Below, piece by piece: positions 1 to 64,000 of a stretch of 64,000 bases of DNA; positions within the stretch are counted from its first letter, which is position 1, and each line of letters opens with the position of its first letter. Position numbers and translations under genes: made by a program. The notes beneath the pieces are model-generated. The model did no database searches. It was not told the DNA's origin and worked only from the letters and a program-made list of their open reading frames with translations. This DNA comes from Serinicoccus chungangensis (GTDB taxonomy: Bacteria > Actinomycetota > Actinomycetes > Actinomycetales > Dermatophilaceae), in NCBI RefSeq assembly GCF_001483745.1, contig NZ_LQBL01000028.1, positions 1-64,000 of the forward strand, given 5' to 3'.

Positions 1-5
1 GCCCC

Positions 6-98
6 AGGGAGATCAGCTGACCACGGACAGGGAGATGAACTGTCCGCCAGCAAGGAGATCTACTGTCCGCCTACAGGGAAGTCCCACTGTCCCTTGAC
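6..98. repeat. Four tandem 23-24 bp repeats, possible transposon end
   Basis: Four degenerate direct repeats lie head to tail at 6-28, 29-51, 52-74 and 75-98. Each starts AGGGAGAT or close to it, and the last three carry ACTGTCC near the middle. Unit lengths are 23, 23, 23 and 24 bp. Arrays like this occur as transposase-binding sites at the ends of IS21-type and Tn7/Tn5053-type elements, and as plasmid iterons. No transposase lies within the window on this side, so I infer the end of an element lying to the left. Positions 99-372 hold no gene I can support. Confidence 0.6.
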
Positions 99-372
99 AC
101 CAGTCGCCTTATGGCTGGACTGGAGGCTGATCGTGCCTCGGATTAGCGACAATTTACGGAGCGCGGACCGGCCCAACATCATCCAGAATTGGACGTTCGA
201 CGGGTCTTACGCCGCCCATCAGAACCCGCTTGCTTCAAGACATTCATGTGTTCGCTGACCCGCTCGCACCATGTCTCGCAGATGACGCGACGTCAGGGGC
301 CCTCGACTCACTGATCGCGGTTGTGGAGGCGCGGCTCGTCCGGGAACCTCTGGAGCCGATCCCCGATCCTGG

Positions 373-1761
373 CTACCGCGGTGGAGGGGGCGAGGGGTAC
401 GGAGTCCCGCGCTTGATGCCGAGACCCACGGCGCTCTGCAGTGCGCGCACGGCCTCATGTGTGCCGGTCGCCCGATCGCGCTCGACCCGCGTCTGGTCGT
501 CGTCGATCTCCGGCCCGCATGCCCAGTAGCGGGTGTGAGAGAGCAGCGTCGTCCGGTAGAGCCTTGCCCGCCAGCCGGCGGCCGAGGGCCGCACCTGCCG
601 GTCCCACACGCCAGGACCGAACTCACCAGCGACGGGTCCGCCAACTGGGTCGCCGAACAGGGGGAATCGAACGGGATAATATAGGTTGTGCCACCGGGTG
701 GGTCCGAAGGGTGCGCCGTGGTGGCCGGTCAAAAGGTTGCGGAGCTGCCCGCCGCCGATGTCGACGTCATCGGAGACGAATGAGGTCTTGCCGTCGGCCA
801 GCGGTGGGCAGGTGGGGTACTCCTTTTCGTCCTGGCGACGTGATAGGGGAACCCGCTTGGTGCTTAGCAGCAGTGACGCGTGGGCCAACGGTGCGCCGAG
901 CGTAACGAAGTCGGTGACCAGCCACGGTACGCCGACGGCGCGATTTTCCCGCCATAGCCTCAGCTGCGCCTTTTGAAACTCTGATCGCCGCTGGTCGTTG
1001 GGGTTCACGCCGAGCGCCTCGACGCTCTTGCCAAACAGTTTGGCCTCGGGTTGGTCGGCCCATTGCGCGGGGTTTGGGTGCCGCAGCTCATCCCAGGCGA
1101 GCCTGATCAGGTCGAGCCCGATTACAGCGCCGAGGCTGTGTCCGACGACCACCACCCGCTGATATTTGCCCTCGTTGTGTAGCTTATGGATCAGGGCGAG
1201 ACCCTCAGCACGGATTTCATTGCGGGCTGCGATGTTTGGCGGCTGGGGGGTCAGGTAGCGCGCGGCGTCGGCGAGTGACTTCGTGATGAACCCGCCCGCT
1301 ACGAGCTGCACCAGTACGATCGCGCTGGCGAACCACGTCTTCCAAGAGTTCCAGATGTCGCCGACAGAGCCGCGGTGGAGCTGGTCAATGACCTGCCACA
1401 CGATTAGCGCGAGGAGACCCATGAGCAGAATCTGCAGCACGCAGAACCACGCGCGTAAGGTGTTGTCCAGACGCCAGAAAGGCCGCCGCAATAGAAGTGT
1501 GAGCGTCCACCGCAGCGTTTCGCGTAGGTCGCCGGCATCGAAGTGGTGTGCCCAGTAGAACTCGTAGAGGTCGGTGGGTGGCCGGCTCGCCGTCCCCTTC
1601 AGGGTGAAGCGACGCAACTCGAAGGACTCCGAGAGCCGGTCTGGCTTGCTCCAGAAATCCGTGATGCCTAGCCCGCTGACGACGAACGAGCGCAGCGTGT
1701 CCATCGGTCGCTGCTCGCCTATTCCGTGTATGAGGACGACGGCCTGTCGTTCATTCGCCAT
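373..1761 (-). CDS. Membrane-associated alpha/beta-hydrolase (lipase-like)
   Basis: A 462-residue protein with an alpha/beta-hydrolase outline. HGIGEQ at residues 12-17 fits the oxyanion strand, GHSLG at 207-211 is the nucleophile elbow (Ser209), and Asp371 (GDPVGG) and His409 (SHTRYW) are plausible remaining triad members. Two hydrophobic segments near 103-125 and 141-160 are inserted before the nucleophile, suggesting membrane attachment of a mainly cytoplasmic enzyme. The substrate is unknown; a lipid or ester is inferred from the fold and membrane segments. The ATG at 1761 is the first in frame. The gene follows the nuclease gene on the same strand after a 215-bp gap, so joint transcription is possible but not shown. 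GC is visibly lower than in the genes beyond 14 kb. Confidence 0.7.
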   Translation of the reverse strand: MANERQAVVLIHGIGEQRPMDTLRSFVVSGLGITDFWSKPDRLSESFELRRFTLKGTASRPPTDLYEFYWAHHFDAGDLRETLRWTLTLLLRRPFWRLDNTLRAWFCVLQILLMGLLALIVWQVIDQLHRGSVGDIWNSWKTWFASAIVLVQLVAGGFITKSLADAARYLTPQPPNIAARNEIRAEGLALIHKLHNEGKYQRVVVVGHSLGAVIGLDLIRLAWDELRHPNPAQWADQPEAKLFGKSVEALGVNPNDQRRSEFQKAQLRLWRENRAVGVPWLVTDFVTLGAPLAHASLLLSTKRVPLSRRQDEKEYPTCPPLADGKTSFVSDDVDIGGGQLRNLLTGHHGAPFGPTRWHNLYYPVRFPLFGDPVGGPVAGEFGPGVWDRQVRPSAAGWRARLYRTTLLSHTRYWACGPEIDDDQTRVERDRATGTHEAVRALQSAVGLGIKRGTPYPSPPPPR

Positions 1762-1976
1762 ATGCGAGATTGTGCCAGCGCTCCGCGAGCCTCACAAGAC
1801 CCTGGCTGGCCATGTCCGGACGGGCCCATAGAGCACTAAGCGGCCAACCAGCCGCTCGTTCAACCCCGTGAACCGTGATTGTTAGCCCCGAATGCACCTG
1901 AGCACGCTCACGAGGACCTATGCCGAGCTGCCGGTCAAATGGTATCTTGGTGCGAAGTCGACAAGAAGAATGAAAC

Positions 1977-4046
1977 TTACTCCACCTTGGGCCGCTTGGA
2001 CGCAGCACTCGGTATTCGACTCGAAAAGGCGCGCCTGAGGTAGCCGCCAACTGACCGGGTCGCCGCCGGCTGGTTTAACGAGGAGCTGGCGGCATCACGG
2101 GTTAACCGACCACAGTCGGCGAGCGGGACATCCGACACCACGTGAGAGCAGGGGTCCGCTGATGACGGCTGTGCGGCATCTGCCGCATTGAGTGGGCGAA
2201 TCGCTGCCGCGATCGTCTCGGCGAACACCGCTGGCACCGACCCTGGCCGGAACATCCCAGCCATGTGAATAGCGTGCCATGGGTCCCCGTGATTCTGCTC
2301 AGCACGTTCGTAGGCACAAGTCGACGAGGAGCGGCCAGTCTTCCGGGGACGGAGGTCACAATGGTTGCACAGCCAGGTAAGGCGCGGTGAGAGTGCGTCA
2401 GCGTACCGCCGAGCGTAACCGAGCGCGGAGCCTTCCGACATTTTGATCCGGTCCTTAGCCTCCACGACTACCAAGTCGCGGGGGTGTTCTCCGGGGACGC
2501 TAATAGTTACGTCGGGCGTGAGCTTCCGGTCGTCGCCAAAGGTTCGCAGCGGTTCTCGCCAGACCTCGAGCCGCTCACCTCCCAGCTGCCGAGTGAGGTA
2601 CGCGACCGGTTCAGCAGCCTGCGACCCTGGCAACACCCATGCCCGAGTGTCGGGGTCAAGCCCGGTTAGCGTCATAGTCCACCCAGCTTGCTCACAGGCG
2701 CGCAGCGTGGTGCATAGAAGCCACACCTCGTAGAGAAGGTCGCGATGTTGCCACAGTGGTAAGTCCAGCAGTTGCTTAACCTCCTCGTAGACCCGTTCAC
2801 CCGTGATTTCCTCCTGCAGCAAGACAAGCGTTTTTCTCATCCAGATTGTCGCCTCCGTGCACGCGGTACTCAGGCGTTCCAGCCACGCGGTCCACTCAGT
2901 CGGTGTTGTCCACTTGTGGCTGGGCAGTCCCGGGTCCAGGCCCTCCCGGAACATGGAACACCAAGCCGCCAAGGCGGCGACGGCTGAGGAGGGGTACCAT
3001 TCTCCATTTACTATGTTCACGATCGGCTCCCCTTTGCACATTCCGACTTCGTGTGCGACGCGTTCGCTGCCGCTGGCAGGGAACAATGCCTGTGCACCGA
3101 GAAAGCTATCGCGCAGGTAACGTTCGATCTCGCCGGTGATTCCCTCGTCGTGAGAGTCGGGGCTGACGCCGTACGCGTGCTCCGCTACGTATGTCCCCGC
3201 CGGAACGCCAATTGGCGCAGTGTTGGCTAGATGGTCTATCCACGAAGTGAACCCGTTGACTACCCTCTCGGCCTCCTGTACCAACTGCTCGGCCGCCTCG
3301 AGCGCTTCACCCGCCGCCCGAGCTGGTTGTACCCATGAGGGATCGACGACCGCCCGCTCTCCCAAGCGATGCACCGCCTCGCCAACCTGCAGAACGGCGG
3401 CTGCCAGTGGGTACTGTGCCTCGGCCTGCGTAACACCGATCGGGGACCATATGCTCTCGCTCCGAGGTAGTGGCCATTGCCCGTAGGGGATACCCATGTC
3501 GAGGCCTACGAACGTTTCGAGGGCCTTGGAGTCGAGGGTATTGAGGGTTGCTGCGACAGTTTTCCTTAAGAGGTGTGTAACCTGCGTGAAAAATGCCGGG
3601 CTGAGGGTGAGCTCCACACCGTCGACGTCGCTAGGCAGGATACGGAACTGTTCGCTCGTGCCTGTCGTGGTTGCCTCGCAGTCGCACAGCAGGCGATAAA
3701 TCTGCTCGATCATTGCTACTAGCAGGCTGTTGGTCCGTACGAGTTCGGCGACGATGGAACCGGTGTTTGGCGCGTTTCGACTCAGTGCCTTTGCAGCTAC
3801 AGCGCGCAATTTGGCGGCGCGATCGGGGGTGTGCTGCGGAAGGTCGGCTTCCAGAGCAGCCAGGTCGACACCGAAGGCGGCAAAGAGATCAGCGGATACA
3901 TCGCCTTCCTGCTTGCCCGTACCGAGTCCCAACGAATCGGCGACCAGGGTCGCCATGGCAAGCCGCTGAGGGGCCTCCCGACGTCGTGCCGCTTCGCGGG
4001 GTGTCGGGCGTAAGACGAAGCGCATGACAGCAATCCTGACGGGCAT
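1977..4046 (-). CDS. Large PD-(D/E)XK nuclease-domain protein
   Basis: A 689-residue protein of no family I can name for its full length. The C-terminal third carries a PD-(D/E)XK signature: a helix with LYEVW around Glu439, LTPDVTI with Asp512, and VVVEAKDR with Glu529 and Lys531. The YE-x-W helix before the D...ExK core is seen in McrC-, DUF2357- and DUF524-type restriction nucleases. The first 430 residues are mostly helical with no recognisable motif and may sense or bind a partner. The last 120 residues look disordered. A second ATG eight codons in (4025) is an alternative start. A role in DNA defence or restriction is inferred from the nuclease core and mobile setting; no partner methylase or ATPase adjoins it. 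Confidence 0.6.
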   Translation of the reverse strand: MPVRIAVMRFVLRPTPREAARRREAPQRLAMATLVADSLGLGTGKQEGDVSADLFAAFGVDLAALEADLPQHTPDRAAKLRAVAAKALSRNAPNTGSIVAELVRTNSLLVAMIEQIYRLLCDCEATTTGTSEQFRILPSDVDGVELTLSPAFFTQVTHLLRKTVAATLNTLDSKALETFVGLDMGIPYGQWPLPRSESIWSPIGVTQAEAQYPLAAAVLQVGEAVHRLGERAVVDPSWVQPARAAGEALEAAEQLVQEAERVVNGFTSWIDHLANTAPIGVPAGTYVAEHAYGVSPDSHDEGITGEIERYLRDSFLGAQALFPASGSERVAHEVGMCKGEPIVNIVNGEWYPSSAVAALAAWCSMFREGLDPGLPSHKWTTPTEWTAWLERLSTACTEATIWMRKTLVLLQEEITGERVYEEVKQLLDLPLWQHRDLLYEVWLLCTTLRACEQAGWTMTLTGLDPDTRAWVLPGSQAAEPVAYLTRQLGGERLEVWREPLRTFGDDRKLTPDVTISVPGEHPRDLVVVEAKDRIKMSEGSALGYARRYADALSPRLTWLCNHCDLRPRKTGRSSSTCAYERAEQNHGDPWHAIHMAGMFRPGSVPAVFAETIAAAIRPLNAADAAQPSSADPCSHVVSDVPLADCGRLTRDAASSSLNQPAATRSVGGYLRRAFSSRIPSAASKRPKVE

Positions 4047-4132
4047 TCTGCCCCCGCGTCTAGGGGGTTGGATGCGCTCACCAACGACGACTAGGGGGTG
4101 TGGCAGCGCCCCGATCGAAGTACCCGACTAGC

Positions 4133-4160
4133 TGTACTCGGCCATCAGGTTGGTGACAGT
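4133..4160 (+). repeat. Left terminal inverted repeat of the IS
   Basis: This end begins TGTAC and contains AGGTTGGTGACAGT, matching the reverse complement of 5196-5223 with three mismatches. It is bounded on the left by the target duplication ACTAGC at 4127-4132. Confidence 0.85.
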
Positions 4161-5119
4161 CGGCTCGTGGGCGGCAGGCCGCCGAGTGCGCTGTGGCGTC
4201 GTTCAGTGTTGTAGGACTGCAGCCAGGGTGCAAGGGCGTCGCGTCGGGCCTGGTTGCTGGTGAAGACGTACCGGTAGGCCCACTCGGCCTGCAGGGTACG
4301 GTTGAACCGTTCGACCTTGCCGTTCTGCCAGGGGCAGTGCGGTTTGATGAACTTGCGCACCGCCCCGATGGCGGCGACGGCGTCGATGAACGCGCGCCCG
4401 TGCCGGTAGGCGAGGGCGTTGTCGGTCATCACCCGCTCGATCCTGGTGATGCTGTGGGCGGTGAAGTAGGCAGCCGCGCGGGTCAGGAAGCCGGCGCAGG
4501 TGGCTGACGTCTCGTCGTCGTGGATCTCGGAGTAGGCCAGGCGGGAGTGGTCATCGACCATCGAGTGCACGTAGTCGTAGCCGATCTTGACCTTCTTGTC
4601 CCGTTGGTGCCCGGATGCGGCCCGGCCGTGGGCGCGCCATCCGCCGCCGTCGGGGATCTTGCCCAGCTTCTTGACGTCGACGTGCACCAGCTCCCCGGGC
4701 CTGTCGCGTTCGTAGCGGACCGCGGTGGCCTTGGAGGAGCGGATCACCTCACCGGTCATCGGGTCCAGGCACCTCAAGTAGCCCACGCCCGCGCGGCGCA
4801 GCACCCGGCCCACGGTGCGCGGGGCCAGGGCGAGCTCGCCGGCGATCCAGTCCTGCCCACGCCGGTGCCGGTGGCGGCAGTCCAGGATCTGCTGCTCGAC
4901 CTGCGCCGGTGTGCGATGCGGGCAGGTGTGCGGCCGGCTGGAGCGCTCACCCAGCCCGGCGACGCCGTGACGGTCGTACCTGTTCAGCCACCGGTGGGCG
5001 CACTGGCGCGAGATACCCATCGCCTTGGCGACGTGAGCAACGGCCCACCCTTGCTCGCGGACCCGCTGCACCAGCAGCAGGCGGCCATGGATAGTCGGAC
5101 GGGCATTAGCGTGGGGCAT
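4145..5119 (-). CDS. IS481-family transposase
   Basis: The DDE transposase of the surrounding IS, about 324 residues. The N-terminal half holds helix-turn-helix segments (MGISRQCAHRWLNRY; APRTVGRVLRRAGVG) for end binding. The rve/DDE integrase core follows: HVDVKKLGKI gives the first Asp, VMTDNALAYR the second, and NGKVERFNRTLQAEW the catalytic Glu. The C-terminal YNTERRHSALGG-type motif is characteristic of IS481 and IS3 enzymes. I chose the ATG at 5119, giving the family's usual MPHANAR start; a longer version from 5161 would add 14 unconserved residues. No frameshift is visible, so the enzyme is probably active. Confidence 0.93.
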   Translation of the reverse strand: MPHANARPTIHGRLLLVQRVREQGWAVAHVAKAMGISRQCAHRWLNRYDRHGVAGLGERSSRPHTCPHRTPAQVEQQILDCRHRHRRGQDWIAGELALAPRTVGRVLRRAGVGYLRCLDPMTGEVIRSSKATAVRYERDRPGELVHVDVKKLGKIPDGGGWRAHGRAASGHQRDKKVKIGYDYVHSMVDDHSRLAYSEIHDDETSATCAGFLTRAAAYFTAHSITRIERVMTDNALAYRHGRAFIDAVAAIGAVRKFIKPHCPWQNGKVERFNRTLQAEWAYRYVFTSNQARRDALAPWLQSYNTERRHSALGGLPPTSRLSPT

Positions 5120-5195
5120 GAGGACCTCCGAGTTCAGGGTTTGACTCTCGACAAGCCACACCCCACCCGGAGGTCCTCCTCACGTCAACACCCCC

Positions 5196-5223
5196 ACTGT
5201 CACCAACCTCCTGGCCGGGTACA
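5196..5223 (-). repeat. Right terminal inverted repeat of the IS
   Basis: This is the inverted partner of 4133-4160, ending GTACA, and is followed directly by the second copy of the target duplication, ACTAGC (5224-5229). Positions 5230-5478 hold no gene I can support. Confidence 0.85.
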
Positions 5224-5478
5224 ACTAGCCCTCCAAGTGAGCCCACTACAGACTGGCGCACTAACCTGCGCCCGTCATCCGGCCACCCATGGGATCATGC
5301 CGCGCGGCGCGCGCGTCATACCGCCGCCAGTCGCGCGCATTGAGACGGGTACGCGTGCGGTCTTGCCGGCAGGATCGCTCAGGCTCAGGCTGCTCGGTCC
5401 GGGCCGCATTCCTATGCGCTGCCAAGCGGCAGAACGGAGCATCAGTCCCGTGGGACCGGATGGCAGGTTGCCGTTGGG

Positions 5479-5491
5479 TAGGCTGGGCAAT
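5479..5491 (+). promoter_or_regulatory. Leaderless -10 element of the ClgR-like gene
   Basis: TAGGCT at 5479-5484 lies seven bases before the GTG at 5492 with no Shine-Dalgarno sequence between. This matches the TANNNT spacing of leaderless actinobacterial transcripts. Confidence 0.5.
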
Positions 5492-5788
5492 GTGTCCGAG
5501 GTGATCCGCTTCCCGAGCCGCCACACAACCTTGGCCGAGCCGTTGTGGCGTGAGGCGGTGGGTGACACCGTCCGGCAGGAGCGACTCGACCGGGGCGAGC
5601 GGATCATTGACGTCGCCGAGCGCGCGGGCATTGCGCCGCAGTATCTTTCGGAGATTGAGCGTGGCCGCAAGGACCCTTCCTCCGAAGTGCTCAGCGCGGT
5701 CGCCGGCGCTTTGGACCTTGGTGCTGGTGAGGTCACGCGGCGGGCTGCCACGCAGATGAGTCGCGGCCCGGTCTGCCTGGCGGCCTGA
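5492..5788 (+). CDS. XRE-family regulator, ClgR-like
   Basis: A 98-residue protein starting MSEVIRFPSR, then a Cro/C1-type helix-turn-helix over residues 24-80 (VAERAGIAPQYLSEIERGRK is the recognition region). The turn APQYLSEIERGRKDPSSE closely resembles ClgR, the actinobacterial activator of clp genes. The frame stays open far upstream without conserved sequence; GTG 5492 follows a leaderless -10 and gives the usual compact length. It converges on the ClpP pair with only three bases between the stop codons. Control of the clpP operon is a strong inference from this pairing; the operator itself is not established. Confidence 0.78.
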   Translation: MSEVIRFPSRHTTLAEPLWREAVGDTVRQERLDRGERIIDVAERAGIAPQYLSEIERGRKDPSSEVLSAVAGALDLGAGEVTRRAATQMSRGPVCLAA

Positions 5789-5791
5789 CGC

Positions 5792-6394
5792 TCACTCGCC
5801 ATTGCTGACGCGGCTGGTGTAGACGACGTCGACGACGCCGTAGTTCACGGCCCCCTCTGCAGTGAGGATCAAGTCGCGCTCGGTGTCCTCCCGGATCTGC
5901 TCTCGTGGCTTGCCGGTATGAGTGGCAAGGACCTCCTCGAGCATGGTGCGGACCCGTTCGACCTCGTCGGCCTCCAGGATCAGGTCGGGGATCGCGCCTC
6001 GTCCCTCGGCGGCAGGCGCGTGGATGACGACCCTGCCGTGCGGCAGGATCGCCCGACGCCCGGCCTCGCCACCGGCGAGCAGCACAGCCGCCGTGGAGGC
6101 AGCTTGTCCCACGCAGGTGGTGTGAACCTCCGCCCGCACGAACTGCATCGCGTCGTAGACCGCCAGCATCGCGGGGATCGAGCCGCCCGGGGAGTTGATG
6201 TAGAGCTGGACCGGCTGGTCTGGATTCTCGGACTCCAGGTGAATGAGCTGGGCGATGATCGCGTTGGCGACCCCGTCGTCTATCGGGGTGCCGAGGTAGA
6301 CGATCCGGTCGGCGAGCAGGCGGGAGTAGATGTCGACCGTGCGCTCTCCCTGGTGGGTGCGGGTGGTGACGTAGGGGATGGGGTGGCTGCTCAT
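5792..6394 (-). CDS. clpP: ClpP-family protease subunit, second gene of pair
   Basis: A 200-residue ClpP-type serine protease subunit. The triad is visible: Ser100 in VGQAASTAAVLL, His125 in VVIHAP and Asp174 in DTERDLILTAEGAVNYG. The oxyanion-strand motif INSPGGSIPAMLAVYDAMQ is intact. It starts at ATG 6394, overlapping the upstream clpP stop by four bases (ATGA) after GGAGGAC, so the two are translationally coupled. Together they would form a mixed two-subunit barrel, as with actinobacterial ClpP1P2 or ClpP3P4. His-Ala-Pro replaces the common His-Gln-Pro after the catalytic His. It is probably an accessory copy, since it lies in the island and no clpX or tig adjoins it. Confidence 0.88.
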   Translation of the reverse strand: MSSHPIPYVTTRTHQGERTVDIYSRLLADRIVYLGTPIDDGVANAIIAQLIHLESENPDQPVQLYINSPGGSIPAMLAVYDAMQFVRAEVHTTCVGQAASTAAVLLAGGEAGRRAILPHGRVVIHAPAAEGRGAIPDLILEADEVERVRTMLEEVLATHTGKPREQIREDTERDLILTAEGAVNYGVVDVVYTSRVSNGE

Positions 6395-7011
6395 GGACGT
6401 CCTCCGAGGCCGACCGGCCGGCTGGCGACCGGCATGACCTGGTCGATGTTGTCGATGACGTGGTCCACGAACCCGTAGTCGATCGCCTCGTGCGCATCGA
6501 ACCATCGGTCCCGCCGCGAGTCGCGCTCCACGGTGGTCACGTCCTGACCGGTGTCCTCGGCAATCAGGCTCAGGACGGTGTCCCGGGTATGCCGCAGGTC
6601 GTCGGCCTGGATGGCGATGTCCATTGCCGTGCCGCCGATGCCGGCCGACCCCTGGTGCAGCAGCACCTTGGAGCGTGGCATCGCGAACCGCTTTCCCGGG
6701 GTGCCGGAGGACAGCAGGAACTGACCGGCACTGTAGGCCATGCCGACGTTGACTGTGACCACGTCATTCCCGATCGCTCGCATGCAGTCGCGGATCGCGA
6801 GCATGCCCGGCACCGAGCCGCCGGGTGAGTTGATGAGTAGCCTGATGTCCGCGGCCGGGTTCTCGACGGCCAGCAGGAGCAGGCCGTTGCACAAGCGGTT
6901 GGCGTTCCAGTCCTCCAGCGGTTCGCCCAGGAGCAGCGTTCGACGCTCAAACAGGCGCCGGTACATCTCCTCGTCTAGAGATCGACCCGCCGGTGCTGAT
7001 TCGGTGCTCAT
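6391..7011 (-). CDS. clpP: ClpP-family protease subunit, first gene of pair
   Basis: A 206-residue ClpP homologue. The catalytic residues are Ser94 (MAYSAGQFLL), His119 (VLLHQGSAG) and Asp168 (RRDRWFDAHEAIDYG). LINSPGGSVPGMLAIRDCM is the conserved handle/oxyanion segment. The N-terminus MSTESAPAGRSLDEEMYRRLFERR is typical of the axial loop of the less canonical ClpP of actinobacterial pairs. It is the promoter-proximal gene of a two-gene operon with 5792-6394. A 34-bp perfect palindrome lies 39 bp upstream. The substrate is unknown; an AAA+ partner such as ClpC or ClpX would have to come from elsewhere. Confidence 0.88.
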   Translation of the reverse strand: MSTESAPAGRSLDEEMYRRLFERRTLLLGEPLEDWNANRLCNGLLLLAVENPAADIRLLINSPGGSVPGMLAIRDCMRAIGNDVVTVNVGMAYSAGQFLLSSGTPGKRFAMPRSKVLLHQGSAGIGGTAMDIAIQADDLRHTRDTVLSLIAEDTGQDVTTVERDSRRDRWFDAHEAIDYGFVDHVIDNIDQVMPVASRPVGLGGRP

Positions 7012-7049
7012 GTGACCACTCTCAGTCAGGATTCGGCCCAGACGTCAGG

Positions 7050-7083
7050 GCGCTGCTCACAGCAGCGCTGCTGTGAGCAGCGC
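7050..7083. promoter_or_regulatory. 34-bp perfect palindrome between tetR and clpP
   Basis: GCGCTGCTCACAGCA and its exact reverse complement flank a self-complementary GCGC, giving one perfect 34-bp palindrome. It lies between the end of the tetR gene (7215) and the start of the clpP pair (7011), both on the minus strand. It could be a Rho-independent-type terminator for tetR, although no T-run follows, or an operator for clpP. The rest of 7012-7214 holds nothing else I recognise. Confidence 0.55.
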
Positions 7084-7214
7084 TGGCTGCGCCTGCGGCA
7101 GGGCCGCCCGAGACGGTATGGGGAGGCTTCGTCGTCCTGATGGGGTTGCGGGCCGTGGCCTGTCTCACAGACATTCCTGAGTCACCGAGCAGGACCGCCC
7201 CTCGGCCTGTCCGA

Positions 7215-7889
7215 CTATGCGGAGGCTCTCAGGGGCTCGAGCGCGGACAGGATGAGGTCGAGGCCGAAGATGAACTCCTCTGCCGGGTCGTAACCGGTGG
7301 CGGCGAGCGTCGCGGCGGACTCGTGGAGGTAGGGAAACTGGTCGGGAGGGAGCTGGGGCAGGTAGACGTCCTCGACCATGTCCGCGAGCTCGTCGGCGGT
7401 GTCGAACGGGAGGGTCGTTTCCTGCAAGGCGTGCCCGTAGACGTAGCTGTCGAGCAACCAGTTGGCGTGCGTCGCCATCGGGACCGTGAAGCCGGACCTG
7501 CGCAGGCAGGCGGTGACCGCTTCGCGGTGACGGAGGTTCGCGGGCCCCGGCGTCGTCCGCGACTCCATCAATCCGGTCGCCCACGGGTGGCGGGTGAGAA
7601 CCTGCCGGGCCGACACTGCCCGCCGTCGCATCGCCGTCTGCCAGTCACTCTCCTGGGGAGGAAGTTCGATCTCCTCGAACACCACGTCGATCATGGCGTC
7701 CAGCAGTTCTTCCTTGCTCGCCACGTAGTGGTAGAGCGACATCGCACCAACGTCGAGCACGCCTGCCAGCCGGCGCATGCTCAGCGCGTGCACCCCGTCT
7801 TGGTCGGCGAGCCGGACGGCCTCGACCACGACCCGATGCCTGCTCAGACCCGTCTCCGACGCGGGCTGACGTTCGTTCCCCACAGGCAC
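7215..7889 (-). CDS. TetR/AcrR-family transcriptional repressor
   Basis: About 224 residues with a TetR N-terminal helix-turn-helix: LSRHRVVVEAVRLADQDGV, then LSMRRLAGVLDVGAMSLYHYV, with the family's LYHYVASKEELLDAM signature. The C-terminal part (WATGLMESRTTPGPANLRHREAV; EEFIFGLDLILSALE) fits the TetR_C ligand-binding fold of tetracycline-type repressors. I chose GTG 7889, which follows GGAGG at good spacing; the frame runs on to 8024 but crosses the divergent promoter. It is divergent from the reductase/CPBP operon, and the palindromes between them are its probable operators. The ligand is unknown. Confidence 0.87.
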   Translation of the reverse strand: MPVGNERQPASETGLSRHRVVVEAVRLADQDGVHALSMRRLAGVLDVGAMSLYHYVASKEELLDAMIDVVFEEIELPPQESDWQTAMRRRAVSARQVLTRHPWATGLMESRTTPGPANLRHREAVTACLRRSGFTVPMATHANWLLDSYVYGHALQETTLPFDTADELADMVEDVYLPQLPPDQFPYLHESAATLAATGYDPAEEFIFGLDLILSALEPLRASA

Positions 7890-7914
7890 GGGTGACCTCC
7901 CTTCCTCAACCCTC

Positions 7915-7973
7915 TTGACAATCGTACAGCGTACGTCGATAGTACGTCGTACGACTGGTGCGTACACCGTACG
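7915..7973 (+). promoter_or_regulatory. Promoter with three GTAC palindromes (TetR operators)
   Basis: A near-consensus promoter faces the reductase operon: TTGACA at 7915-7920, 17 bases, then GATAGT at 7938-7943. Three palindromes share a GTAC centre. CGTAC-AGC-GTACG (7923-7935) lies in the spacer, GTCGTACGAC (7946-7955) just after the -10, and CGTAC-ACC-GTACG (7961-7973) downstream. The two outer sites are centred 38 bp apart. Repressor binding here would block the promoter, which fits control by the divergent TetR protein. Confidence 0.65.
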
Positions 7974-8013
7974 ACGCTGTCGGCTGTTGACCCTATGACG
8001 TAAGGAGACTTCG

Positions 8014-9045
8014 GTGAAAGCCACGCAGTCATCGGATGGTCCAGCGCGCCAGGCGGCGGAGGACAGGCCGGCATCGATGCGGGCCGTCGTCCAGCAGCGC
8101 TACGGCCCGCCGTCGGTGCTGCGGACGACTGAGGTCGACCTGCCGCTGCCCGGTCCGGGCGATGTGCTCGTCAAGGTGGGCGCGGCCTCGGTACATCTTG
8201 GTGACTACTTCGTCATGACCGGGAAGCCGTACGTGCTGCGCCTGGTGTTCGGGCTCCGCCGGCCGCGCCATGGGATCCCCGGCCGGGACTTCGCGGGCGT
8301 CGTGGCGGCGGTCGGCAAGCACGTCACCGCTGTGCGTCCCGGGGACGAGGTGTTCGGCTGGAGCACGGCGGGAACGCTCGCCGAATACGCCTGCGTCCCG
8401 GCAGACCACGTCGCGCCCGTGCCCGTCGGCACATCGCTCGTGGAGGCGGCGGCAGTCCCCACCTCGGCCTTGACAGCGTTACAGGCCATGCGCGACGTCG
8501 CGAAGGTTGGACCTGGCCAGACCGTGCTGATCACGGGAGCGTCGGGCGGGGTGGGCTCCTTCGCCGTCCAGATCGCCAAGGCGTTGGGCGCCGAGGTGAC
8601 CGGTGTATGCAGTAGCCGCAACGTCGACCTGGTCCGTTCGCTGGGTGCCGACCACGTCGTGGACTACACCAGGACCGACTTCACCCGCGCCGAGAGTCGC
8701 TACGACGTCATCCTCGACAACGTGGAGGCCCAGCCCCTGGCAGCTGTCCGCAGAGCGCTGACGCCTGCCGGCACGCTCATTCCCAACAGTGGACGCGGCG
8801 GCCGCTGGCTCGGGCCCCTCGCTCGGATCGTCAGAGCGCGCGTGCTGTCCGGGTTCACCCGTCAGCATCTGAAGCCTTTCGCATCGGTCGAGAAGCCTAG
8901 AGACCTGCTCACCCTGGCCGACCTTCTCACCACTGGACAGGTCACACCCGTGATCGACCGCATTTGTCCCCTCGACGAAGCGGCCGACGCCCTCCGCTAC
9001 GTCGAGGCCGGCCACACCCGGGGGAAGGTCGTGGTCACCATCTGA
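8014..9045 (+). CDS. Zinc-independent MDR-family NAD(P)H oxidoreductase
   Basis: A 343-residue medium-chain dehydrogenase/reductase resembling quinone oxidoreductases. The GroES-like domain shows GRDFAGVVAAVGKHVTAVRPGDEVFG, and the Rossmann domain has TVLITGASGGVGSFAVQIAKALGAEVTGVCS with the AxxGxxG-type dinucleotide motif. The structural-zinc cysteines are absent. It starts at GTG 8014 after AAGGAG. It is the first gene of a rightward operon with a DUF6326 membrane protein and two CPBP proteins, behind the TetR-controlled promoter. Substrate unknown; detoxification of a reactive carbonyl or quinone is typical of the family. Confidence 0.87.
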   Translation: MKATQSSDGPARQAAEDRPASMRAVVQQRYGPPSVLRTTEVDLPLPGPGDVLVKVGAASVHLGDYFVMTGKPYVLRLVFGLRRPRHGIPGRDFAGVVAAVGKHVTAVRPGDEVFGWSTAGTLAEYACVPADHVAPVPVGTSLVEAAAVPTSALTALQAMRDVAKVGPGQTVLITGASGGVGSFAVQIAKALGAEVTGVCSSRNVDLVRSLGADHVVDYTRTDFTRAESRYDVILDNVEAQPLAAVRRALTPAGTLIPNSGRGGRWLGPLARIVRARVLSGFTRQHLKPFASVEKPRDLLTLADLLTTGQVTPVIDRICPLDEAADALRYVEAGHTRGKVVVTI

Positions 9046-9140
9046 GGACCACGACGACCAGAACGGCACCTCGTGCCCTTTTCACCCTCGGACCTGACGT
9101 CACTGCGGCTGAAGGACCGCTCTGCCCTGGAGAAGAACCG

Positions 9141-9632
9141 ATGACCAACCGAACGAACACCCCGGACCAGCTCGATACCCCACCGATCCCCGTGCAGGCC
9201 AAACTCGCCGCAGCCTGGACCAGCTTCATGTTCCTCTACGTCTACGTGGACATCCTGGCCCTCTACAAGCCCGGCGTCGTCGACGGCATCCTGGCCGGGG
9301 TCGTCTGGGAGCTCGACATCACCCCCACCTGGGCCATCTCGGCCTTGACTCTCCTGGCCATACCCATCCTCATGGTCGTGCTCTCGATGACCCTTCCCGC
9401 CCGGGCAAACCGCATCACGAACCTGGTCGTGGCCTCGCTACAGGTCCCCTTCGCGGCGTTCAACGCGGTGGGGGAATTGGGCGAGCCCTGGATGTACTTC
9501 TACGTCCTGGGCGTCGCACTGGAAGTGGTCGTTCTCGCCTTCATCCTTCGCTCCGCCTGGGCCTGGCCACGCCGCACCGCATCACCCTCGACCTCGGTCT
9601 CCGAAGGGCGACCCGCGCCGCAGCAGGCATGA
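9141..9632 (+). CDS. DUF6326-like four-helix membrane protein
   Basis: A 163-residue protein with about four hydrophobic segments (near residues 27-48, 58-82, 94-112 and 120-142), consistent with a small integral membrane protein. The opening IPVQAKLAAAWTSFMFLYVYVDILALYKPG resembles DUF6326 proteins, whose function is not known. ATG 9141 follows GGAGAAG and leaves a 95-bp gap after the reductase. Its place inside the TetR-controlled operon suggests a shared stress or resistance response. Confidence 0.7.
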   Translation: MTNRTNTPDQLDTPPIPVQAKLAAAWTSFMFLYVYVDILALYKPGVVDGILAGVVWELDITPTWAISALTLLAIPILMVVLSMTLPARANRITNLVVASLQVPFAAFNAVGELGEPWMYFYVLGVALEVVVLAFILRSAWAWPRRTASPSTSVSEGRPAPQQA

Positions 9633-9675
9633 CTGCTACCCGCCTCGCTGTCCTGCCGCCGGAGAGCAGCAGATC

Positions 9676-10482
9676 ATGACATCCCTTCCTCCGCCCGCGT
9701 CAGCCGAAGGCAGCGCGGAGCGTGACATCGCAGCCGAGAACCCGATCCCGCAACTCACCCTCCCCGGGGTGATAGGAGTCTGGGCAGCAGCCGCTGTACC
9801 CATGGCCGGGTTAGCGTGGGTGCTCGCACCCCTGCTCGCATCCGGATGGGAGTCACCCCTCGCCCTCGCGCAGTCCCTCATCGTGGTGCTCACTGCGGGC
9901 ATGGTCTGGCAGTTCATCCTGGTCCTACTTCTCGTCCACAAGGAGCAGCGGACCTTGAGGTGGTCCGTCGTCCGGGACGTGCTCTGGCTGCGTGCTCCCC
10001 GTGACCCGCGTACGGGCCGACGCGGCGGACGAACATGGCTCGTCGTCCCGATCTGCGTCATCGCGTTCGCTCTCATGGAATTTCTTCCGTTCGAGCTCGC
10101 CCCTGCCACAGGGCGCGACTTCGGCGACTTTCTCGGGTCCCCTGACGGACAGGCAACGGTCTCCGGCTCTTGGCTCTGGCTGGGGGTTCTACTGGCCTTC
10201 TTCGTCTTCAACACAGTCCTGGGTGAGGAGCTGCTCTTCCGGGGCTACCTCTTGCCCCGGATGAGGGGCGTCTTTGGATCGTGGGACTGGATCGCCAACG
10301 GTGTCCTCTTCGCCGTCTATCACCTGCACGTCCCCTGGGTGATCCCGATCGCCCTCATCGACACGTTCCTCTTGTCACTACCGTCTCGCCGGTACCAAAG
10401 CGCCCTCGTCGGGATCATCACCCACAGCGCGCAGAGCTTGTTCCTCTTCACTCTCGTCCTGATGCTCTTCCTGGCTCCCTAG
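9676..10482 (+). CDS. CPBP-family intramembrane metalloprotease
   Basis: A 268-residue polytopic membrane protein of the CPBP (Abi/CAAX protease and bacteriocin-processing) family. The hallmark EELLFRGYLLPRM holds the paired glutamates and arginine, YHLHVPW holds the first histidine, and the C-terminal GIITHSAQSLFLF holds the second. ATG 9676 is 44 bp after the DUF6326 gene. In other bacteria such proteases process peptides, give self-immunity to bacteriocins, or cut membrane anchors. The substrate here is unknown. It is followed by a second CPBP protein. Confidence 0.85.
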   Translation: MTSLPPPASAEGSAERDIAAENPIPQLTLPGVIGVWAAAAVPMAGLAWVLAPLLASGWESPLALAQSLIVVLTAGMVWQFILVLLLVHKEQRTLRWSVVRDVLWLRAPRDPRTGRRGGRTWLVVPICVIAFALMEFLPFELAPATGRDFGDFLGSPDGQATVSGSWLWLGVLLAFFVFNTVLGEELLFRGYLLPRMRGVFGSWDWIANGVLFAVYHLHVPWVIPIALIDTFLLSLPSRRYQSALVGIITHSAQSLFLFTLVLMLFLAP

Positions 10483-10613
10483 CCCTCCCAAGTCCCCGTC
10501 CGGGGGTTCAGGCTCAGCACTACTGACGTTGACGGCCAGTGAGCCACCACATCCCAAGGCATCCGAGATCCTCGCACGACCTTCCCGCTTTCGCTGCACC
10601 GAGGAGATGCACC

Positions 10614-11498
10614 ATGCAGACACACGGCAACCAGTCCTCCAACACCCACAGTGAGCGCGACCGACCGGCCGCCCCCCATCCGTCCTGGCGTGAGATCGCC
10701 GGCTACGTCGCCCTGGCCAGCGGGCTGTGCTGGCTCGTGATCGCCCCGGCCATGCTGGGGTTCATCGACGCTGAACTAGCCCCCGCACTGGTTCCGGTTG
10801 CCCAGCTCACACCCCTACTCGCCGCGCTGGTGTTCGTTCGGGTGCTGCGCCCCGGGCGGGCACGTGACTTGCTGGCGCTTCGTTGGAACCGTTCCGGCCG
10901 CTGGGCGGCCATGGGAGTGGGCATCCTGATGCTGATCGGGGCAGCTCAACTGGTCTCGGGGCTGCTCCTCGGGTGGCGCCCACGACCAACCGCCGAGATC
11001 CTGACTGCCGCATCCGTCGTCCTACCCCTCCTAGTGCTGCAGGCAACATTCGCCGTCGGCGAGGAGACCGGTTGGCGCGGATGGCTGCTCAGCCGGACCC
11101 GACACCTCGGGTTCCCGGCAGCTGCAGCCATCTCGGCAGGGGCCTGGACGCTTTGGCACCTTCCAGCGCTCACGTTCCTGCCCGACCCAATCTCGGCCGA
11201 GTCTGCCGCCTACCTGCTGGGGATCGCCTCATGGGCGCCCTTCCTCGTGGCCCTGCGACTCGTCTCTGGATCAGTGTGGCCACCCGTACTCGTCCACGGG
11301 GCGATCAACAGCGTCCGCGTCTTCCAGCTGCAGTCGGTAGCCGACTCAGGCGGTGTCGACTGGCGCGTCGAGGCGCTGGGCTGGGTGCTGTGGCTCCTGG
11401 CTGCGGTGCTGCTCGCCAGGCATGGGGGTCGGCAGACCAAAAGGCTCCCGGAACATGGCTTCGCGGTCCGTGGCCTCGACGCTGACACGATTCGCTGA
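10614..11498 (+). CDS. Second CPBP-family intramembrane metalloprotease
   Basis: A 294-residue CPBP-family protein with several membrane helices. The motifs are EETGWRGWLLSRTRHLG (Glu-Glu...Arg), TLWHLPALTFLP (first His) and LVHGAINSVRVF (second His). ATG 10614 is preceded by GAGGAG; an upstream start at 10539 would add 25 unconserved residues. The EETGWRG form differs from EELLFRG in the preceding gene, so this is a distant paralogue rather than a tandem copy. It is the last gene of the operon. Positions 11499-11890 hold no gene or repeat that I recognise. Confidence 0.85.
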   Translation: MQTHGNQSSNTHSERDRPAAPHPSWREIAGYVALASGLCWLVIAPAMLGFIDAELAPALVPVAQLTPLLAALVFVRVLRPGRARDLLALRWNRSGRWAAMGVGILMLIGAAQLVSGLLLGWRPRPTAEILTAASVVLPLLVLQATFAVGEETGWRGWLLSRTRHLGFPAAAAISAGAWTLWHLPALTFLPDPISAESAAYLLGIASWAPFLVALRLVSGSVWPPVLVHGAINSVRVFQLQSVADSGGVDWRVEALGWVLWLLAAVLLARHGGRQTKRLPEHGFAVRGLDADTIR

Positions 11499-11890
11499 CC
11501 GGCACGTCATGCTGCCGGCGGCACTCAGAAGCTGAGCGTTTGCGGCGCTCGAGAACCGCGCGAAAACGACACTGTTGATATTTCCTCAGTGGCAGCTTGC
11601 ACGTCATTCCGCCGCTACTGACGTACTCCCACGGATGGTCACCCAGGCCGAGGCTCAGACCCGCCTATCCCCTGATGGAGGGCCATCCGGCCCGGGTCTA
11701 GCCAGCCATTCGCAGGGATCGTCTGGGCGCCGCTGCTGACCCATCGCAGGTCGATCCTCGACGCCACTTTCCGAGGGAAGTCTCAGCGCAGAGAGGAGTG
11801 CGTACGTCCTGCCCTACCCTGGCCGTCCATCTAGCCTCATGCCAGATCCTGATCTCGCACGCTGGGCATGACCTGTACCGGCTACCGGTT

Positions 11891-12059
11891 GACTTGAAGG
11901 ACTACGTTGTCCGCGAGTACCTCGTGGGCCGGTCACTACGAGCTTGCCGAGGTCACGGGCCGCAGCCACGGGGCGGTGCGCAACATTTTGGAGCGCGGCG
12001 CTGTGCCGCTACGCGGTCGTGGGGCCGGCCGAATTCGCTCCCTGACCCGACCGCCGTGA
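11891..12059 (+). pseudogene. Frameshifted small helix-turn-helix protein remnant
   Basis: Two reading frames together give a typical small actinobacterial HTH protein. The first frame reads DLKDYVVREYLVGRS from 11891. From about 11937 the next frame continues YELAEVTGRSHGAVRNILE and then RGAVPLRGRGAGR, ending at TGA 12057. The RS-x-G-V-R/H recognition helix followed by a LRGRG tail is common in small actinobacterial HTH proteins. The frame change near 11936 suggests a +1 or -2 indel, so the gene looks broken. I see no good start for the second frame alone. Confidence 0.5.
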
Positions 12060-12102
12060 TTGCAGGGCGGGACCTGTCGCAGTCCAACGACAGATTTGAC
12101 GC

Positions 12103-13251
12103 TCAGTGCTGGGTGAGTGTGCGGACGTAGGTCCCGAAGCCGGGGACGGTGAACTGCATCATCCCGTGGGCGGGTGCGTCCACGATGCCCTTGTCCATGA
12201 GTGACTGGCGGGCCATGGACAGGGCCGTGGTCTCGACCCCGAGCGCCTCGGCGATGTCTCGGCGGGCGACCGGACCGTCCTGCTGGGCGGCCATCGCGGT
12301 GAGTAGGTCACGTTCCCGAGCCGTGGCCTTGGCCCACCTGGATCGGTACAGCTCGTTCACATCGATGTCGACCTGGTCCTGCGCGGCCAGGACATGGTCC
12401 ATGCTCAGACGGCCCCCAAGGCCTGGGTCGCCCGCGGCACGCCACACCTCGTCCCCATACAGCTGGATGAAGTACGGGTACCCCTGAGCACGTTCGACCA
12501 CTGTCTCTAGCGCGTCCGTGGCCCAGGACACCCCCAGGGCCGCGGTCGGCGCTGTCAACGCCTGTCTGGCGTCGTGCGCTTCGAGATCACGCATCGGCCG
12601 GTACTGAAACCGCTCCGCGTGAGTCACCGCGCGGGTCACCACATCCGGAGTGTGCGATAAGCCAGCCCCCAACAGCGCCGCGGGCACCGGGGACTCCGCG
12701 GCCTGCAGCTCCTGCCACGCGTACGCGACCGTCCGCAACGACTCGGCGTCCGCGGACTGGAACTCATCGACCAGCAGCACCAGCCCCCTGCGGTCGGCGT
12801 CCTCGACCGCAGCCCGGGCAACAGCCGTGACCAGGTCCCGGAACGCCCTCGTCACCTCCGGCCCGGGCCGGGCCCCACCGGACACCTCCACCGCCGCGAC
12901 CCCGGGCACACCCGCCGAGACCTTCACCTGGTCCACGCGCCCTCCCAGGACATCACCGTGGCCCCAGCCACGGGTCAACACGGCCACCTCATCCGCCACC
13001 ACCGAGGTCAGCGTGCCGTTGCCCGCCGTCACGAACACCGTGGCCAACCCCAGGTCCCTGGCCGCGCGCTCCGCCCGACGCAACAGACTCGTCTTCCCCA
13101 CACCCCGTGGGCCGATATCGACCCGCACCCGGCCGGCGAAGCGGCCCTCGACCGCGACCCGGCCCAGCACACCCATGATCTGCGTCACCTGAGCCTCCCG
13201 GCCCGGGATCTCCCACGCGGTCTCCCCCGGCGTGAACGGACTCGCGACCAC
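12103..13251 (-). CDS. AAA-type ATPase with C-terminal winged helix
   Basis: A 382-residue ATPase. Walker A is GPRGVGKTSLL (47-57) and Walker B is GLVLLVDEFQ (about 156-165). The lid region is followed by a winged-helix segment (DGPVARRDIAEALGVETTALSMARQSLMDKGIV). The plan resembles the AAA_16/ORC-like ATPases often found in accessory regions, where they act in DNA binding, signalling or phage-related processes. No partner adjoins it except the DUF6933 gene 107 bp upstream on the same strand. An AT-rich 14-bp inverted repeat lies just upstream of its GTG start, suggesting specific control. Confidence 0.78.
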   Translation of the reverse strand: MVASPFTPGETAWEIPGREAQVTQIMGVLGRVAVEGRFAGRVRVDIGPRGVGKTSLLRRAERAARDLGLATVFVTAGNGTLTSVVADEVAVLTRGWGHGDVLGGRVDQVKVSAGVPGVAAVEVSGGARPGPEVTRAFRDLVTAVARAAVEDADRRGLVLLVDEFQSADAESLRTVAYAWQELQAAESPVPAALLGAGLSHTPDVVTRAVTHAERFQYRPMRDLEAHDARQALTAPTAALGVSWATDALETVVERAQGYPYFIQLYGDEVWRAAGDPGLGGRLSMDHVLAAQDQVDIDVNELYRSRWAKATARERDLLTAMAAQQDGPVARRDIAEALGVETTALSMARQSLMDKGIVDAPAHGMMQFTVPGFGTYVRTLTQH

Positions 13252-13272
13252 GGCACCTCACCGCCCTTCCCC

Positions 13273-13312
13273 GATAGGTCTTTATAACTCGCACCAACTA
13301 TAAAGAGCTATC
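13273..13312 (-). promoter_or_regulatory. 14-bp inverted repeat operator upstream of the ATPase
   Basis: GATAGGTCTTTATA (13273-13286) and TATAAAGAGCTATC (13299-13312) form an inverted repeat with one mismatch and a 12-bp spacer. It lies 21 bp upstream of the ATPase start and is far richer in AT than its surroundings. On the minus strand TATAAA could serve as a -10 box, so a repressor here would occlude the promoter. The rest of 13252-13366 holds nothing else. Confidence 0.6.
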
Positions 13313-13366
13313 TCGATCAGCGCTATCACCGGCGTATCCCGTTGCAAGAGACGCTAGGCGCGCCAG

Positions 13367-13858
13367 TTACGGGTCGACAAGCGCGGCCAGCTCCCGGTCC
13401 GGGCTTACGTGCCTCGAGAGCAGCGGCCCGCACGGAACGGTAGCCAGACGCAGTGACCACCCCATCAGGTCCGGCTCCGCGTCCTGCTCGCGGTAGACGT
13501 CGGCCAGGAACGCGAACTCGTTCATGGACCCGATCACGCTGCGACTCGCCGTGGGGGCGAGGCGATAGTCAGCGGTTCCCCGCACCTCGCGTTCCACCAC
13601 GGTCTCCCGCAGACCGTGCAGACGCAGCAGCCCGGCGAGCACCGACGGGAACCGGTCCAACAAGGTCACCGCCGGCGCCAACGGCACCAGCACCGGTAGC
13701 AACGTCGACTCACTCACCAGGAGCGCCACCTGGCGACGCCACGCCAGCTTCTTCACGTACCAGTCCCCCAGCAGCGTGTCCGACACCTCACCCGGCGCAG
13801 CCTGTGCCCCACCCAGCCGCGGAAGCAGCTCACGCGTCGCCCGCACGATCACCACCAC
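13367..13858 (-). CDS. DUF6933-like protein
   Basis: About 163 residues resembling DUF6933 proteins: an N-terminal IVRATRELLPRLG segment, LLGDWYVKKLAWRRQVALLVSE, STLLPVLVPLAPA, and the strongly typical SRSVIGSMNEFAFLADVY. The function of the family is unknown. The start is uncertain: I take the first of three adjacent GTG codons (13858), but a TTG at 13870 sits closer to GGAGG. The gene lies between the tRNA operon and the ATPase. Positions 13859-13997 hold only a short direct repeat, CCTGCACG, at 13975 and 13986. Confidence 0.65.
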   Translation of the reverse strand: MVVIVRATRELLPRLGGAQAAPGEVSDTLLGDWYVKKLAWRRQVALLVSESTLLPVLVPLAPAVTLLDRFPSVLAGLLRLHGLRETVVEREVRGTADYRLAPTASRSVIGSMNEFAFLADVYREQDAEPDLMGWSLRLATVPCGPLLSRHVSPDRELAALVDP

Positions 13859-13997
13859 CCCAGTATGCAACCGCCCTCCGGTGAACCATCACGGCAAGAG
13901 CCTCACAACGACCGGCCGGTCACGATCCGGGACTGGGTAGCCCGCACCCGGAGCGGGAACGACACGCCACCAGTCCTGCACGTATCCTGCACGCTCT

Positions 13998-14042
13998 AAA
14001 AAGGAACGGGCCCCTGACTGGCGTTTTCGCTGGTCAGGGGCC
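13998..14042 (-). terminator. Terminator of the tRNA operon
   Basis: On the minus strand GGCCCCTGAC pairs with GTCAGGGGCC (ten base pairs, then two mismatches and three more pairs around an AAAA loop), followed by CGTTCC and TTTTT (13998-14002). This is a classic intrinsic terminator directly after tRNA-Val. Confidence 0.85.
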
Positions 14043-14050
14043 TGCTGTGC

Positions 14051-14125
14051 TGGTGGACGATACTGGGATCGAACCAGTGACCTCTTCCGTGTCAAGGAAG
14101 CGCGCTACCGCTGCGCCAATCGTCC
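14051..14125 (-). tRNA. tRNA-Val (GAC)
   Basis: A full cloverleaf on the minus strand. The acceptor GGACGAT pairs with ATCGTCC, the anticodon loop CTTGACACG carries GAC, and the T-loop is GGTTCGATCC. The CCA end is encoded (14051-14053). It is the last gene of a three-tRNA operon. Confidence 0.95.
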
Positions 14126-14149
14126 CTGCGCGGTGGACCCGCGAGTGCG

Positions 14150-14220
14150 AGGTGGAGACGGGATTCGAACCCGTGTATACGGCTTTGCAGGCCGCTGCCT
14201 CGCCTCTCGGCCACTCCACC
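14150..14220 (-). tRNA. tRNA-Cys (GCA)
   Basis: The acceptor GGTGGAG pairs with CTCCACC, the anticodon loop CCTGCAAAG carries GCA, and the T-loop is GGTTCGAATCC. The discriminator is U, as expected for tRNA-Cys. CCA is not encoded. Confidence 0.95.
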
Positions 14221-14247
14221 GTGAGGCATCTGGTGGTGCTGCCTCAG

Positions 14248-14320
14248 AGCGGATGACCGGGCTCGAACCGGCGACCTCAACCTTGGCAAGGTTGCGCTCT
14301 ACCAACTGAGCTACATCCGC
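14248..14320 (-). tRNA. tRNA-Gly (GCC)
   Basis: The acceptor GCGGATG pairs with CATCCGC, the anticodon loop CTTGCCAAG carries GCC, and the T-loop is GGTTCGAGCCC. CCA is not encoded. It is the first tRNA of the Gly-Cys-Val operon. Confidence 0.95.
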
Positions 14321-14354
14321 CTGCTCCGCTGTCACCAGCGGCGCGAGAAGAAAC

Positions 14355-14382
14355 ACTATCCGACGGGCGCGGGCGATTCCAA
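14355..14382 (-). promoter_or_regulatory. Promoter of the tRNA operon
   Basis: On the minus strand TTGGAA (14377-14382) and GATAGT (14355-14360) are 16 bases apart, about 35 bp upstream of tRNA-Gly. They lie at the right place for a housekeeping promoter. Confidence 0.55.
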
Positions 14383-14411
14383 ATCACCTCTGCCGGCGCG
14401 CCGCCCGGCGC

Positions 14412-15482
14412 TCAGCGCGGCCCCGGTATGCCGTCCATGGCGGCGATCCGGCGACCCTCCTCGTCGTCGGTCGCGGCGTCGGCGGCGAGCTCCGCCCGAC
14501 GGGCCAGCAGGCGCGCCTCGCGGGTGGCTCGCCGCTCCTCCCACCACTCGTTGACCCGTGCCCTCGGCCCGCGGTACTCCGGCGGGGGCCAGAGCCGGCG
14601 GATGGCGGCGTTGAGCGAGGCGCCCACGAGCACGGCGAAGGCGAGGAAGTAGAGGTAGACCATGAGGATGATCGGCGCGGTGAGCGGGCCGAAGACCGAG
14701 AAGCCGCCGGCGGCGAGCTCGGCCCAGCGCCGGATGAGGACCGAGCTCACCACCCAGAGGAGCACCGTCAGCAGCGCACCCGGCAGGTCCCGCCAGAAGG
14801 GCGACCGGGCCGGGGTCGCCACGTGGAAGAGACCGGTGAGGCTGACGATGCCCAGCAGACCGACCAGGGGCCAGTACAGCTCGACGAGCAGGTCGAGACG
14901 CTGCGGCAGCCAGCGCAGGAGATACCCCGGCCCGATCAGCAGCAGCGGGAGGGTGAGGCCCATGACGACCGTCGAGGCGAGGTATGCCGTGAGCGACAGC
15001 ACCCGGGCGCCGACCGGTCCGCGGTGCCCGCCCTGCCCGTACATGATCGAGATGGCGTCGAGGAAGATGTGCAGCGCCCGCGACCCGGACCACAGCGCGA
15101 CGAGGAACCCGATGGACAGGTAGTCGCCGCGGCGGGCCGTGAGGGTCTGCTGGAAGGTCGGCATGATGACCTGCTCCACGGCCTGCGGGGTGAGGAAGGT
15201 CAACGTCCACTGCTCGAGGGCGCTGCTCATCCGCTCCAGGGTCTGCGGCCCCAGCCACTCCGAGGCGAAGCCGGCACCCGCGACCAGGGCCACCAGCAGG
15301 GGCGGCAGGGACAGCAGGGTGAAGAACGCCGCCTCGGCCGCGAGCCCGGTGGCCCGGTAGCGGAAGGCCACGACGGCGGTCTCGGCGCTCAGACGCACCA
15401 GGGGGACCGCCCCCGGGACGGGTGCGATGACCCGACGCAGACGACGGCGGAACGTCACGTCCACCACAGTCACAGGCGTCAC
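14412..15482 (-). CDS. YihY/BrkB-family inner membrane protein
   Basis: About 356 residues with six predicted membrane helices, typical of the YihY/virulence-factor BrkB family. Visible family segments are TGLAAEAAFFTLLSLPPLLVALVAG, LVALWSGSRALHIFLDAI and TGLFHVATPARSPFWRDLPG, followed by an acidic and basic C-terminal tail. Its role is not established; it is probably a transport or envelope protein rather than the ribonuclease it was once called. I start it at GTG 15482; the frame stays open to 15653 but would then overlap glgX and carry unconserved sequence. It is divergent from glgX. Confidence 0.85.
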   Translation of the reverse strand: MTPVTVVDVTFRRRLRRVIAPVPGAVPLVRLSAETAVVAFRYRATGLAAEAAFFTLLSLPPLLVALVAGAGFASEWLGPQTLERMSSALEQWTLTFLTPQAVEQVIMPTFQQTLTARRGDYLSIGFLVALWSGSRALHIFLDAISIMYGQGGHRGPVGARVLSLTAYLASTVVMGLTLPLLLIGPGYLLRWLPQRLDLLVELYWPLVGLLGIVSLTGLFHVATPARSPFWRDLPGALLTVLLWVVSSVLIRRWAELAAGGFSVFGPLTAPIILMVYLYFLAFAVLVGASLNAAIRRLWPPPEYRGPRARVNEWWEERRATREARLLARRAELAADAATDDEEGRRIAAMDGIPGPR

Positions 15483-15556
15483 GCTAGCCCCATCTGGCAC
15501 AGACGGGCCGGAGGCGTGCCGGTAGCCCGCCGTCGGGCCGGGGGCGTTCCGGCCCG

Positions 15557-15562
15557 TAGAGT
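15557..15562 (+). promoter_or_regulatory. -10 element of glgX
   Basis: TAGAGT lies 66 bp before the glgX ATG, giving a short leader that carries AAGAAAGG as ribosome binding site. A TTG at 15569 is six bases after it and could be an alternative leaderless start. Confidence 0.4.
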
Positions 15563-15628
15563 GGTTTCTTGGTGACGACGCGGTCCTCCTACCGCGACTC
15601 CCACAACCAAGAAAGGCCCCACCACCCG

Positions 15629-17758
15629 ATGGACCTCTGGCCCGGAACGGCATACCCCCTGGGCGCGACCTTCGACGGACGCGGCACCAACTTCGCCCTC
15701 TTCTCCGAGCACGCCACCGCGGTGGACCTGTGCCTGGTCAACGACCGCTCGATCGAGACCACGGTCCCGCTGACCGAGGTCGACGCGCACGTCTGGCACG
15801 GCTACGTGCCCAACTGCCAGCCGGGACAGCGCTACGGCTTCCGGGTCCACGGCCCGTACGAGCCCTCCGAGGGCCACCGCTTCAACCCGCACAAGCTGCT
15901 CCTGGACCCCTACGCCAAGGCGATCGCCGGCCAGATCCGCGGTCACCAGGGGCTGTTCGCCTACGACTTCGGCGACCCCTCGTCCTACAACACCGACGAC
16001 TCGGCGCTGCACACCATGACCTCCGTCGTGGTCAACCCCTTCTTCGACTGGGGCCACGACCGGCCGCCGCAGCACGCCTACCACGACAGCGTCATCTACG
16101 AGGCCCATGTCAAGGGCCTGACGATGAACCACCCTGAGGTGCCGCCAGAGCTCCGCGGCACCTACGCCGGGGTGGCGCACCCGGCCGTCGTCGACCACCT
16201 CACCAGCCTGGGCGTGACGGCGCTCGAGCTGCTGCCCGTGCACCAGTTCGTCGACGACCCGCACCTGCAGGACCAGGGGCTGTCGAACTACTGGGGCTAC
16301 AACACCATCGGCTTCCTCGCACCGCACAACGGCTACTCGGCCTACGGGCACCGTGGCCAGCAGGTGACCGAGTTCAAGTCGATGGTCAAGACCCTGCATG
16401 AGGCGGGCATCGAGGTCATCCTCGACGTCGTCTACAACCACACCGCCGAGGGCAACCACCTCGGGCCGACGCTTTCCTTCCGTGGCATCGACAACGCCAG
16501 CTACTACCGGCTCGTCGACTACGACAAGGCCCACTACTACGACACCACGGGCACCGGCAACAGCCTGCTCATGCGCTCCCCGCACGTCCTGCAGCTCATC
16601 ATGGACAGCCTGCGCTACTGGGTCACCGAGATGCACGTCGACGGCTTCCGCTTCGACCTCGCGGCCACCCTCGCGCGGCAGTTCCACGAGGTCGACAAGC
16701 TGTCGGCCTTCTTCGACATCGTGCAGCAGGACCCGGTCATCTCCCAGGTCAAGCTCATCGCCGAGCCGTGGGACCTGGGGGACGGCGGCTACCAGGTCGG
16801 CAACTTCCCCCCGCTGTGGACCGAGTGGAACGGCAAGTACCGCGACACCGTCCGCGACTACTGGCGCGGGGCGCCGGCGACCATGGGCGAGTTCGCCTCC
16901 CGGATCACCGGCTCCAGCGACCTCTACGAGCACAGCGGCCGTCGCCCCTACGCCTCGATCAACTTCGTCGTCGCCCACGACGGCTTCACCCTGGCCGACC
17001 TCGTGTCCTACAACGAGAAGCACAACGAGGCCAACGGCGAGGGCGGGGCCGACGGCGAGGACCACAACCGGTCGTGGAACTGCGGCGTCGAGGGCCCGAC
17101 CGACGACCCGCAGGTGCGCGCGCTCCGGCTGCGCCAGCAGAAGAACTTCCTGGCCACCCTCATGCTCAGCCAGGGGGTGCCCATGCTGGCCCACGGCGAC
17201 GAGATGGGACGCACCCAGCACGGCAACAACAACGTCTACGCCCAGGACAACGAGCTGGCCTGGATGGACTGGGACCTCGACCCCGACCAGGCCGACCTGC
17301 TCGACTTCACCTCCCGGCTCATCGCGCTGCGCAAGGAGCACCCGGCGTTCCGCCGGCGTCGGTTCTACCTCGGCGACGCCGAGCACGGCGGCCAGAGCGA
17401 CCTCGGCGACATCCACTGGTACTCCCCCGACGGCGAGGTGATGACCGACGAGCGCTGGCACAGCCGCGAGCAGGCGGTCATGGTCTTCCTCAACGGGGAG
17501 GCCATCAGCGAGCGGGACGAGCGGGGCCGCGAGGTGACCGACGACCACTTCCTGCTGCTCTTCAACGGCCACCACGAGGCCGTCGACTTCACCGTGCCGG
17601 ACGGGATGAACACGCCCACCTGGCAGGTCGTCGTCGACACCAGCGGCGACGAGCTCGACGACGACGTGCCCTGGGAGACCGGCGGGACGCACGAGGTGCC
17701 GCCGCGCGCCGTCGTCGTGCTCCAGGCCACGCCGCAGCCCGAGCTCGCGCCCGAGTAG
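15629..17758 (+). CDS. glgX: Glycogen debranching enzyme GlgX
   Basis: A 709-residue GH13 isoamylase-type enzyme that removes short alpha-1,6 branches left by glycogen phosphorylase. An N-terminal CBM48 region (PLGATFDGRGTNFALFSEHA) precedes the TIM barrel. The conserved regions are DVVYNHTAEG, DGFRFDLA (nucleophile Asp near 343), IAEPWDLG (acid Glu near 378) and FVVAHDGFTL (Asp near 450). NYWGYNTIGFLAPH and SYNEKHNEANGE are GlgX-typical. ATG 15629 gives the usual MDLWPG start. It converges on the PPK2 gene, with a strong shared hairpin between them. Confidence 0.96.
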   Translation: MDLWPGTAYPLGATFDGRGTNFALFSEHATAVDLCLVNDRSIETTVPLTEVDAHVWHGYVPNCQPGQRYGFRVHGPYEPSEGHRFNPHKLLLDPYAKAIAGQIRGHQGLFAYDFGDPSSYNTDDSALHTMTSVVVNPFFDWGHDRPPQHAYHDSVIYEAHVKGLTMNHPEVPPELRGTYAGVAHPAVVDHLTSLGVTALELLPVHQFVDDPHLQDQGLSNYWGYNTIGFLAPHNGYSAYGHRGQQVTEFKSMVKTLHEAGIEVILDVVYNHTAEGNHLGPTLSFRGIDNASYYRLVDYDKAHYYDTTGTGNSLLMRSPHVLQLIMDSLRYWVTEMHVDGFRFDLAATLARQFHEVDKLSAFFDIVQQDPVISQVKLIAEPWDLGDGGYQVGNFPPLWTEWNGKYRDTVRDYWRGAPATMGEFASRITGSSDLYEHSGRRPYASINFVVAHDGFTLADLVSYNEKHNEANGEGGADGEDHNRSWNCGVEGPTDDPQVRALRLRQQKNFLATLMLSQGVPMLAHGDEMGRTQHGNNNVYAQDNELAWMDWDLDPDQADLLDFTSRLIALRKEHPAFRRRRFYLGDAEHGGQSDLGDIHWYSPDGEVMTDERWHSREQAVMVFLNGEAISERDERGREVTDDHFLLLFNGHHEAVDFTVPDGMNTPTWQVVVDTSGDELDDDVPWETGGTHEVPPRAVVVLQATPQPELAPE

Positions 17759-17770
17759 ACGGCATACCTG

Positions 17771-17828
17771 CCGGTTCTGGACCTCCGGTTCTGGGGGACG
17801 GGCCCCAGAACCCGAGGTCCAGAACCGG
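17771..17828. terminator. Bidirectional hairpin terminator between glgX and ppk2
   Basis: A 26-bp stem with one mismatch (17771-17796 against 17803-17828) and a six-base loop fills the gap between two convergent genes. Each arm is itself made of two partial copies of CCGGTTCTGG, so the stem arose from a short tandem repeat. Confidence 0.85.
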
Positions 17829-17831
17829 GGG

Positions 17832-18794
17832 TCAGACCTCCGAGGCGGCCAGGCGCGCCTGCTGCTCCTCGACGTCGAAGTCGGCCACCGGCCAGGTCAG
17901 GTCCAGTCCGCGCAGGTGCTCCAGGAGCAGCTGCTGGACCGCGAGCCGGGCGTACCACTTGCGGTCCGCCGGCACGACGAACCACGGGGCCCGCTCGGTG
18001 CTGCACCGCTCGAGCAGGACCTGGTAGGCCTCCTGGTAGTCCGCCCAGTGCTCGCGCTCGTCGAGGTCGCGCGGGTTGAACTTCCAGTGCTTGTCCGGCC
18101 GCTCGAGGCGCTCGCCGAGCCGCGCCTTCTGCTCCTGCGGGCTGATGTGCAGCATGACCTTGATGATGGTGACGTCGTCGTCGACGAGCGACTCCTCGAA
18201 GCGGTTGATGGTGGCGTAACGACGCTTCCACTGGGCCGGGGGCACCAGGTCGTGGACGCGCACGACGAGCACGTCCTCGTAGTGCGACCGGTCGAAGACG
18301 CCGATCATGCCGGGCCCGGGCAGCGCGCGACGGATCCGCCACAGGAACGGGTGCTTCTTCTCCTCGGCGCTCGGCGCCTTGAACGCCGTGAGCTCGACGC
18401 CCTGGGGGTCGACCGACCCGACGACGTGGCGCATGATGCCGCCCTTGCCGGAGGTGTCCATGCCCTGCACGACGAGCAGGACCCGCCGGCGCCCACCCGC
18501 CCGGGACTCGGCGTAGAGCTGCTCCTGCAGGGTGTCGAGCTCGGCGTCGGCGGCGGCCAGGGCGTCCTTGCCGGCCTGCTTGTCGCCCGCGAAGGCGGGG
18601 GTGGAGCGCGGGTCGACGTCCGCGAGGGTGAAGCCCTCCCCCACCCGCAGGGCGTCGGCCCAGGTCGGCGCCGCGGCCTCGGGGGCCTTCGATGCCTTCG
18701 CGGCGTTCGCGGAGTCCTTCTTCCTCGCCGCCTTCGTGACCTTCGCGGAGTCCTTCTTCTTCTTCGCCGCCTTCGTGTCCTTCTTCTTCGCCAT
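17832..18794 (-). CDS. PPK2-family polyphosphate kinase
   Basis: About 320 residues. The PPK2 core shows Walker A VVQGMDTSGKGGIMRHVVG, then PQGVELTAFKAPSAEE, the lid segment GVFDRSHYEDVLVVRVHDLV, and KVMLHISPQEQKARL. PPK2 enzymes transfer phosphate between polyphosphate and nucleotides; single-domain members of this length often phosphorylate AMP or NDPs. The N-terminus (MAKKKDTKAAKKKKDSAK and on) is a lysine/alanine-rich, disordered tail that may bind polyphosphate. ATG 18794 is chosen at the start of that tail. Confidence 0.92.
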   Translation of the reverse strand: MAKKKDTKAAKKKKDSAKVTKAARKKDSANAAKASKAPEAAAPTWADALRVGEGFTLADVDPRSTPAFAGDKQAGKDALAAADAELDTLQEQLYAESRAGGRRRVLLVVQGMDTSGKGGIMRHVVGSVDPQGVELTAFKAPSAEEKKHPFLWRIRRALPGPGMIGVFDRSHYEDVLVVRVHDLVPPAQWKRRYATINRFEESLVDDDVTIIKVMLHISPQEQKARLGERLERPDKHWKFNPRDLDEREHWADYQEAYQVLLERCSTERAPWFVVPADRKWYARLAVQQLLLEHLRGLDLTWPVADFDVEEQQARLAASEV

Positions 18795-18825
18795 CGGGGC
18801 AGTCTGGCAGAACCGACCCCGCGCG

Positions 18826-19461
18826 TCAGCGCAGACGGGTGCGGAGCAGCAGATCACCCTCCCACTCCAGCAGGTGGGTCAGCCGCCCGGTCGGCCCGGA
18901 CAGGGTCGCGCTGCCCGGCAGCAGAAGCTGGCCGTCGCCCCCCGCCAGCACCGGCCGCACGGTCACGCACAGCTCGTCGACCGCCCCGGCACGCACCCAG
19001 GCACCGAAGAGCGCCGGGCCGCCCTCCACGACGACCCGGTCCCAGCCGTGACCGGCGCAGACGTCCAGCACCTGCTCCGGAGTGACGTCCTCCCCGCCGC
19101 CGCTCACCACGTGCACCCCAGGATGGTCGGCGAGCTCGACCGGCACCTCGCCGCTGCGGGTGACGACGACCAGCGCCTTCCCCTCCAGGGGGCCGTAGCC
19201 CTCCTCCCGCGCGGTGCCGGCGCCCACGACCACGGCCTGGGCCCAGCGCCGCAGGGTGGCGAAGGCGGCCGCGTCGCCGTCCGAGCCCTCGTTGAGGCTG
19301 CCGCTGCGTCCGTCGGGTCCGGTGGCGCGCCCGTCGAGGGTGGTGATGAACCCGCCCCGCACCCACCGGCCGGCCGCGCGGTCGGACGGCACGGCATACC
19401 AGTCGTCGAGCTCGGCCTCGCCCAGCGGACCCTGACCGGTCGACACGTCTGCTCGGCTCAC
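18826..19461 (-). CDS. RibD C-terminal/pyrimidine reductase-family protein
   Basis: A 211-residue dihydrofolate-reductase-fold protein of the RibD_C type. WVRGGFITTLDGRATGPDG, AVVVGAGTAREEGYGPL and RVVVEGGPALFGAWVRAGAVDELCVTVRPVL are the family's landmark segments. Similar stand-alone actinobacterial proteins are annotated as pyrimidine reductases of riboflavin synthesis, but their substrate is often unproven. GTG 19461 follows GAGGAGG. It lies 16 bp downstream of the alpha/beta-hydrolase on the same strand, probably in one operon with the ligase. Confidence 0.85.
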   Translation of the reverse strand: MSRADVSTGQGPLGEAELDDWYAVPSDRAAGRWVRGGFITTLDGRATGPDGRSGSLNEGSDGDAAAFATLRRWAQAVVVGAGTAREEGYGPLEGKALVVVTRSGEVPVELADHPGVHVVSGGGEDVTPEQVLDVCAGHGWDRVVVEGGPALFGAWVRAGAVDELCVTVRPVLAGGDGQLLLPGSATLSGPTGRLTHLLEWEGDLLLRTRLR

Positions 19462-19477
19462 GATCCTCCTCGCCCCC

Positions 19478-20686
19478 TCACCGCAGGAAGGAGGCCACGA
19501 GGTCCTCCCACAGCGAGGGGTTGGTGTTCCACTCCTGGCAGTGGCGCGCCTGCGGCCACACGAAGGTCTGCACGAGACCGGGTCGCCGGCGCGCGAGGTC
19601 CTGGGACGGGCCGAAGGGCACCGTGTCGTCGGTCGCGGAGTGGATGATGAACATGCGGTGGGTGACCTCCTCGGCCCGGTCCACCCAGTTGGTGGCCGCC
19701 ACGTCGACCGGCTCGGCCACCCGGAGCAGGTGCCGCGAGGCCTTGCTGCGCAGCAGGCTGCGGGCCAGCTGCTCCACCGGGCGGGGGATGAGGTGCAGGT
19801 CGGCCTGGTGGGCCAGCACCGACCCCCAGTCGATGACCGGCCCGTTGAGCAGCACCCGGTGCACCCGGTGGGCGACGTCGGAGCGGTTGAGCGCCTGCAG
19901 GACGAGCGCCCCGCCCATCGACCAGCCCACGAGCACGATCCGGCGGGCGCCGTGGGCCAGGGCGTAGCGCAGGGCGGCGTCGATGTCGCGCCACTCCGAC
20001 AGCCCCAGGCTGTAGCGGCCGTCGGAGGAGGGCGGGGCGCCGACGTCGTTGCGGTACATCGGGATGAGGCAGGTGTAGCCCAGCCGGTGCAGGACCGGGA
20101 CGGCGCGCAGCGTCTCCCCGCGCTGCGCGCTGCGGCCGTGCACCAGGACGGCCCAGTCGTCCTGGTGGGCCGTCGCGGCCGACGCACCGGGCACCCGCCA
20201 GGCCGGCAGGTCGCCGACGTCGGAGGTGACGAGCACGTCCTCGTGCTCCAGGCCCAGGGCGCTCCCGGGGTCGCCGCAGTAGAAGTACTTGTTCCAGCGG
20301 GCCGGCCCCGGCCCGAGGTCGCCGGCGTCCACGCCCAGCAGCTCCCGGGTCACCACCATCTGCCGGCGGGACCCCCTGGCCCCCTCCTCCTCGTGGGCCG
20401 GCTCCACCACCTCGCCCACGCGGGCGTGGCCGGCGCCGCCGTCCAGCCAGAGGCCGTAGCGGCCCGAGGAGGTGGTCTGCGGGTCCGCCCGCAGCGTGAC
20501 TGTCCCGGCGTCCGGGTCCACCGCGACGACCGTGACGTCATCCTTCTTCTCGTGCTCCGGGGTGATGACGCGGTGCGCGAAGTAGGTCGCGGTGCCCATC
20601 GAGACGGCGCCGCCGAGCGCCGCTCCCCCGGCGACGGCGGTGCCTACGGCGGCGGCCCGGCCCGCCGCGGTCATCCGCCCGCTCAC
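19478..20686 (-). CDS. Membrane-anchored alpha/beta-hydrolase
   Basis: About 402 residues. The N-terminal 35 residues are a hydrophobic Ala/Gly-rich anchor (AVGTAVAGGAALGGAVSMGTATYFAH). A beta-rich linker precedes the hydrolase fold, with WAVLVHGRSAQRGE, nucleophile GWSMGG (Ser), acid in HSATDDTVPF and base in QARHCQEWN. The catalytic domain therefore probably faces outward. The start GTG 20686 overlaps the stop of the DNA ligase by four bases (GTGA); ATG 20674 is an alternative. Function is unassigned. Confidence 0.82.
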   Translation of the reverse strand: MSGRMTAAGRAAAVGTAVAGGAALGGAVSMGTATYFAHRVITPEHEKKDDVTVVAVDPDAGTVTLRADPQTTSSGRYGLWLDGGAGHARVGEVVEPAHEEEGARGSRRQMVVTRELLGVDAGDLGPGPARWNKYFYCGDPGSALGLEHEDVLVTSDVGDLPAWRVPGASAATAHQDDWAVLVHGRSAQRGETLRAVPVLHRLGYTCLIPMYRNDVGAPPSSDGRYSLGLSEWRDIDAALRYALAHGARRIVLVGWSMGGALVLQALNRSDVAHRVHRVLLNGPVIDWGSVLAHQADLHLIPRPVEQLARSLLRSKASRHLLRVAEPVDVAATNWVDRAEEVTHRMFIIHSATDDTVPFGPSQDLARRRPGLVQTFVWPQARHCQEWNTNPSLWEDLVASFLR

Positions 20687-21780
20687 GACCTGCCCTGCCC
20701 ACCGGGTGGGGTCACCGGGGCGCCGAGCACGTCGTCGAGGGGGAAGTCGACCGGCTGCTCCAGCTGGTCGAAGGTGCACGACCGGGGGTCGCGGTCCTCG
20801 CGCCAGCGCAGGAACTGCGCGGTGTGCCGGAAACGGCCCCCCTCGAGGTAGTCGTAGCGGACCTCGACCACCCGCTCGGGGCGCAGCGGGGTGAACGACA
20901 GGTCCTTGCCCGCGGCCCAGCGCGACCCCTCGCTCTTGCGCGGGGTGTCGGCCTGCAGCTGGCCCGCCCAGTCCCAGGGGTGACCCTCGAAGTCGGTCAC
21001 CCACGGCTGCAGCTCGGCGAAGAGCTCGCGCCGCCGCGCCATGGGGAAGGAGGAGCTGACGCCGACGTGGGCCAGCCGGCCCTCGTCGGTGTAGATCCCC
21101 AGGAGCAGGGAGCCGATCGCCTCCTCGCTGCTCTTGTGGGTGCGGTAGCCGGCGACCACGCAGTCCGCGGTGCGGGTGTGCTTGAGCTTGGTGAGCACCC
21201 GCTTGTTCTGCTGGTAGGGCGCGTCCGGGTCCTTGCCGATGATCCCGTCCAGGCCGGCCCCCTCGAAGTCGACGAACCAGCGCATCGCGAGGTCGAGGTC
21301 GTCGGTGAGCGGCGACAGGTGGACCGAGCCGGCGCTGACGGCGGGGAGCACCGACTCGAGCCGGGCGCGGCGCTCGCGGAACGGCATACCGGTGAGGTCG
21401 TCGTCGCCCAGCGCGAGCAGGTCGAAGGCGACGAAGGCCGCGGGCGTGGACTCGCTGAGCATGCGCACCCGGGACTCGGCCGGGTGGATGCGCTGCCCGA
21501 GGGCATCGAAGTCGAGCCGCTGCCCGCTCGGCGAGGCGAGCACGATCTCGCCGTCCACGACGCAGCGCTCGGGCAGCTCGGCGCGCACGGCCTCGACGAG
21601 CTCGGGGAAGTAGCGGGTCATCGGCTTCTCGTTGCGCGACCCCAGCTCGACCTCGTCGCCGTCGCGGAAGACGACGGAGCGGAAGCCGTCCCACTTCGGG
21701 TCGTAGAGCCACCCGGGCGGCAGCGCCGCGGCTGGCTTGGCGAGCATCGGCGTGACCGGGGGCATGACGGGCAGGTCCAC
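20683..21780 (-). CDS. ATP-dependent DNA ligase
   Basis: A 365-residue single-polypeptide ligase. Adenylation motif I is YDPKWDGFR (Lys nucleophile), with RNEKPMTRYFPEL, DGEIVLAS, FVAFDLLAL, EGAGLDGIIGK (motif IV) and KLKHTRTADCVV (motif V). An OB-fold half ends in FTPLRPERVVEVRYDYLEGGRFRHTAQFLRWRED. This is the LigC/LigD-ligase type of bacterial end-joining. GTG 21780 gives the usual VDLPVMPPVTPML start. A separate LigD-type polymerase lies beyond manA, so ligase and polymerase are split here. No ku gene or nuclease domain is in the window. Confidence 0.92.
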   Translation of the reverse strand: MDLPVMPPVTPMLAKPAAALPPGWLYDPKWDGFRSVVFRDGDEVELGSRNEKPMTRYFPELVEAVRAELPERCVVDGEIVLASPSGQRLDFDALGQRIHPAESRVRMLSESTPAAFVAFDLLALGDDDLTGMPFRERRARLESVLPAVSAGSVHLSPLTDDLDLAMRWFVDFEGAGLDGIIGKDPDAPYQQNKRVLTKLKHTRTADCVVAGYRTHKSSEEAIGSLLLGIYTDEGRLAHVGVSSSFPMARRRELFAELQPWVTDFEGHPWDWAGQLQADTPRKSEGSRWAAGKDLSFTPLRPERVVEVRYDYLEGGRFRHTAQFLRWREDRDPRSCTFDQLEQPVDFPLDDVLGAPVTPPGGQGRS

Positions 21781-21888
21781 AAGCGCCAGTGTGCCCGATG
21801 GCACCGACAGAGGACGGGTATGCCCGTGCGCACCCGCCGGCGGGGGCGCGGCTCGGTGGCGGCCCGGCTCGGCGGCGGTGCGGCTCAG

Positions 21889-21900
21889 TAGGGTGGCCGG
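21889..21900 (+). promoter_or_regulatory. Leaderless -10 element of manA
   Basis: TAGGGT at 21889-21894, six bases before the ATG at 21901, with no Shine-Dalgarno sequence. Confidence 0.55.
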
Positions 21901-23097
21901 ATGAGCGGCATCGTCAGGATCGACGGCGTGGTCCGGGACTACGCCTGGGGGCGGCCGGGGGGCATCTCGGCGGTCCGCGGCCAGGAGCCGACCGGGCGGC
22001 CCGAGGCCGAGCTGTGGCTGGGCGCCCACCCGGCCGCGCCCAGCCGGGTGCTGACCGGCCACCCCGGGGGCGCGCCCTGGCCCGACCTCGCGGCCTGGGA
22101 GCACGCCACCGGCGACACCCTGCCCTTCCTCATGAAGCTGCTCGCCGCCGGTGCGCCGCTGTCGCTGCAGGCCCACCCCGGCCCCGAGCAGGCCCGCGCC
22201 GGCTTCGCGCGGGAGGAGGCCGCCGGGATCCCCCGGGACGCACCCGCGCGCAGCTTCCGGGACCCGCACGCCAAGCCCGAGGTGCTGCTCGCCGTGGAGG
22301 ACGGCTTCGACGCGCTGTGCGGCTTCCGGCCGGTGGCCGAGGTCGTCGATCTGCTCGACCGCCTGGCGGCCGGGGTCCCGACCGACGGCTGGTCGCGATG
22401 GCGCTCGCTGCTCGTCGCCGCCGGCAGCCCCGCGGCCGGGGCTGGTGCGGCGCTGCGGTGGCTGCTCTCCGGGGACGAGGCGGTGGACCGGATGGTCGAT
22501 GCGCTGAGCGGGGCGGGTCCCACCGGCCTGCCGGAGGCCGAGGACGACCTCGTCCGGCTGCTGGCGCGCCACCACCCCGGCGACCCGGGGATCGCCGTCG
22601 CGCTCATGCTGAACCGGGTCACCCTGGCCGCCGGTGAGGCGCTGTGGCTGCCGGCGGGCAACATCCATGCCTACCTCTGCGGGCTGGGCGTCGAGGTGAT
22701 GGGCCCCAGCGACAACGTCCTGCGCGGAGGCCTGACGGGCAAGCACGTGGACGTCCCCGAGCTGCTGGACGTGCTGGACGTCACCCCGGGGCCGCCCCCG
22801 CTGCTGGCGCCCGTCGACCTCGGCCCGGGGGTGCGGGCCTACCGTCCGAGCACGCAGGAGACCGGCGCGACCGTGCCCTGGCAGCTGGTGGAGGTGACCG
22901 GCCCGGCCGAGGTGGCTGCCGGCAGCGCCGCGGTCGCGCTCGTGCTGGAGGGGGAGTTCACGCTGCGCAGCGGGCGCCACGGCGACCCGGGCGGCGGGCT
23001 GACCCTGGCCCGCGGCGAGGCGGGTTTCGTCGACCGCCCCGGCCGCATCACGCTCGAGGGCTCGGGCGCCCTCTACCTCGCGACGACCGTGGTCTGA
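21901..23097 (+). CDS. manA: Mannose-6-phosphate isomerase, class I
   Basis: A 398-residue type I phosphomannose isomerase that interconverts fructose-6-phosphate and mannose-6-phosphate, feeding GDP-mannose and glycan synthesis. The zinc-site segments are visible: PLSLQAHPGPEQA (Gln and His), HAKPEVLLAVEDGFDALCGFRP (His/Glu region) and LPAGNIHAYLCGLGVEVMGPSDNVLRGGLT. The active-site arginine lies in the last of these. The start follows a leaderless -10. It is divergent from the ligase and converges on the LigD-type polymerase. Confidence 0.93.
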   Translation: MSGIVRIDGVVRDYAWGRPGGISAVRGQEPTGRPEAELWLGAHPAAPSRVLTGHPGGAPWPDLAAWEHATGDTLPFLMKLLAAGAPLSLQAHPGPEQARAGFAREEAAGIPRDAPARSFRDPHAKPEVLLAVEDGFDALCGFRPVAEVVDLLDRLAAGVPTDGWSRWRSLLVAAGSPAAGAGAALRWLLSGDEAVDRMVDALSGAGPTGLPEAEDDLVRLLARHHPGDPGIAVALMLNRVTLAAGEALWLPAGNIHAYLCGLGVEVMGPSDNVLRGGLTGKHVDVPELLDVLDVTPGPPPLLAPVDLGPGVRAYRPSTQETGATVPWQLVEVTGPAEVAAGSAAVALVLEGEFTLRSGRHGDPGGGLTLARGEAGFVDRPGRITLEGSGALYLATTVV

Positions 23098-23206
23098 CCG
23101 ACCCTGGGCTGACCGACCCCTACGCAGACGGTCCCGGGGGACTCGTACACGGGCCCGACGCCGTCCACAGGACCCTCTCGACCAGGGCGCGGTGGGCGCG
23201 GCGCGC

Positions 23207-24283
23207 TCAGGCCTTCTCGACCCGGTTACCGTGCTCGTCCCAGTGCTCGGCGACCTTCTTGGAGGGCTGGACCCGCGGCGGCTCCCCCGGCATCTTGGGG
23301 TGGTCCGGCGGGAAGTTCAGCTCCCCCAGCCCGCGCTCGAGGTCGGCCTCCCACAGCGCGTAGGCTCCGTCGACCACCCCCGGGGACGCGTGCAGGTCCG
23401 CCCAGGCGTCCCCGTGCTCGGCGAGGAAGTCGGGGACGGTGTGCAGGGTGAGGGCCGTGGGGTCGACCTCGGCGAGCTGGTCCCAGGTCACCGGGACCGA
23501 GACGGGGGCACCGGGCAGGATGCGGGTGCTCCACGCGGCGGCCAGGGTGCGGTCGCGCGTGGCCTGGTTGAAGTCGACGAAGATCCGCTCCCCCCGCTCC
23601 TCCTTCCACCACGCCGTGGTCACCAGGTCGGGCCGGCGCCGTTCGAGCTCGCGGGCGAGACCGATGACGGCGTGCCGGACCTCGAGGAACTCCAGCCGCG
23701 GCTCGATCGCGGCGAAGACGTGCACCCCGCGGTTGCCGGTCGTCTTGACGAAGGGCGTGAGCCCCGCCTCCGTCATGACCTCCCGCAGCGCGGTGGCGGC
23801 CTCGACGACGTCGGCGAAGGCGCGCCCGGGCTGGGGGTCCAGGTCGATCCGCAGCTCGTCCGGGTGGTCGTTGTCGCCGGAGCGCACCGGCCACGGGTGC
23901 CAGGTGACGGTGCCCATCTGCGCGGTCCACAGCAGCGTCGCGAGGTCGCCCCCGTCGATGACGAGCTGGGGGTGGCTGCGCCCCGAGGGATAGGTGCAGA
24001 CCGTGGTCCGCGACCAGTCGGGCACCCCCTTCGGCGGGTTCTTGGAGTAGAACTCCTCCCCCTCGATGCCCCCGCGCACCCGTTGCAGGGTGACCGGCCG
24101 GTCGCCCAGCGCGCGGAGCATCGGCTCGGCGACGGCCTCCAGGTATGCCGCGAGGCCGGCCTTGGTGACGGTCGCGCCGTGCGCGGTGGCCGGCCAGACG
24201 ACCTTGTCCGGGCTGGACAGCCGGACGTCACGGACCCGGCCGTCGGGCCCCGGGGCGGTGAGGGTCTGCGCGTCGGCGGGCAT
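23207..24283 (-). CDS. LigD-type polymerase/primase domain protein
   Basis: A 358-residue stand-alone polymerase of the archaeo-eukaryotic primase superfamily, as in the polymerase domain of LigD. Visible motifs are VRLSSPDKVVWP at the N-terminus, EFYSKNPPKGVPDW, the metal-binding RIDLDPQPG (two Asp), KTTGNRGVHVFAAI, and IFVDFNQATRDRTLAAAWSTR. It fills gaps and adds ribonucleotides at broken ends in non-homologous end joining. No ligase or phosphoesterase domain is attached. The C-terminal 50 residues (RVQPSKKVAEHWDEHG) form a tail typical of actinobacterial stand-alone versions. Confidence 0.9.
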   Translation of the reverse strand: MPADAQTLTAPGPDGRVRDVRLSSPDKVVWPATAHGATVTKAGLAAYLEAVAEPMLRALGDRPVTLQRVRGGIEGEEFYSKNPPKGVPDWSRTTVCTYPSGRSHPQLVIDGGDLATLLWTAQMGTVTWHPWPVRSGDNDHPDELRIDLDPQPGRAFADVVEAATALREVMTEAGLTPFVKTTGNRGVHVFAAIEPRLEFLEVRHAVIGLARELERRRPDLVTTAWWKEERGERIFVDFNQATRDRTLAAAWSTRILPGAPVSVPVTWDQLAEVDPTALTLHTVPDFLAEHGDAWADLHASPGVVDGAYALWEADLERGLGELNFPPDHPKMPGEPPRVQPSKKVAEHWDEHGNRVEKA

Positions 24284-24351
24284 GATGACAACCTAGCGGC
24301 ACCCACCGACCTGCCCGGAAGCAATCGACCCCTCACGTCGTTGTCACCGGC

Positions 24352-24804
24352 ATGAACCACCACAGCACGCCCGCCACCGACGCCAGCAAGCCCGACGCGA
24401 AGGGCTACCGCACCACCCGCTCGGAGCAGGAGTGGCGCGAGCAGCTCTCGCCGGAGGAGTACGCCGTGCTCCGCGAGGCCGGCACCGAGCGCCCGTTCGT
24501 CGGTGAGTACACCAACACCACCACCGAGGGGGTCTACGCCTGCCGTGCCTGCGGCGCCGAGCTGTTCCGCAGCGAGACCAAGTTCGAGAGCCACTGCGGC
24601 TGGCCGAGCTTCTACTCCCCGCTCGCCGAGGACCGGGTGGAGTACCTGCAGGACGACTCCTTAGGCCGCACCCGCACCGAGGTGCGGTGCGCCTCCTGCG
24701 GCTCCCACCTGGGTCACGTCTTCGAGGGCGAGGGCTACGACACCCCCACCGACCAGCGCTTCTGCATGAACAGCATCGCGATGACGCTGCAGCCCAAGGC
24801 CTGA
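24352..24804 (+). CDS. msrB: Peptide-methionine (R)-S-oxide reductase MsrB
   Basis: A 150-residue MsrB that repairs methionine-R-sulfoxide in oxidised proteins. Two zinc-binding pairs are seen (CRACG and CASCG), plus GWPSFYSPL and the catalytic RFCMNSIAMTL. The resolving residue position follows the zinc type. ATG 24352 leaves a short N-terminal extension. It converges on hemQ, separated by an 11-bp GC hairpin. Confidence 0.95.
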   Translation: MNHHSTPATDASKPDAKGYRTTRSEQEWREQLSPEEYAVLREAGTERPFVGEYTNTTTEGVYACRACGAELFRSETKFESHCGWPSFYSPLAEDRVEYLQDDSLGRTRTEVRCASCGSHLGHVFEGEGYDTPTDQRFCMNSIAMTLQPKA

Positions 24805-24820
24805 GCAGCCCCACGTCGGA

Positions 24821-24848
24821 CCGCCCGCGGCGCACCCGCCGCGGGCGG
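24821..24848. terminator. Hairpin between msrB and hemQ
   Basis: CCGCCCGCGGC (24821-24831) and its exact reverse complement (24838-24848) flank a six-base loop in the gap between two convergent genes. No T-run follows, as is usual for high-GC terminators. Confidence 0.7.
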
Positions 24849-24874
24849 CGGCATACCTGCTCCCGGTCGTCGGC

Positions 24875-25597
24875 TCAGGGCAGGCCGGCGACGAGCGCCG
24901 GCAGCTCCACCCGCGGCCCGGTGAAGAACGGGACCTCCTCGCGCACGTGCAGGCGCGCCTCGGTGTTGCGCAGCTCGCGCATGAGGTCGACGATGCGGTG
25001 CAGCTCGTCGGCCTCGAACGCCAGCAGGAACTCGTAGTCCCCCAGCGCGAAGCTCGCGAGGGTGTTGGCCAGCACGTCCTTGTAGTCGCGCGCCGCCTCC
25101 CCGTGCTCGCGCAGCATCCGCGACCGGTCCCCCGCGTCCATCACGTACCAGTCGTAGGACCGGACGAAGGGGTAGACGCACAGGTAGTCCTTGGCGTCCT
25201 GACCGGAGAGGAAGGCCGGCACGTGGCCGCGGTTGAACTCCGCCGGCCGGTGGATCGCGACGTTGCTCCAGACCGGCTCCAGGTGCTGACCCAGGGCGCT
25301 CTGCCGGAACTGCTGGTAGGCCCGCTGCACGGTCTCGACCCGCTCGGCGTGCCACCAGATCATGAGGTCGGCGTCGGCGCGCAGGGCCGAGACGTCGTAG
25401 ACGCCGCGCACGACCAGACCCTCGGCCTCCAGCGTGGCGAACAGCTCGGCGACCTCGGTGGCCAGGGCGGCGCGGGCCTTGCCCTGGGGCAGCGGGGTGA
25501 CGGCCCGGAAGACGGAGTAGGCGGCGTAGCGGATCGAGGCGTTGATCTCCTCGGCCTGCTCGGCGGTGGGGTGGGAGTAGTCGGCCATATCTCTCAT
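24875..25597 (-). CDS. hemQ: Coproheme decarboxylase HemQ
   Basis: A 240-residue chlorite-dismutase-family enzyme that decarboxylates Fe-coproporphyrin to haem b, the last step of the Gram-positive pathway. LCVYPFVRSYDWYVMDAGDRSRML holds the catalytic tyrosine and substrate-binding residues; LGDYEFLLAFEADE is also typical. Its ATG at 25597 overlaps the hemG stop by four bases (ATGA), so the pair is translationally coupled; a second ATG three codons on (25588) is an alternative. Confidence 0.95.
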   Translation of the reverse strand: MRDMADYSHPTAEQAEEINASIRYAAYSVFRAVTPLPQGKARAALATEVAELFATLEAEGLVVRGVYDVSALRADADLMIWWHAERVETVQRAYQQFRQSALGQHLEPVWSNVAIHRPAEFNRGHVPAFLSGQDAKDYLCVYPFVRSYDWYVMDAGDRSRMLREHGEAARDYKDVLANTLASFALGDYEFLLAFEADELHRIVDLMRELRNTEARLHVREEVPFFTGPRVELPALVAGLP

Positions 25598-27024
25598 TGT
25601 CCCTGGCGCAGGTCGGCCACGGCACGGCGGGCCGAGGCGATGCAGGCCGGGATGCCGACCCCGTCGTAGGTCGCCCCGCAGACCGCCAGGCCGGGGACGC
25701 GGGCCACGTCCGCGCGCACCCGCTCGACGAGGTCGAGGTGACCGACGGCGTACTGCGGCAGCGCGCCGCCCCAGCGCTGCACGTGCGCGTCGACCGGCGC
25801 CGGCAGCGCGCGGCCCAGGGCGTCACCCAGGTCGGTGAGCGCCGCGTCGAGCAGCTCACCGTCGGGGCGCTGCAGCGTGACCTCCTCCCGGTGCCGGCCG
25901 ATCGAGGCCCGCAGGAAGGTGAGGTGGCGGCCCGGCCCGCCGGCGTCCCGGCCGAGCTCGTGCACCCAGGCCCACTTGGTGGCGCTGAACGTCGCCGCCT
26001 TGATCGTGCGCCCGTCCACGGGCGGCACGAGGATGCCGGAGCCGTCGAGCCCGCCCAGCTCCGCGGTGTCCAGGGCGAAGGTCAGCACGGCCATGGAGGC
26101 CGTCTCGACCGTGCCCAGCGCGCGGGCGGCGCCGGGCGCCACCGGGTCGAGCAACCGGGCCGCGGGGGCGGGGGGCAGGGCGAGCACCACCCGGTCGGCC
26201 CGGTATGCCGTGGGGCTCGGCCGCGGCCCCGTCACCACCTCGAAGCCCCCCTCGGGCTTTCGTCGGAGCTCGCGCGCGACCACCCCGGTCTCGAGCCGGA
26301 CGCCGGCGTCGGACAGCAGGCCGGCCAGGGCCTGCGGCCAGCGGTGCAGCCCACCACGGACCCCGGCGAAGACGGGGGCGGCGGCGGCCGACTGGGTGCC
26401 GTCGGTCGGGGTGGGCAGCAGCCGGCCGGCGGCGTCCTGCAGCCGCTGCCCGTCCTGGGCCGCGCGCAGCAGGGCCGGCAGCGCGGCCCGGGCCGAGAGC
26501 AGCCGGGCGTGCCCGGCGTAGACCCCGCCCAGCAACGGCTCGACCAGCCGCTCGGCGACGGCCGGGCCGAGGCGAGAGCCCACCAGGTCCCCCACGGAGA
26601 CGTCGTCCTCCTCCAGCGGCCTGACCTCCTCCGCGAGGGCGCGGTCCACTTCCTGGTCGGTCAGCACCCCGTCCAGCAGGGTGGGGTCCGCCGGCACCCC
26701 CATGAGGGTGCGGGGCGGGAGCAGGTGGATCCGTCCGCGGCTCCACACCTGCGCGCGGGCCCCGGTGGGGTGGACCAGGTCGTCGGCGAGGCCGGCGCGG
26801 GCCACCAGGTCGGTCCCCTCCGGCCGCCGCGCGAGCATGGCCTCGGCCCCGGTGTCGACCAGCTGCCCCGCGACCTGCTCGCCGCGCAGCTTGCCGCCCA
26901 CCCGGTCGGCCCCCTCGAGCAGGGTGACCTCGTCCCCGGCCGCCAGGCGCCCGTCCTCGGTGAGCAGCGCCAGCGCCGCCGCGAGACCGCTGATGCCGCC
27001 GCCGATGACCAGGGTGGACGTCAT
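25594..27024 (-). CDS. hemG: Coproporphyrinogen III/protoporphyrinogen oxidase (HemY type)
   Basis: A 476-residue FAD enzyme of the HemY/CgoX family. The N-terminal dinucleotide motif is VIGGGISGLAAALALL, then GADRVGGKLRGEQV. RWGGALPQYAVGHLDLVERV and VCGATYDGVGIPACIASAR near the C-terminus close the FAD site. With hemQ following it, the substrate is more likely coproporphyrinogen III than protoporphyrinogen IX. It is coupled to hemQ by ATGA overlap, while hemE lies nearby on the other strand. Confidence 0.93.
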   Translation of the reverse strand: MTSTLVIGGGISGLAAALALLTEDGRLAAGDEVTLLEGADRVGGKLRGEQVAGQLVDTGAEAMLARRPEGTDLVARAGLADDLVHPTGARAQVWSRGRIHLLPPRTLMGVPADPTLLDGVLTDQEVDRALAEEVRPLEEDDVSVGDLVGSRLGPAVAERLVEPLLGGVYAGHARLLSARAALPALLRAAQDGQRLQDAAGRLLPTPTDGTQSAAAAPVFAGVRGGLHRWPQALAGLLSDAGVRLETGVVARELRRKPEGGFEVVTGPRPSPTAYRADRVVLALPPAPAARLLDPVAPGAARALGTVETASMAVLTFALDTAELGGLDGSGILVPPVDGRTIKAATFSATKWAWVHELGRDAGGPGRHLTFLRASIGRHREEVTLQRPDGELLDAALTDLGDALGRALPAPVDAHVQRWGGALPQYAVGHLDLVERVRADVARVPGLAVCGATYDGVGIPACIASARRAVADLRQGQ

Positions 27025-27178
27025 ACCTCCAGCGTCTCACCCGGGGCACCGGCCCCGGGTGCGGGGCCGTGACCGCACCGTGACCGGATCGTGACGCCGC
27101 GCCCGGAACGGCCCCCACGGCTGCCCCGTCGCAGGTCACGACCGCAGGACACGATGCGCCCGACCCCAGGAGGACCCC

Positions 27179-28108
27179 ATGACCGCACGACTGACGGCGG
27201 GGTTGCTCGCCCTCCTGCTCCTGCTGACCGGGTGCACCGGCTCGGGAGGCACCAGCACCTCCGATCAGGCGGTGGACGTCTCCGACGCCGGGGCGGAGGC
27301 CGGCGACGCGGCCGGTGCGGACGACGGGTCGGTGGATGACGTGTCGGTGGACGACGAGGCCGAGCTCGGCACCGCCGCCGAGCTCGGCACGTCCGCCGCG
27401 GACGCGCAGGCCCCCCTCATGGTGCGCAGCGTCGAGCTCGAGCTGGTCGTCGACGACGTGGGCGCGGCGGTGACCCGGGCGCGCGCGACCACGACCGCCG
27501 CGAGCGGCTACGTCTCCTCCGAGGACGTCGTCCCGGCCCGGGAGTCCGGGGACGGCTACGGCTCGCTCGTCCTGCGGGTCCCCTCCGCCGACCTCGACAC
27601 GGTCGTCACCAGCCTGGGCGAGCTCGGCGAGGTCCGGGCCAGCCGCAGCAACGCCGAGGACGTCACGACCGAGTACCGCGACGTGGAGGCCAGGATCGCC
27701 ACCATGGAGGCAGGGGCGGAGCGGCTGCGCGAGCTCGTGGCGGAAGCCTCCTCGCTCCAGGACATCGCCGACCTGGAGAGTGAGCTGACCACCCGGGAGG
27801 CCGAGCTCGACGCGCTCAAGGCCCGGATGCAGGTGCTCGAGGACGACGTGGCGCTCTCGACCATCACCCTGCACCTGGCAGAGAGGACCGAGGACCTCGA
27901 GGAGGTGGCACCCCGCACGGGCTTCGTCGGCGGGCTGGGCCAGGGGTGGCAGGCCTTCACCACGTCGGTGACGATGGTCCTCACCCTGGTCGGCGCACTG
28001 CTGCCGTTCGCCCTCGTCGCCTCCCTGGTGGCCGTGCCGGCCCTGTGGTGGCTGCGGCGCCGGCGCACCCCGGCGGGCCCGGCCGGGCGTGGGACACTGC
28101 AGGGGTGA
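27179..28108 (+). CDS. DUF4349 lipoprotein
   Basis: A 309-residue predicted lipoprotein: the signal peptide ends in lipobox LLTGC (Cys20). An acidic low-complexity stretch follows, containing a short internal repeat (AELGTAAELGTS). The DUF4349 domain then shows SVELELVVDDVGAAV, ASGYVSSEDV, YGSLVLRVPSADLDTVV and a coiled-coil segment around residues 180-225. A C-terminal membrane helix (about 262-290) and basic tail end it. The function of the family is unknown. The stop overlaps hemE's GTG by four bases, so it may be co-transcribed with hemE. Confidence 0.88.
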   Translation: MTARLTAGLLALLLLLTGCTGSGGTSTSDQAVDVSDAGAEAGDAAGADDGSVDDVSVDDEAELGTAAELGTSAADAQAPLMVRSVELELVVDDVGAAVTRARATTTAASGYVSSEDVVPARESGDGYGSLVLRVPSADLDTVVTSLGELGEVRASRSNAEDVTTEYRDVEARIATMEAGAERLRELVAEASSLQDIADLESELTTREAELDALKARMQVLEDDVALSTITLHLAERTEDLEEVAPRTGFVGGLGQGWQAFTTSVTMVLTLVGALLPFALVASLVAVPALWWLRRRRTPAGPAGRGTLQG

Positions 28109-29172
28109 CCTCCGCCGCCTCGCCGACGCTCGACCCCACCCCCGACCTGGCCGACAGCACCCTGGTGCGCGCGGCCCGACGCCAGCCCGTGCCGCATACC
28201 CCGGTGTGGTTCATGCGGCAGGCCGGACGCTCGCTGCCGGAGTACCGCGAGGTCCGCAAGGACGTCGCCATGCTGACCTCCTGCCGCACCCCCGAGCTGG
28301 TCACCGAGATCACCCTGCAGCCGGTGCGCCGGCACGGGGTCGACGCCGCGATCTTCTTCAGCGACATCGTCGTCCCGCTGCAGGCCGTGGGGGTGGACGT
28401 CGACATCGTCGCGGGCACCGGCCCGGTCATCGCCGAGCCGATCCGCACCCGCGCCGACCTCGACCGGCTGCCCGAGCTGACCCCCGAGCACGTGCCCGAC
28501 ATCACCGAGTCGGTCCGGCTGCTGACCGCCGAGCTGGGCGGCACCCCCCTCATCGGCTTCGCGGGTGCGCCCTTCACGCTGGCGTCCTACCTCGTCGAGG
28601 GCGGTCCCTCCAAGAACCACGAGCGCACCAAGGCGCTCATGCACGGCGACCCGCAGCTGTGGAGCGACCTGTGCGCCCGGCTGGCGCAGATCTCCGGGGC
28701 CTTCCTCCGGGTGCAGGCGCAGGCGGGCGCGAGCGCCGTGCAGCTCTTCGACTCCTGGGCCGGGCACCTCTCGCGGGCCGACTACCTGCGCCACGTCGAG
28801 CCGCACAGCCGCTCCGTGCTCGAGGGGGTCGCGGACCTCGGCATCCCGCGCATCCACTTCGGCGTCGGCACCGGGGAGCTGCTGCCGGCCATGGCGGACG
28901 CCGGCGCCGACGTCATCGGGGTCGACTACCGCGTCAGCCTCACCGACGCGGTGGAGCGGACCGGCGGCCGGTACGCCGTCCAGGGCAACCTCGACCCCGC
29001 GCTGCTCTTCGCCCCCTGGTCGGCGCTGGAGGCGCGGGTCCGGGAGATCGTCGAGGAGGGCCGGAACGCCCCCGGGCACATCTTCAACCTCGGGCACGGG
29101 GTGCTGCCCGACACCGACCCCACCGTGCTGACCCGGGTCGTGGAGCTCGTGCACGAGATCTCCGCCCGCTGA
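28105..29172 (+). CDS. hemE: Uroporphyrinogen decarboxylase HemE
   Basis: A 355-residue enzyme converting uroporphyrinogen III to coproporphyrinogen III. Family signatures are VWFMRQAGRSLPEYR near the N-terminus (substrate-binding Arg), IIFFSDIVVP-type segment (AIFFSDIVVPLQAVG), GFAGAPFTLASYLVEGG, LFDSWAGHLS and FNLGHGVLPDTDP. The start GTG overlaps the DUF4349 stop (GTGA, 28105-28108). It converges on ribonuclease D across a three-unit repeat. Confidence 0.97.
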   Translation: MTSAASPTLDPTPDLADSTLVRAARRQPVPHTPVWFMRQAGRSLPEYREVRKDVAMLTSCRTPELVTEITLQPVRRHGVDAAIFFSDIVVPLQAVGVDVDIVAGTGPVIAEPIRTRADLDRLPELTPEHVPDITESVRLLTAELGGTPLIGFAGAPFTLASYLVEGGPSKNHERTKALMHGDPQLWSDLCARLAQISGAFLRVQAQAGASAVQLFDSWAGHLSRADYLRHVEPHSRSVLEGVADLGIPRIHFGVGTGELLPAMADAGADVIGVDYRVSLTDAVERTGGRYAVQGNLDPALLFAPWSALEARVREIVEEGRNAPGHIFNLGHGVLPDTDPTVLTRVVELVHEISAR

Positions 29173-29265
29173 GGCAACCATTCGCGGCGCTCGGTGGGGA
29201 CTGAGGCAACCATCCGCGGCGCTCGGTGGGGGCTGGGGCAACCATCCGCGACGCTCGGTGGGGAT
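29170..29265. repeat. Three 32-bp tandem repeats after hemE
   Basis: Three units of exactly 32 bp (29170-29201, 29202-29233, 29234-29265) share GGCAACCAT and CGCTCGGTGGGG with few differences. They fill the gap between convergent hemE and rnd. The core ACCA...CGGCGCTCGGTGGGG recurs, again in three copies, at 42048-42135. Confidence 0.9.
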
Positions 29266-29298
29266 CCCCGCGCAGCGAAGTCTGCGGTGCGCGTCCCG

Positions 29299-30561
29299 TC
29301 AGCGGTGCGCCTGGAGCGCCTGCACAAGCACCGGTACCACCAGCTCGCGCTGCCACGGGCGCGCACCGAGCTCGGCGAGGCGCTGCTCCACCACCTCGGT
29401 CGTCGGGTCCTCGGGCGGCGTCCAGAGCACCCTCCGGACGACGTCGGGGGTCATGAGGTTCTCGACCGGGATCTCCAGCCGCTCGGACAGCTCGGCCAGC
29501 GCGGCGCGCACCTCGGTGAGGCGGTCCGCCGCGGCCGGGTCGCGGTCCGCCCAGGCGCGGGGCGGCGGCGGGGCGTCGCTGCGGCGGGCGGGCTCGGGCA
29601 GGTCCTCGTCGGCGAGCTCTGCGGCCGTGCGGATGGCCGACAGCCACGCCCGCTGGTGGCGCAGCAGGCCCTGCTCGGCCCGCCGCTGCCGGGTCCGTGA
29701 GCTCTCCTTGCGCTCCGAGGCCAGCGCCGAGGCCTGGCCGGGCATGCGCTGGGCGAGGTCGAGGAGGGTGCCGTCGGGCAGGACGCGGCCCGGGGGCACG
29801 TCGCGCTCCCGGGCGATGGCGTCGCGGGTCAGCCACAGCTCGCGCAGCGCGGCCAGGGAGCGTCGCTTCCGCAACCGGTGGATCCCGGTGGTCCGCCGCC
29901 ACGCGTCCGGCTCGTCGGCCCCGGGCGGACCGGTGAAGTCGCAGAGCGCGGCGAACTCCTGCTCGGCCCACTCCAGCTTGCCCTGCTCGCGCAGGTCGCG
30001 CTCCATCCGGGCGCGCAGCGTGACGAGCAGCTCGACGTCCAGGGCGGCGTAGCGCAGCCACGGCTCGGGCAGCGGCCGGGTGGACCAGTCGACGGCCGAG
30101 TGCTCCTTGGCCAGGGTGTAGCCGAGGTAGTACTCGAGGACCGCGGACAGCCCCACCCGCGGCAGGCCGGCCAGCCGGGCCCCCAGCTCGGTGTCGAAGA
30201 GCGAGCGCGGGCGCAGGCCCAGCTCGGCCAGGCACGGGATGTCCTGGGTGGCGGCGTGCAGCACCCACTGGGCCGGGGCCAGGGCCTCGTCCAACCCCCG
30301 CAGGTCCGGGAAGGGGACCGGGTCGATGAGCCAGGTGCCCGCGCCCTCGCGCCGCAGCTGGACGAGGTAGGCCTTCTGGCCGTAGCGGTAGCCGGAGGCA
30401 CGCTCGGCGTCGACGGCGACCGGTCCCTCGCCGGCGGCCAGGGCGGCGAGCGCGTCGTCCATGCCCTCGGGGGTGTCCACGACCGTCGGCACCCCCTCGG
30501 GCGGTGCCTCCAGCCGATGGAAGTCCGAGCCGGGGTCGTCGTCGGGGAGGTCGGAGCTCAT
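29299..30561 (-). CDS. rnd: Ribonuclease D
   Basis: A 420-residue 3'-5' exoribonuclease of the RNase D type. The DEDD exonuclease core shows VAVDAERASGYRYGQKAYLVQL (Asp-x-Glu), WVLHAATQDIPCLAELG (Asp), FDTELGARLAG (Asp) and RYAALDVELL (final Asp with Tyr). An HRDC domain follows (ALRELWLTRDAIARERDVPPGRVLPDGTL). ATG 30561 begins one base after the DUF3000 stop codon, so the two genes are probably one transcript. Confidence 0.93.
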   Translation of the reverse strand: MSSDLPDDDPGSDFHRLEAPPEGVPTVVDTPEGMDDALAALAAGEGPVAVDAERASGYRYGQKAYLVQLRREGAGTWLIDPVPFPDLRGLDEALAPAQWVLHAATQDIPCLAELGLRPRSLFDTELGARLAGLPRVGLSAVLEYYLGYTLAKEHSAVDWSTRPLPEPWLRYAALDVELLVTLRARMERDLREQGKLEWAEQEFAALCDFTGPPGADEPDAWRRTTGIHRLRKRRSLAALRELWLTRDAIARERDVPPGRVLPDGTLLDLAQRMPGQASALASERKESSRTRQRRAEQGLLRHQRAWLSAIRTAAELADEDLPEPARRSDAPPPPRAWADRDPAAADRLTEVRAALAELSERLEIPVENLMTPDVVRRVLWTPPEDPTTEVVEQRLAELGARPWQRELVVPVLVQALQAHR

Positions 30562-30562
30562 C

Positions 30563-31204
30563 TCAGCGGCGGACCCCGGACAGCGCGACCACGCCCTCGG
30601 GCAGCGGCGGGAGCCCCGCCAGCGTGCAGAGCAGGTCTCCCCACGCGCCGAGGTGGGCGGCCATCTCACGGGCCTCGTCGCCGTCGGTGAGGACCGGGGT
30701 CCACGAGGCGCGGATCTCCAGCTCGACCGAGGGCTCACGGTCCGCGAGCGCCCCGAAGCTCTCGGAGGTCACGCAGGTCACGGTCCCGGCAGCGGCCGTC
30801 CAGCCGAGCCCGGCCTGCTCCAGGGCGTCGGTGAGCCAGGACCAGCCGGCCTGCCCGGCGAGCGGGTCGTGCCCGACCTCCGGCTCCATCTGCGCCTTGG
30901 CGTAGGTGACGGCCCGCCACGTCCCCTCCCACGGCTCGGGGCCCTCCGGGTCGTGCAGCACCACGAAACGGCCGGTGGCGATGGGGTCCTCGTCCTCCAG
31001 CCGGGAGGGGACGACCTCCCCGGAGAGCGCGACGGCGTGCGGGGCCAGCCGGCTGGGGGCGGGCACCTCCTCGATGACCATCTCCGGTCGCAGGGCGACG
31101 CTCCTGATACCGTCGAGAGCGCGTTGGAAGACGCCGGCGTCGGGCGTCACAGGGTCCGCCGCGGCTCGGCGCCGCGGCCGCTGGTCGGAGATCCGGCTCA
31201 CCAC
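30563..31204 (-). CDS. DUF3000 protein
   Basis: A 213-residue protein of the actinobacteria-specific DUF3000 family, commonly found beside ribonuclease D and hemE. Recognisable parts are FQRALDGIRSVALRPEMVIEEVPAP, GRFVVLHDPEGPEPWEGTWRAVTY and SWTPVLTDGDEAREMAAHLGAWGD. The function is unknown. GTG 31204 is chosen because TACGCT lies six bases before it on the minus strand (31211-31216), a leaderless arrangement. A longer frame to 31324 would run through the promoter of the HTH-MurA gene. Confidence 0.85.
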   Translation of the reverse strand: MVSRISDQRPRRRAAADPVTPDAGVFQRALDGIRSVALRPEMVIEEVPAPSRLAPHAVALSGEVVPSRLEDEDPIATGRFVVLHDPEGPEPWEGTWRAVTYAKAQMEPEVGHDPLAGQAGWSWLTDALEQAGLGWTAAAGTVTCVTSESFGALADREPSVELEIRASWTPVLTDGDEAREMAAHLGAWGDLLCTLAGLPPLPEGVVALSGVRR

Positions 31205-31292
31205 GTCCCCAGCGTAGGCCTCGGGTGCCGCCGCTGCCCGGAGCGCAACGCCGAACGATCCCGGCGCACCACCACCGCATCCACCCAGCCAT

Positions 31293-31322
31293 ATCTCATA
31301 TATGTGATCTAAGGTTGATTCC
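31293..31322 (+). promoter_or_regulatory. Leaderless promoter and AT-rich palindrome of the HTH-MurA gene
   Basis: TAAGGT at 31310-31315 lies seven bases before ATG 31323. Just upstream sits ATCTCATATATGTGAT (31293-31308), a palindrome with one mismatched pair and a perfect CATATATG core, in the -35 region. It is the most AT-rich patch in the surrounding several kilobases. It is a natural operator for the protein's own N-terminal HTH domain. Confidence 0.6.
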
Positions 31323-32852
31323 ATGACCGAGAGCTACCTCTCCCGCATCGGCGGGCTCATCCGCGACGCCCGTCGGCACAAGGACCTCACCCAGGCCGAG
31401 CTGGCCGAGCTGCTGAGCACCAGCCAGAGCGCCGTCGCCCGCATCGAGCAGGGCAAGCAGAACCTCTCCCTGGAGATGATCGCCCGGATCGGCGAGAAGC
31501 TGGACTCCGAGATCGTCCAGGTCTCCTCGGGCATCCCGCAGAACCTGCGCATCGAGGGGGGCGTCAAGCTGTCCGGGGACATCGACGTCCGCACCTCCAA
31601 GAACGCCGCCGTCGCGCTGCTGTGCGCCTCGCTGCTCAACAAGGGGCGCACCACGCTGCGCAACCTCGCCCGGATCGAGGAGGTCAACCGCATCACCGAG
31701 GTGCTGAGCAGCATCGGCTTTAAGATCCGCTGGCTCCCGGACTCCTCCGACCTCGAGATCGTCCCGCCGGAGCGCATCGACCTCGACGCGATGGACGAGG
31801 CCGCGGCGCGCCGCACCCGCACCATCATCATGTTCCTCGGGCCGCTCATGCACGAGTTCGACACCTTCGAGCTGCCGTATGCCGGGGGCTGCGACCTCGG
31901 CACCCGCACCGTCGAGCCGCACATGATCGCGCTGCGTCACTTCGGTCTCGACGTCACCGCCACCACCGGCAGCTACCACGCCACCGTCGACCGGGCGGCC
32001 TCCCCGGGGCGACCGATCGTGCTCACCGAGCGCGGCGACACGGTCACCGAGAACGTCCTCCTGGCCGCCGCCCGGCACACCGGCACGACGGTCATCCGCA
32101 ACGCCAGCTCCAACTACATGGTCCAGGACCTCTGCGTCTTCCTGCAGCAGCTCGGGGTGCAGATCGAGGGGCTGGGCACGACCACCCTCACCGTGACAGG
32201 CGTCGGCGAGATCGACACCGACATCGAGTACGCCCCCTCCGAGGACCCGATCGAGGCCATGAGCCTGCTGGCGGCGGCGGTCGTCACCGGCAGCGCCATC
32301 ACCATCCGACGGGTGCCGATCGAGTTCATGGAGATCGAGCTGGCCGTCCTGGGCACGATGGGCTTCGAGTGCGACCTGTCGGAGGAGTACGCCAGCGCGA
32401 ACGGGCATACCCGGCTGGTCGACCTCACCACCGTGCCGGGTCCGCTGCGGGCGCCGCTGGACAAGATCCACCCGCTGCCCTTCCCGGGCCTGAACATCGA
32501 CAACCTGCCGTTCTTCGCGATCATCGCGGCCTGCGCGCAGGGTTCGACCCTCATCCACGACTGGGTCTACGAGAACCGCGCCATCTATCTCACCGAGCTC
32601 ACCACGCTGGGGGCCAAGGTCCACCTCATGGACCCGCACCGGGTGATGATCGAGGGTCCGACCCGGTGGCGCGCCGGCGAGATCATGTGCCCGCCGGCCC
32701 TGCGCCCGGGCGTGGTGATCCTGCTGGCCATGCTGGCCGCTCCCGGCACCTCGGTGCTGCGCAACGTCTACGTCATCAACCGCGGCTACGAGGACCTGGC
32801 CACCCGCCTCAACGCGCTCGGCGCGCGGATCCAGACCTTCCGCGACATCTGA
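31323..32852 (+). CDS. MurA-like enolpyruvyl transferase fused to an N-terminal XRE domain
   Basis: A 509-residue fusion. Residues 9-64 are a Cro/C1-type HTH (LIRDARRHKDLTQAELAELL; STSQSAVARIEQGKQNLSLE). Residues 70-509 are a full EPSP/MurA fold. Key MurA residues are kept: Lys93 in TSKNAAVALL (as Lys22 of Escherichia coli MurA), Cys190 and Arg195 in AGGCDLGTRTVEPH (as Cys115 and Arg120), and Asp in FPGLNIDNLP. MurA adds enolpyruvate to UDP-GlcNAc, the first step of peptidoglycan synthesis. Standard MurA is about 420 residues and lacks an HTH. This is probably an actinobacterial paralogue that either makes precursor under self-control or is a regulator sensing UDP-GlcNAc. Confidence 0.88.
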   Translation: MTESYLSRIGGLIRDARRHKDLTQAELAELLSTSQSAVARIEQGKQNLSLEMIARIGEKLDSEIVQVSSGIPQNLRIEGGVKLSGDIDVRTSKNAAVALLCASLLNKGRTTLRNLARIEEVNRITEVLSSIGFKIRWLPDSSDLEIVPPERIDLDAMDEAAARRTRTIIMFLGPLMHEFDTFELPYAGGCDLGTRTVEPHMIALRHFGLDVTATTGSYHATVDRAASPGRPIVLTERGDTVTENVLLAAARHTGTTVIRNASSNYMVQDLCVFLQQLGVQIEGLGTTTLTVTGVGEIDTDIEYAPSEDPIEAMSLLAAAVVTGSAITIRRVPIEFMEIELAVLGTMGFECDLSEEYASANGHTRLVDLTTVPGPLRAPLDKIHPLPFPGLNIDNLPFFAIIAACAQGSTLIHDWVYENRAIYLTELTTLGAKVHLMDPHRVMIEGPTRWRAGEIMCPPALRPGVVILLAMLAAPGTSVLRNVYVINRGYEDLATRLNALGARIQTFRDI

Positions 32853-32853
32853 G

Positions 32854-33648
32854 GTGGAGCTCGTCCGGGACGAGCGCGGCGGGGTGACCGTCCTGCGGGA
32901 CGGCCACCCGCAGTCCTACGTCGACACCGACGACCCGCTGCTGCTCGTCTTCGAGTACGTCCAGCACCTCGCCCTGGTGCTCGAGTCGCTGCGGCCGGAC
33001 CCCGCTCCCCTGGCGGTGACGCACGTCGGCGGGGCCGGGATGACGCTGGCCCGCTGGGTGCACCGCACCCACCCGGGGTCGCCGCAGATCGTCCTGGAGC
33101 CGGACACCGCGCTCACCGAGCTGGTGCGCCGCGAGCTGCCGCTGCCCCGGGGCCACCGGATCCGGGTGCGTCCGCAGACCGGCCAGGAGGGCCTCCCGGG
33201 CCTGCGCGACGGCTCGGCCGACGTCGTCGTGGTCGACGCCTACGACGAGGGCCGGGTCCCTGGTGCGCTGGCCGGGCAGGCCTTCGCCCGGGAGCTGGCC
33301 CGGGTGCTCGCCCCTGACGGCCTGCTGCTCGTCAACGCCGCCGACCTGCCGGGCCTGCGCTGGGTGGCCCGGCTCGGAGCCACCCTGCGCACCGCGCTCC
33401 CGCACGTCGGCCAGCTCGTGCTGCGCGAGGTGGCCTCCGGCAAGCGCTACGGCAACGTCGTGCTGGTGGCCTCCCGTCGGCCCGTGGACGACGTGACCCT
33501 CACGCGCGCCGCCGCGCGGGCGCCCTTTCCCACCCGCTGGCGGCCCAGCACCGAGGTCGCGGCGGCCGAGCGCGGGGTCCGCCCCTTCGACGAGGTGGGT
33601 GAGCCCTCTCCCCCGCCGCCGGACTCCGGCCCGCTGCGGCTGCGCTGA
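32854..33648 (+). CDS. Spermidine-synthase-like methyltransferase-fold protein
   Basis: A 264-residue protein with the spermidine-synthase/SAM-dependent Rossmann fold. The landmarks are LAVTHVGGAGMTLARWVHRTHPGS, QIVLEPDTALTELV, SADVVVVDAYDEGRVPGAL and LARVLAPDGLLLVNAADL. Actinobacterial proteins of this kind are usually annotated as spermidine-synthase-like or fused-MFS, but a polyamine role is unproven. GTG 32854 begins just after the MurA-like stop, so they are probably one transcript. The C-terminus is proline-rich. Confidence 0.82.
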   Translation: MELVRDERGGVTVLRDGHPQSYVDTDDPLLLVFEYVQHLALVLESLRPDPAPLAVTHVGGAGMTLARWVHRTHPGSPQIVLEPDTALTELVRRELPLPRGHRIRVRPQTGQEGLPGLRDGSADVVVVDAYDEGRVPGALAGQAFARELARVLAPDGLLLVNAADLPGLRWVARLGATLRTALPHVGQLVLREVASGKRYGNVVLVASRRPVDDVTLTRAAARAPFPTRWRPSTEVAAAERGVRPFDEVGEPSPPPPDSGPLRLR

Positions 33649-33719
33649 GCCGGCCCTCACGGGCAGCCCGGAGCGCGGTCCCTACCGGTCGGGGAAACCT
33701 CGCCGTCATCTGGCGGCCC

Positions 33720-33731
33720 TACGCTGGGACC
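33720..33731 (+). promoter_or_regulatory. Leaderless -10 element of the HAD gene
   Basis: TACGCT at 33720-33725, six bases before ATG 33732, no Shine-Dalgarno. Confidence 0.55.
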
Positions 33732-34550
33732 ATGCGGACCCGTGAGGACATCGACGCCTGGCTGACCGACATGGACGGCGTCCTGGTGCACGAGAACCAC
33801 GCGCTGCCGGGCGCCCGGGCGCTCATCGACCACTGGGAGGTGACCCACACCCCCTATCTCGTGCTCACCAACAACTCGATCTACACCGCGCGCGACCTCT
33901 CGGCCCGCCTGCGCCACGCCGGGCTGCCGGTGCCGGAGGAGCGCATCTGGACCAGCGCCCTGGCGACCGCCGACTTCGTCGCCACGCAGAAGCCCGGGGG
34001 GTCGGCCTACGTCGTGGGCCAGGCCGGCATCATCACCGCCCTGCACGAGGTCGGCTTCACCATGACCGAGAAGGACCCCGACTTCGTCGTCATCGGCGAG
34101 ACCCGGCAGTACTCCTTCGAGGCCATCACGACGGCGGTGCGGCTCGTCGCCGACGGCGCCCGCTTCATCGTCACCAACCCGGACGCGACCGGGCCCAGCG
34201 CCGACGGCATCCTGCCGGCGACCGGGGCGATCAGCGCCCTGGTGACCAAGGCGACGGGACGGGAGCCGTATGTCGTGGGCAAGCCCAACCCGATGATGTT
34301 CCGGTCCGCGCTGCGCACCATCGGCGCGCACAGCGAGAGCACCGGCATGATCGGCGACCGCATGGACACCGACATCATCGCCGGCATGGAGGCGGGCCTG
34401 CACACCGTGCTCGTCATGACCGGGATCAGCACCGCGGACACCCTCTCGTCCTACCCGTTCCGGCCGGACGAGGTCCTCGACGGGGTCGGCGAGCTGGTGC
34501 CGGACGAGCCGGTGACCTCCGAGATCGAGGCACCGCGCAGCGACGTGTGA
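33732..34550 (+). CDS. HAD-IIA family (NagD-like) phosphatase
   Basis: A 272-residue HAD phosphatase. Motif I is LTDMDGVLV (nucleophile Asp), motif II TNNS, the cap domain follows, motif III Lys lies in VVGKPNP, and motif IV is MIGDRMDTDIIAGMEAG. This is the NagD/subfamily IIA arrangement; such enzymes hydrolyse nucleotide or sugar phosphates. The start follows a leaderless -10. The 30-bp gap to the phosphodiesterase holds its own -10, so the two genes may be expressed separately. Confidence 0.92.
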   Translation: MRTREDIDAWLTDMDGVLVHENHALPGARALIDHWEVTHTPYLVLTNNSIYTARDLSARLRHAGLPVPEERIWTSALATADFVATQKPGGSAYVVGQAGIITALHEVGFTMTEKDPDFVVIGETRQYSFEAITTAVRLVADGARFIVTNPDATGPSADGILPATGAISALVTKATGREPYVVGKPNPMMFRSALRTIGAHSESTGMIGDRMDTDIIAGMEAGLHTVLVMTGISTADTLSSYPFRPDEVLDGVGELVPDEPVTSEIEAPRSDV

Positions 34551-34568
34551 CCGGCGCCGCCCAGCCGA

Positions 34569-34580
34569 TACCCTTCGAGG
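34569..34580 (+). promoter_or_regulatory. Leaderless -10 element of the glycerophosphodiesterase gene
   Basis: TACCCT at 34569-34574, six bases before GTG 34581. Confidence 0.5.
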
Positions 34581-35366
34581 GTGCGCACGGCATACCTGGA
34601 CCACCCCGGCCCCATCGCGATGGCCCACCGCGGGTTCGACGCCGGTGACACCGGGCTGGAGAACTCCATGCCGGCCTTCCAGGCGGCCGTGGACCTGGGC
34701 TACCGCTACGTCGAGACCGACGTGCACGCCACCCGGGACGGGGTCGTCGTGGCCTTCCACGACGAGACGCTCGACCGCGTCACCGACCGGCGCGGTGCCA
34801 TCCCCGAGCTGTCCTGGCGGGAGGTCTCCCGCGCGCGCATCGCCGGCAGCGAGCCGGTCCCCCGGCTCGAGGACCTGCTCGGGTCCTTCCCCGAGGTGCG
34901 GGTCAACATCGACATCAAGACCCCGGGCGCGATCGTGCCGCTCGTGCAGGTCATCGAGCGCACGCAGGCGCACAGTCGGGTCTGCGTGACCAGCTTCTCC
35001 GACCAGCGGCGCGACGCCGCCGTCATGCGTCTGACCCGACCGGTCGCGACCTCGGCCGGGCAGCGCAGCACGGCGTCGTTCCGGGCGGCGGCGACGCTGC
35101 CACCGCTCATCCGGGCCACCGTCGCGGCCCGGGCCCTGCGCGCCGTGGACGCCCTGCAGGTGCCGCCGCACCACCACGGCCTCGAGGTCGTCACCCCGAC
35201 GACGCTGGACGCGGCCCACGAGATCGGCAAGCTCGTGCACGTGTGGACCATCAACGAGGCGGCCGAGATGGAGCGTCTGCTGGACCTCGGGGTCGACGGC
35301 ATCATGACCGACCGCGCCGACGTGCTCAAGGACGTGCTGACCCGTCGCGGCCAGTGGGTCGCCTGA
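34581..35366 (+). CDS. Glycerophosphodiester phosphodiesterase
   Basis: A 261-residue GDPD-fold enzyme hydrolysing glycerophosphodiesters to glycerol-3-phosphate and an alcohol. AMAHRGFDAGDTGLENSM has the catalytic HRG and ENS, YVETDVHATRDGVVVAFHDETLDRVTD the metal-binding Glu-x-Asp and second His, and NIDIKTPG the next site. The C-terminal VHVWTINEAAEMERLLDLGVDGIMTDRADVL is typical. There is no signal peptide, so it is cytoplasmic. It starts at GTG 34581 after a leaderless -10. Confidence 0.93.
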   Translation: MRTAYLDHPGPIAMAHRGFDAGDTGLENSMPAFQAAVDLGYRYVETDVHATRDGVVVAFHDETLDRVTDRRGAIPELSWREVSRARIAGSEPVPRLEDLLGSFPEVRVNIDIKTPGAIVPLVQVIERTQAHSRVCVTSFSDQRRDAAVMRLTRPVATSAGQRSTASFRAAATLPPLIRATVAARALRAVDALQVPPHHHGLEVVTPTTLDAAHEIGKLVHVWTINEAAEMERLLDLGVDGIMTDRADVLKDVLTRRGQWVA

Positions 35367-35423
35367 CCCGGCCGCCCCACCCGAGCCGCGCAGACCGTGG
35401 GGTCCTCTGACCCGGGCGCGGCC

Positions 35424-37226
35424 TCAGTAGACGTCGCGCTGGTAGCGCCGGGCGTCGCGCAGCCCGACCAGGTAGTCCTCGGCGGCCTCGCTGCCCACGC
35501 CACGGTGCTCGGCGACGATGTCGACGAGGGCGGCGTGCACGTCCTTGGCCATCCGGTCGGCGTCGCCGCAGACGTAGAGGTGCGCCCCCCGCTCCAGCCA
35601 GTCGTAGACCTCGGCCCCGTGCTGCCGCAGCCGGTCCTGGACGTAGACCTTGTCGGCCTGGTCCCGGCTGAAGGCGACGTCCATCCGGGTCAGCAGCCCG
35701 GACCTGAGGTAGCCCTGCATCTCCACCTGGTAGAGGAAGTCCTGGGTGAAGTGCGGGTTGCCGAAGAACAGCCAGTTCTCGCCCTCGGCCCCGGCGGCGT
35801 CCCGCTCCTGCAGGAAGGCGCGGAAGGGGGCGATCCCGGTGCCCGGGCCGACCATGATCGTCGGCACGGCCGGGTCCTGCGGCAGCCGGAAGTGCTCGCC
35901 GGACTCGACGTAGACCTTGACCCGGTCGCCCTCCTCGGAGCGGCGCACGTGGCCCGAGCAGCCGCCCAGGTGCGGGCGGCCGAAGCCGTCCCACTCGAGC
36001 ACGCCGACGGTGAGGTGCACCTCGTCCTCGACCTCGCGCTGGCTGGAGGCGATGGAGTACAGGCGCGGCTGCATCTTGCGCAGCGCGTCGACCAGCTGCT
36101 GCGCACCGACCGGTGCCGGGTGCTCGTGGAGGATGTCGTAGATCTGCCGCTCCTCCAGGAACGAGCGCAGCGCCGTTGTGTCCTGCGCCAACTCGGCCAG
36201 CGTCTCCAGACCGGCCGCCTCGGCATACCTCTGCACGAAACCGGGGTAGGACTGGGTGAGCTCGAGGTCGTCGAGCAGGGCGTCGCGCAGCGTGGTCGTG
36301 GACCCGCCGAGGGTCACCTCCTGCGCCCCGTCCAGCTCCAGGACCGCCAGGACCCCGTCGACGGCCTCGGGGTCGTTGCGGAAGAACACCCCGAGGGAGT
36401 CCCCCGGCTGGTAGGTCAGCCCGGACCCCTCCAGCGAGATCTCGACGTGCCGCACGTCCTTGGTGCTCGTCCGTCCGGTGATCTTCTGGACCTCCCCGAT
36501 CTCGGCGAGGAAGGGGCTGCGGCGCGAGTATGCCGTCGGTGCCGCCGCCGCGAGTCCCGGCATCTGGACGACGGTCCCGCCCGCGGGGGTGACGGCGGTG
36601 AGCTCGGGCTCGAAGACGTCGAGCGTGGACTCGACCCAGCCGTCCACCTGGTCCTCGTAGTCCACGTCGAGCAGCAGCCGCTCGGCGACCACGGTCGCGC
36701 CGAGCGCGCGCAGCCGGTCCTCGAAGTCCACGGCGGCCTGGCAGTAGAACTCGTAGCTGGAGTCGCCCAGCCCGAGGACGGTGACCTGGGCGCCGGAGAG
36801 GTCGGGGGCCTTGCGGGAGGTGAGGAAGGTATGCAGCTTCTCCGCGCTCTCCGGGGGGTCGCCCTCGCCGTGGGTCGAGACGACGACGGTGAGGAAGCGC
36901 TCGGACTTCAGCTGGGTGGGCTTGTAGTCGGCCATGTCGACCAGCGACACGGTGAGCCCCCGGGCCCGGGCGGCCTGGGCCAGGTCGCCCGCCACGTGCC
37001 GGGCGTTGCCGGTCTGGGAGCCGTAGAGGACGGTCAGGGTGGCCGCCTCGGCGGAGGCCGCGGCGGCGGGGCCGGCCGGGTCGGCGCCCTCGGCGCTGCC
37101 GGCGAGGTAGCCGCTGACCCACATCCGCTGCAGCGGCGTGAGCGTGGCGGCCAGCTCGGCGAAGCGCTGGTGCTGGTCCGGCGTCAGAGGGCTCGCGCCC
37201 TGGAGGAGCTGGGGCGTCGTCGTCAT
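35424..37226 (-). CDS. cysJ: NADPH-sulfite reductase flavoprotein CysJ
   Basis: A 600-residue diflavin reductase passing electrons from NADPH to the CysI haemoprotein. The flavodoxin domain has [18 protein letters not shown] and [15 protein letters not shown]. The FAD domain shows RLYSIASSQ and HLGGCSGHV; the NADPH domain has [18 protein letters not shown] and [15 protein letters not shown], ending [11 protein letters not shown] 37226 overlaps the cysH stop (ATGA). It is last in the operon cysI-cysH-cysJ. Many actinobacteria use a ferredoxin-dependent sulfite reductase instead, so the NADPH type is a notable choice. Confidence 0.93.
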
Positions 37227-37966
37227 GCGCCCTCCTGCTCCACGTGCAGCCCGCACTCGCGGACCAGACCGAAGAAGCGCGATCCCTCCGCGTCCAGCTC
37301 GTCGGCGGCCCGGCGCGTGGTGTGGGTGTCGCCGATGCTGAGGTAGCCCTCGTGGAAGAGCGGGTGGTAGGGCAGGTCGTGCTCGGTGAGGTAGCGGTGC
37401 ACGTCGCGGTCGGTCCAGTCGACGACGGGGTGGACCTTGACCCGGCCGTTCTGCTGCTCCACCGGCTGACGCCCGGCGCGGCCGGTGGACTGCTCACGGC
37501 GCAGCCCGCTGAACCACGTGCCGATCCCGAGCTCGGTCATGGCCCGCTGCATGGGCTCGACCTTGTTGATCCGGTTGTACTCGGTGATGCCCTCGACGCC
37601 CTGCTCCCAGAGCCGCCCGAAGCGCGCCTCCTGCCAGGCCGGGGACATCGGCGAGCGGTAGACGTGCAGGTTGAGGCCGAGCCGGTCGGTGAGCTCGTCG
37701 ACGAAGCGGTAGGTCTCCGGGAAGAGGTAGCCGGTGTCGAAGAGCAGGACCGGCACGTCGGGCACCGCCCGGGTCACCAGGTGCAGCATGACGGCGGACT
37801 GGACCCCGAAGCTGGAGGTCACGGCATACCCGCCGGGCAGGTGCTGCAGGGCCCAGTCGATGCGCTGCTGGGCGCTGCACCCCTCCAGGCCGGCCGCCGC
37901 CGACCCCAGGTCGTGCGGCGAGAACGGCAGGGTGCTGCAGCCGTCGTGGGTGGCGAGAGCGCTCAT
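37223..37966 (-). CDS. cysH: Phosphoadenylyl-sulfate (PAPS) reductase CysH
   Basis: A 247-residue CysH that reduces PAPS to sulfite with thioredoxin or glutaredoxin. Visible motifs are [18 protein letters not shown] (PP-loop), [28 protein letters not shown] and [17 protein letters not shown], with the redox RECGLH at the C-terminus. The CC...CxxC iron-sulfur ligands of APS reductases are absent, so PAPS is the likelier substrate. It follows cysI by 19 bp and overlaps cysJ. Confidence 0.93.
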
Positions 37967-37985
37967 GGGTGGTCCTCTCGGCTGG

Positions 37986-39701
37986 TCAGGCGTGGAAGTC
38001 GGTACGGGAGACGGTGACCTTCGCCACGACCCCGGTGCGGATGAGGAAGTCGCCGAACCCCTCGCCCTCCTCGCGCCCGGAGACCCAGGCGCCGACGAGG
38101 TGGTCCAGCTCCTCGAGGATGACCTCGGGGCTGATGTTCTCCCGGTAGAGCTTGGGCACCCGGGTGCCGATGCGGTCCCCGCCGAGGTGCAGGTTGTACT
38201 TCCCCGGGCCCTTGCCCACCAGGCCCACCTCGGCGAGCATGGCGCGCGAGCAGCCGTTGGGGCAGCCGGAGACCCGCAGGACGATGTGGTCGTCCGGGAT
38301 GCCGTGCTTGACCAGCAGCTGCTCGACCTGGGTGACGAAGCCGGGCAGGAAGCGCTCGGACTCGGCCATGGCCAGGGGGCAGGTCGGGAAGGACACGCAG
38401 GCCATGGAGTTGCGCAGCTGCGGGGTGACGGTGTCGTCGACGAGGCCGTGCTGGCGGGCGATCCGCTCGATCGTCCGCTTCTGCGCCGTGGGGACCCCGG
38501 CGATGACGAGGTTCTGGTTGGCGGTGAGCCGGAAGTGGCCGCGGTGCACCTGGGCGATCTTGCGCAGGCCCGTCTTGATCGGCCTGCCCTCCTCGTCGCG
38601 GACGCGGCCGTTGAGGATGAAGACGGTGAGGTGCCAGGTGCCGTCGGTGCCCTTGACCCAGCCGAAGCGGTCACCGCGGGAGGTGAAGGTGTAGGGCCGG
38701 GAGGGCTCGAAGGTGATGCCGGCGCGTCGCTCGACCTCGGCCTTGAAGACGTCGGTGCCGACCCGGTCGAGGGTGTACTTCGTCTTGGCGTTCTTGCGGT
38801 CGACCCGGTTGCCCCAGTCGCGCTGCACCGTGACGACGTGCTCGGCCACCGCGAGGGTGTGCTCGAGCGGGACGAAGCCGAGGTCGTCCGCGGTGCGCGG
38901 GTAGGTGTTGGTGTCGCCGTGGGTCATCGCGAGCCCGCCGCCGACGAGGACGTTCCAGCCGACGAGGGTGCCGTCCTCGACGATCCCGACGAAGTTGAGG
39001 TCGTTGGCGTGCAGGTCGACCTCGTTGTCCGGCGGCAGCGACACGGTGGTCTTGAACTTGCGCGGCAGGTAGGTCTCGCCCAGCACCGGCTCCTGCGTGC
39101 TCAGCGCCTTCTCGCCGTCGAGGAAGATCTCGTAGTACGCCGTGGTCCGCGGCAGCAGGTGCTCGGAGATGCGCCGGGACCAGTCGTGCACCTCGGCATG
39201 CAGCGCGGACTCCAGGGGGTTGCTGGAGCAGAGGACGTTGCGGTTGACGTCACCGGCCGTGGCGATGGAGTCCAGGCCCACCGCGTGGATGGCCCGGTGG
39301 GCGTCCTTGATGTCCGGCTTGAAGACGCCGTGGAACTGGAAGGTCTGGCGGGTGGTCAGCCGCACCGAGCCGTAGAGGGTGTGCTGCTCGGCCCAGTCCT
39401 CGACGGCCAGCCACTGCTCGGGCGTCATGACGCCGCCGGGCACGCGGGCCCGGAGCATGACGTTGATGAGCGGCTCGAGCTTCTGCTGGGCGCGCTCGGC
39501 CCGGATGTCCCGGTCGTCCTGCTGGTACATCCCGTGGAAGCGGATGAGCTGGAAGTTGTCGGGGCTGAAGCCGCCGGTGATCTGGTCCTGCAGGTCCTCG
39601 GCGATCGTCCCGCGCAGGTAGTTGCTCTCCCGCTTGAGGCGCTCGTTGTCGGACAGCGGGCCCTCGACGATCAGCGGGGCGTCCTGCTGGCTCTTCGGCA
39701 T
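37986..39701 (-). CDS. cysI: Sulfite reductase haemoprotein CysI
   Basis: A 571-residue sirohaem and [4Fe-4S] protein reducing sulfite to sulfide. [17 protein letters not shown] and [15 protein letters not shown] are substrate-site segments. The cluster cysteines are in [16 protein letters not shown] and [21 protein letters not shown]. The length fits the Escherichia coli CysI class, which pairs with CysJ as found here. It is first in the operon, behind a promoter with an overlapping palindrome. Confidence 0.95.
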
Positions 39702-39772
39702 CTGGTGCGGCTTTCCGTCCGGTCACAAGGGTGAGCAGGCACCCACGTCGGTGTGCCTGCCCAGAGGTAAGC

Positions 39773-39817
39773 AAGGATTATGCCTAACCTTATTCCACGG
39801 CATGGATGATGCGTCAA
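39773..39817 (-). promoter_or_regulatory. cys operon promoter with overlapping DtxR-like palindrome
   Basis: On the minus strand TTGACG (39812-39817) and TAAGGT (39787-39792) are 19 bases apart and face cysI. An imperfect palindrome covers the -10 region: AAGGTTA-GGCA-TAATCCTT (39773-39791). Its first half, AAGGTTAGGC, agrees with the first half of the DtxR/IdeR box; the second half does not. Iron or sulfur control is an inference. A GCAGGCAC/GTGCCTGC hairpin (39735-39760) lies in the leader. Confidence 0.45.
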
Positions 39818-39927
39818 ACCGGTGACGCGGACCGGTGCGACTGCGGGGATCACGCTGGCCGACCGCACGGTATGCGGTCACGACCGGGGCTGGCGCAGGG
39901 ATCCTGTCCGCAGCGGCGGGGCCCGGC

Positions 39928-41994
<2,067 letters not shown>

Positions 41995-42047
41995 GGGGCC
42001 AGTGTGTCAGGAGGTGCCGGTCGGGGACGCCCGGTGGCGCAGGGCCC

Positions 42048-42135
42048 ACCACTCACGGCGCTCGGTGGGGTGCAAGGAACCACTCACGGCGCTCGGTGGG
42101 GCGGAGGGCAACCACGGGCGGCGCTCGGTGGGGTT
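42048..42135. repeat. Three 31-32 bp repeats between nadE and nrdA
   Basis: Three direct repeats share the core CGGCGCTCGGTGGGG, starting at 42056, 42087 and 42119 (periods 31 and 32), each preceded by AACCAC or ACCAC. They are the same family as 29170-29265. Here they lie upstream of the nrdA promoter. Confidence 0.88.
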
Positions 42136-42150
42136 CACAAGATGTGGGGG

Positions 42151-42180
42151 TTACATCGGTGTCATTCGTCTGTATATAGT
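42151..42180 (+). promoter_or_regulatory. Promoter of the nrdAB operon
   Basis: TTACAT (42151-42156), 18 bases, then TATAGT (42175-42180), placing the start of transcription just before the riboswitch. GTATATAGTG loosely resembles half an NrdR box, but I cannot pair it convincingly. Confidence 0.6.
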
Positions 42181-42205
42181 GGCGCACGCAGCTGGTTCGG
42201 CTGCG

Positions 42206-42405
42206 GTCCGTGGGACTCCCGTGGGTCGTGGTCGTCGCAAGAGGGAACCCGGTGAGAACCCGGGACTGCCCCGCAGCGGTGAACGGGAACGACCGTCGCA
42301 CTCATGGCACTGCGCCCCCGGGCGTGGGAAGCCGCGACCAGTAGGTCCGTCCGGAGAACTCTCCGGACCTCGCCCGTGAGTCCGAAGACCTGCCAGTGCA
42401 CGGAC
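42206..42405 (+). ncRNA. Cobalamin (B12) riboswitch
   Basis: A full aptamer of about 200 nt in the nrdA leader. The conserved core reads GGTGAGAACCCGGGACTGCC (around 42251), then CGCAGCGGTGAAC and GGGAACGACCG. GGGAAGCCGCGACCAGTAGG follows, and the B12 box GAGTCCGAAGACCTGCC lies at 42378-42394. The closing stem P1 pairs GTCCGTG (42206-42212) with CACGGAC (42399-42405). The gene it controls is the B12-independent ribonucleotide reductase, so B12 should lower expression. Confidence 0.93.
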
Positions 42406-42423
42406 GGCCCGACGCCGTCCGTG
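42399..42423 (+). promoter_or_regulatory. Alternative hairpin of the riboswitch expression platform
   Basis: CACGGACGGC (42399-42408) pairs perfectly with GCCGTCCGTG (42414-42423). It reuses the 3' strand of aptamer stem P1, so the two structures exclude each other. Confidence 0.65.
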
Positions 42424-42558
42424 GCTCGTGACCGCGAGGGACGGTCTGGGGCTGGCAGTGGCGACCCGCGACGTCGGCGGGGCACCGCGGCATACCCCTC
42501 TCCCCTCGTCCGTCCCGGGCGCGTCCGCAGCAGGACCGAGTTCACGAGGGGTGAACCG

Positions 42559-45156
42559 ATGGCCACCATCACTGTCATCAAGCGCGACGGCACGCGAGTG
42601 CCCTACGACGGGCACGAGATCGCCCGTTCCATCGAGGCGGCCGCCGCCGGGCTGGACGACGCGGTCGTGCGCGCCACCCAGCTGCAGTCCGAGCTGGAGA
42701 TCACCCTCTTCGACGGGATCACCAGCGAGCAGCTGGACGAGGCGGTCGTCCAGGTCGCCCTGCAGAACGTCAAGGACGACCCGGCCTTCGACACCATCGC
42801 CTCCCGCCTGCTCGTCAAGACGATGTACAAGGCCGTCTTCGGCGACACCCGCGACCTGCTCGGCGAGGACGACCCCGAGGTCGTCGCCGCCAAGCACCGG
42901 CAGTACTTCCCCGGGGTCGTCGCCAAGGGTGTCCGCCTGGGCCTGCTGGACCCGCGGCTGACCGAGCTCTTCGACCTGGAGGCCCTGGCCGCCGCGCTCG
43001 ACCCCGCGCGCGACGACCTGCTGCGCTACACCGGTGCGCAGACGCTGCGCACCCGCTACGCCCTGAGCGACGTCGACCGCTCCAGGACCGTGATGGAGAC
43101 GCCGCAGTTCTTCTGGATGCGCGTGTCGATGGGGCTGGCATTGAACGAGGCCGACCCCACGGCCGCGGCGCTGCAGTTCTACGAGGCGATGTCCCGCCTG
43201 GAGTACCTCGCCGCCGGGTCCACCCTCGTCAACGCCGGCACCGCCTACAGCCAGCTCTCCAACTGCTTCGTCATGCAGATGGAGGACGACATCGAGCACA
43301 TCGCCAAGAGCGTGCGCGACGTCATGTGGCTCACCAAGGGCACCGGTGGCATCGGCCTGTCGGTCTCCAAGCTGCGCTGCGAGGGCAGCCCGATCCGGTC
43401 CAACAACACCACCTCGACCGGACCGATCCCCTTCATGCACACCATCGACTCCACGCTGCGCGCCGTGAGCCGGGGCGGCAAGAAGTTCGGCGCCCTGTGC
43501 TTCTACCTGGAGAACTGGCACCTCGACTTCCCGGCCTTCCTGGACCTGCGGCAGAACTCGGGCGACCCCTACCGCCGCACCCGCACCGCCAACACCGCCG
43601 TCTGGCTGAGCGACGAGTTCATGAAGCGGGTCGCCGCGGACGACGAGTGGTTCCTCTTCGACCCGCTGGACACCCCCGACCTCACCGAGGCCACGGGGGC
43701 CGACTTCTCCGCGCGGTATGCCGGCTACGTCGCCCGCGCGAAGGCTGGCGAGCTGCGGCACAAAAGGCTGCGCGCGCGGGAGCAGTGGAAGGCCATCCTC
43801 GTCTCCCTGCAGACGACCAGCCACCCGTGGCTGACCTGGAAGGACTCCGTCAACACCCGGGCGCTCAACGACAACACCGGGACCATCCACTCCTCCAACC
43901 TGTGCACCGAGATCACCCTCCCGCAGGACCGCGACAACGTCTCGGTCTGCAACCTCGCCTCGATCAACCTGTCCCGCCACGTGCACGGGCGGCACAGCAC
44001 GGGCGAGGTCACCATCGACTGGGACCGCCTGGCCCGGTCGGCCCGGCTGGCCGTGCGCCAGCTCGACAACCTCATCGACATCACCATCAGCTCGGTCCCG
44101 GAGTCCGAGCACTCCAACGAGCAGAACCGTGCCCTCGGCCTGGGGGTCATGGGGTTCACCGACGTCGTGGAGCGGATGGGCCTGTCGTACGAGTCGGCCG
44201 AGGCCTACGACCTCATCGACCGGCTGGTGGAGTTCGTCTCCTGGCACGCCGTCGACGCCAGCGCCGACCTGGCCCGCGAGCGCGGGGCATACCCGACCTT
44301 CGAGGGCTCCCGGTGGAGCCAGGGCATGGTGCCCGTCGACACCATTGACCTGCTCGAGGCCGACCGCGGCCTCACCGTCGAGGTCGACCGCCGCGCCACC
44401 ATGGACTGGGACGTCCTGCGCGAGAAGGTCCGCGGCGGGATGCGCAACTCGACCCTCATGGCCATCGCCCCCACGGCCTCGATCGGTCTCGTCGCCGGCA
44501 CCACCCCGGGTCTGGACCCGCAGTTCAGCCAGATCTTCAGCCGCGCCACCAGCGCCGGCAAGTTCCTGGAGGTCAACCGCAACCTCGTCGAGGACCTGCG
44601 CCAGCACGGCCTGTGGGAGCAGGTGCGCGAGGACCTGCTGCGCCACCAGGGCGACCTGTCCAAGGTGGAGGGGGTGCCGGCCGAGCTGCAGGAGATCTAC
44701 CGCACCAGCTTCCAGCTCTCGCCCTACGCCTTCCTGCACGTGGCCGCCCGCGCCCAGAAGTGGATCGACCAGGCCATCAGCCGCAACATCTACCTCGCCA
44801 GCCGCGACATCGGCTCGATGGCCGAGCTCTACTCCGCGGCATGGCGGATGGGCGTCAAGACCACCTACTACCTGCACATGATGCCGCGGCACACCGCCGA
44901 GCAGTCGACGGTCAAGGTCAACAAGGCGGCCGAGCCGTCCGCGGCGGGGTCCTCCGGCGGCCGGCGCGGCTTCGGTGGCGCCTCCAGCACCCCGCCGCGA
45001 CGCGGGTTCGGCACGGCCCCCGCCGCGACGGCGGTGGCCCCGACGCCCGTCCAGGCGCCGCCCCAGGTCGAGCAGCTGCCCGTCGTCGACGAGGTCGACG
45101 GCCAGCAGTGCCCGACCGACCCCATGGAGCGCCTGCAGTGCGACTCCTGCCAGTGA
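42559..45156 (+). CDS. nrdA: Class Ia ribonucleoside-diphosphate reductase alpha subunit
   Basis: An 865-residue catalytic subunit reducing NDPs to dNDPs. An N-terminal ATP-cone is present (TVIKRDGTRVPYDGHEIARSI). Active-site residues are the redox Cys in QLSNCFVMQM, thiyl Cys in SSNLCTEITL and partner Cys in VCNLASINLS. Radical-transfer tyrosines lie near TTYYLHMMPR. A Gly/Pro-rich linker ends in the redox tail LQCDSCQ. ATG 42559 follows GAGGGGTG in a long leader holding the B12 riboswitch. nrdB follows after 37 bp. Confidence 0.96.
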   Translation: MATITVIKRDGTRVPYDGHEIARSIEAAAAGLDDAVVRATQLQSELEITLFDGITSEQLDEAVVQVALQNVKDDPAFDTIASRLLVKTMYKAVFGDTRDLLGEDDPEVVAAKHRQYFPGVVAKGVRLGLLDPRLTELFDLEALAAALDPARDDLLRYTGAQTLRTRYALSDVDRSRTVMETPQFFWMRVSMGLALNEADPTAAALQFYEAMSRLEYLAAGSTLVNAGTAYSQLSNCFVMQMEDDIEHIAKSVRDVMWLTKGTGGIGLSVSKLRCEGSPIRSNNTTSTGPIPFMHTIDSTLRAVSRGGKKFGALCFYLENWHLDFPAFLDLRQNSGDPYRRTRTANTAVWLSDEFMKRVAADDEWFLFDPLDTPDLTEATGADFSARYAGYVARAKAGELRHKRLRAREQWKAILVSLQTTSHPWLTWKDSVNTRALNDNTGTIHSSNLCTEITLPQDRDNVSVCNLASINLSRHVHGRHSTGEVTIDWDRLARSARLAVRQLDNLIDITISSVPESEHSNEQNRALGLGVMGFTDVVERMGLSYESAEAYDLIDRLVEFVSWHAVDASADLARERGAYPTFEGSRWSQGMVPVDTIDLLEADRGLTVEVDRRATMDWDVLREKVRGGMRNSTLMAIAPTASIGLVAGTTPGLDPQFSQIFSRATSAGKFLEVNRNLVEDLRQHGLWEQVREDLLRHQGDLSKVEGVPAELQEIYRTSFQLSPYAFLHVAARAQKWIDQAISRNIYLASRDIGSMAELYSAAWRMGVKTTYYLHMMPRHTAEQSTVKVNKAAEPSAAGSSGGRRGFGGASSTPPRRGFGTAPAATAVAPTPVQAPPQVEQLPVVDEVDGQQCPTDPMERLQCDSCQ

Positions 45157-45193
45157 CCACCCGCATACCTCACCTCCTGGAGGAGACCCCCTC

Positions 45194-46207
45194 ATGACCG
45201 ACACCCTCGACACGACCATCAGCAGCGGCATCCTCGGCACCGGGATCCGCGAGGGCCTGCTGCTCAAGCCCGTCACCTACCCCTGGGCCATGGAGCTCTA
45301 CGACCAGGCCGTCGCCAACACGTGGTTCCCCAACGAGATCCAGCTCGGCGAGGACCTCGGCGACTTCGAGCGGATGAGCGCGGACGAGCGGCACGCCCTC
45401 ACCTTCCTCATGTCCTACTTCAACCCCAACGAGCTGCTCGTCAACAAGGCCCTGGCCTTCGGTGTCTATCCCTACGTCAACGCGGCCGAGTGCCACCTCT
45501 ACCTCGCCAAGCAGATGTGGGAGGAGGCCAACCACTGCATGAGCTTCGAGTACGTCCTGGAGACCTTCCCCATCGACCGGGAGGCCGCCTACAGCTCGCA
45601 CGTGCAGGTGCCGTCGATGGCCGCCAAGGAGGAGTTCGAGGTCCGGTTCATCCGGCGGATGACCGAGCAGACCCTCGACATCTCCACGACCGAGGGCAAG
45701 CAGGACTTCGTCCGCAACCTCGTGGCCTACAACGTCATCCTCGAGGGCATCTGGTTCTACTCCGGGTTCATGGTGGCGCTGAGCTTCCGGCAGCGGAACC
45801 TGCTGCGCAACTTCGGCTCGCTCATCGACTGGATCGTCCGGGACGAGAGCCTGCACCTGAAGTTCGGGATCAACCTCATCCTCACCGTCCTGGAGGAGAA
45901 CCCGGACGTCGCGACGCCGGAGTTCGCGGACGAGATCCGCGGCATGATCCTGCAGGCGGTGGAGATGGAGGAGGCCTACAACCGGGACATGCTGCCGAAC
46001 GGCATCCTCGGCCTCAACGCGGACTACATCAACCAGTACGTGCGCTACCTGGCGGACCGGCGGCTGGAGGAGCTCGGCTTCGAGCCGGCCTACGGCGTCG
46101 CCAACCCGGCGAAGTGGATGGCCACCGCCAACGACACGCTGCAGCTGGTGAACTTCTTCGAGTCCATCAACACCTCCTACGAGGTCAACACCCGCGCCGA
46201 CTCCTGA
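45194..46207 (+). CDS. nrdB: Ribonucleoside-diphosphate reductase beta subunit
   Basis: A 337-residue metallo-cofactor subunit. Metal ligands are seen in MWEEANHCMSFEY (Glu and His), YNVILEGIWFYSG (Glu) and VRDESLHLKFG (Glu and His). The C-terminus ESINTSYEVNTRADS would dock on the alpha subunit. ATG 45194 follows GGAGGAGA. No nrdS-type regulator gene follows. It converges on the DUF6541 gene across a 19-bp tandem repeat. Confidence 0.95.
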   Translation: MTDTLDTTISSGILGTGIREGLLLKPVTYPWAMELYDQAVANTWFPNEIQLGEDLGDFERMSADERHALTFLMSYFNPNELLVNKALAFGVYPYVNAAECHLYLAKQMWEEANHCMSFEYVLETFPIDREAAYSSHVQVPSMAAKEEFEVRFIRRMTEQTLDISTTEGKQDFVRNLVAYNVILEGIWFYSGFMVALSFRQRNLLRNFGSLIDWIVRDESLHLKFGINLILTVLEENPDVATPEFADEIRGMILQAVEMEEAYNRDMLPNGILGLNADYINQYVRYLADRRLEELGFEPAYGVANPAKWMATANDTLQLVNFFESINTSYEVNTRADS

Positions 46208-46221
46208 GGGCTGGGCGCGGC

Positions 46222-46345
46222 CTGTGCACGGGACCGCCGCCTGTGCACCGGATCGGTGTCTGTGCACGCGAACCCAGCCTGTGCATGCCGTAGAACACAT
46301 GCTCAGGCTGCAGCAGCGTGCACAGGTCGCGCTCGCCTGCACAGG
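46222..46345. repeat. 19-bp tandem repeats with inverted copies after nrdB
   Basis: CTGTGCA starts at 46222, 46241, 46260 and 46279, a fixed 19-bp period. Two inverted copies (GTGCACAG at 46318 and TGCACAGG at 46338) follow, so the transcript could fold into several alternative hairpins. The array fills the gap between the convergent genes nrdB and the DUF6541 gene and may act as a terminator. Confidence 0.85.
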
Positions 46346-46359
46346 TCACACCCGGGCGG

Positions 46360-48408
46360 TCAGGCGCAGCCGGTGAACTCCCACAGGGAGGCGTGGCCGC
46401 CCTCGTCCACGAGGGTCCACGCCTCCTCGGCCCGCTCGGTGGCCGGCGTGTCCACCCGGCCGAGCGGGTCGGCGCCGCTGCCGAAGCCGCCGTCCGGGTC
46501 GAGGTTGCGCAGCCCCGGCGAGGTCTCCTCCCACTTGGCGTTGGCGGGGTCGTCGAAGGTGAGGGAGTCGGCATACACGTGGGTGACGCCCAACGTGCGC
46601 ACCGCCTCGCAGACCTCGGGGTCGACCGCCCACTGGTCGAAGCGGTCGAGGAGGATGTCGCGCTGCGGGCTGTCCGGGATCGGGCTGAGCTGGGGGAAGA
46701 CGACCTCGACCCCCGCACGGTGCAGGAGGTAGGGCGAGCCGGCGACCGGCTCACCGAGCACCACGGCGTCCTCGGGCAGGGTCTGCGCGGCCCGGTCGAC
46801 CATGGCGACCTCCTCCGGCTCCAGGATCGTCCCCCAGGCGATCGGGCTCGCGGTGTAGGTCGAGGCCATGACCTGCACCTGGCTCGTCCAGCGCAGCCCC
46901 GAGGTCAGGACGACGAGCGCGACGACGAGCCCGCCCGCGACCCACTCCACCCGCACCCGCAGCACCCGCGCCAGCCGGCCGGCCAGCCAGCCCCCGGCCC
47001 CGGCGGCCAGGAGGATCGCCGGGACGAGGACGAGCTGGTTGATGCGGGAGGCCTGGGTGTACCAGAACCCGGCCAGCACCCGCAGCGGCTGCTCCGGCGG
47101 GCCCGCGGCGAGGAGGGTGAGCACGACCGCGGCGACCAGCGCGACCACGAGCCACCGGGCGTGCCGCCACCGCAGCGCCAGGGCGATCCCCAGCCACACG
47201 AGCAGCGTGGTCACGAGGTTGACCGAGGTGATGGCGTAGACGTAGATCAGCGGGTGGTCGATGGCCAGCGAGGCGAGCCCCGGCAGGTAGGACTCCTGCC
47301 CGCCGCGGCGGTAGTCCATGATCGCGAGCACCGGCGGGAAGGTCAGCAGGAAGGCCGCCGCTCCCCCCACCAGGGCGACCCACGCCACGCCGACCGTCAC
47401 CGCACCGACCCGGCGCCCCAGGCGGAACTGCCGGCGCAGCTGCCGCAGGAGCAGCACGGTGAGCAGCGGCAGCGCGAGCAGCGCGAGGCTGAAGAGCCCC
47501 GAGGGGTGCGCGAGCACGACACCGACGACGGCCCAGGCCAGCCCGATCCCCAGCGCCAGGTGCATCCGCCAGGACAGCACCCCGCGGAAGGTCGCGACCA
47601 GCAGCGCGATCGTCCCCGGCAGGCACGCGGTGGACAGGGCGAAGGGCCACACGGCCAGCATCGACACGGCGACGGCGGGGAAGGTGACGAAGGTCGCCGC
47701 CAGGACGGGCACGAGGATCGCGGGCAGCGCCCGCGCCGGCCACACGACCCGGGCCAGCGCGACCAGCCCCGCGATCCAGACGACCGACCCGAGGACGAGC
47801 GAGGAGGCGTTCGCGGCCTCGGTGACGCCCTCGAAGCCGGGGGCGACCGCGACCAGGGAGTGCCAGACGGCGGGGTAGAACGGGGCGGCGTTGTCGGCGT
47901 ACATCGGGGCCAGCCCGCCGAGCGAGCTGGCGTCGCCCGTCTCGCGGACGAACCACAGCGCGTTGAGGTGGAAGACCGCGTCCCAGGCCTGGGGCGGCTG
48001 GTCCGCGCGGCCCATCCCGGTCGTCATCGCGGCCGCGAGGACACCACCGCCCAGGGCCCAGGTGAGCGCCAACCACCCCCGCTCGGTATGCCGCAGCGCT
48101 CGCTCCCCCGCGACCGTCACCCCGGACGGGTGCCCGGTCGTGCCCAGCACGGTGCCGAGCAGCACGGCCACCACGACCGCGACCAGGGCGCCGAGGGCGA
48201 AGGTCAGCAGGGTCCACGGCAGCCCCACCAGGGCGTAGCCGATCGCGAGCACCCCGGCCAGCCCCGTCGTCACCGCCGGACCCGCGCCGAGCGCGAGCAA
48301 ACCGCGCGCACCGAGGCCGCGGAGCACGGCATGCCCCGGCAGCACCCAGAGGACCGTCAGCAGGAGGATGCCCGGGACGACCTCCCCCCAGCCCACGCCG
48401 CCGGTCAT
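46360..48408 (-). CDS. DUF6541 polytopic membrane protein
   Basis: A 682-residue protein with about 13 hydrophobic helices in the first 500 residues, then an extracytoplasmic C-terminal domain of about 170 residues. The plan, and segments such as QAWDAVFHLNALWFVRETGDAS and MYADNAAPFYPAVWHSLVAVAPG, fit DUF6541. These proteins are GT-C-like and are found in actinobacterial cell-wall or polysaccharide loci. The Asp in the first large loop (WDAVFH) is a candidate catalytic residue. ATG 48408 overlaps the stop of the dehydrogenase gene (ATGA). Confidence 0.82.
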   Translation of the reverse strand: MTGGVGWGEVVPGILLLTVLWVLPGHAVLRGLGARGLLALGAGPAVTTGLAGVLAIGYALVGLPWTLLTFALGALVAVVVAVLLGTVLGTTGHPSGVTVAGERALRHTERGWLALTWALGGGVLAAAMTTGMGRADQPPQAWDAVFHLNALWFVRETGDASSLGGLAPMYADNAAPFYPAVWHSLVAVAPGFEGVTEAANASSLVLGSVVWIAGLVALARVVWPARALPAILVPVLAATFVTFPAVAVSMLAVWPFALSTACLPGTIALLVATFRGVLSWRMHLALGIGLAWAVVGVVLAHPSGLFSLALLALPLLTVLLLRQLRRQFRLGRRVGAVTVGVAWVALVGGAAAFLLTFPPVLAIMDYRRGGQESYLPGLASLAIDHPLIYVYAITSVNLVTTLLVWLGIALALRWRHARWLVVALVAAVVLTLLAAGPPEQPLRVLAGFWYTQASRINQLVLVPAILLAAGAGGWLAGRLARVLRVRVEWVAGGLVVALVVLTSGLRWTSQVQVMASTYTASPIAWGTILEPEEVAMVDRAAQTLPEDAVVLGEPVAGSPYLLHRAGVEVVFPQLSPIPDSPQRDILLDRFDQWAVDPEVCEAVRTLGVTHVYADSLTFDDPANAKWEETSPGLRNLDPDGGFGSGADPLGRVDTPATERAEEAWTLVDEGGHASLWEFTGCA

Positions 48409-49739
48409 GACGCGGGCTGCTCCCCTCCGCCGATGGTGAGGCGGGGGACGCCGGTGAAGCGCGCGGGGTCGGTGACGCGGCGGCCGTCCAGCAGCAGGCG
48501 CAGCCCGGGCAGGTCGGTGGCGCCGAGCCGGGCGTACTCGGGGTGGTCGGCCTGCACGATGGCGACGTCGACCGGCTCGCCCGGCTGCCCGTCGACCCAG
48601 GCGTAGGGGGTCCAGCCGTAGGCGGCGAGCTCCTCGTCGGTATACATCGGGTCGTGCACGAGCACCTGCGCGCCGCGGGAGCGCAGCGCCTCGACGGTCG
48701 CGAAGACGCCGGAGAAGGCGGTCTCCTTGACCTTGCCCCGGTAGGACGCGCCGAGCACGAGGACCCGCAGGCCCTCCAGCGAGCCCAGGAGCGTCTCGGC
48801 CCGGGAGACGGCGTAGTCCGGCATCGCGGCGTTGGCCTCGCGGGCCGCCCGGACCACGGTCGCGTCGGCGTCGGTGGACAGGTAGAGCCGCGGGTAGACC
48901 GGGATGCAGTGGCCACCGACCGCGATGCCGGGCTGGTGCAGGTGGCTGTAGGGCTGGGAGTTGCACGCCTCGATGACCTGGTGGACGTCGATGCCGACGG
49001 TGTCGGCGAACCGGGCGAACTGGTTGGCGAGGCCGATGTTGACGTCCCGGTAGGTCGTCTCGGCGAGCTTGGCCATCTCGGCGGCCTCCGCGCTGCCCAG
49101 GTCCCACACCCCGTTGGGGCGGGTCAGGTCAGGGCGGTCGTCGAAGGTGAGCACGGACTCGTAGAAGGCGGTGCCGCGTGCCGCGCCGGCCTCGGTGAGC
49201 CCGCCGACGAGCTTGGGGTAGCGGCGCAGGTCGGCGAAGACCCGCCCGGTGAGGACCCGCTCGGGGGAGAACACCAGGTGGAAGCCTTCCTCCTCGCCCT
49301 CGGTCAGGCCGGAGAGCTCCTCGATCATCGGCTTCCACCGCCCGCGGGTGGTGCCCACCGGCAGGGTCGTCTCGTAGGACACCAGCGTGCCGGGGGTCAG
49401 GTGCGCGGCCAGGCTCGCGGTCGCGGCGTCCATCCAGGCGAAGTCGGGGGCGCCGGTCCGCTCGTCGACGAACAGCGGCACCACGACGACGACGGCGTCC
49501 GCGCCCGGTATGGCGTCCGCGTAGTCCGTGGTCGCGCGCAGCCGGCCGGCGGGGACGAGCTCGGCGAGCTTGTCGGCCAGGTCCGCCTCGCCCGGGAATG
49601 GCTCGGTGCCCGCGTTGACCGCCTCGACCGTCGCCGGGTTGACGTCCACCCCGACCACCTCGTGCGCGGGGTCCGCGTCCGCGAACTGCACCGCCAGCGG
49701 CAGCCCGATCTTGCCCATCGCGACGACCGCGATCCTCAT
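48405..49739 (-). CDS. UDP-sugar 6-dehydrogenase (WecC/UDP-ManNAc dehydrogenase type)
   Basis: A 444-residue NAD-dependent nucleotide-sugar dehydrogenase. The N-terminal Rossmann motif is VVAMGKIGLPLA (the usual Tyr-Val is Lys-Ile), then VVVPLFVDERTGAPDF and LVSYETTLPVGTTRGRW. LAETTYRDVNIGLANQFARF and the catalytic GGHCIPVYP follow. Together with the WecB-like epimerase at 53.6 kb it could make UDP-N-acetyl-mannosaminuronate. It is the first gene of a two-gene operon with the DUF6541 protein. Confidence 0.87.
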   Translation of the reverse strand: MRIAVVAMGKIGLPLAVQFADADPAHEVVGVDVNPATVEAVNAGTEPFPGEADLADKLAELVPAGRLRATTDYADAIPGADAVVVVVPLFVDERTGAPDFAWMDAATASLAAHLTPGTLVSYETTLPVGTTRGRWKPMIEELSGLTEGEEEGFHLVFSPERVLTGRVFADLRRYPKLVGGLTEAGAARGTAFYESVLTFDDRPDLTRPNGVWDLGSAEAAEMAKLAETTYRDVNIGLANQFARFADTVGIDVHQVIEACNSQPYSHLHQPGIAVGGHCIPVYPRLYLSTDADATVVRAAREANAAMPDYAVSRAETLLGSLEGLRVLVLGASYRGKVKETAFSGVFATVEALRSRGAQVLVHDPMYTDEELAAYGWTPYAWVDGQPGEPVDVAIVQADHPEYARLGATDLPGLRLLLDGRRVTDPARFTGVPRLTIGGGEQPAS

Positions 49740-49855
49740 CCGTGCCTCTTCCGTCGGGGTGGGGACGTGCGGGATCAGGATACGTGTGGCCCGGGGCTGC
49801 CCCGGGCGACCGGCTCCCCGCGCGGGACCCCGGGGTCGTGGGCCATCATCGGTCC

Positions 49856-50791
49856 ATGGCCGACTCCACCTTCAGCCTGACCGCCCCGGACGGCACCGCC
49901 GTGCACGTGAGCCGATGGACGCCGGAGGGCCCTCCCCGGGCCGCCGTCCTCGTCGCGCACGGCATGGTCGAGCACGCCGCGCGCTACGACCACCTCGCCC
50001 GCCTCCTCACCGAGCACGGGTACGCCGTCTACGCCCCCGACCACCGGGGGCACGGGCATACCGTCACCGACGGGCTGCTCGGCCACCTGGGCGACGAGGG
50101 GGGCTTCGCGGCCGTCGTCGACGACCTGCACGCGCTCGGCGAGCAGATCCGGCGGGAGCTGCCGGGGGTGCCGCTGGTACTGCTGGGGCACAGCATGGGC
50201 TCCTTCCTGGCCCGGGCCTACGCGGCGCGCTACGGCGAGCACCTCGCCGCGCTGGTGCTCTCCGGCACCGCGGGTCCCCCGGGGTTGATGGCGTGGCTCG
50301 GGCTGCAGGTGGCCTCGCTGGAGGCGCGGCTGCGGGGTCCTCGCGCGCCGAGCCACCTCATGACGGCGTTGACGATGGGGCCGTACAACGCGCGCTTCCG
50401 ACCGACCCGGACCCGCTCGGACTGGCTCACGCGCGACACCGCGCAGGTCGACGCCTACGAGGCCGACGAGCTGTCCGGCGCGGTCGCGTCGGCCGGCTTC
50501 TACCGCGACCTGCTGACCGGGCTGCGGTGGGTGAGCCAGCCCTCGGTCGCCGCGCAGATGCCGAAGGACCTGCCGGTGCACCTGGTGGCCGGCGAGGTCG
50601 ACCCCGTCGGCGGCGCGGTCGGGACCGAGGAGGTGGCCGCGATGTTCCGCGACGTCGGGGTGCGCGACGTCAGTGTCCGGATCTGGCCCGGCGCCCGGCA
50701 CGAGGTGCTCAACGAGACCAACCGCGACGAGGTCGAGGCCGACCTCGTGGGCTGGCTCGACGCCCGCTTCACCGCGCCCGACGCGTCGTAG
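49856..50791 (+). CDS. Monoacylglycerol-lipase-type alpha/beta-hydrolase
   Basis: A 311-residue serine hydrolase of the lysophospholipase/monoglyceride-lipase type (Hydrolase_4). VLVAHGMVEHAARYDHLA and YAPDHRGHGHT are typical. GHSMGSF is the nucleophile elbow, with Asp in VAGEVDPVGG and His in PGARHEVLNE. No signal peptide is visible. It is alone among the polysaccharide genes, facing a long repeat-filled gap. Confidence 0.9.
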   Translation: MADSTFSLTAPDGTAVHVSRWTPEGPPRAAVLVAHGMVEHAARYDHLARLLTEHGYAVYAPDHRGHGHTVTDGLLGHLGDEGGFAAVVDDLHALGEQIRRELPGVPLVLLGHSMGSFLARAYAARYGEHLAALVLSGTAGPPGLMAWLGLQVASLEARLRGPRAPSHLMTALTMGPYNARFRPTRTRSDWLTRDTAQVDAYEADELSGAVASAGFYRDLLTGLRWVSQPSVAAQMPKDLPVHLVAGEVDPVGGAVGTEEVAAMFRDVGVRDVSVRIWPGARHEVLNETNRDEVEADLVGWLDARFTAPDAS

Positions 50792-50901
50792 GACCACTCC
50801 GGACGCGCCGTCCGACCACACCGGACACGCAGTCCGACCACACCGGACGCGCAGTCCGACCACACCGGACGCGCGGTCCGACCACACCGGACGCGCGGTA
50901 G
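50792..50901. repeat. Five 22-bp tandem repeats
   Basis: Five units of exactly 22 bp start right after the hydrolase stop codon (50792, 50814, 50836, 50858, 50880). The consensus is GACCACACCGGACGCGCGGT followed by CC. Units differ at one to three positions. There are no spacers, so this is a minisatellite and not a CRISPR. Confidence 0.92.
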
Positions 50902-50931
50902 GACCAGCCGCTACCGGCGGCACTTCCGAGG

Positions 50932-51072
50932 CCCACCGTGTGCGCTCGTGGCCCCCAGAGGGCCACCACCGCGCACAGTCCTGTCCCCCGACAGCCGCGG
51001 CACGCTCCGGCAGGCCCCTCACGGGCCCACCGTGCGCACTCGCGGCCCCCAGAGGGCCACCACCGCGCACAG
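50932..51072. repeat. Duplicated 47-bp hairpin element
   Basis: Two 47-bp direct copies (50932-50978 and 51026-51072) differ at few positions. Each holds nested inverted repeats: GTGCGC with GCGCAC outside, and TGGCCC with GGGCCA inside (one perfect, one near-perfect). They lie between convergent genes and could terminate both. With the 22-bp array they fill 50792-51094; no gene is seen there. Confidence 0.85.
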
Positions 51073-51094
51073 CCCCTACCAGCCGCGCGGACGA

Positions 51095-53470
51095 TCAGCC
51101 GTGGCGCGTGGGCCGGGAGGCCCACAGCGAGGCCGCCATGAGCCTCAGCGGCGCCTCGGGGTCCAGCGCGTGCCGCCAGTCGCCGGGCAGCAGCGTGCGC
51201 GGGGTGCCGTGGCGTCGCCGGCTCCGGGCGAGCCCGAGCAGCCGGGGCGCCGGCACCTGCGGGTCGAGCGCGGCGGCGAGCAGGTCGTGGTCGGCCAGGC
51301 TCAGCGGGTCGGCGCACCCCGGGGCGGCGTCCAGCACCCGCCGCGTCACCCGGGCCAGCTCCACCCGTTCGGCCTCCGTCCACCACCCCGGGTCCGGCCG
51401 GGTGAGGATCGCCCCGAAGACCTGGATCCGCAGCACCTTGGTGCCGACCGCGCGCCGTTGCGCGGCGGTGAGCCGCGCCATCCACGGCAGGCCCCACAGG
51501 GCGTCCGCGGTGAGCAGCTGGTCACGCAGGGGCCGGGGGTCGGAAGTGATCCGGTCGGGGGCGTCGTCGTGCACGAGGTATGCCGGGGCCCGGGTCGCGA
51601 GGAGGACCTCGGCACCGGCATACAGCGCGGTCATCATCGGCAGGTCCTCGCCGACCCGGGCGCCGGGGTGCAGCCGCGTCCCGGGCAGGCGCAGGGCGCC
51701 GCGGGAGATGAGCCCCAGCGGCGCCGAGCGGTAGCTCAGCCGGTCGCGCACCAGCTCGACCCGCCCGCGACCACGGACCGGCCGCGCCGGCGGGGTGGGC
51801 AGGGGTCGGCCGGCCAGGCGCACCGGCGGCAGCACGACCACCGGCTCGTCGGGGTCCCGCCCCTGCGCCGCCTCCAGCCAGCCGGGCAGCGCGCCCGGGG
51901 CGAGTGCGTCGTCGGAGCCCATGATCGACACCCACGGCGCGCTGGCCGCCTCGATCCCGGCGTTGAACGGCCCGCTGGGGCTCGGTATGCCGTCGCTCAC
52001 CACCATCACCCGCACCCGCGGGTCCTCACGCAGGTCGGCCGGCAGCAGGTCCGTGATGTCGGCGGCGGTCAGGTTGTGCGCGACCACGCTGACCCGCACC
52101 GGGAGGTCGCCCGAGCCGTCGAGGACCGACCGCACCGCGCGGGCGACCTGGCGGCGCACGGAGTGCACGGCGACCACCACGTCGACGACGGGGCCGGGGT
52201 CGTCCGCACGCCGGTACCCTGCCGCCCCGCCACCCTCGCCCCGCGCCGCTCCTGCGTCCGCACCGGTCCCCCGGCGCCGGTCGTGGTCACCGATCTGCCC
52301 GCTCCGGTGCCCCACCGCCTCGGCGTAGACGCGCCCGACCCGGTCGGCATACGCCTCCCGGCCGAACCTCTCGACCACCGGCGCCGCGACGTCCTCCGCC
52401 CCGAGCCCGCTGCTCGCAGCCCAGACCGTCTCCACGGTGTCCGCCCATGCCGACGCCGGGGCCCCGGGGGGCACGAGCTCGCCGCTCGGCGGCCCGACGA
52501 ACTCCCGCGGCCCACTGACGTCGCCGACGACGACGGGCCGCCCGGCGGCCAGGGCCTCCGCCGCGGCGAGGCAGAACGTCTCGGCCCGGGTCGGCAGGAG
52601 GAAGACGTCGCCCTCCCCCACCACCTGCTGCACCTCGCCCGGAGGCAGCGCCCCCGAGAGCTCGACCGGTGTGTCGTGGGCTACCGCCTCCCGCTCGACC
52701 TCGTCCCGCAGGACCCCCTCCCCCACCCACGTGAGCCGGGCGTCGACCCCCCGCGCCCGCAGCTCGGCGGTCGCCCGCACGGCGGTGACCGGGTCCTTGC
52801 GCGGGATGAGCCCGCCCACGGCCACGAGCCGCAGCGGACCCCGGTCGCGCAGGCCGGCACCCGGCTCCCGGCGCGGGTGCAGCGCGGGCGGGGCGGTGAC
52901 GATGTTGGGCACGACCCGCACCGGGCCCCGGCGCAGCCGGCGCACCTCCCGCGCGAGGTCCGGGCCGACGACCGCCACCACGTCGGGGCGCGCCAGCAGC
53001 GGGCGTACCACGTGCCGGGCCAGCCGCAACGGTGCGGGGAGGGTCTCCGGCGCCCCCAGCCCTGACCAGTGCTCGGTGTGCACCCAGGGACGGTCGGGTC
53101 GCCGCCTCGCGAACGGCAGGAGGGCCGAGACCGCCATGGTGTGGACCAGGTCGGCCCCCCGCTCCAGCTCGGCGACGCGGCGGGCCGCGCGAGCCACGTG
53201 GTCGGGCCGACGCGGGTCCATCACCAGCTGCTCGACGGGTATGCCGTCCGCCGGCCCCGCGCCGTCCGCACCGCCGCGTGGCACCGGGGCCGGGTCGGCC
53301 GGGTCGGCCGGGTCGGCCAGGTGGGGCGGGTCGGCCAGGTGGGGGGCGACGAGGTGCAGGACGACGACCTCGTGCCGGTCGGCGAGGGCGGCGACGTCGC
53401 GCGCGACGAAGACCCCCGTCGACGGGGACGCCGCGGTCGGGAACCACGTGGTCACGACCAGGACACGCAT
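51095..53470 (-). CDS. Bifunctional glycosyltransferase, GT4 then GT2
   Basis: A 791-residue fusion. The N-terminal half is a GT-B/GT4 enzyme: VLVVTTWFPTAASPSTGVFVARD, LRLVAVGGLIPRKDP, and the donor-site LLPTRAETFCLAAAEALAAG. A short linker leads to a GT-A/GT2 domain: VDVVVAVHSVRRQVARAVRSV, SGPFNAGIEAASAPWVSIMGSDDALA (DD as the metal motif), then a C-terminal helical part. The N-terminal region carries an Ala-Asp-Pro repeat encoded by a 9-bp and 18-bp minisatellite (about 53291-53345). The domain order is the reverse of the fusion at 58533-60908. Confidence 0.88.
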   Translation of the reverse strand: MRVLVVTTWFPTAASPSTGVFVARDVAALADRHEVVVLHLVAPHLADPPHLADPADPADPAPVPRGGADGAGPADGIPVEQLVMDPRRPDHVARAARRVAELERGADLVHTMAVSALLPFARRRPDRPWVHTEHWSGLGAPETLPAPLRLARHVVRPLLARPDVVAVVGPDLAREVRRLRRGPVRVVPNIVTAPPALHPRREPGAGLRDRGPLRLVAVGGLIPRKDPVTAVRATAELRARGVDARLTWVGEGVLRDEVEREAVAHDTPVELSGALPPGEVQQVVGEGDVFLLPTRAETFCLAAAEALAAGRPVVVGDVSGPREFVGPPSGELVPPGAPASAWADTVETVWAASSGLGAEDVAAPVVERFGREAYADRVGRVYAEAVGHRSGQIGDHDRRRGTGADAGAARGEGGGAAGYRRADDPGPVVDVVVAVHSVRRQVARAVRSVLDGSGDLPVRVSVVAHNLTAADITDLLPADLREDPRVRVMVVSDGIPSPSGPFNAGIEAASAPWVSIMGSDDALAPGALPGWLEAAQGRDPDEPVVVLPPVRLAGRPLPTPPARPVRGRGRVELVRDRLSYRSAPLGLISRGALRLPGTRLHPGARVGEDLPMMTALYAGAEVLLATRAPAYLVHDDAPDRITSDPRPLRDQLLTADALWGLPWMARLTAAQRRAVGTKVLRIQVFGAILTRPDPGWWTEAERVELARVTRRVLDAAPGCADPLSLADHDLLAAALDPQVPAPRLLGLARSRRRHGTPRTLLPGDWRHALDPEAPLRLMAASLWASRPTRHG

Positions 53471-53562
53471 ACCCTCACGCTATCCCGCGGGGCGACCGCC
53501 GCTCCGCCGCGCCTGCCACCGACCGCCACGAGCGCCGTCCTCCACCCCGCAGGACCGCTGGC

Positions 53563-53575
53563 TAGAGTCGACCGG
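53563..53575 (+). promoter_or_regulatory. Leaderless -10 element of wecB
   Basis: TAGAGT at 53563-53568, seven bases before GTG 53576. Confidence 0.5.
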
Positions 53576-54646
53576 GTGACCATCCTCTCCGTCGTCGGGG
53601 CCCGCCCGCAGTTCGTCAAGCTCGCGCCGATCGCGCAGGAGTGCGCCACCCGCGGGATCGAGCACGTCATCGTGCACACCGGCCAGCACTACGACCCGAT
53701 GCTCTCCGACGTCTTCTTCACCGACCTCGGCATCCCCCACCCCGATGTCCACCTGGGGGCCGGCTCCGGCAGCCACGGGGTGCAGACCGGGGCGATCCTC
53801 GGCGCGATGGACGCGGTGCTCGAGGAGCACCGCCCGGACTGGGTGCTCGTCTACGGCGACACCAACTCCACCCTGGCCGGGGCGCTGTCGGCGGTGAAGC
53901 TGCACGTGCCCGTCGCCCACCTCGAGGCCGGGCTGCGCTCGTTCAACCGGCGCATGCCCGAGGAGCACAACCGGGTGCTCACCGACCACGCCGCCGACCT
54001 GCTGCTCGCCCCGACGCAGGCCGCCCGGGAGCACCTGGCGGCCGAGGGCCTCGGGTCCCGCACGGTGGTCGTCGGCGACGTCATGATCGACGTCCTGCAC
54101 CGGGTCCGTGACGAGCTGGTGGACGCCGACGCCGTCCTCGACGAGCTCGGTATGCCGTCCGGCGGCTTCTCCCTCGCCACGATCCACCGCGCGGAGAACA
54201 CCGACGACCCCGCCCGGCTGGCCGCGGTCGTCACCGCCCTGCAGGAGGTGGACCACCCGGTCGTGCTGCTCGCACACCCCCGGCTGCGGGCCCGGGCGGC
54301 CGAGCACGGACTGGACCTGGACGGCGGGTCGCTCACCACGCGGGAGCCGCTGGCCTACCCCCGGCTGGTGGGTGCGGTGAGCCGGGCGCGCGGCGTCATC
54401 ACCGACTCCGGCGGCCTGCAGAAGGAGGCCTTCGCCCTGCGGACGCCCTGCACCACGGTCCGCACCGAGACCGAGTGGGTGGAGACCGTGGAGCTGGGCT
54501 GGAACGTCCTCGTCGAGCCCGGCCCCGCCGTGGCTCAGGCCGCCTCGCGGCCGACGCCCGAGCCGACCGACGCCGCACCCTACGGCGACGGCCATGCGGC
54601 CGCCGCGGTGCTGGACGCGCTCCTCGCCCCCCGCCCTGGGCCGTGA
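53576..54646 (+). CDS. wecB: UDP-N-acetylglucosamine 2-epimerase (WecB type)
   Basis: A 356-residue non-hydrolysing epimerase making UDP-ManNAc from UDP-GlcNAc. VVGARPQFVKLAPIA, VHTGQHYDPMLSDVFF, VLVYGDTNSTLAGALSA, VAHLEAGLRSFNRRMPEEHNRVLTDH and DSGGLQKEAF are the conserved blocks. GTG 53576 follows a leaderless -10. The AraC gene overlaps its stop (GTGA). Paired with the WecC-like dehydrogenase, it suggests a ManNAcA-containing surface polymer. Confidence 0.93.
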   Translation: MTILSVVGARPQFVKLAPIAQECATRGIEHVIVHTGQHYDPMLSDVFFTDLGIPHPDVHLGAGSGSHGVQTGAILGAMDAVLEEHRPDWVLVYGDTNSTLAGALSAVKLHVPVAHLEAGLRSFNRRMPEEHNRVLTDHAADLLLAPTQAAREHLAAEGLGSRTVVVGDVMIDVLHRVRDELVDADAVLDELGMPSGGFSLATIHRAENTDDPARLAAVVTALQEVDHPVVLLAHPRLRARAAEHGLDLDGGSLTTREPLAYPRLVGAVSRARGVITDSGGLQKEAFALRTPCTTVRTETEWVETVELGWNVLVEPGPAVAQAASRPTPEPTDAAPYGDGHAAAAVLDALLAPRPGP

Positions 54647-55521
54647 CCCCCGTCCCCACGGCCGCGGCGCGGCCCGACCGCGTGGTCGCCTTCCGGCCTC
54701 CGCTCGCCGGGGTCGAGGAGGTGCTGCACGCGTCCTGGCGGGAGCACGCCTACCCCGCGCACACCCACGACACCTGGACCGTGCTGCTCGTGGACGACGG
54801 CGCGGTCGCCTACGACCTGGACGGCCGCGCGGGGGCTGCGCCGTCGCGCTCGGGGCTGACCGTGCTGCCGCCGCACGTCCCGCACGACGGCCGCGGCATG
54901 GGCGGCGCCGGCTTCACCAAGCGCGTGCTCTACCTCTCCCCCGACCAGCTGGGGCCCGACCTAGTCGGGCGAGCGGTGGACGCTCCGCTCCTGCGCGACG
55001 CCACCCTGCGCGCCGGCGTCGACCGGCTGCACCGGGCCCTGGTCGGCCACGACCTCCTAGAGGCCGAGGCGCGGCTGGCGCTCGCCCGCGAGCGGCTCGC
55101 CGACCTCCTGCGGCGTCGGACGCCGCAGCCCCGGAGCCCGCAGCCGCTCGTCGCGGTCCGGGCCCGCGAGCGCCTCGACGCCGACCCCACCGACGGCACC
55201 ACGCTCGCCGCCGTCGCCGCCGACCTCCAGGTGAGCGTCCCGCACCTGGTGCGCTCGTTCTCGGCCTGCTACGGCATCCCTCCGCACCGCTACGTCCTGG
55301 GCCGTCGTCTCGACCATGCCCGCCGGCTGCTGCTGGACGGCGTGCCCGCGGGGCAGGTCGCGGTCGAGACCGGTTTCTACGACCAGGCCCACCTGACCCG
55401 GCACTTCCGGACCTTCCTGGGCACGACCCCGGCCCGCTTCCAGCGCTCCTGGTCGCGCGCCGCCCCGGATCATGTCCGTACAAGACCGTCGGCGCGCCCG
55501 GTCACCACGATGGGTGCATGA
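54643..55521 (+). CDS. AraC-family transcriptional regulator
   Basis: A 292-residue regulator: an N-terminal AraC-type cupin (HASWREHAYPAHTHDTWTVLLVDDGAVAYDLDG; TVLPPHVPHDGRGM) and a C-terminal double HTH (LAAVAADLQVSVPHLVRSFSACYGIPPHRYVLGRRLDHAR; VAVETGFYDQAHLTRHFRTFLGTTPARFQ). GTG 54643 overlaps wecB's stop by four bases and its own stop overlaps the DUF2000 gene. That combination, AraC with DUF2000, is a common pairing, so wecB is probably only a chance neighbour. Confidence 0.9.
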   Translation: MTPVPTAAARPDRVVAFRPPLAGVEEVLHASWREHAYPAHTHDTWTVLLVDDGAVAYDLDGRAGAAPSRSGLTVLPPHVPHDGRGMGGAGFTKRVLYLSPDQLGPDLVGRAVDAPLLRDATLRAGVDRLHRALVGHDLLEAEARLALARERLADLLRRRTPQPRSPQPLVAVRARERLDADPTDGTTLAAVAADLQVSVPHLVRSFSACYGIPPHRYVLGRRLDHARRLLLDGVPAGQVAVETGFYDQAHLTRHFRTFLGTTPARFQRSWSRAAPDHVRTRPSARPVTTMGA

Positions 55522-55781
55522 CCGACCCGGACCTGCTCACCCCGCCCTTCGACACCAAGATCGCCGTGGCCGTCCGCGACGACCTCGCGACCTGGCAGCG
55601 GCTCAACGTCACGGCCTTCCTCACCTCGGGGATCGCCGCGGCCCTGCCCGAGCTGGTCGGCGCCCCCTACGCGGACGCGCGGGCCGTACCCGGCGCCGAC
55701 CTCGACCTGGTCGGCCTGGCCGTCCACGGGCCGAAGAACGGGGTGGACAAGGTGCTCAAGGGCGCCCGGCTGCACCCCTGA
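55518..55781 (+). CDS. DUF2000 family protein, internally shortened
   Basis: An 87-residue DUF2000 protein. The start TKIAVAVRDDLATWQRLNVTAFLTSGIAAALPELVG and the end LDLVGLAVHGPKNGVDKVLKGARLHP match the two ends of the family. The usual length is about 130-140 residues, and the middle (normally containing the MPILVL-type strand and an ELF-T-x-HD segment) is missing, joined in frame near YADARAVPGAD. It is either a deletion variant or a broken gene that kept its frame. ATG overlaps the AraC stop. Confidence 0.75.
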   Translation: MTDPDLLTPPFDTKIAVAVRDDLATWQRLNVTAFLTSGIAAALPELVGAPYADARAVPGADLDLVGLAVHGPKNGVDKVLKGARLHP

Positions 55782-55788
55782 GCCGGTA

Positions 55789-55822
55789 GCACCCGCCGGT
55801 GCTCTGTCGCGCCGGCGGGTGC
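55789..55822. terminator. Hairpin between DUF2000 and cupin genes
   Basis: GCACCCGCCGG (55789-55799) and CCGGCGGGTGC (55812-55822) form a perfect 11-bp stem with a 12-base loop, between convergent genes. Confidence 0.8.
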
Positions 55823-55831
55823 ATCCGCCGG

Positions 55832-56392
55832 TCAGAGCGCCGTCCGCCCGGTCACGACGTTGGCCTCGCACCATCCGTCCTGGCGGTCCGCCGGGATGGT
55901 CGGCGCGCCGTCGGCCGGCACGTCGTAGAAGGTGGCGTAGAGGACGGTCGGGACGTCCCCGTCGTTCCCTGCCGTGTGGACGATGTCTCCCGGGTCGACC
56001 AGCGCGTCCTGCGGGCCGTAGTCACGCTTCCGGCAGTCCGTGCTCTGCTGGTAGACCAGGTCGCCCTCGGCCACCGAGATGACGACCGGGCCGGGGTGGG
56101 TGTGCCACGGGAACGCCGCGCCGGGTGCCAGCTCGACGCGGGCGACCACGATGTGGCCAGGGTCGCGCAGGTTGAGCACCTGGGTGGGCCCCCCGTCCAG
56201 CGAGCGCCGGATCGACATGGTGATGTCGTCGGTGAAGTCCGCGTGGCGGGCCAGCACCGTGACGTCCGGCCCGGGCGGTGCGTCACCGGTGGTGTCCTTG
56301 GCTGCGGCCCCGGTGGGGGCGAGCAGGGCCCAGCTGGTCGCGACCGCCGAGCCGGCAGCCAGGATCGTGTGTCGTGAGCGGTTCGTCGTCAT
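55832..56392 (-). CDS. Secreted cupin-domain protein
   Basis: A 186-residue protein with a signal peptide (basic start MTTNRSRH, then ILAAGSAVATSWALLAPTGAAA). A single cupin follows, with VVARVELAPGAAFPWHTHPGPVVISVAEG as the first conserved motif (two His, Glu) and ALVDPGDIVHTAGNDG as the second. It probably binds a metal outside the membrane; its substrate is unknown. ATG 56392 follows AAAGGAC. It is divergent from the LuxR gene. Confidence 0.87.
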   Translation of the reverse strand: MTTNRSRHTILAAGSAVATSWALLAPTGAAAKDTTGDAPPGPDVTVLARHADFTDDITMSIRRSLDGGPTQVLNLRDPGHIVVARVELAPGAAFPWHTHPGPVVISVAEGDLVYQQSTDCRKRDYGPQDALVDPGDIVHTAGNDGDVPTVLYATFYDVPADGAPTIPADRQDGWCEANVVTGRTAL

Positions 56393-56461
56393 GATCGTGT
56401 CCTTTGTCGCGGTGGTGTCCTGACCTCCTCCACGCTGCCGCGGCCGGGTCGGTAGCGGTAT

Positions 56462-56475
56462 ACGACGTTCGTCGT
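56462..56475. promoter_or_regulatory. 14-bp palindrome between cupin and LuxR genes
   Basis: ACGAC-GTTC-GTCGT, flanked by GTAT and AC, lies in the 150-bp divergent region. Its place suits a shared operator, possibly for the LuxR protein. Confidence 0.45.
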
Positions 56476-56543
56476 ACCCCGCGACCCTGGCGGGGGGTGC
56501 GCGATGCCTGGCAGAGTGGATGACGAGCGACAAGGAGGACGTC

Positions 56544-57344
56544 ATGTCGATCTCAGCCACCAGGAGGGTGCGGAGGCTCGACGAGCTGTGGCAGCTGCAG
56601 GAGGTGCTGCAGCAGGACGGGCCGGGGGTGGGCTTGCCGCTCGGCCTGCTGCAGGGGGTGCGACGCGTGCTGCAGTGCGACATCGTGGCGTTCAACGACG
56701 TCGACAGCCGGCGCCGCCGCCACCACTTCCTGCAAGGTGTCGACCACGAGGACGCCGACGAGGTCGTGGCACCTGACCCCGACGACCCGGAGGAGCTGGC
56801 CTTCTGGGAGCACTACTGGCAGTCGGCCTGCTCCCTGCCGGAACGCACCGGGGACCTGTCGGGGGTGCGCCTCACGTCGGACTTCTACTCGCGTCGGCAG
56901 TGGCACGAGACGCCTTACTACCGCGAGTCCGGGGAGGGTCCTCCTCCCGAGTTCGAGATGTCCACGGTCTGGGGCCGCGGGTCCCCCGACCGCACCCTGC
57001 GCCTGCTGTGCGTCCGGTTCGACGGACCGGACTTCGGCGACGACGACCGCTTCCTGCTGGAGCTGCTGCGCCCGCACCTGCTCATGGCCTTCCACCGGGC
57101 CGAGTCGGCCCGTGATCGGCAGCACGGGACCGGCGTGGCCGCCCTGACGCCCCGGCAGCGGGCGGTGCTCGCCCTGGCGGTGCAGGGTCGGACGAACCAC
57201 GCCATCGGACGCGAGCTGGGGATCGCCGAGGGAACGGTGCGCACCCACCTGATGCACGTCTACGCCACGCTCGGGGTGTCGTCCCGGGCCGCTGCCGCCG
57301 CTCTGCTGACCGCAGCCTCACCGGACCTGGCCCCACCTGGCTGA
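56544..57344 (+). CDS. LuxR-family transcriptional regulator
   Basis: A 266-residue protein. The N-terminal 190 residues form a GAF-like sensory region typical of actinobacterial LuxR proteins (LLQGVRRVLQCDIVAFNDVD; DFYSRRQWHETPYYRE). The C-terminal LuxR HTH is clear: ALTPRQRAVLALAVQGRTNHAIGRELGIAEGTVRTHLMHVYATLGVSSRAAAAALL. ATG 56544 follows AAGGAGGAC; an upstream ATG at 56520 lacks that. Its N-terminus carries no phosphoacceptor motif, so it is not a classic response regulator. Confidence 0.9.
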   Translation: MSISATRRVRRLDELWQLQEVLQQDGPGVGLPLGLLQGVRRVLQCDIVAFNDVDSRRRRHHFLQGVDHEDADEVVAPDPDDPEELAFWEHYWQSACSLPERTGDLSGVRLTSDFYSRRQWHETPYYRESGEGPPPEFEMSTVWGRGSPDRTLRLLCVRFDGPDFGDDDRFLLELLRPHLLMAFHRAESARDRQHGTGVAALTPRQRAVLALAVQGRTNHAIGRELGIAEGTVRTHLMHVYATLGVSSRAAAAALLTAASPDLAPPG

Positions 57345-57391
57345 GCTCCCCACACCGCCCGTACGCCTACGTCACTCCCTCGCAGCCTCGG

Positions 57392-58540
57392 TCAGCCACC
57401 CACCCTGGCGGCGAGGGTGTCGACGGCGCGCTCCCAGCCGCGCACCTGCTGCTCCGCGGACAGCTCCCCCGCGGCCGCGTGGGACGCCGCCTTGAAGCGC
57501 GTCACCTTCTCGGCGTCGAGGCCGTCGAGGGTCTCCGCCAGCGCCTGCGCGGTGAAGTCCGGGCTCACCACCCCCAGCCCGTGCCGCCGCACCAGCGCGG
57601 CCATCTCCGGGCTCGGCCCCACCACCAGCGCGAGCCGCCCCTGCACGAAGTCGAAGACCTTGTTGGGCAGCGCCCACAGGTGGTTGAAGGACACCGGCGG
57701 CAGCACGTAGACGCCCACGTCGTGCGCGTTGAGCGTCGCCGGCAGCTCGTGCGGCGCGACCGGCGGGTGGATCCGCACCCGGTCCGAGGCGGCATACCGC
57801 TCCCGCAGCTGCGCGAGGTAGGCCTCGTCGTTCGGCATGAGGTAGAGGTCGAGGGTCATCGGCCCTCGGACGAGCTCCATCGCCTCGAGGATGACGTCGA
57901 GCCGGTGCCGCTGCGCGTTGCCCGAGTGCACCAGACGCAGCGGGTCGCCGACCGGCCCGGGCTCGAGGTCGACGTGCTGCGGGGCGTTGACGACGACGCC
58001 GGCGCGCAGCCCGAAGCGCAGGCGGTACTCCCGGGCGATCCCCTCGCCGACGGTGGTGACCGAGTCGGCCAGCGGGCCGTAGCGGCGCACGAGCCAGCGG
58101 TAGTAGGGCGCGACGAAGGCCCGCCACCGCCACGACTCCTCGTTCTGGCGAGGGTGGTACTCGTGCAGGTCGGCGTGCACGCCGCCGGTCGGCGACAGGT
58201 CGAGCGCGAGCGGCAGGGTGTCGACGTCGTCGGCGAGGACGACGGTGAAGCGCCGCTGCCCGGCCAGCAGCTCGGCCGCGGCCCGCGTCACCGGGGCCCG
58301 ACGGTATGCCGTCTCGAACCGCCGCTGCACGAGCAGCCGGCGGTCCTTGTGCCAGGAGACGACGTCGTCGGGCAGGCGCAGGTGCTCCACGACCCCGTCG
58401 GGGGCCTCGCCGTAGCCGAGGGTCGTCACCGCGTAACGACGGGAGAACAGCGAGATCTGGCGCAGCACGCGGGCGTCGGAGCGCAACCGGCTCCACGCCA
58501 TGATGAGCAGCCGGGGACGGGGGTCGCGCACCTCAGCCAC
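57392..58540 (-). CDS. GT4-type glycosyltransferase
   Basis: A 382-residue GT-B enzyme. RLLIMAWSRLRSDARVLRQI opens the acceptor domain. DDVDTLPLAL, GVHADLHEYHP and SVTTVGEGIAREYRLRFG follow. The donor side shows LRLVHSGNAQRHR, VGVYVLPPVSFNHLWALPNKVFDFVQGRLALVVGP. It is clearly paralogous to the C-terminal half of the next gene (58533-60908), with the same block order. It overlaps that gene by eight bases and starts at GTG 58540. Confidence 0.87.
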   Translation of the reverse strand: MAEVRDPRPRLLIMAWSRLRSDARVLRQISLFSRRYAVTTLGYGEAPDGVVEHLRLPDDVVSWHKDRRLLVQRRFETAYRRAPVTRAAAELLAGQRRFTVVLADDVDTLPLALDLSPTGGVHADLHEYHPRQNEESWRWRAFVAPYYRWLVRRYGPLADSVTTVGEGIAREYRLRFGLRAGVVVNAPQHVDLEPGPVGDPLRLVHSGNAQRHRLDVILEAMELVRGPMTLDLYLMPNDEAYLAQLRERYAASDRVRIHPPVAPHELPATLNAHDVGVYVLPPVSFNHLWALPNKVFDFVQGRLALVVGPSPEMAALVRRHGLGVVSPDFTAQALAETLDGLDAEKVTRFKAASHAAAGELSAEQQVRGWERAVDTLAARVGG

Positions 58541-60908
58541 CGTCCACGGCCCAGCGGCCGACCGCGTCCACCCACCGGCGGGACTGGCGGGCGTCGGACA
58601 GCTCCGCGGCGGCGGCGTGCGAGGCCTGCTTCCACGCGGCCACGTCCGAGCCGACCGCGGCCAGCACGGCGGCCCGCACCGCGGCGGTGTCGAACCCCTC
58701 GGCCACGACCCCCAGACGGTGCTCGCGCACGAGCTCCGCCATGTCGGGGGTGGGACCCACGATGACGCCGAGCCGGGCCTGGACGAAGTCGAAGACCTTG
58801 TTGGGCAGGGCGTTGGCGTAGTTGAAGTTCACCGGCGGCAGGACGAAGATGCCGACGTCGTAGCCGTTGAGCGTCGGCATGAGGTCGGCGTAGGGCACCG
58901 GGTCGTGCACCCGGACCACGCCCCCGGACTCCTCGGCGGACCTGCGCAGCTCGGCCAGGTACGGCGGGTCGTTGAGGGTGAGGTAGAGGTCGAGGGTGAC
59001 GTCCGCGCCGGCGCGTGCGGCGACCCGGACGCCCTCCACCATGACGTGGATCGCCCGGCTGCGCAGCCCCGCGCCGGTGTGCACCAGTCGCAGCGGCGCA
59101 CCGACCGGGCCCGGTGCCAGCACGGCATACGGCGTGGCGTTGGTGACCACCTCGACCGGCACCCCGAAACGTCGGGTGTACTCCTGCGCGATGCGGTCGC
59201 TGACCGTCGTCACCGAGCGCGCCCTCGGCAGCTGGGTGCGGCAGATCCACTCCTGATAGGGGCCGATGCGCGCCTTCCACCCCGGGTACTCCTCGCGCCA
59301 CAGCGGCCAGAACTCGTGGAGGTCGGCGTGCACGCCGAGCCGCGGCCGCAGCGCGTGCGCCAGCGGCAGGGTGTCGGTGTCGTTGGCCACGACGACGTCG
59401 GCGGAGCCCGGCTCGATCCGGCGACGCACCCAGCGCGTCGCCGCCTGCGCCCAGTAGGCGGCGCGGTAGGCGTGGGCGGTGATGAGCCGGCCATCCAGCT
59501 CGTTCGTCGTCCCGGGGGGCACCTCGACGTGCGCCCTGACCCCGTCCGGCGCCGGGCCGTAGCCGCAGGTCACGACCTCGGCGCCGGCTGCGACGAGGTG
59601 CCGGACCTGCTTGAGCACGCGGGCGTCGCCGGCGAGCGGGCTGAAGGCCAGCACCAGCACCCGGAGGCCCTCCAGCGGGCGGCCGGTCGTGGCCCCGACG
59701 GTGCTCCGCCGGGTGGCGGACGGCCCGCCCCGGCCGGGACGAGCGATGGCCGGGAGCGCTCCGGCCACGGCGGCCGCGGCGTGCGCCCGCACGGTCGACT
59801 CCCGGTCGAGGTTGGCGAGCGGGTCGGAGGTCAGGAGGATGTCGAGGCGGCCGGCCTCCCCGCGCCGCACGGCGGCAGCCGCCAGGTCGTCGACGTCGCG
59901 GGCCGCCGCGATGTCGCTCACCAGCGCCTCGTCGGCCCGGTGCAGCGCCCGCCCCACGCCGGGCGCGAGGTCGAGGCAGCGGCGGACGAGGCCCTGCACG
60001 GTGGCCGCCTCGCCCGGTTCCCAGAGCACCGGTGAGGTGCGGCGGCGGACGGCTCCGAGGACGTGGATGCGCAAGGTCTTGACCGCCAGCGCCCGGCGGA
60101 CGTCCTCGGGGAGTTCGGCCACCCAGGGCTCGTCCAGCAGGTGGGCCAACGCCGTCAGCTCCGTGGTGATCGGACGGACCGCCTCGGTGATCCGGTCGGT
60201 CCCGGAGGTGCCGATGACGTAGGCGGGCAGGTCGGAGGCGTAGTCGATCCGCAGCCCCGAGGTGCTGAGCCGCAGCGACAGCGCGACGTCACCGCCGGTG
60301 CGCATGCCCGGGGTGAGCGGACCGGTCCCGTCACCGGGCAGCAGCCCGAGACGGTCCAGCGCCTCCCGCCGCAGGAGCCCGAGCGGCGCCGTGCGGTAGG
60401 CCAGCCGGTCGCGCACGAAGTCGAGCCGGGTGGTGCGCCCCGGCCGGACCCGCGGCGTCGCGACGTGCTCGCCGTCCTGGGTCTCCAGCCGGGCCATCAG
60501 CCAGTCCGAGCCCAGCCGGTCGGCCCGGGAGACCCAGCTGCCGAGCGCCCCGTCGGCGAACCAGTCGTCGCTGCCGATGATGCACACGTAGCGTCCGGTC
60601 GCCGCGGCGAGGCCGGCGTTGAACGGGCCGGACGGGCTGCCCAGCCCGTCCCGGACCTCGAGGAAGCGGGTGTGGGCCCCGACCGTGTCGGCGACGTCCT
60701 CCTCGAGGCGCTCGGCCACGGCGCGACGCACCTCGTTGGCGTCGAGCTCGTGGCACACGACGCTCACCCGCACCCGGTGCCCGCCCGGGACCACGCCGGT
60801 CAGGTCCGCCCCCCGCAGCGCCGACGCGACGGCCCGCTCGACGGGCCGGGACGGGTCGTGCACGGCGACGACGACGTCCAGATCCACGCCCGGCAGGGCC
60901 CCGCTCAT
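58533..60908 (-). CDS. Bifunctional glycosyltransferase, GT2 then GT4
   Basis: A 791-residue fusion. The N-terminal GT2 domain has LDVVVAVHDPSRPVERAVAS, SGPFNAGLAAATGRYVCIIGSDDWFADG (DD metal motif), and RDRLAYRTAPLGLLRREAL. The C-terminal GT4 domain has RVLVLAFSPLAGDARVLKQV, ANDTDTLPLAHAL, GVHADLHEFWP and NYANALPNKVFDFVQARLGVIVGP. Both halves look intact. It starts at ATG 60908, overlapping the ABC transporter stop (ATGA). The GT2 half matches the C-terminal half of the other 791-residue fusion, so the order of domains has been exchanged. Confidence 0.88.
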   Translation of the reverse strand: MSGALPGVDLDVVVAVHDPSRPVERAVASALRGADLTGVVPGGHRVRVSVVCHELDANEVRRAVAERLEEDVADTVGAHTRFLEVRDGLGSPSGPFNAGLAAATGRYVCIIGSDDWFADGALGSWVSRADRLGSDWLMARLETQDGEHVATPRVRPGRTTRLDFVRDRLAYRTAPLGLLRREALDRLGLLPGDGTGPLTPGMRTGGDVALSLRLSTSGLRIDYASDLPAYVIGTSGTDRITEAVRPITTELTALAHLLDEPWVAELPEDVRRALAVKTLRIHVLGAVRRRTSPVLWEPGEAATVQGLVRRCLDLAPGVGRALHRADEALVSDIAAARDVDDLAAAAVRRGEAGRLDILLTSDPLANLDRESTVRAHAAAAVAGALPAIARPGRGGPSATRRSTVGATTGRPLEGLRVLVLAFSPLAGDARVLKQVRHLVAAGAEVVTCGYGPAPDGVRAHVEVPPGTTNELDGRLITAHAYRAAYWAQAATRWVRRRIEPGSADVVVANDTDTLPLAHALRPRLGVHADLHEFWPLWREEYPGWKARIGPYQEWICRTQLPRARSVTTVSDRIAQEYTRRFGVPVEVVTNATPYAVLAPGPVGAPLRLVHTGAGLRSRAIHVMVEGVRVAARAGADVTLDLYLTLNDPPYLAELRRSAEESGGVVRVHDPVPYADLMPTLNGYDVGIFVLPPVNFNYANALPNKVFDFVQARLGVIVGPTPDMAELVREHRLGVVAEGFDTAAVRAAVLAAVGSDVAAWKQASHAAAAELSDARQSRRWVDAVGRWAVDGG

Positions 60909-62680
60909 GCCAACCCCGACAGCCGGGCCTGGGTCGCGAACTCCGGGTGCGCCGCCACGACCTGCTCGAAGCTGCCCCGGGCCACGATGGTCCCGTCCTT
61001 CATGAAGCACACCTGGTCGCTGTGGCGGACGGTCGAGAGCCGGTGCGCCACCGCCACCACGGTCACCTGCCCGTGCAGGTCGCGGATGGCCCGGGCGACG
61101 GCGTCCTCGGTGGCGGTGTCCAGCGCCGAGGTCGCCTCGTCGAGGACGAGGACGAGGGGGTCGGCATACAGGGCGCGGGCGATGCCGAGGCGCTGCCGCT
61201 GCCCGCCGGAGAGCGCGAGCCCGCGCTCGGCGACCCGGGTGGAGAGCCCGCCCCGCTCCCCCACCAGGTCGAGCAGCTGCGCTCGCTCCAGCGCGCGGGT
61301 GACCGCTGCCTCGTCGATGTCGTCGCCCCAGGTCAGCGCGACGTTCTGGGCGATGGTGCCGTCGAAGAGGTTGACCTCCTGCGGGACGTAGCCGACCCGG
61401 GCCCGCCAGGCGCCGAGCACCTCCGGCAGCGGCCGGTCGTCCACCCTGATCTCGCCGGCTGACGGCGTGAGCAGGCCCAGCAGCACGTCGACGAGCGTCG
61501 ACTTGCCCGCGCCCGAGGCCCCCACCAGGGCGACCGAGGAGCCCAGCGGCACGTCGAGGTCGACACCGCGCAGGGCCGGCTCGGCCGACCCGGGGTACGA
61601 GAAGGACACCTCGCGCAGCGCCAGCAGCCGCGGGTGGTCCGGCAGCGGCTCGCGGCCCAGCTGCTCCGCCGCGTCGACGTAGCCCTGGGCGTCCCGGATG
61701 TCGGTGATGACCGCCTCCGCGTGCGGCAGCGTCGAGGCGGTCTGCGTGATGATCGACTGGAAGCGGTTGACGCTCGGGATCATCCGCATCCCGGCCACCG
61801 CGAAGAGCGCGATCGCCTCGAAGGCCTGCTGCGCCCCGCCGAGCAGGTAGGCCACGCCCCCGACGATGGCGAAGCCCAGCACCAGCCCGGTGTCGGTGAC
61901 GAACTTGGGCACGGTGTTGAGGAACATGAGGTGCGAGCGGGCCCGGGTCGCGTGCACCCGGTTGGCGTGGACCTCGTCGGCGACCTCCTGCGCCTTGCCG
62001 CGCAGGGTCACCTCCTTGAGCGCGCCCATCATCTCCGTCATCAGCCCCGCCACGACGAAGGAGTAGTCGCGACCCACCCGTCCGGCGACGACCGCGCGGG
62101 GGGAGATGACGACATACATGAGGAGCGCCAGGCCGCCGAGGTAGGCGAAGGTCACGACCGCGGTGACGGGCTGGGCCACGAGCAGCACGACGAGCACCGC
62201 GGCGAAGGTCGCGAGCTCGGCCGGCAGCGACGCGGCGGGCAGCAGCAGCCCGGTGGTGGTGTTGGCGATGCCGACGTCGGCCAGGCGCACCAGCTGGGAG
62301 GTGTTGCGCTTGAGGCGCTCGGTCCACGGGGCGCGGATGTAGGCGCCGAAGAGGCGGTCGCCGATGACGAGGTCGTAGGCCGCGAGCCGCTTCGCCACCG
62401 CCCACTGCAGGGCGACCGTGGCCAGCCCCTTGACGACGACGAGGGCGCAGATGGCCCCCAGCAGCCAGGCGTAGCGGTCCGGGGCGACGGCGCCGAGGAC
62501 CGGCAGCTGCACCGGGTCGCCCTGGATCATCGGGGCGAGGGTGAAGGCCAGCAGCGACAGCGCGAGGATGTCGACGACGGCCAGGATGCTGGAGGCCACG
62601 GCATACCCGATGAGGAACCACCGGGTGCTCGGCGGCAGGAGGGGAAGGAGGCGCCGCAGCGCCCGCAGCAGGCGGATCAC
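60905..62680 (-). CDS. ABC transporter, fused permease and ATPase (flippase-like)
   Basis: A 591-residue half-transporter of the MsbA/PglK type. Six membrane helices lie in the first 320 residues. The nucleotide-binding domain shows Walker A LVGASGAGKSTLVDVLLG, the Q-loop YVPQEVNLF, signature ALSGGQRQRLGIARALY, Walker B LVLVLDEATSALD and the His switch AVAHRLST. Its place directly upstream of two glycosyltransferase genes suggests it exports or flips a lipid-linked glycan. GTG 62680 follows GAGGAGG; a start at 62737 would overlap the divergent gene. Confidence 0.9.
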   Translation of the reverse strand: MIRLLRALRRLLPLLPPSTRWFLIGYAVASSILAVVDILALSLLAFTLAPMIQGDPVQLPVLGAVAPDRYAWLLGAICALVVVKGLATVALQWAVAKRLAAYDLVIGDRLFGAYIRAPWTERLKRNTSQLVRLADVGIANTTTGLLLPAASLPAELATFAAVLVVLLVAQPVTAVVTFAYLGGLALLMYVVISPRAVVAGRVGRDYSFVVAGLMTEMMGALKEVTLRGKAQEVADEVHANRVHATRARSHLMFLNTVPKFVTDTGLVLGFAIVGGVAYLLGGAQQAFEAIALFAVAGMRMIPSVNRFQSIITQTASTLPHAEAVITDIRDAQGYVDAAEQLGREPLPDHPRLLALREVSFSYPGSAEPALRGVDLDVPLGSSVALVGASGAGKSTLVDVLLGLLTPSAGEIRVDDRPLPEVLGAWRARVGYVPQEVNLFDGTIAQNVALTWGDDIDEAAVTRALERAQLLDLVGERGGLSTRVAERGLALSGGQRQRLGIARALYADPLVLVLDEATSALDTATEDAVARAIRDLHGQVTVVAVAHRLSTVRHSDQVCFMKDGTIVARGSFEQVVAAHPEFATQARLSGLA

Positions 62681-62708
62681 GCGGGCGGCCTCCTCATGCG
62701 CCCCATCG

Positions 62709-62720
62709 TAGGCTGCGGGC
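62709..62720 (+). promoter_or_regulatory. Leaderless -10 element of the last glycosyltransferase gene
   Basis: TAGGCT at 62709-62714, six bases before GTG 62721. Confidence 0.5.
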
Positions 62721-63938
62721 GTGGTCTCCCCCGTCAACCGCCTGCGGCGCCTCGCCTGGCGCGGCCTGGCGGCGCTGCCCGCGCCGGTGCGCGAGGTGGC
62801 GACCCTGCCGGTGCGTCGGCGCGCCGACGCCGAGCTGCGGGCCCTCGCCCCGATGCCGGCGGCCGAGCGCCGGCTCTACCTCGGGCCGTGGAACACCGCC
62901 GGACAGGCGTATGCCTGGGCGCGCGCCGTCGAGCGTCACCTGCCGGGGGTGGCGGCGCAGAACCTCGCGGCCCACCGCTCGGCGGCGGCCGGGACCTTCC
63001 GCTACCCCGCCGACCAGGCGCTCTCCGCGCTCGCCCAGCGCGGTCACGTGCGCGAGATCCACGGGGCGCGGGTGCTCCGCGAGGCCACGCACGTGGTCTT
63101 CGAGTCCGGCCGCCCGGTGCTCGCCGACCTCCACGCCGGGTCGATGCTGGCCGACGTGCCCGAGCTCGAGGCGGCCGGCATCCGGCACGCGGTGCTCTTC
63201 CACGGCAGCGAGATCCGGGACCTGCGGGCGCACGCCGAGGCCTACGCGCACAGCCCGTTCCACGGCCCCTGGGACGACTACCTGCGCACGCTGCAGGGCG
63301 TCGTCGAGCGCAACAGGCGCGACCTCGCGGACTACGCGGGGCCGGTGCTCGTCTCGACCCCGGACCTGCTCGACGTGCTGCCCGGTGCCACGTGGCTGCC
63401 GCTGGTCGTCGAGGTCGAGCGGTTCGCGGGGGCGGCCGGGGCGCCGGTCCTGGAGCGTCCGCGCCCTGTGGTGCTGCACGCGCCGTCCAACCCGCGGCTC
63501 AAGGGCACCGAGGCGGTGGAACGGGTGCTGGAGGGTATGCAGGCCGCCGGCCTGGTGGAGTACCGCCGCCTCACCGGGGTGCCGCACGCGCGGATGGCGG
63601 CGTTCGTGGGCGACGCGGACGTCGTCGTCGACCAGGTGGTCCTCGGCAACCCCGGGGTGCTGCTGGCCGAGACCCTCGCGGCCGGGCGGCTGGCGGTGGC
63701 GCACCTCGCGCCGGGCGTGCGTGAGCGCATGGCGCGGTCCGACCGCGACCGCGGCGGCGACGGGGTCGTGCCGGTGCTCGACGCCGACCCCGACACCCTC
63801 GAGGAGGTGCTGCGGGGCGTGCTCGACGAGCGGGGACGGCATACCGAGCTGGCGGCGCGGGGACCCGCCTGGGCGCGCCGTCACCACGACGGCACCCGCG
63901 CCGCCGAGGTCCTCGACCGCGTCCTCCTCTCGACCTGA
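62721..63938 (+). CDS. GT4-like glycosyltransferase
   Basis: A 405-residue protein with a GT-B fold: HAVLFHGSEIRDL and VLVSTPDLLDVLPGATWLPLVVEVE in the acceptor side, PVVLHAPSNPRLKGTEAVERVLEG and ADVVVDQVVLGNPGVLLAETLAAG in the donor side. The family is a distant GT4 type; the sugar is unknown. GTG 62721 follows a leaderless -10. It is divergent from the ABC transporter and belongs to the same polysaccharide locus. Positions 63939-64000 hold no gene within the window. Confidence 0.83.
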   Translation: MVSPVNRLRRLAWRGLAALPAPVREVATLPVRRRADAELRALAPMPAAERRLYLGPWNTAGQAYAWARAVERHLPGVAAQNLAAHRSAAAGTFRYPADQALSALAQRGHVREIHGARVLREATHVVFESGRPVLADLHAGSMLADVPELEAAGIRHAVLFHGSEIRDLRAHAEAYAHSPFHGPWDDYLRTLQGVVERNRRDLADYAGPVLVSTPDLLDVLPGATWLPLVVEVERFAGAAGAPVLERPRPVVLHAPSNPRLKGTEAVERVLEGMQAAGLVEYRRLTGVPHARMAAFVGDADVVVDQVVLGNPGVLLAETLAAGRLAVAHLAPGVRERMARSDRDRGGDGVVPVLDADPDTLEEVLRGVLDERGRHTELAARGPAWARRHHDGTRAAEVLDRVLLST

Positions 63939-64000
63939 GGGCGCCGGGGACCACCGCGCCCCGCTCTGCGACCCCGCACACCTCGCGTTAGCCTGACGGT

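What the first reader, a model, noticed from the sequence alone, without database searches (positions are those of the whole stretch)
14425..63845. HIP1-like octamer GGCATACC/GGTATGCC recurs in the core and is absent from the first 14 kb
By eye I count 28 exact copies on either strand between 14425 and 63845, for example at 14425, 14981, 15649, 17761, 19393, 21383, 24142, 26202, 34589, 37823, 43715, 48085, 51577, 54149, 57791, 62600 and 63838, plus about a dozen one-mismatch copies. At roughly 72% GC (my estimate) about two are expected in 50 kb. Inside genes it brings in codons that are otherwise avoided (TAT, GCA, ATA, GGT, CAT); nrdA uses TAT-GCC in the octamer and TAC two codons on. Selection or a copying process seems to act on the DNA word itself. 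I see none in 1-14,400. Both orientations are mixed.
Basis: partly seen in the sequence, partly recalled or inferred. Interest (0 to 1): 0.75.

Follow-up and report, generated by a model that had tools for sequence, protein, structure and literature searches.

The report
Family-wide repeated DNA word with dialects
A Serinicoccus bacterium carries the same eight-letter DNA word about 1,400 times and many of its relatives carry it or altered versions; the pattern looks like a self-recognition signal of the kind some bacteria use when taking up DNA, but its reader and function are not yet shown.

Summary
The enrichment is real. The window has 30 exact GGCATACC/GGTATGCC, 1-2 expected; one lies at 6586, so the first 14 kb is poor, not empty. 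The genome has 1375 copies, the reversed word 18. The host is a Serinicoccus; the full word is about RCGGCATACM. It lies in genes and between them, on both strands, in all frames, and overrides codon choice: Tyr is TAT in 68 of 76 fitting contexts, in 50 of 2624 with neither neighbour. Sites are kept between species above background. It is high in 58 of 99 family genomes, 32 of 53 genera, and not in 192 sampled genomes outside. Some relatives show altered words. It is not palindromic, has no strand bias, and none of three methyltransferase families searched in 31 genomes covers all carriers: not HIP1, and unlike Chi or KOPS. Best reading: a DNA-uptake or self-recognition word working like Neisseria DUS, in Gram-positive bacteria.

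The parts
6586..6593 (-). word (GGTATGCC on + strand), the only copy in 1-14,400; inside a ClpP-like ORF 6391-7011
14425..14432 (-). word copy
14981..14988 (-). word copy
15649..15656 (+). word copy
17761..17768 (+). word copy, outside the genes called by my simple model
19393..19400 (+). word copy, outside the genes called by my simple model
21383..21390 (+). word copy
21817..21824 (-). word copy
24142..24149 (-). word copy, in a LigD primase-polymerase gene (23207-24283)
24850..24857 (+). word copy, outside the genes called by my simple model
26202..26209 (-). word copy
32404..32411 (+). word copy
34589..34596 (+). word copy
36222..36229 (+). word copy
37823..37830 (+). word copy
40229..40236 (+). 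word copy
41818..41825 (+). word copy
42489..42496 (+). word copy in the ribonucleotide reductase gene (42304-45156)
43715..43722 (-). word copy in the ribonucleotide reductase gene; Tyr is TAT inside the word and TAC three codons on
44286..44293 (+). word copy in the ribonucleotide reductase gene
48085..48092 (-). word copy
50055..50062 (+). word copy
51577..51584 (-). word copy
51984..51991 (-). word copy
53238..53245 (-). word copy
54149..54156 (-). word copy
57791..57798 (+). word copy
58303..58310 (-). word copy
62600..62607 (+). word copy
63838..63845 (+). word copy
1..14400 (.). word-poor stretch of lower GC with an IS481-type transposase (4145-5161); probably accessory DNA (inference)

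Best explanation
The word is a self-recognition signal on double-stranded DNA and most likely works as a DNA uptake sequence: a DNA-binding receptor of the competence machinery prefers RCGGCATACM, DNA that carries it is taken up and recombined more often, and this bias (with or without selection for species-specific uptake) piles up the word by point mutation wherever the protein tolerates it. Drift of the receptor's specificity gives the altered words of sister genera. Shown here: the word, its enrichment, its independence of strand, frame and codon usage, its conservation, its range in the family, and altered words in some relatives. Inferred: that natural transformation is active, that its receptor reads the word, and that the receptor sits on a Tad/Flp pilus or at ComEA.
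For: 1375 copies, about one per 2.6 kb. No strand bias: 991 sites in 59 blocks of 10 genomes (blocks of up to 50 kb, each genome with its own word core, counts), majority strand 0.58; 0.594 expected at random, 0.753 under a 75:25 bias. 176 of 209 sites lie in genes, 91 on the coding strand and 85 opposite, in all frames. DNA-level force over codon choice and conservation. One-mismatch forms of the 10-mer also exceed expectation (148 against 37.2), two-mismatch forms little (433 against 379.4), the graded drop that PMC1939737 (passages) describes for uptake words and also for other frequent oligonucleotides. Of 27 listed unshared sites, 23 differ from the relative without a gap. Altered words over a synonymous-codon null: CGNCATAC in G003, AGCGGCATAC in G015, CGGCATCC in G026, CCGCATCG in G057. 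Word status is clustered on a 30-genome tree (5 changes; 10.0 in shuffles; the tentative altered words counted as word). Neisseriaceae have eight dialects, and five genomes of the family have no obvious one (section 'DUS dialects' of PMC3630211). Word pairs under 60 bp apart are inverted in 22 of 25 cases in five genomes. The host has ComEC, a ComEA-like SLBB-HHH protein and Tad loci; Micrococcus luteus needs two tad loci for transformation and has comEA and comEC (abstract and passages of PMC4322843).
Against: No uptake experiment; whether these bacteria are naturally competent is unknown (in one search the 15 papers listed hold 'natural transformation' 0 times). ComEC is in 95 of 99 family genomes, wordless ones included, and T2SSF in 96 of 99, so their presence explains nothing. 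Known or predicted DUS/USS receptors are minor pilins of type IVa pili, but PilM is lacking in 94 of 99 genomes, the host among them. The Tad locus A association (high: 45 with, 3 without; low: 27 with, 10 without; genomes at least 90% complete; Fisher p=0.013) mostly vanishes on a tree: independent contrasts agree in 0-1 of 4. G017 and G092 carry the word without locus A; G047 has lost most of it. 28 of 99 genomes have locus A and little of this exact word. Close pairs, intergenic excess and depletion in low-GC DNA would also fit other readers.
Confidence: 0.5

Rival explanations
1. Chi-like signal: the word tells a double-strand-break enzyme (RecBCD, AddAB or AdnAB type) that DNA is self and switches it from degradation to recombination.
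For: Similar length and copy number (recalled for Chi); a version with one free position in G003 (CGNCATAC); few copies in low-GC stretches (4 in 28 kb below 68% GC). The patchy range could follow a patchy nuclease.
Against: No orientation bias in 59 blocks of 10 genomes, whereas Chi in E. coli is strongly oriented with replication (recalled).
Confidence: 0.18
2. HIP-like word: methylation of the word plus biased mismatch repair creates and keeps it, as proposed for HIP1.
For: HIP words are also highly iterated and are replaced by alternate words in some relatives (abstract of PMC4390886). One relative, G024, has a palindromic 10-mer GGCGTACGCC at 13 against 2.1 in coding DNA. Several carriers have PF00145 genes.
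Against: Not a palindrome in the host. Host: no PF01555, no PF00145, one 22-bit PF02384 match. Among 31 of the 99 genomes searched, none of the three families covers all carriers: G032, G039, G042, G065, G078, G092 and G098 lack both PF01555 and PF02384 (each has PF00145), while G000, G022, G052, G003, G015, G026 and G057 lack PF00145. Other methyltransferase families (D12, Eco57I, PglX types) were not searched.
Confidence: 0.12
3. A chromosome-organising or segregation protein binds the word all over the chromosome.
For: Roughly random spread (CV of spacing 1.12 in 280 kb) and a slight excess between genes (33 of 209, 23.5 expected, p=0.048).
Against: No orientation bias, unlike KOPS (recalled). 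Absence of the word in several genera and its altered forms are unlike a core segregation signal (inference).
Confidence: 0.12
4. No reader: mutation bias, codon usage or amino-acid pairs make the word common.
For: The CGGCGTAC-like forms in G040, G069, G024 and in Nocardioidaceae (54 against 17.2) may be of this kind; unrelated words reach 2-4 fold over the same null and a few rare ones more.
Against: For the host's word, synonymous shuffles give 7.5 where 175 are seen; the similarly GC-rich relative G083 (74% GC in 40 kb) lacks it; sites are conserved.
Confidence: 0.02

Closest known systems
DNA uptake sequence (DUS) of Neisseriaceae and uptake signal sequence (USS) of Pasteurellaceae
   Same: About 9-12 bp, not palindromic, of the order of a thousand or more copies, dialects among genera and some relatives without one (PMC3630211 section). 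Here also: both orientations equal, many inside genes, close pairs inverted.
   Different: Gram-positive Actinomycetota; no type IVa pilus marker PilM; uptake and receptor unproven; lower density (0.39 per kb).
HIP1 (GCGATCGC) of cyanobacteria
   Same: Highly iterated word, replaced or nearly absent in some relatives (abstract of PMC4390886).
   Different: Not a palindrome; no methyltransferase common to all carriers in the three families searched in 31 genomes.
Chi sites
   Same: Short non-palindromic word of similar number (recalled).
   Different: No strand bias; a role in recombination could not be tested.
KOPS / AIMS type polar words (recalled)
   Same: Short words spread over the chromosome.
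   Different: Those are strand-polarised; this is not.

Membership tests
DUS/USS uptake sequences | one short word far above Markov expectation over the whole genome | tested here: met
   1375 copies, reversed control 18; 209 against 10.5 in 604 kb (order 3)
DUS/USS uptake sequences | no strand preference | tested here: met
   59 blocks, 991 sites
DUS/USS uptake sequences | dialects that follow the phylogeny | tested here: inconclusive
   altered words found: strong in G003 and G015, fair in G026, moderate in G057, tentative in G040, G069, G024; word presence clustered on a one-gene tree with 7 open forks of 27
DUS/USS uptake sequences | word-bearing DNA is preferentially taken up | not testable with these tools
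   needs transformation assays
DUS/USS uptake sequences | competence genes in the genome | tested here: met
   ComEC and a ComEA-like SLBB-HHH protein; but ComEC is also in wordless relatives
DUS/USS uptake sequences | type IVa pilus whose minor pilin is the receptor (as in the known or predicted cases) | tested here: not met
   PilM_2 lacking in 94 of 99 genomes, the host among them; Tad/Flp loci instead. Therefore not filed as a DUS
HIP1 | palindrome | tested here: not met
   sequence of the word
HIP1 | cognate methyltransferase | tested here: inconclusive
   none common to all carriers in three Pfam families over 31 genomes; other families not searched
Chi | orientation with replication | tested here: not met
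Chi | recognised by a RecBCD/AddAB type enzyme, stimulates recombination | not tested

The most novel reading that the evidence does not exclude
This is a DNA uptake language of Gram-positive bacteria, for which I found no precedent in the paper searches made: an ancestral word of one actinobacterial family, split into genus dialects, read by a receptor on a Tad/Flp (not type IVa) competence pilus or at ComEA, so that sequence-specific transformation arose independently of Neisseriaceae and Pasteurellaceae.
Probability: 0.4. Interest if true: 0.92.

Novelty: new variant of a known kind. Interest (0 to 1): 0.77.

Why it matters
A passage of PMC4390886 names three classes of highly iterated genome words: Chi, uptake words and HIP. 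A non-palindromic, unoriented word with altered forms in relatives, high in 32 of 53 sampled genera of one actinobacterial family, fits none of them completely. If it is an uptake word, sequence-specific DNA uptake also evolved in Gram-positive bacteria and with another kind of pilus, and the family offers many natural variants with which to find the receptor. It would also suggest that DNA carrying the word could be used to transform these bacteria.

Tried and rejected
Ranking by the highest-order Markov model hid the word because its sub-words are themselves enriched; order 3 or lower shows it.

Chi/KOPS: disfavoured for lack of strand bias. Methyltransferase (HIP) explanation: weakened, three families in 31 of 99 genomes. 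ComEC as discriminator: in 95 of 99. T4aP: PilM in 5 of 99, four of the five matches partial. T2SSF as discriminator: in 96 of 99. Tad locus A: by my reading of gene spacing it was in 8 of 8 word-bearing and 0 of 4 wordless genomes that I had picked, but over 99 genomes it has 3 exceptions among 48 well-covered high genomes, and 27 of 37 low ones have it (by genus 28 high with, 0 without, 14 low with, 6 without, p=0.003); on a tree of 30 chosen genomes the joint absence is mostly one clade. I do not claim it as the machine. In G047 TadA, TadB and most of TadC are missing next to a low-GC stretch while the pilin genes remain.

CGGCGTAC-like forms in G040, G069, G024: about 2.5-4 fold over the codon null, but Nocardioidaceae show 3.1 fold and unrelated words 2-4 fold: tentative. 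CCGCATCG in G057 (115 against 24.2) is only moderately above that background. G015's word is embedded in a longer repeat found largely between genes (20 of 42) and may be partly a REP-like element.

The first tree used wrong reading frames for 8 of 30 rows and was discarded; one search replaces it. Alternating orientation of neighbouring sites (119 of 206, p=0.03) and intergenic excess (33 of 209, p=0.048) are weak. Stretches of G071 and G043 fetched (L113-L116) were not analysed. Paper searches; one search found 596 papers with the octamer as letters anywhere, of which I saw 20 listed, none about this. In the main texts of PMC4322843 and PMC12849477 on M. luteus transformation 'uptake sequence' occurs 0 times.

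Classification (counts typed): high = at least 120 copies and at least 3 times the reversed control. G015 and G063 (137, 140) count as high; G048 and G081 (115, 118), G054 and G064 (142, 122) as low. The 14 of 99 genomes under 90% complete were left out of the main test and included in a second (p=0.002).
Full report
OBSERVATION. The window (71.8% GC) holds 30 exact copies of GGCATACC or its complement, 29 of them from 14425 on; Markov models of order 0-3 expect 0.95-2.14. One copy lies at 6586, so the first 14.4 kb is poor (1 against 5.6 expected, P=0.025), not empty. It has lower GC, 62-69%, and an IS481-type transposase at 4145-5161. In the whole assembly (3,556,988 bases, 33 contigs) there are 698 + 677 copies, and 8 + 10 of the word read backwards.

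HOST. The best protein matches of the window's ribonucleotide reductase (PF02867, PF00317, PF03477) are Serinicoccus (96%, L009 and L010; 88%, L028). NCBI places the genus in Ornithinimicrobiaceae, Micrococcales.

THE WORD. In 344 kb the octamer is usually preceded by C (96 of 119), and before that by A or G (90 of 119). CGGCATAC occurs 136 times, GGCATACC 119, GGCATACA 24 against 2.1 expected: about RCGGCATACM. In 604 kb GGCATACC occurs 209 times (10.5 expected, order 3). 176 of 209 sites lie in called genes, 91 on the coding strand and 85 against it, in all frames; 33 lie outside (23.5 expected). Gene calls are from a simple coding model of mine.

A FORCE ON DNA. With proteins and codon usage fixed by shuffling synonymous codons, 175 coding copies are seen and 7.5 expected. 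Tyr is TAT in 68 of 76 cases between a codon ending GG and GCC, in 75 of 324 before GCC alone, in 17 of 119 after GG with no Ala codon following, and in 50 of 2624 with neither. Ile is ATA in 28 of 57 cases between GGC and a CC codon, and in 7 of 4237 with neither. 68 of 218 TAT and 28 of 47 ATA codons lie wholly inside the word. Sites are kept in relatives in 32 of 45 cases (G047, main stretch; words made of the same letters 37.7%), 9 of 14 (L028; 42%), 12 of 15 (L010; 61%), 8 of 11 (L009; 71%), and 1 of 3 and 1 of 1 in two short G047 stretches. Rare codons (TAT, ATA, GCA, CAT) are kept in G047 in 32 of 42 cases inside the word and 36 of 163 outside (p=1.3e-10). Of 27 listed unshared sites 23 differ without a gap. 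Copies with one mismatch exceed the null 4.0 fold for the 10-mer, with two 1.14 fold; a reversed control 9-mer shows nothing. In 2-kb pieces below 68% GC there are 4 copies in 28 kb; density is 0.25-0.44 per kb at higher GC.

RANGE. In 99 genomes of the family (53 genera) the count runs from 6 to 2228; 58 genomes and 32 genera are high by my threshold. Of 197 genomes sampled over the class, 192 lie outside the family; the largest count there is 408 in 7.5 Mb with 146 reversed.

ALTERED WORDS. From 20 genomes I read 40 kb each, and 80 kb more from 10 of them. Over the synonymous null these show CGNCATAC in G003 (four versions, 6.7-11.6 fold), AGCGGCATAC in G015 (14 against 0.4), CGGCATCC in G026 (83 against 15.1) and CCGCATCG in G057 (115 against 24.2). 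The last two are the top-ranked words of their genomes, but unrelated words reach 2-4 fold over this null, so G057 is moderate. CGGCGTAC-like forms in G040, G069, G024 are tentative because Nocardioidaceae show a similar excess. G041 and G083 (120 kb each) show none of the tested words; seven genomes read to 40 kb only (G014, G088, G081, G010, G058, G059, G084) gave no clear related word. On a tree of 30 chosen genomes from one topoisomerase gene, word presence (tentative forms counted as word) needs 5 changes against 10.0 in shuffles, 1 of 500 shuffles as low; 7 of 27 inner branches are open.

WHAT IT IS NOT. Strand: 991 sites in 59 blocks of 10 genomes show no bias (majority strand 0.58; 0.594 at random, 0.753 under a 75:25 bias, counts). 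This speaks against Chi-like and KOPS-like words. The word is not palindromic; the host lacks PF01555 and PF00145 and has one 22-bit PF02384 match, and none of these three families covers all carriers among 31 genomes. This speaks against HIP1, which is linked to methyltransferases (PMC4390886, abstract and passages). Spacing is about random (CV 1.12 in 280 kb).

HOW IT MAY WORK. The best fit is an uptake word. Neisseriaceae carry eight dialects, and five genomes of the family none that is obvious (PMC3630211, abstract and the section on dialects). Uptake words are thought to accumulate by point mutation under uptake bias, with a steep drop with mismatches (PMC1939737, passages). Word pairs under 60 bp apart are mostly inverted (22 of 25 in five genomes). 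The host has ComEC, a ComEA-like protein and Tad loci. In the actinobacterium Micrococcus luteus two tad loci are needed for transformation (PMC4322843, abstract and passages; review PMC6370729, passages). The known or predicted readers elsewhere are minor pilins of type IV pili (ComP in Neisseria; ComN/PpdA predicted in Pasteurellaceae, PMC12616744, passages), but PilM was not found here, so a reader would have to be of another kind.

A LEAD THAT DID NOT HOLD UP FULLY. One Tad locus ('A', host C2:40351-45003) was, by my reading, in 8 of 8 word-bearing and 0 of 4 wordless genomes picked first. Over 99 genomes (statistics) it is in 45 of 48 high and 27 of 37 low genomes at least 90% complete (p=0.013). 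Of the 3 exceptions, G047 shows a locus cut down next to a low-GC stretch; G017 and G092 belong to one genus, whose third sampled member G065 has it. On the tree the joint absence is mostly one clade, and independent contrasts agree in 0-1 of 4. It remains a candidate only.

VERDICT. A real, strong word acting at DNA level across much of a family, with altered forms in relatives. It works most like an uptake or self-recognition signal (confidence 0.5); it is not filed as a DUS because uptake is untested and the known pilus type was not found.

Noticed in passing
G015 stretches (L144, L145, L210-L213): The word sits in a longer repeat, about GCYCAGCGGCATACGGC, largely between genes (20 of 42 copies) and as inverted pairs 22 or 52 bp apart; 8 of the 19 classified intergenic copies lie between convergent genes, like terminator hairpins.
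   Followed up: partly
L283 (G047:C2:110001-122000), 1-6000: A low-GC stretch without the word (61% GC, 0 copies in 6 kb) adjoins a Tad locus that has lost TadA, TadB and most of TadC.
   Followed up: partly
named Nocardioidaceae loci L015, L019, L020, L023, L026, L027: CGGCGTAC is about three times above a synonymous-codon null (54 against 17.2); it may be an older relative of the word or a codon-pair effect.
   Followed up: partly
host stretches, 604 kb (window, L097-L110, L122-L134): Neighbouring words alternate in orientation slightly more than chance (119 of 206, p=0.03); the excess is mostly in C2 (58 of 88), not in the window's part (18 of 40).
   Followed up: no
host word, reverse complement GGTATGCCGT: It shares the 7-mer ATGCCGT with the 12-mer form of the Neisseria DUS as I recall it (the 10-mer GCCGTCTGAA is given in PMC6370729); probably chance.
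   Followed up: no
G024 stretches (L164, L165, L202-L205): A palindromic 10-mer GGCGTACGCC is enriched: 13 in coding DNA against 2.1; 15 places in 120 kb (counted as 30 on both strands against 1.6).
   Followed up: no
window 4145-5161: IS481-type transposase in the word-poor end of the contig.
   Followed up: no
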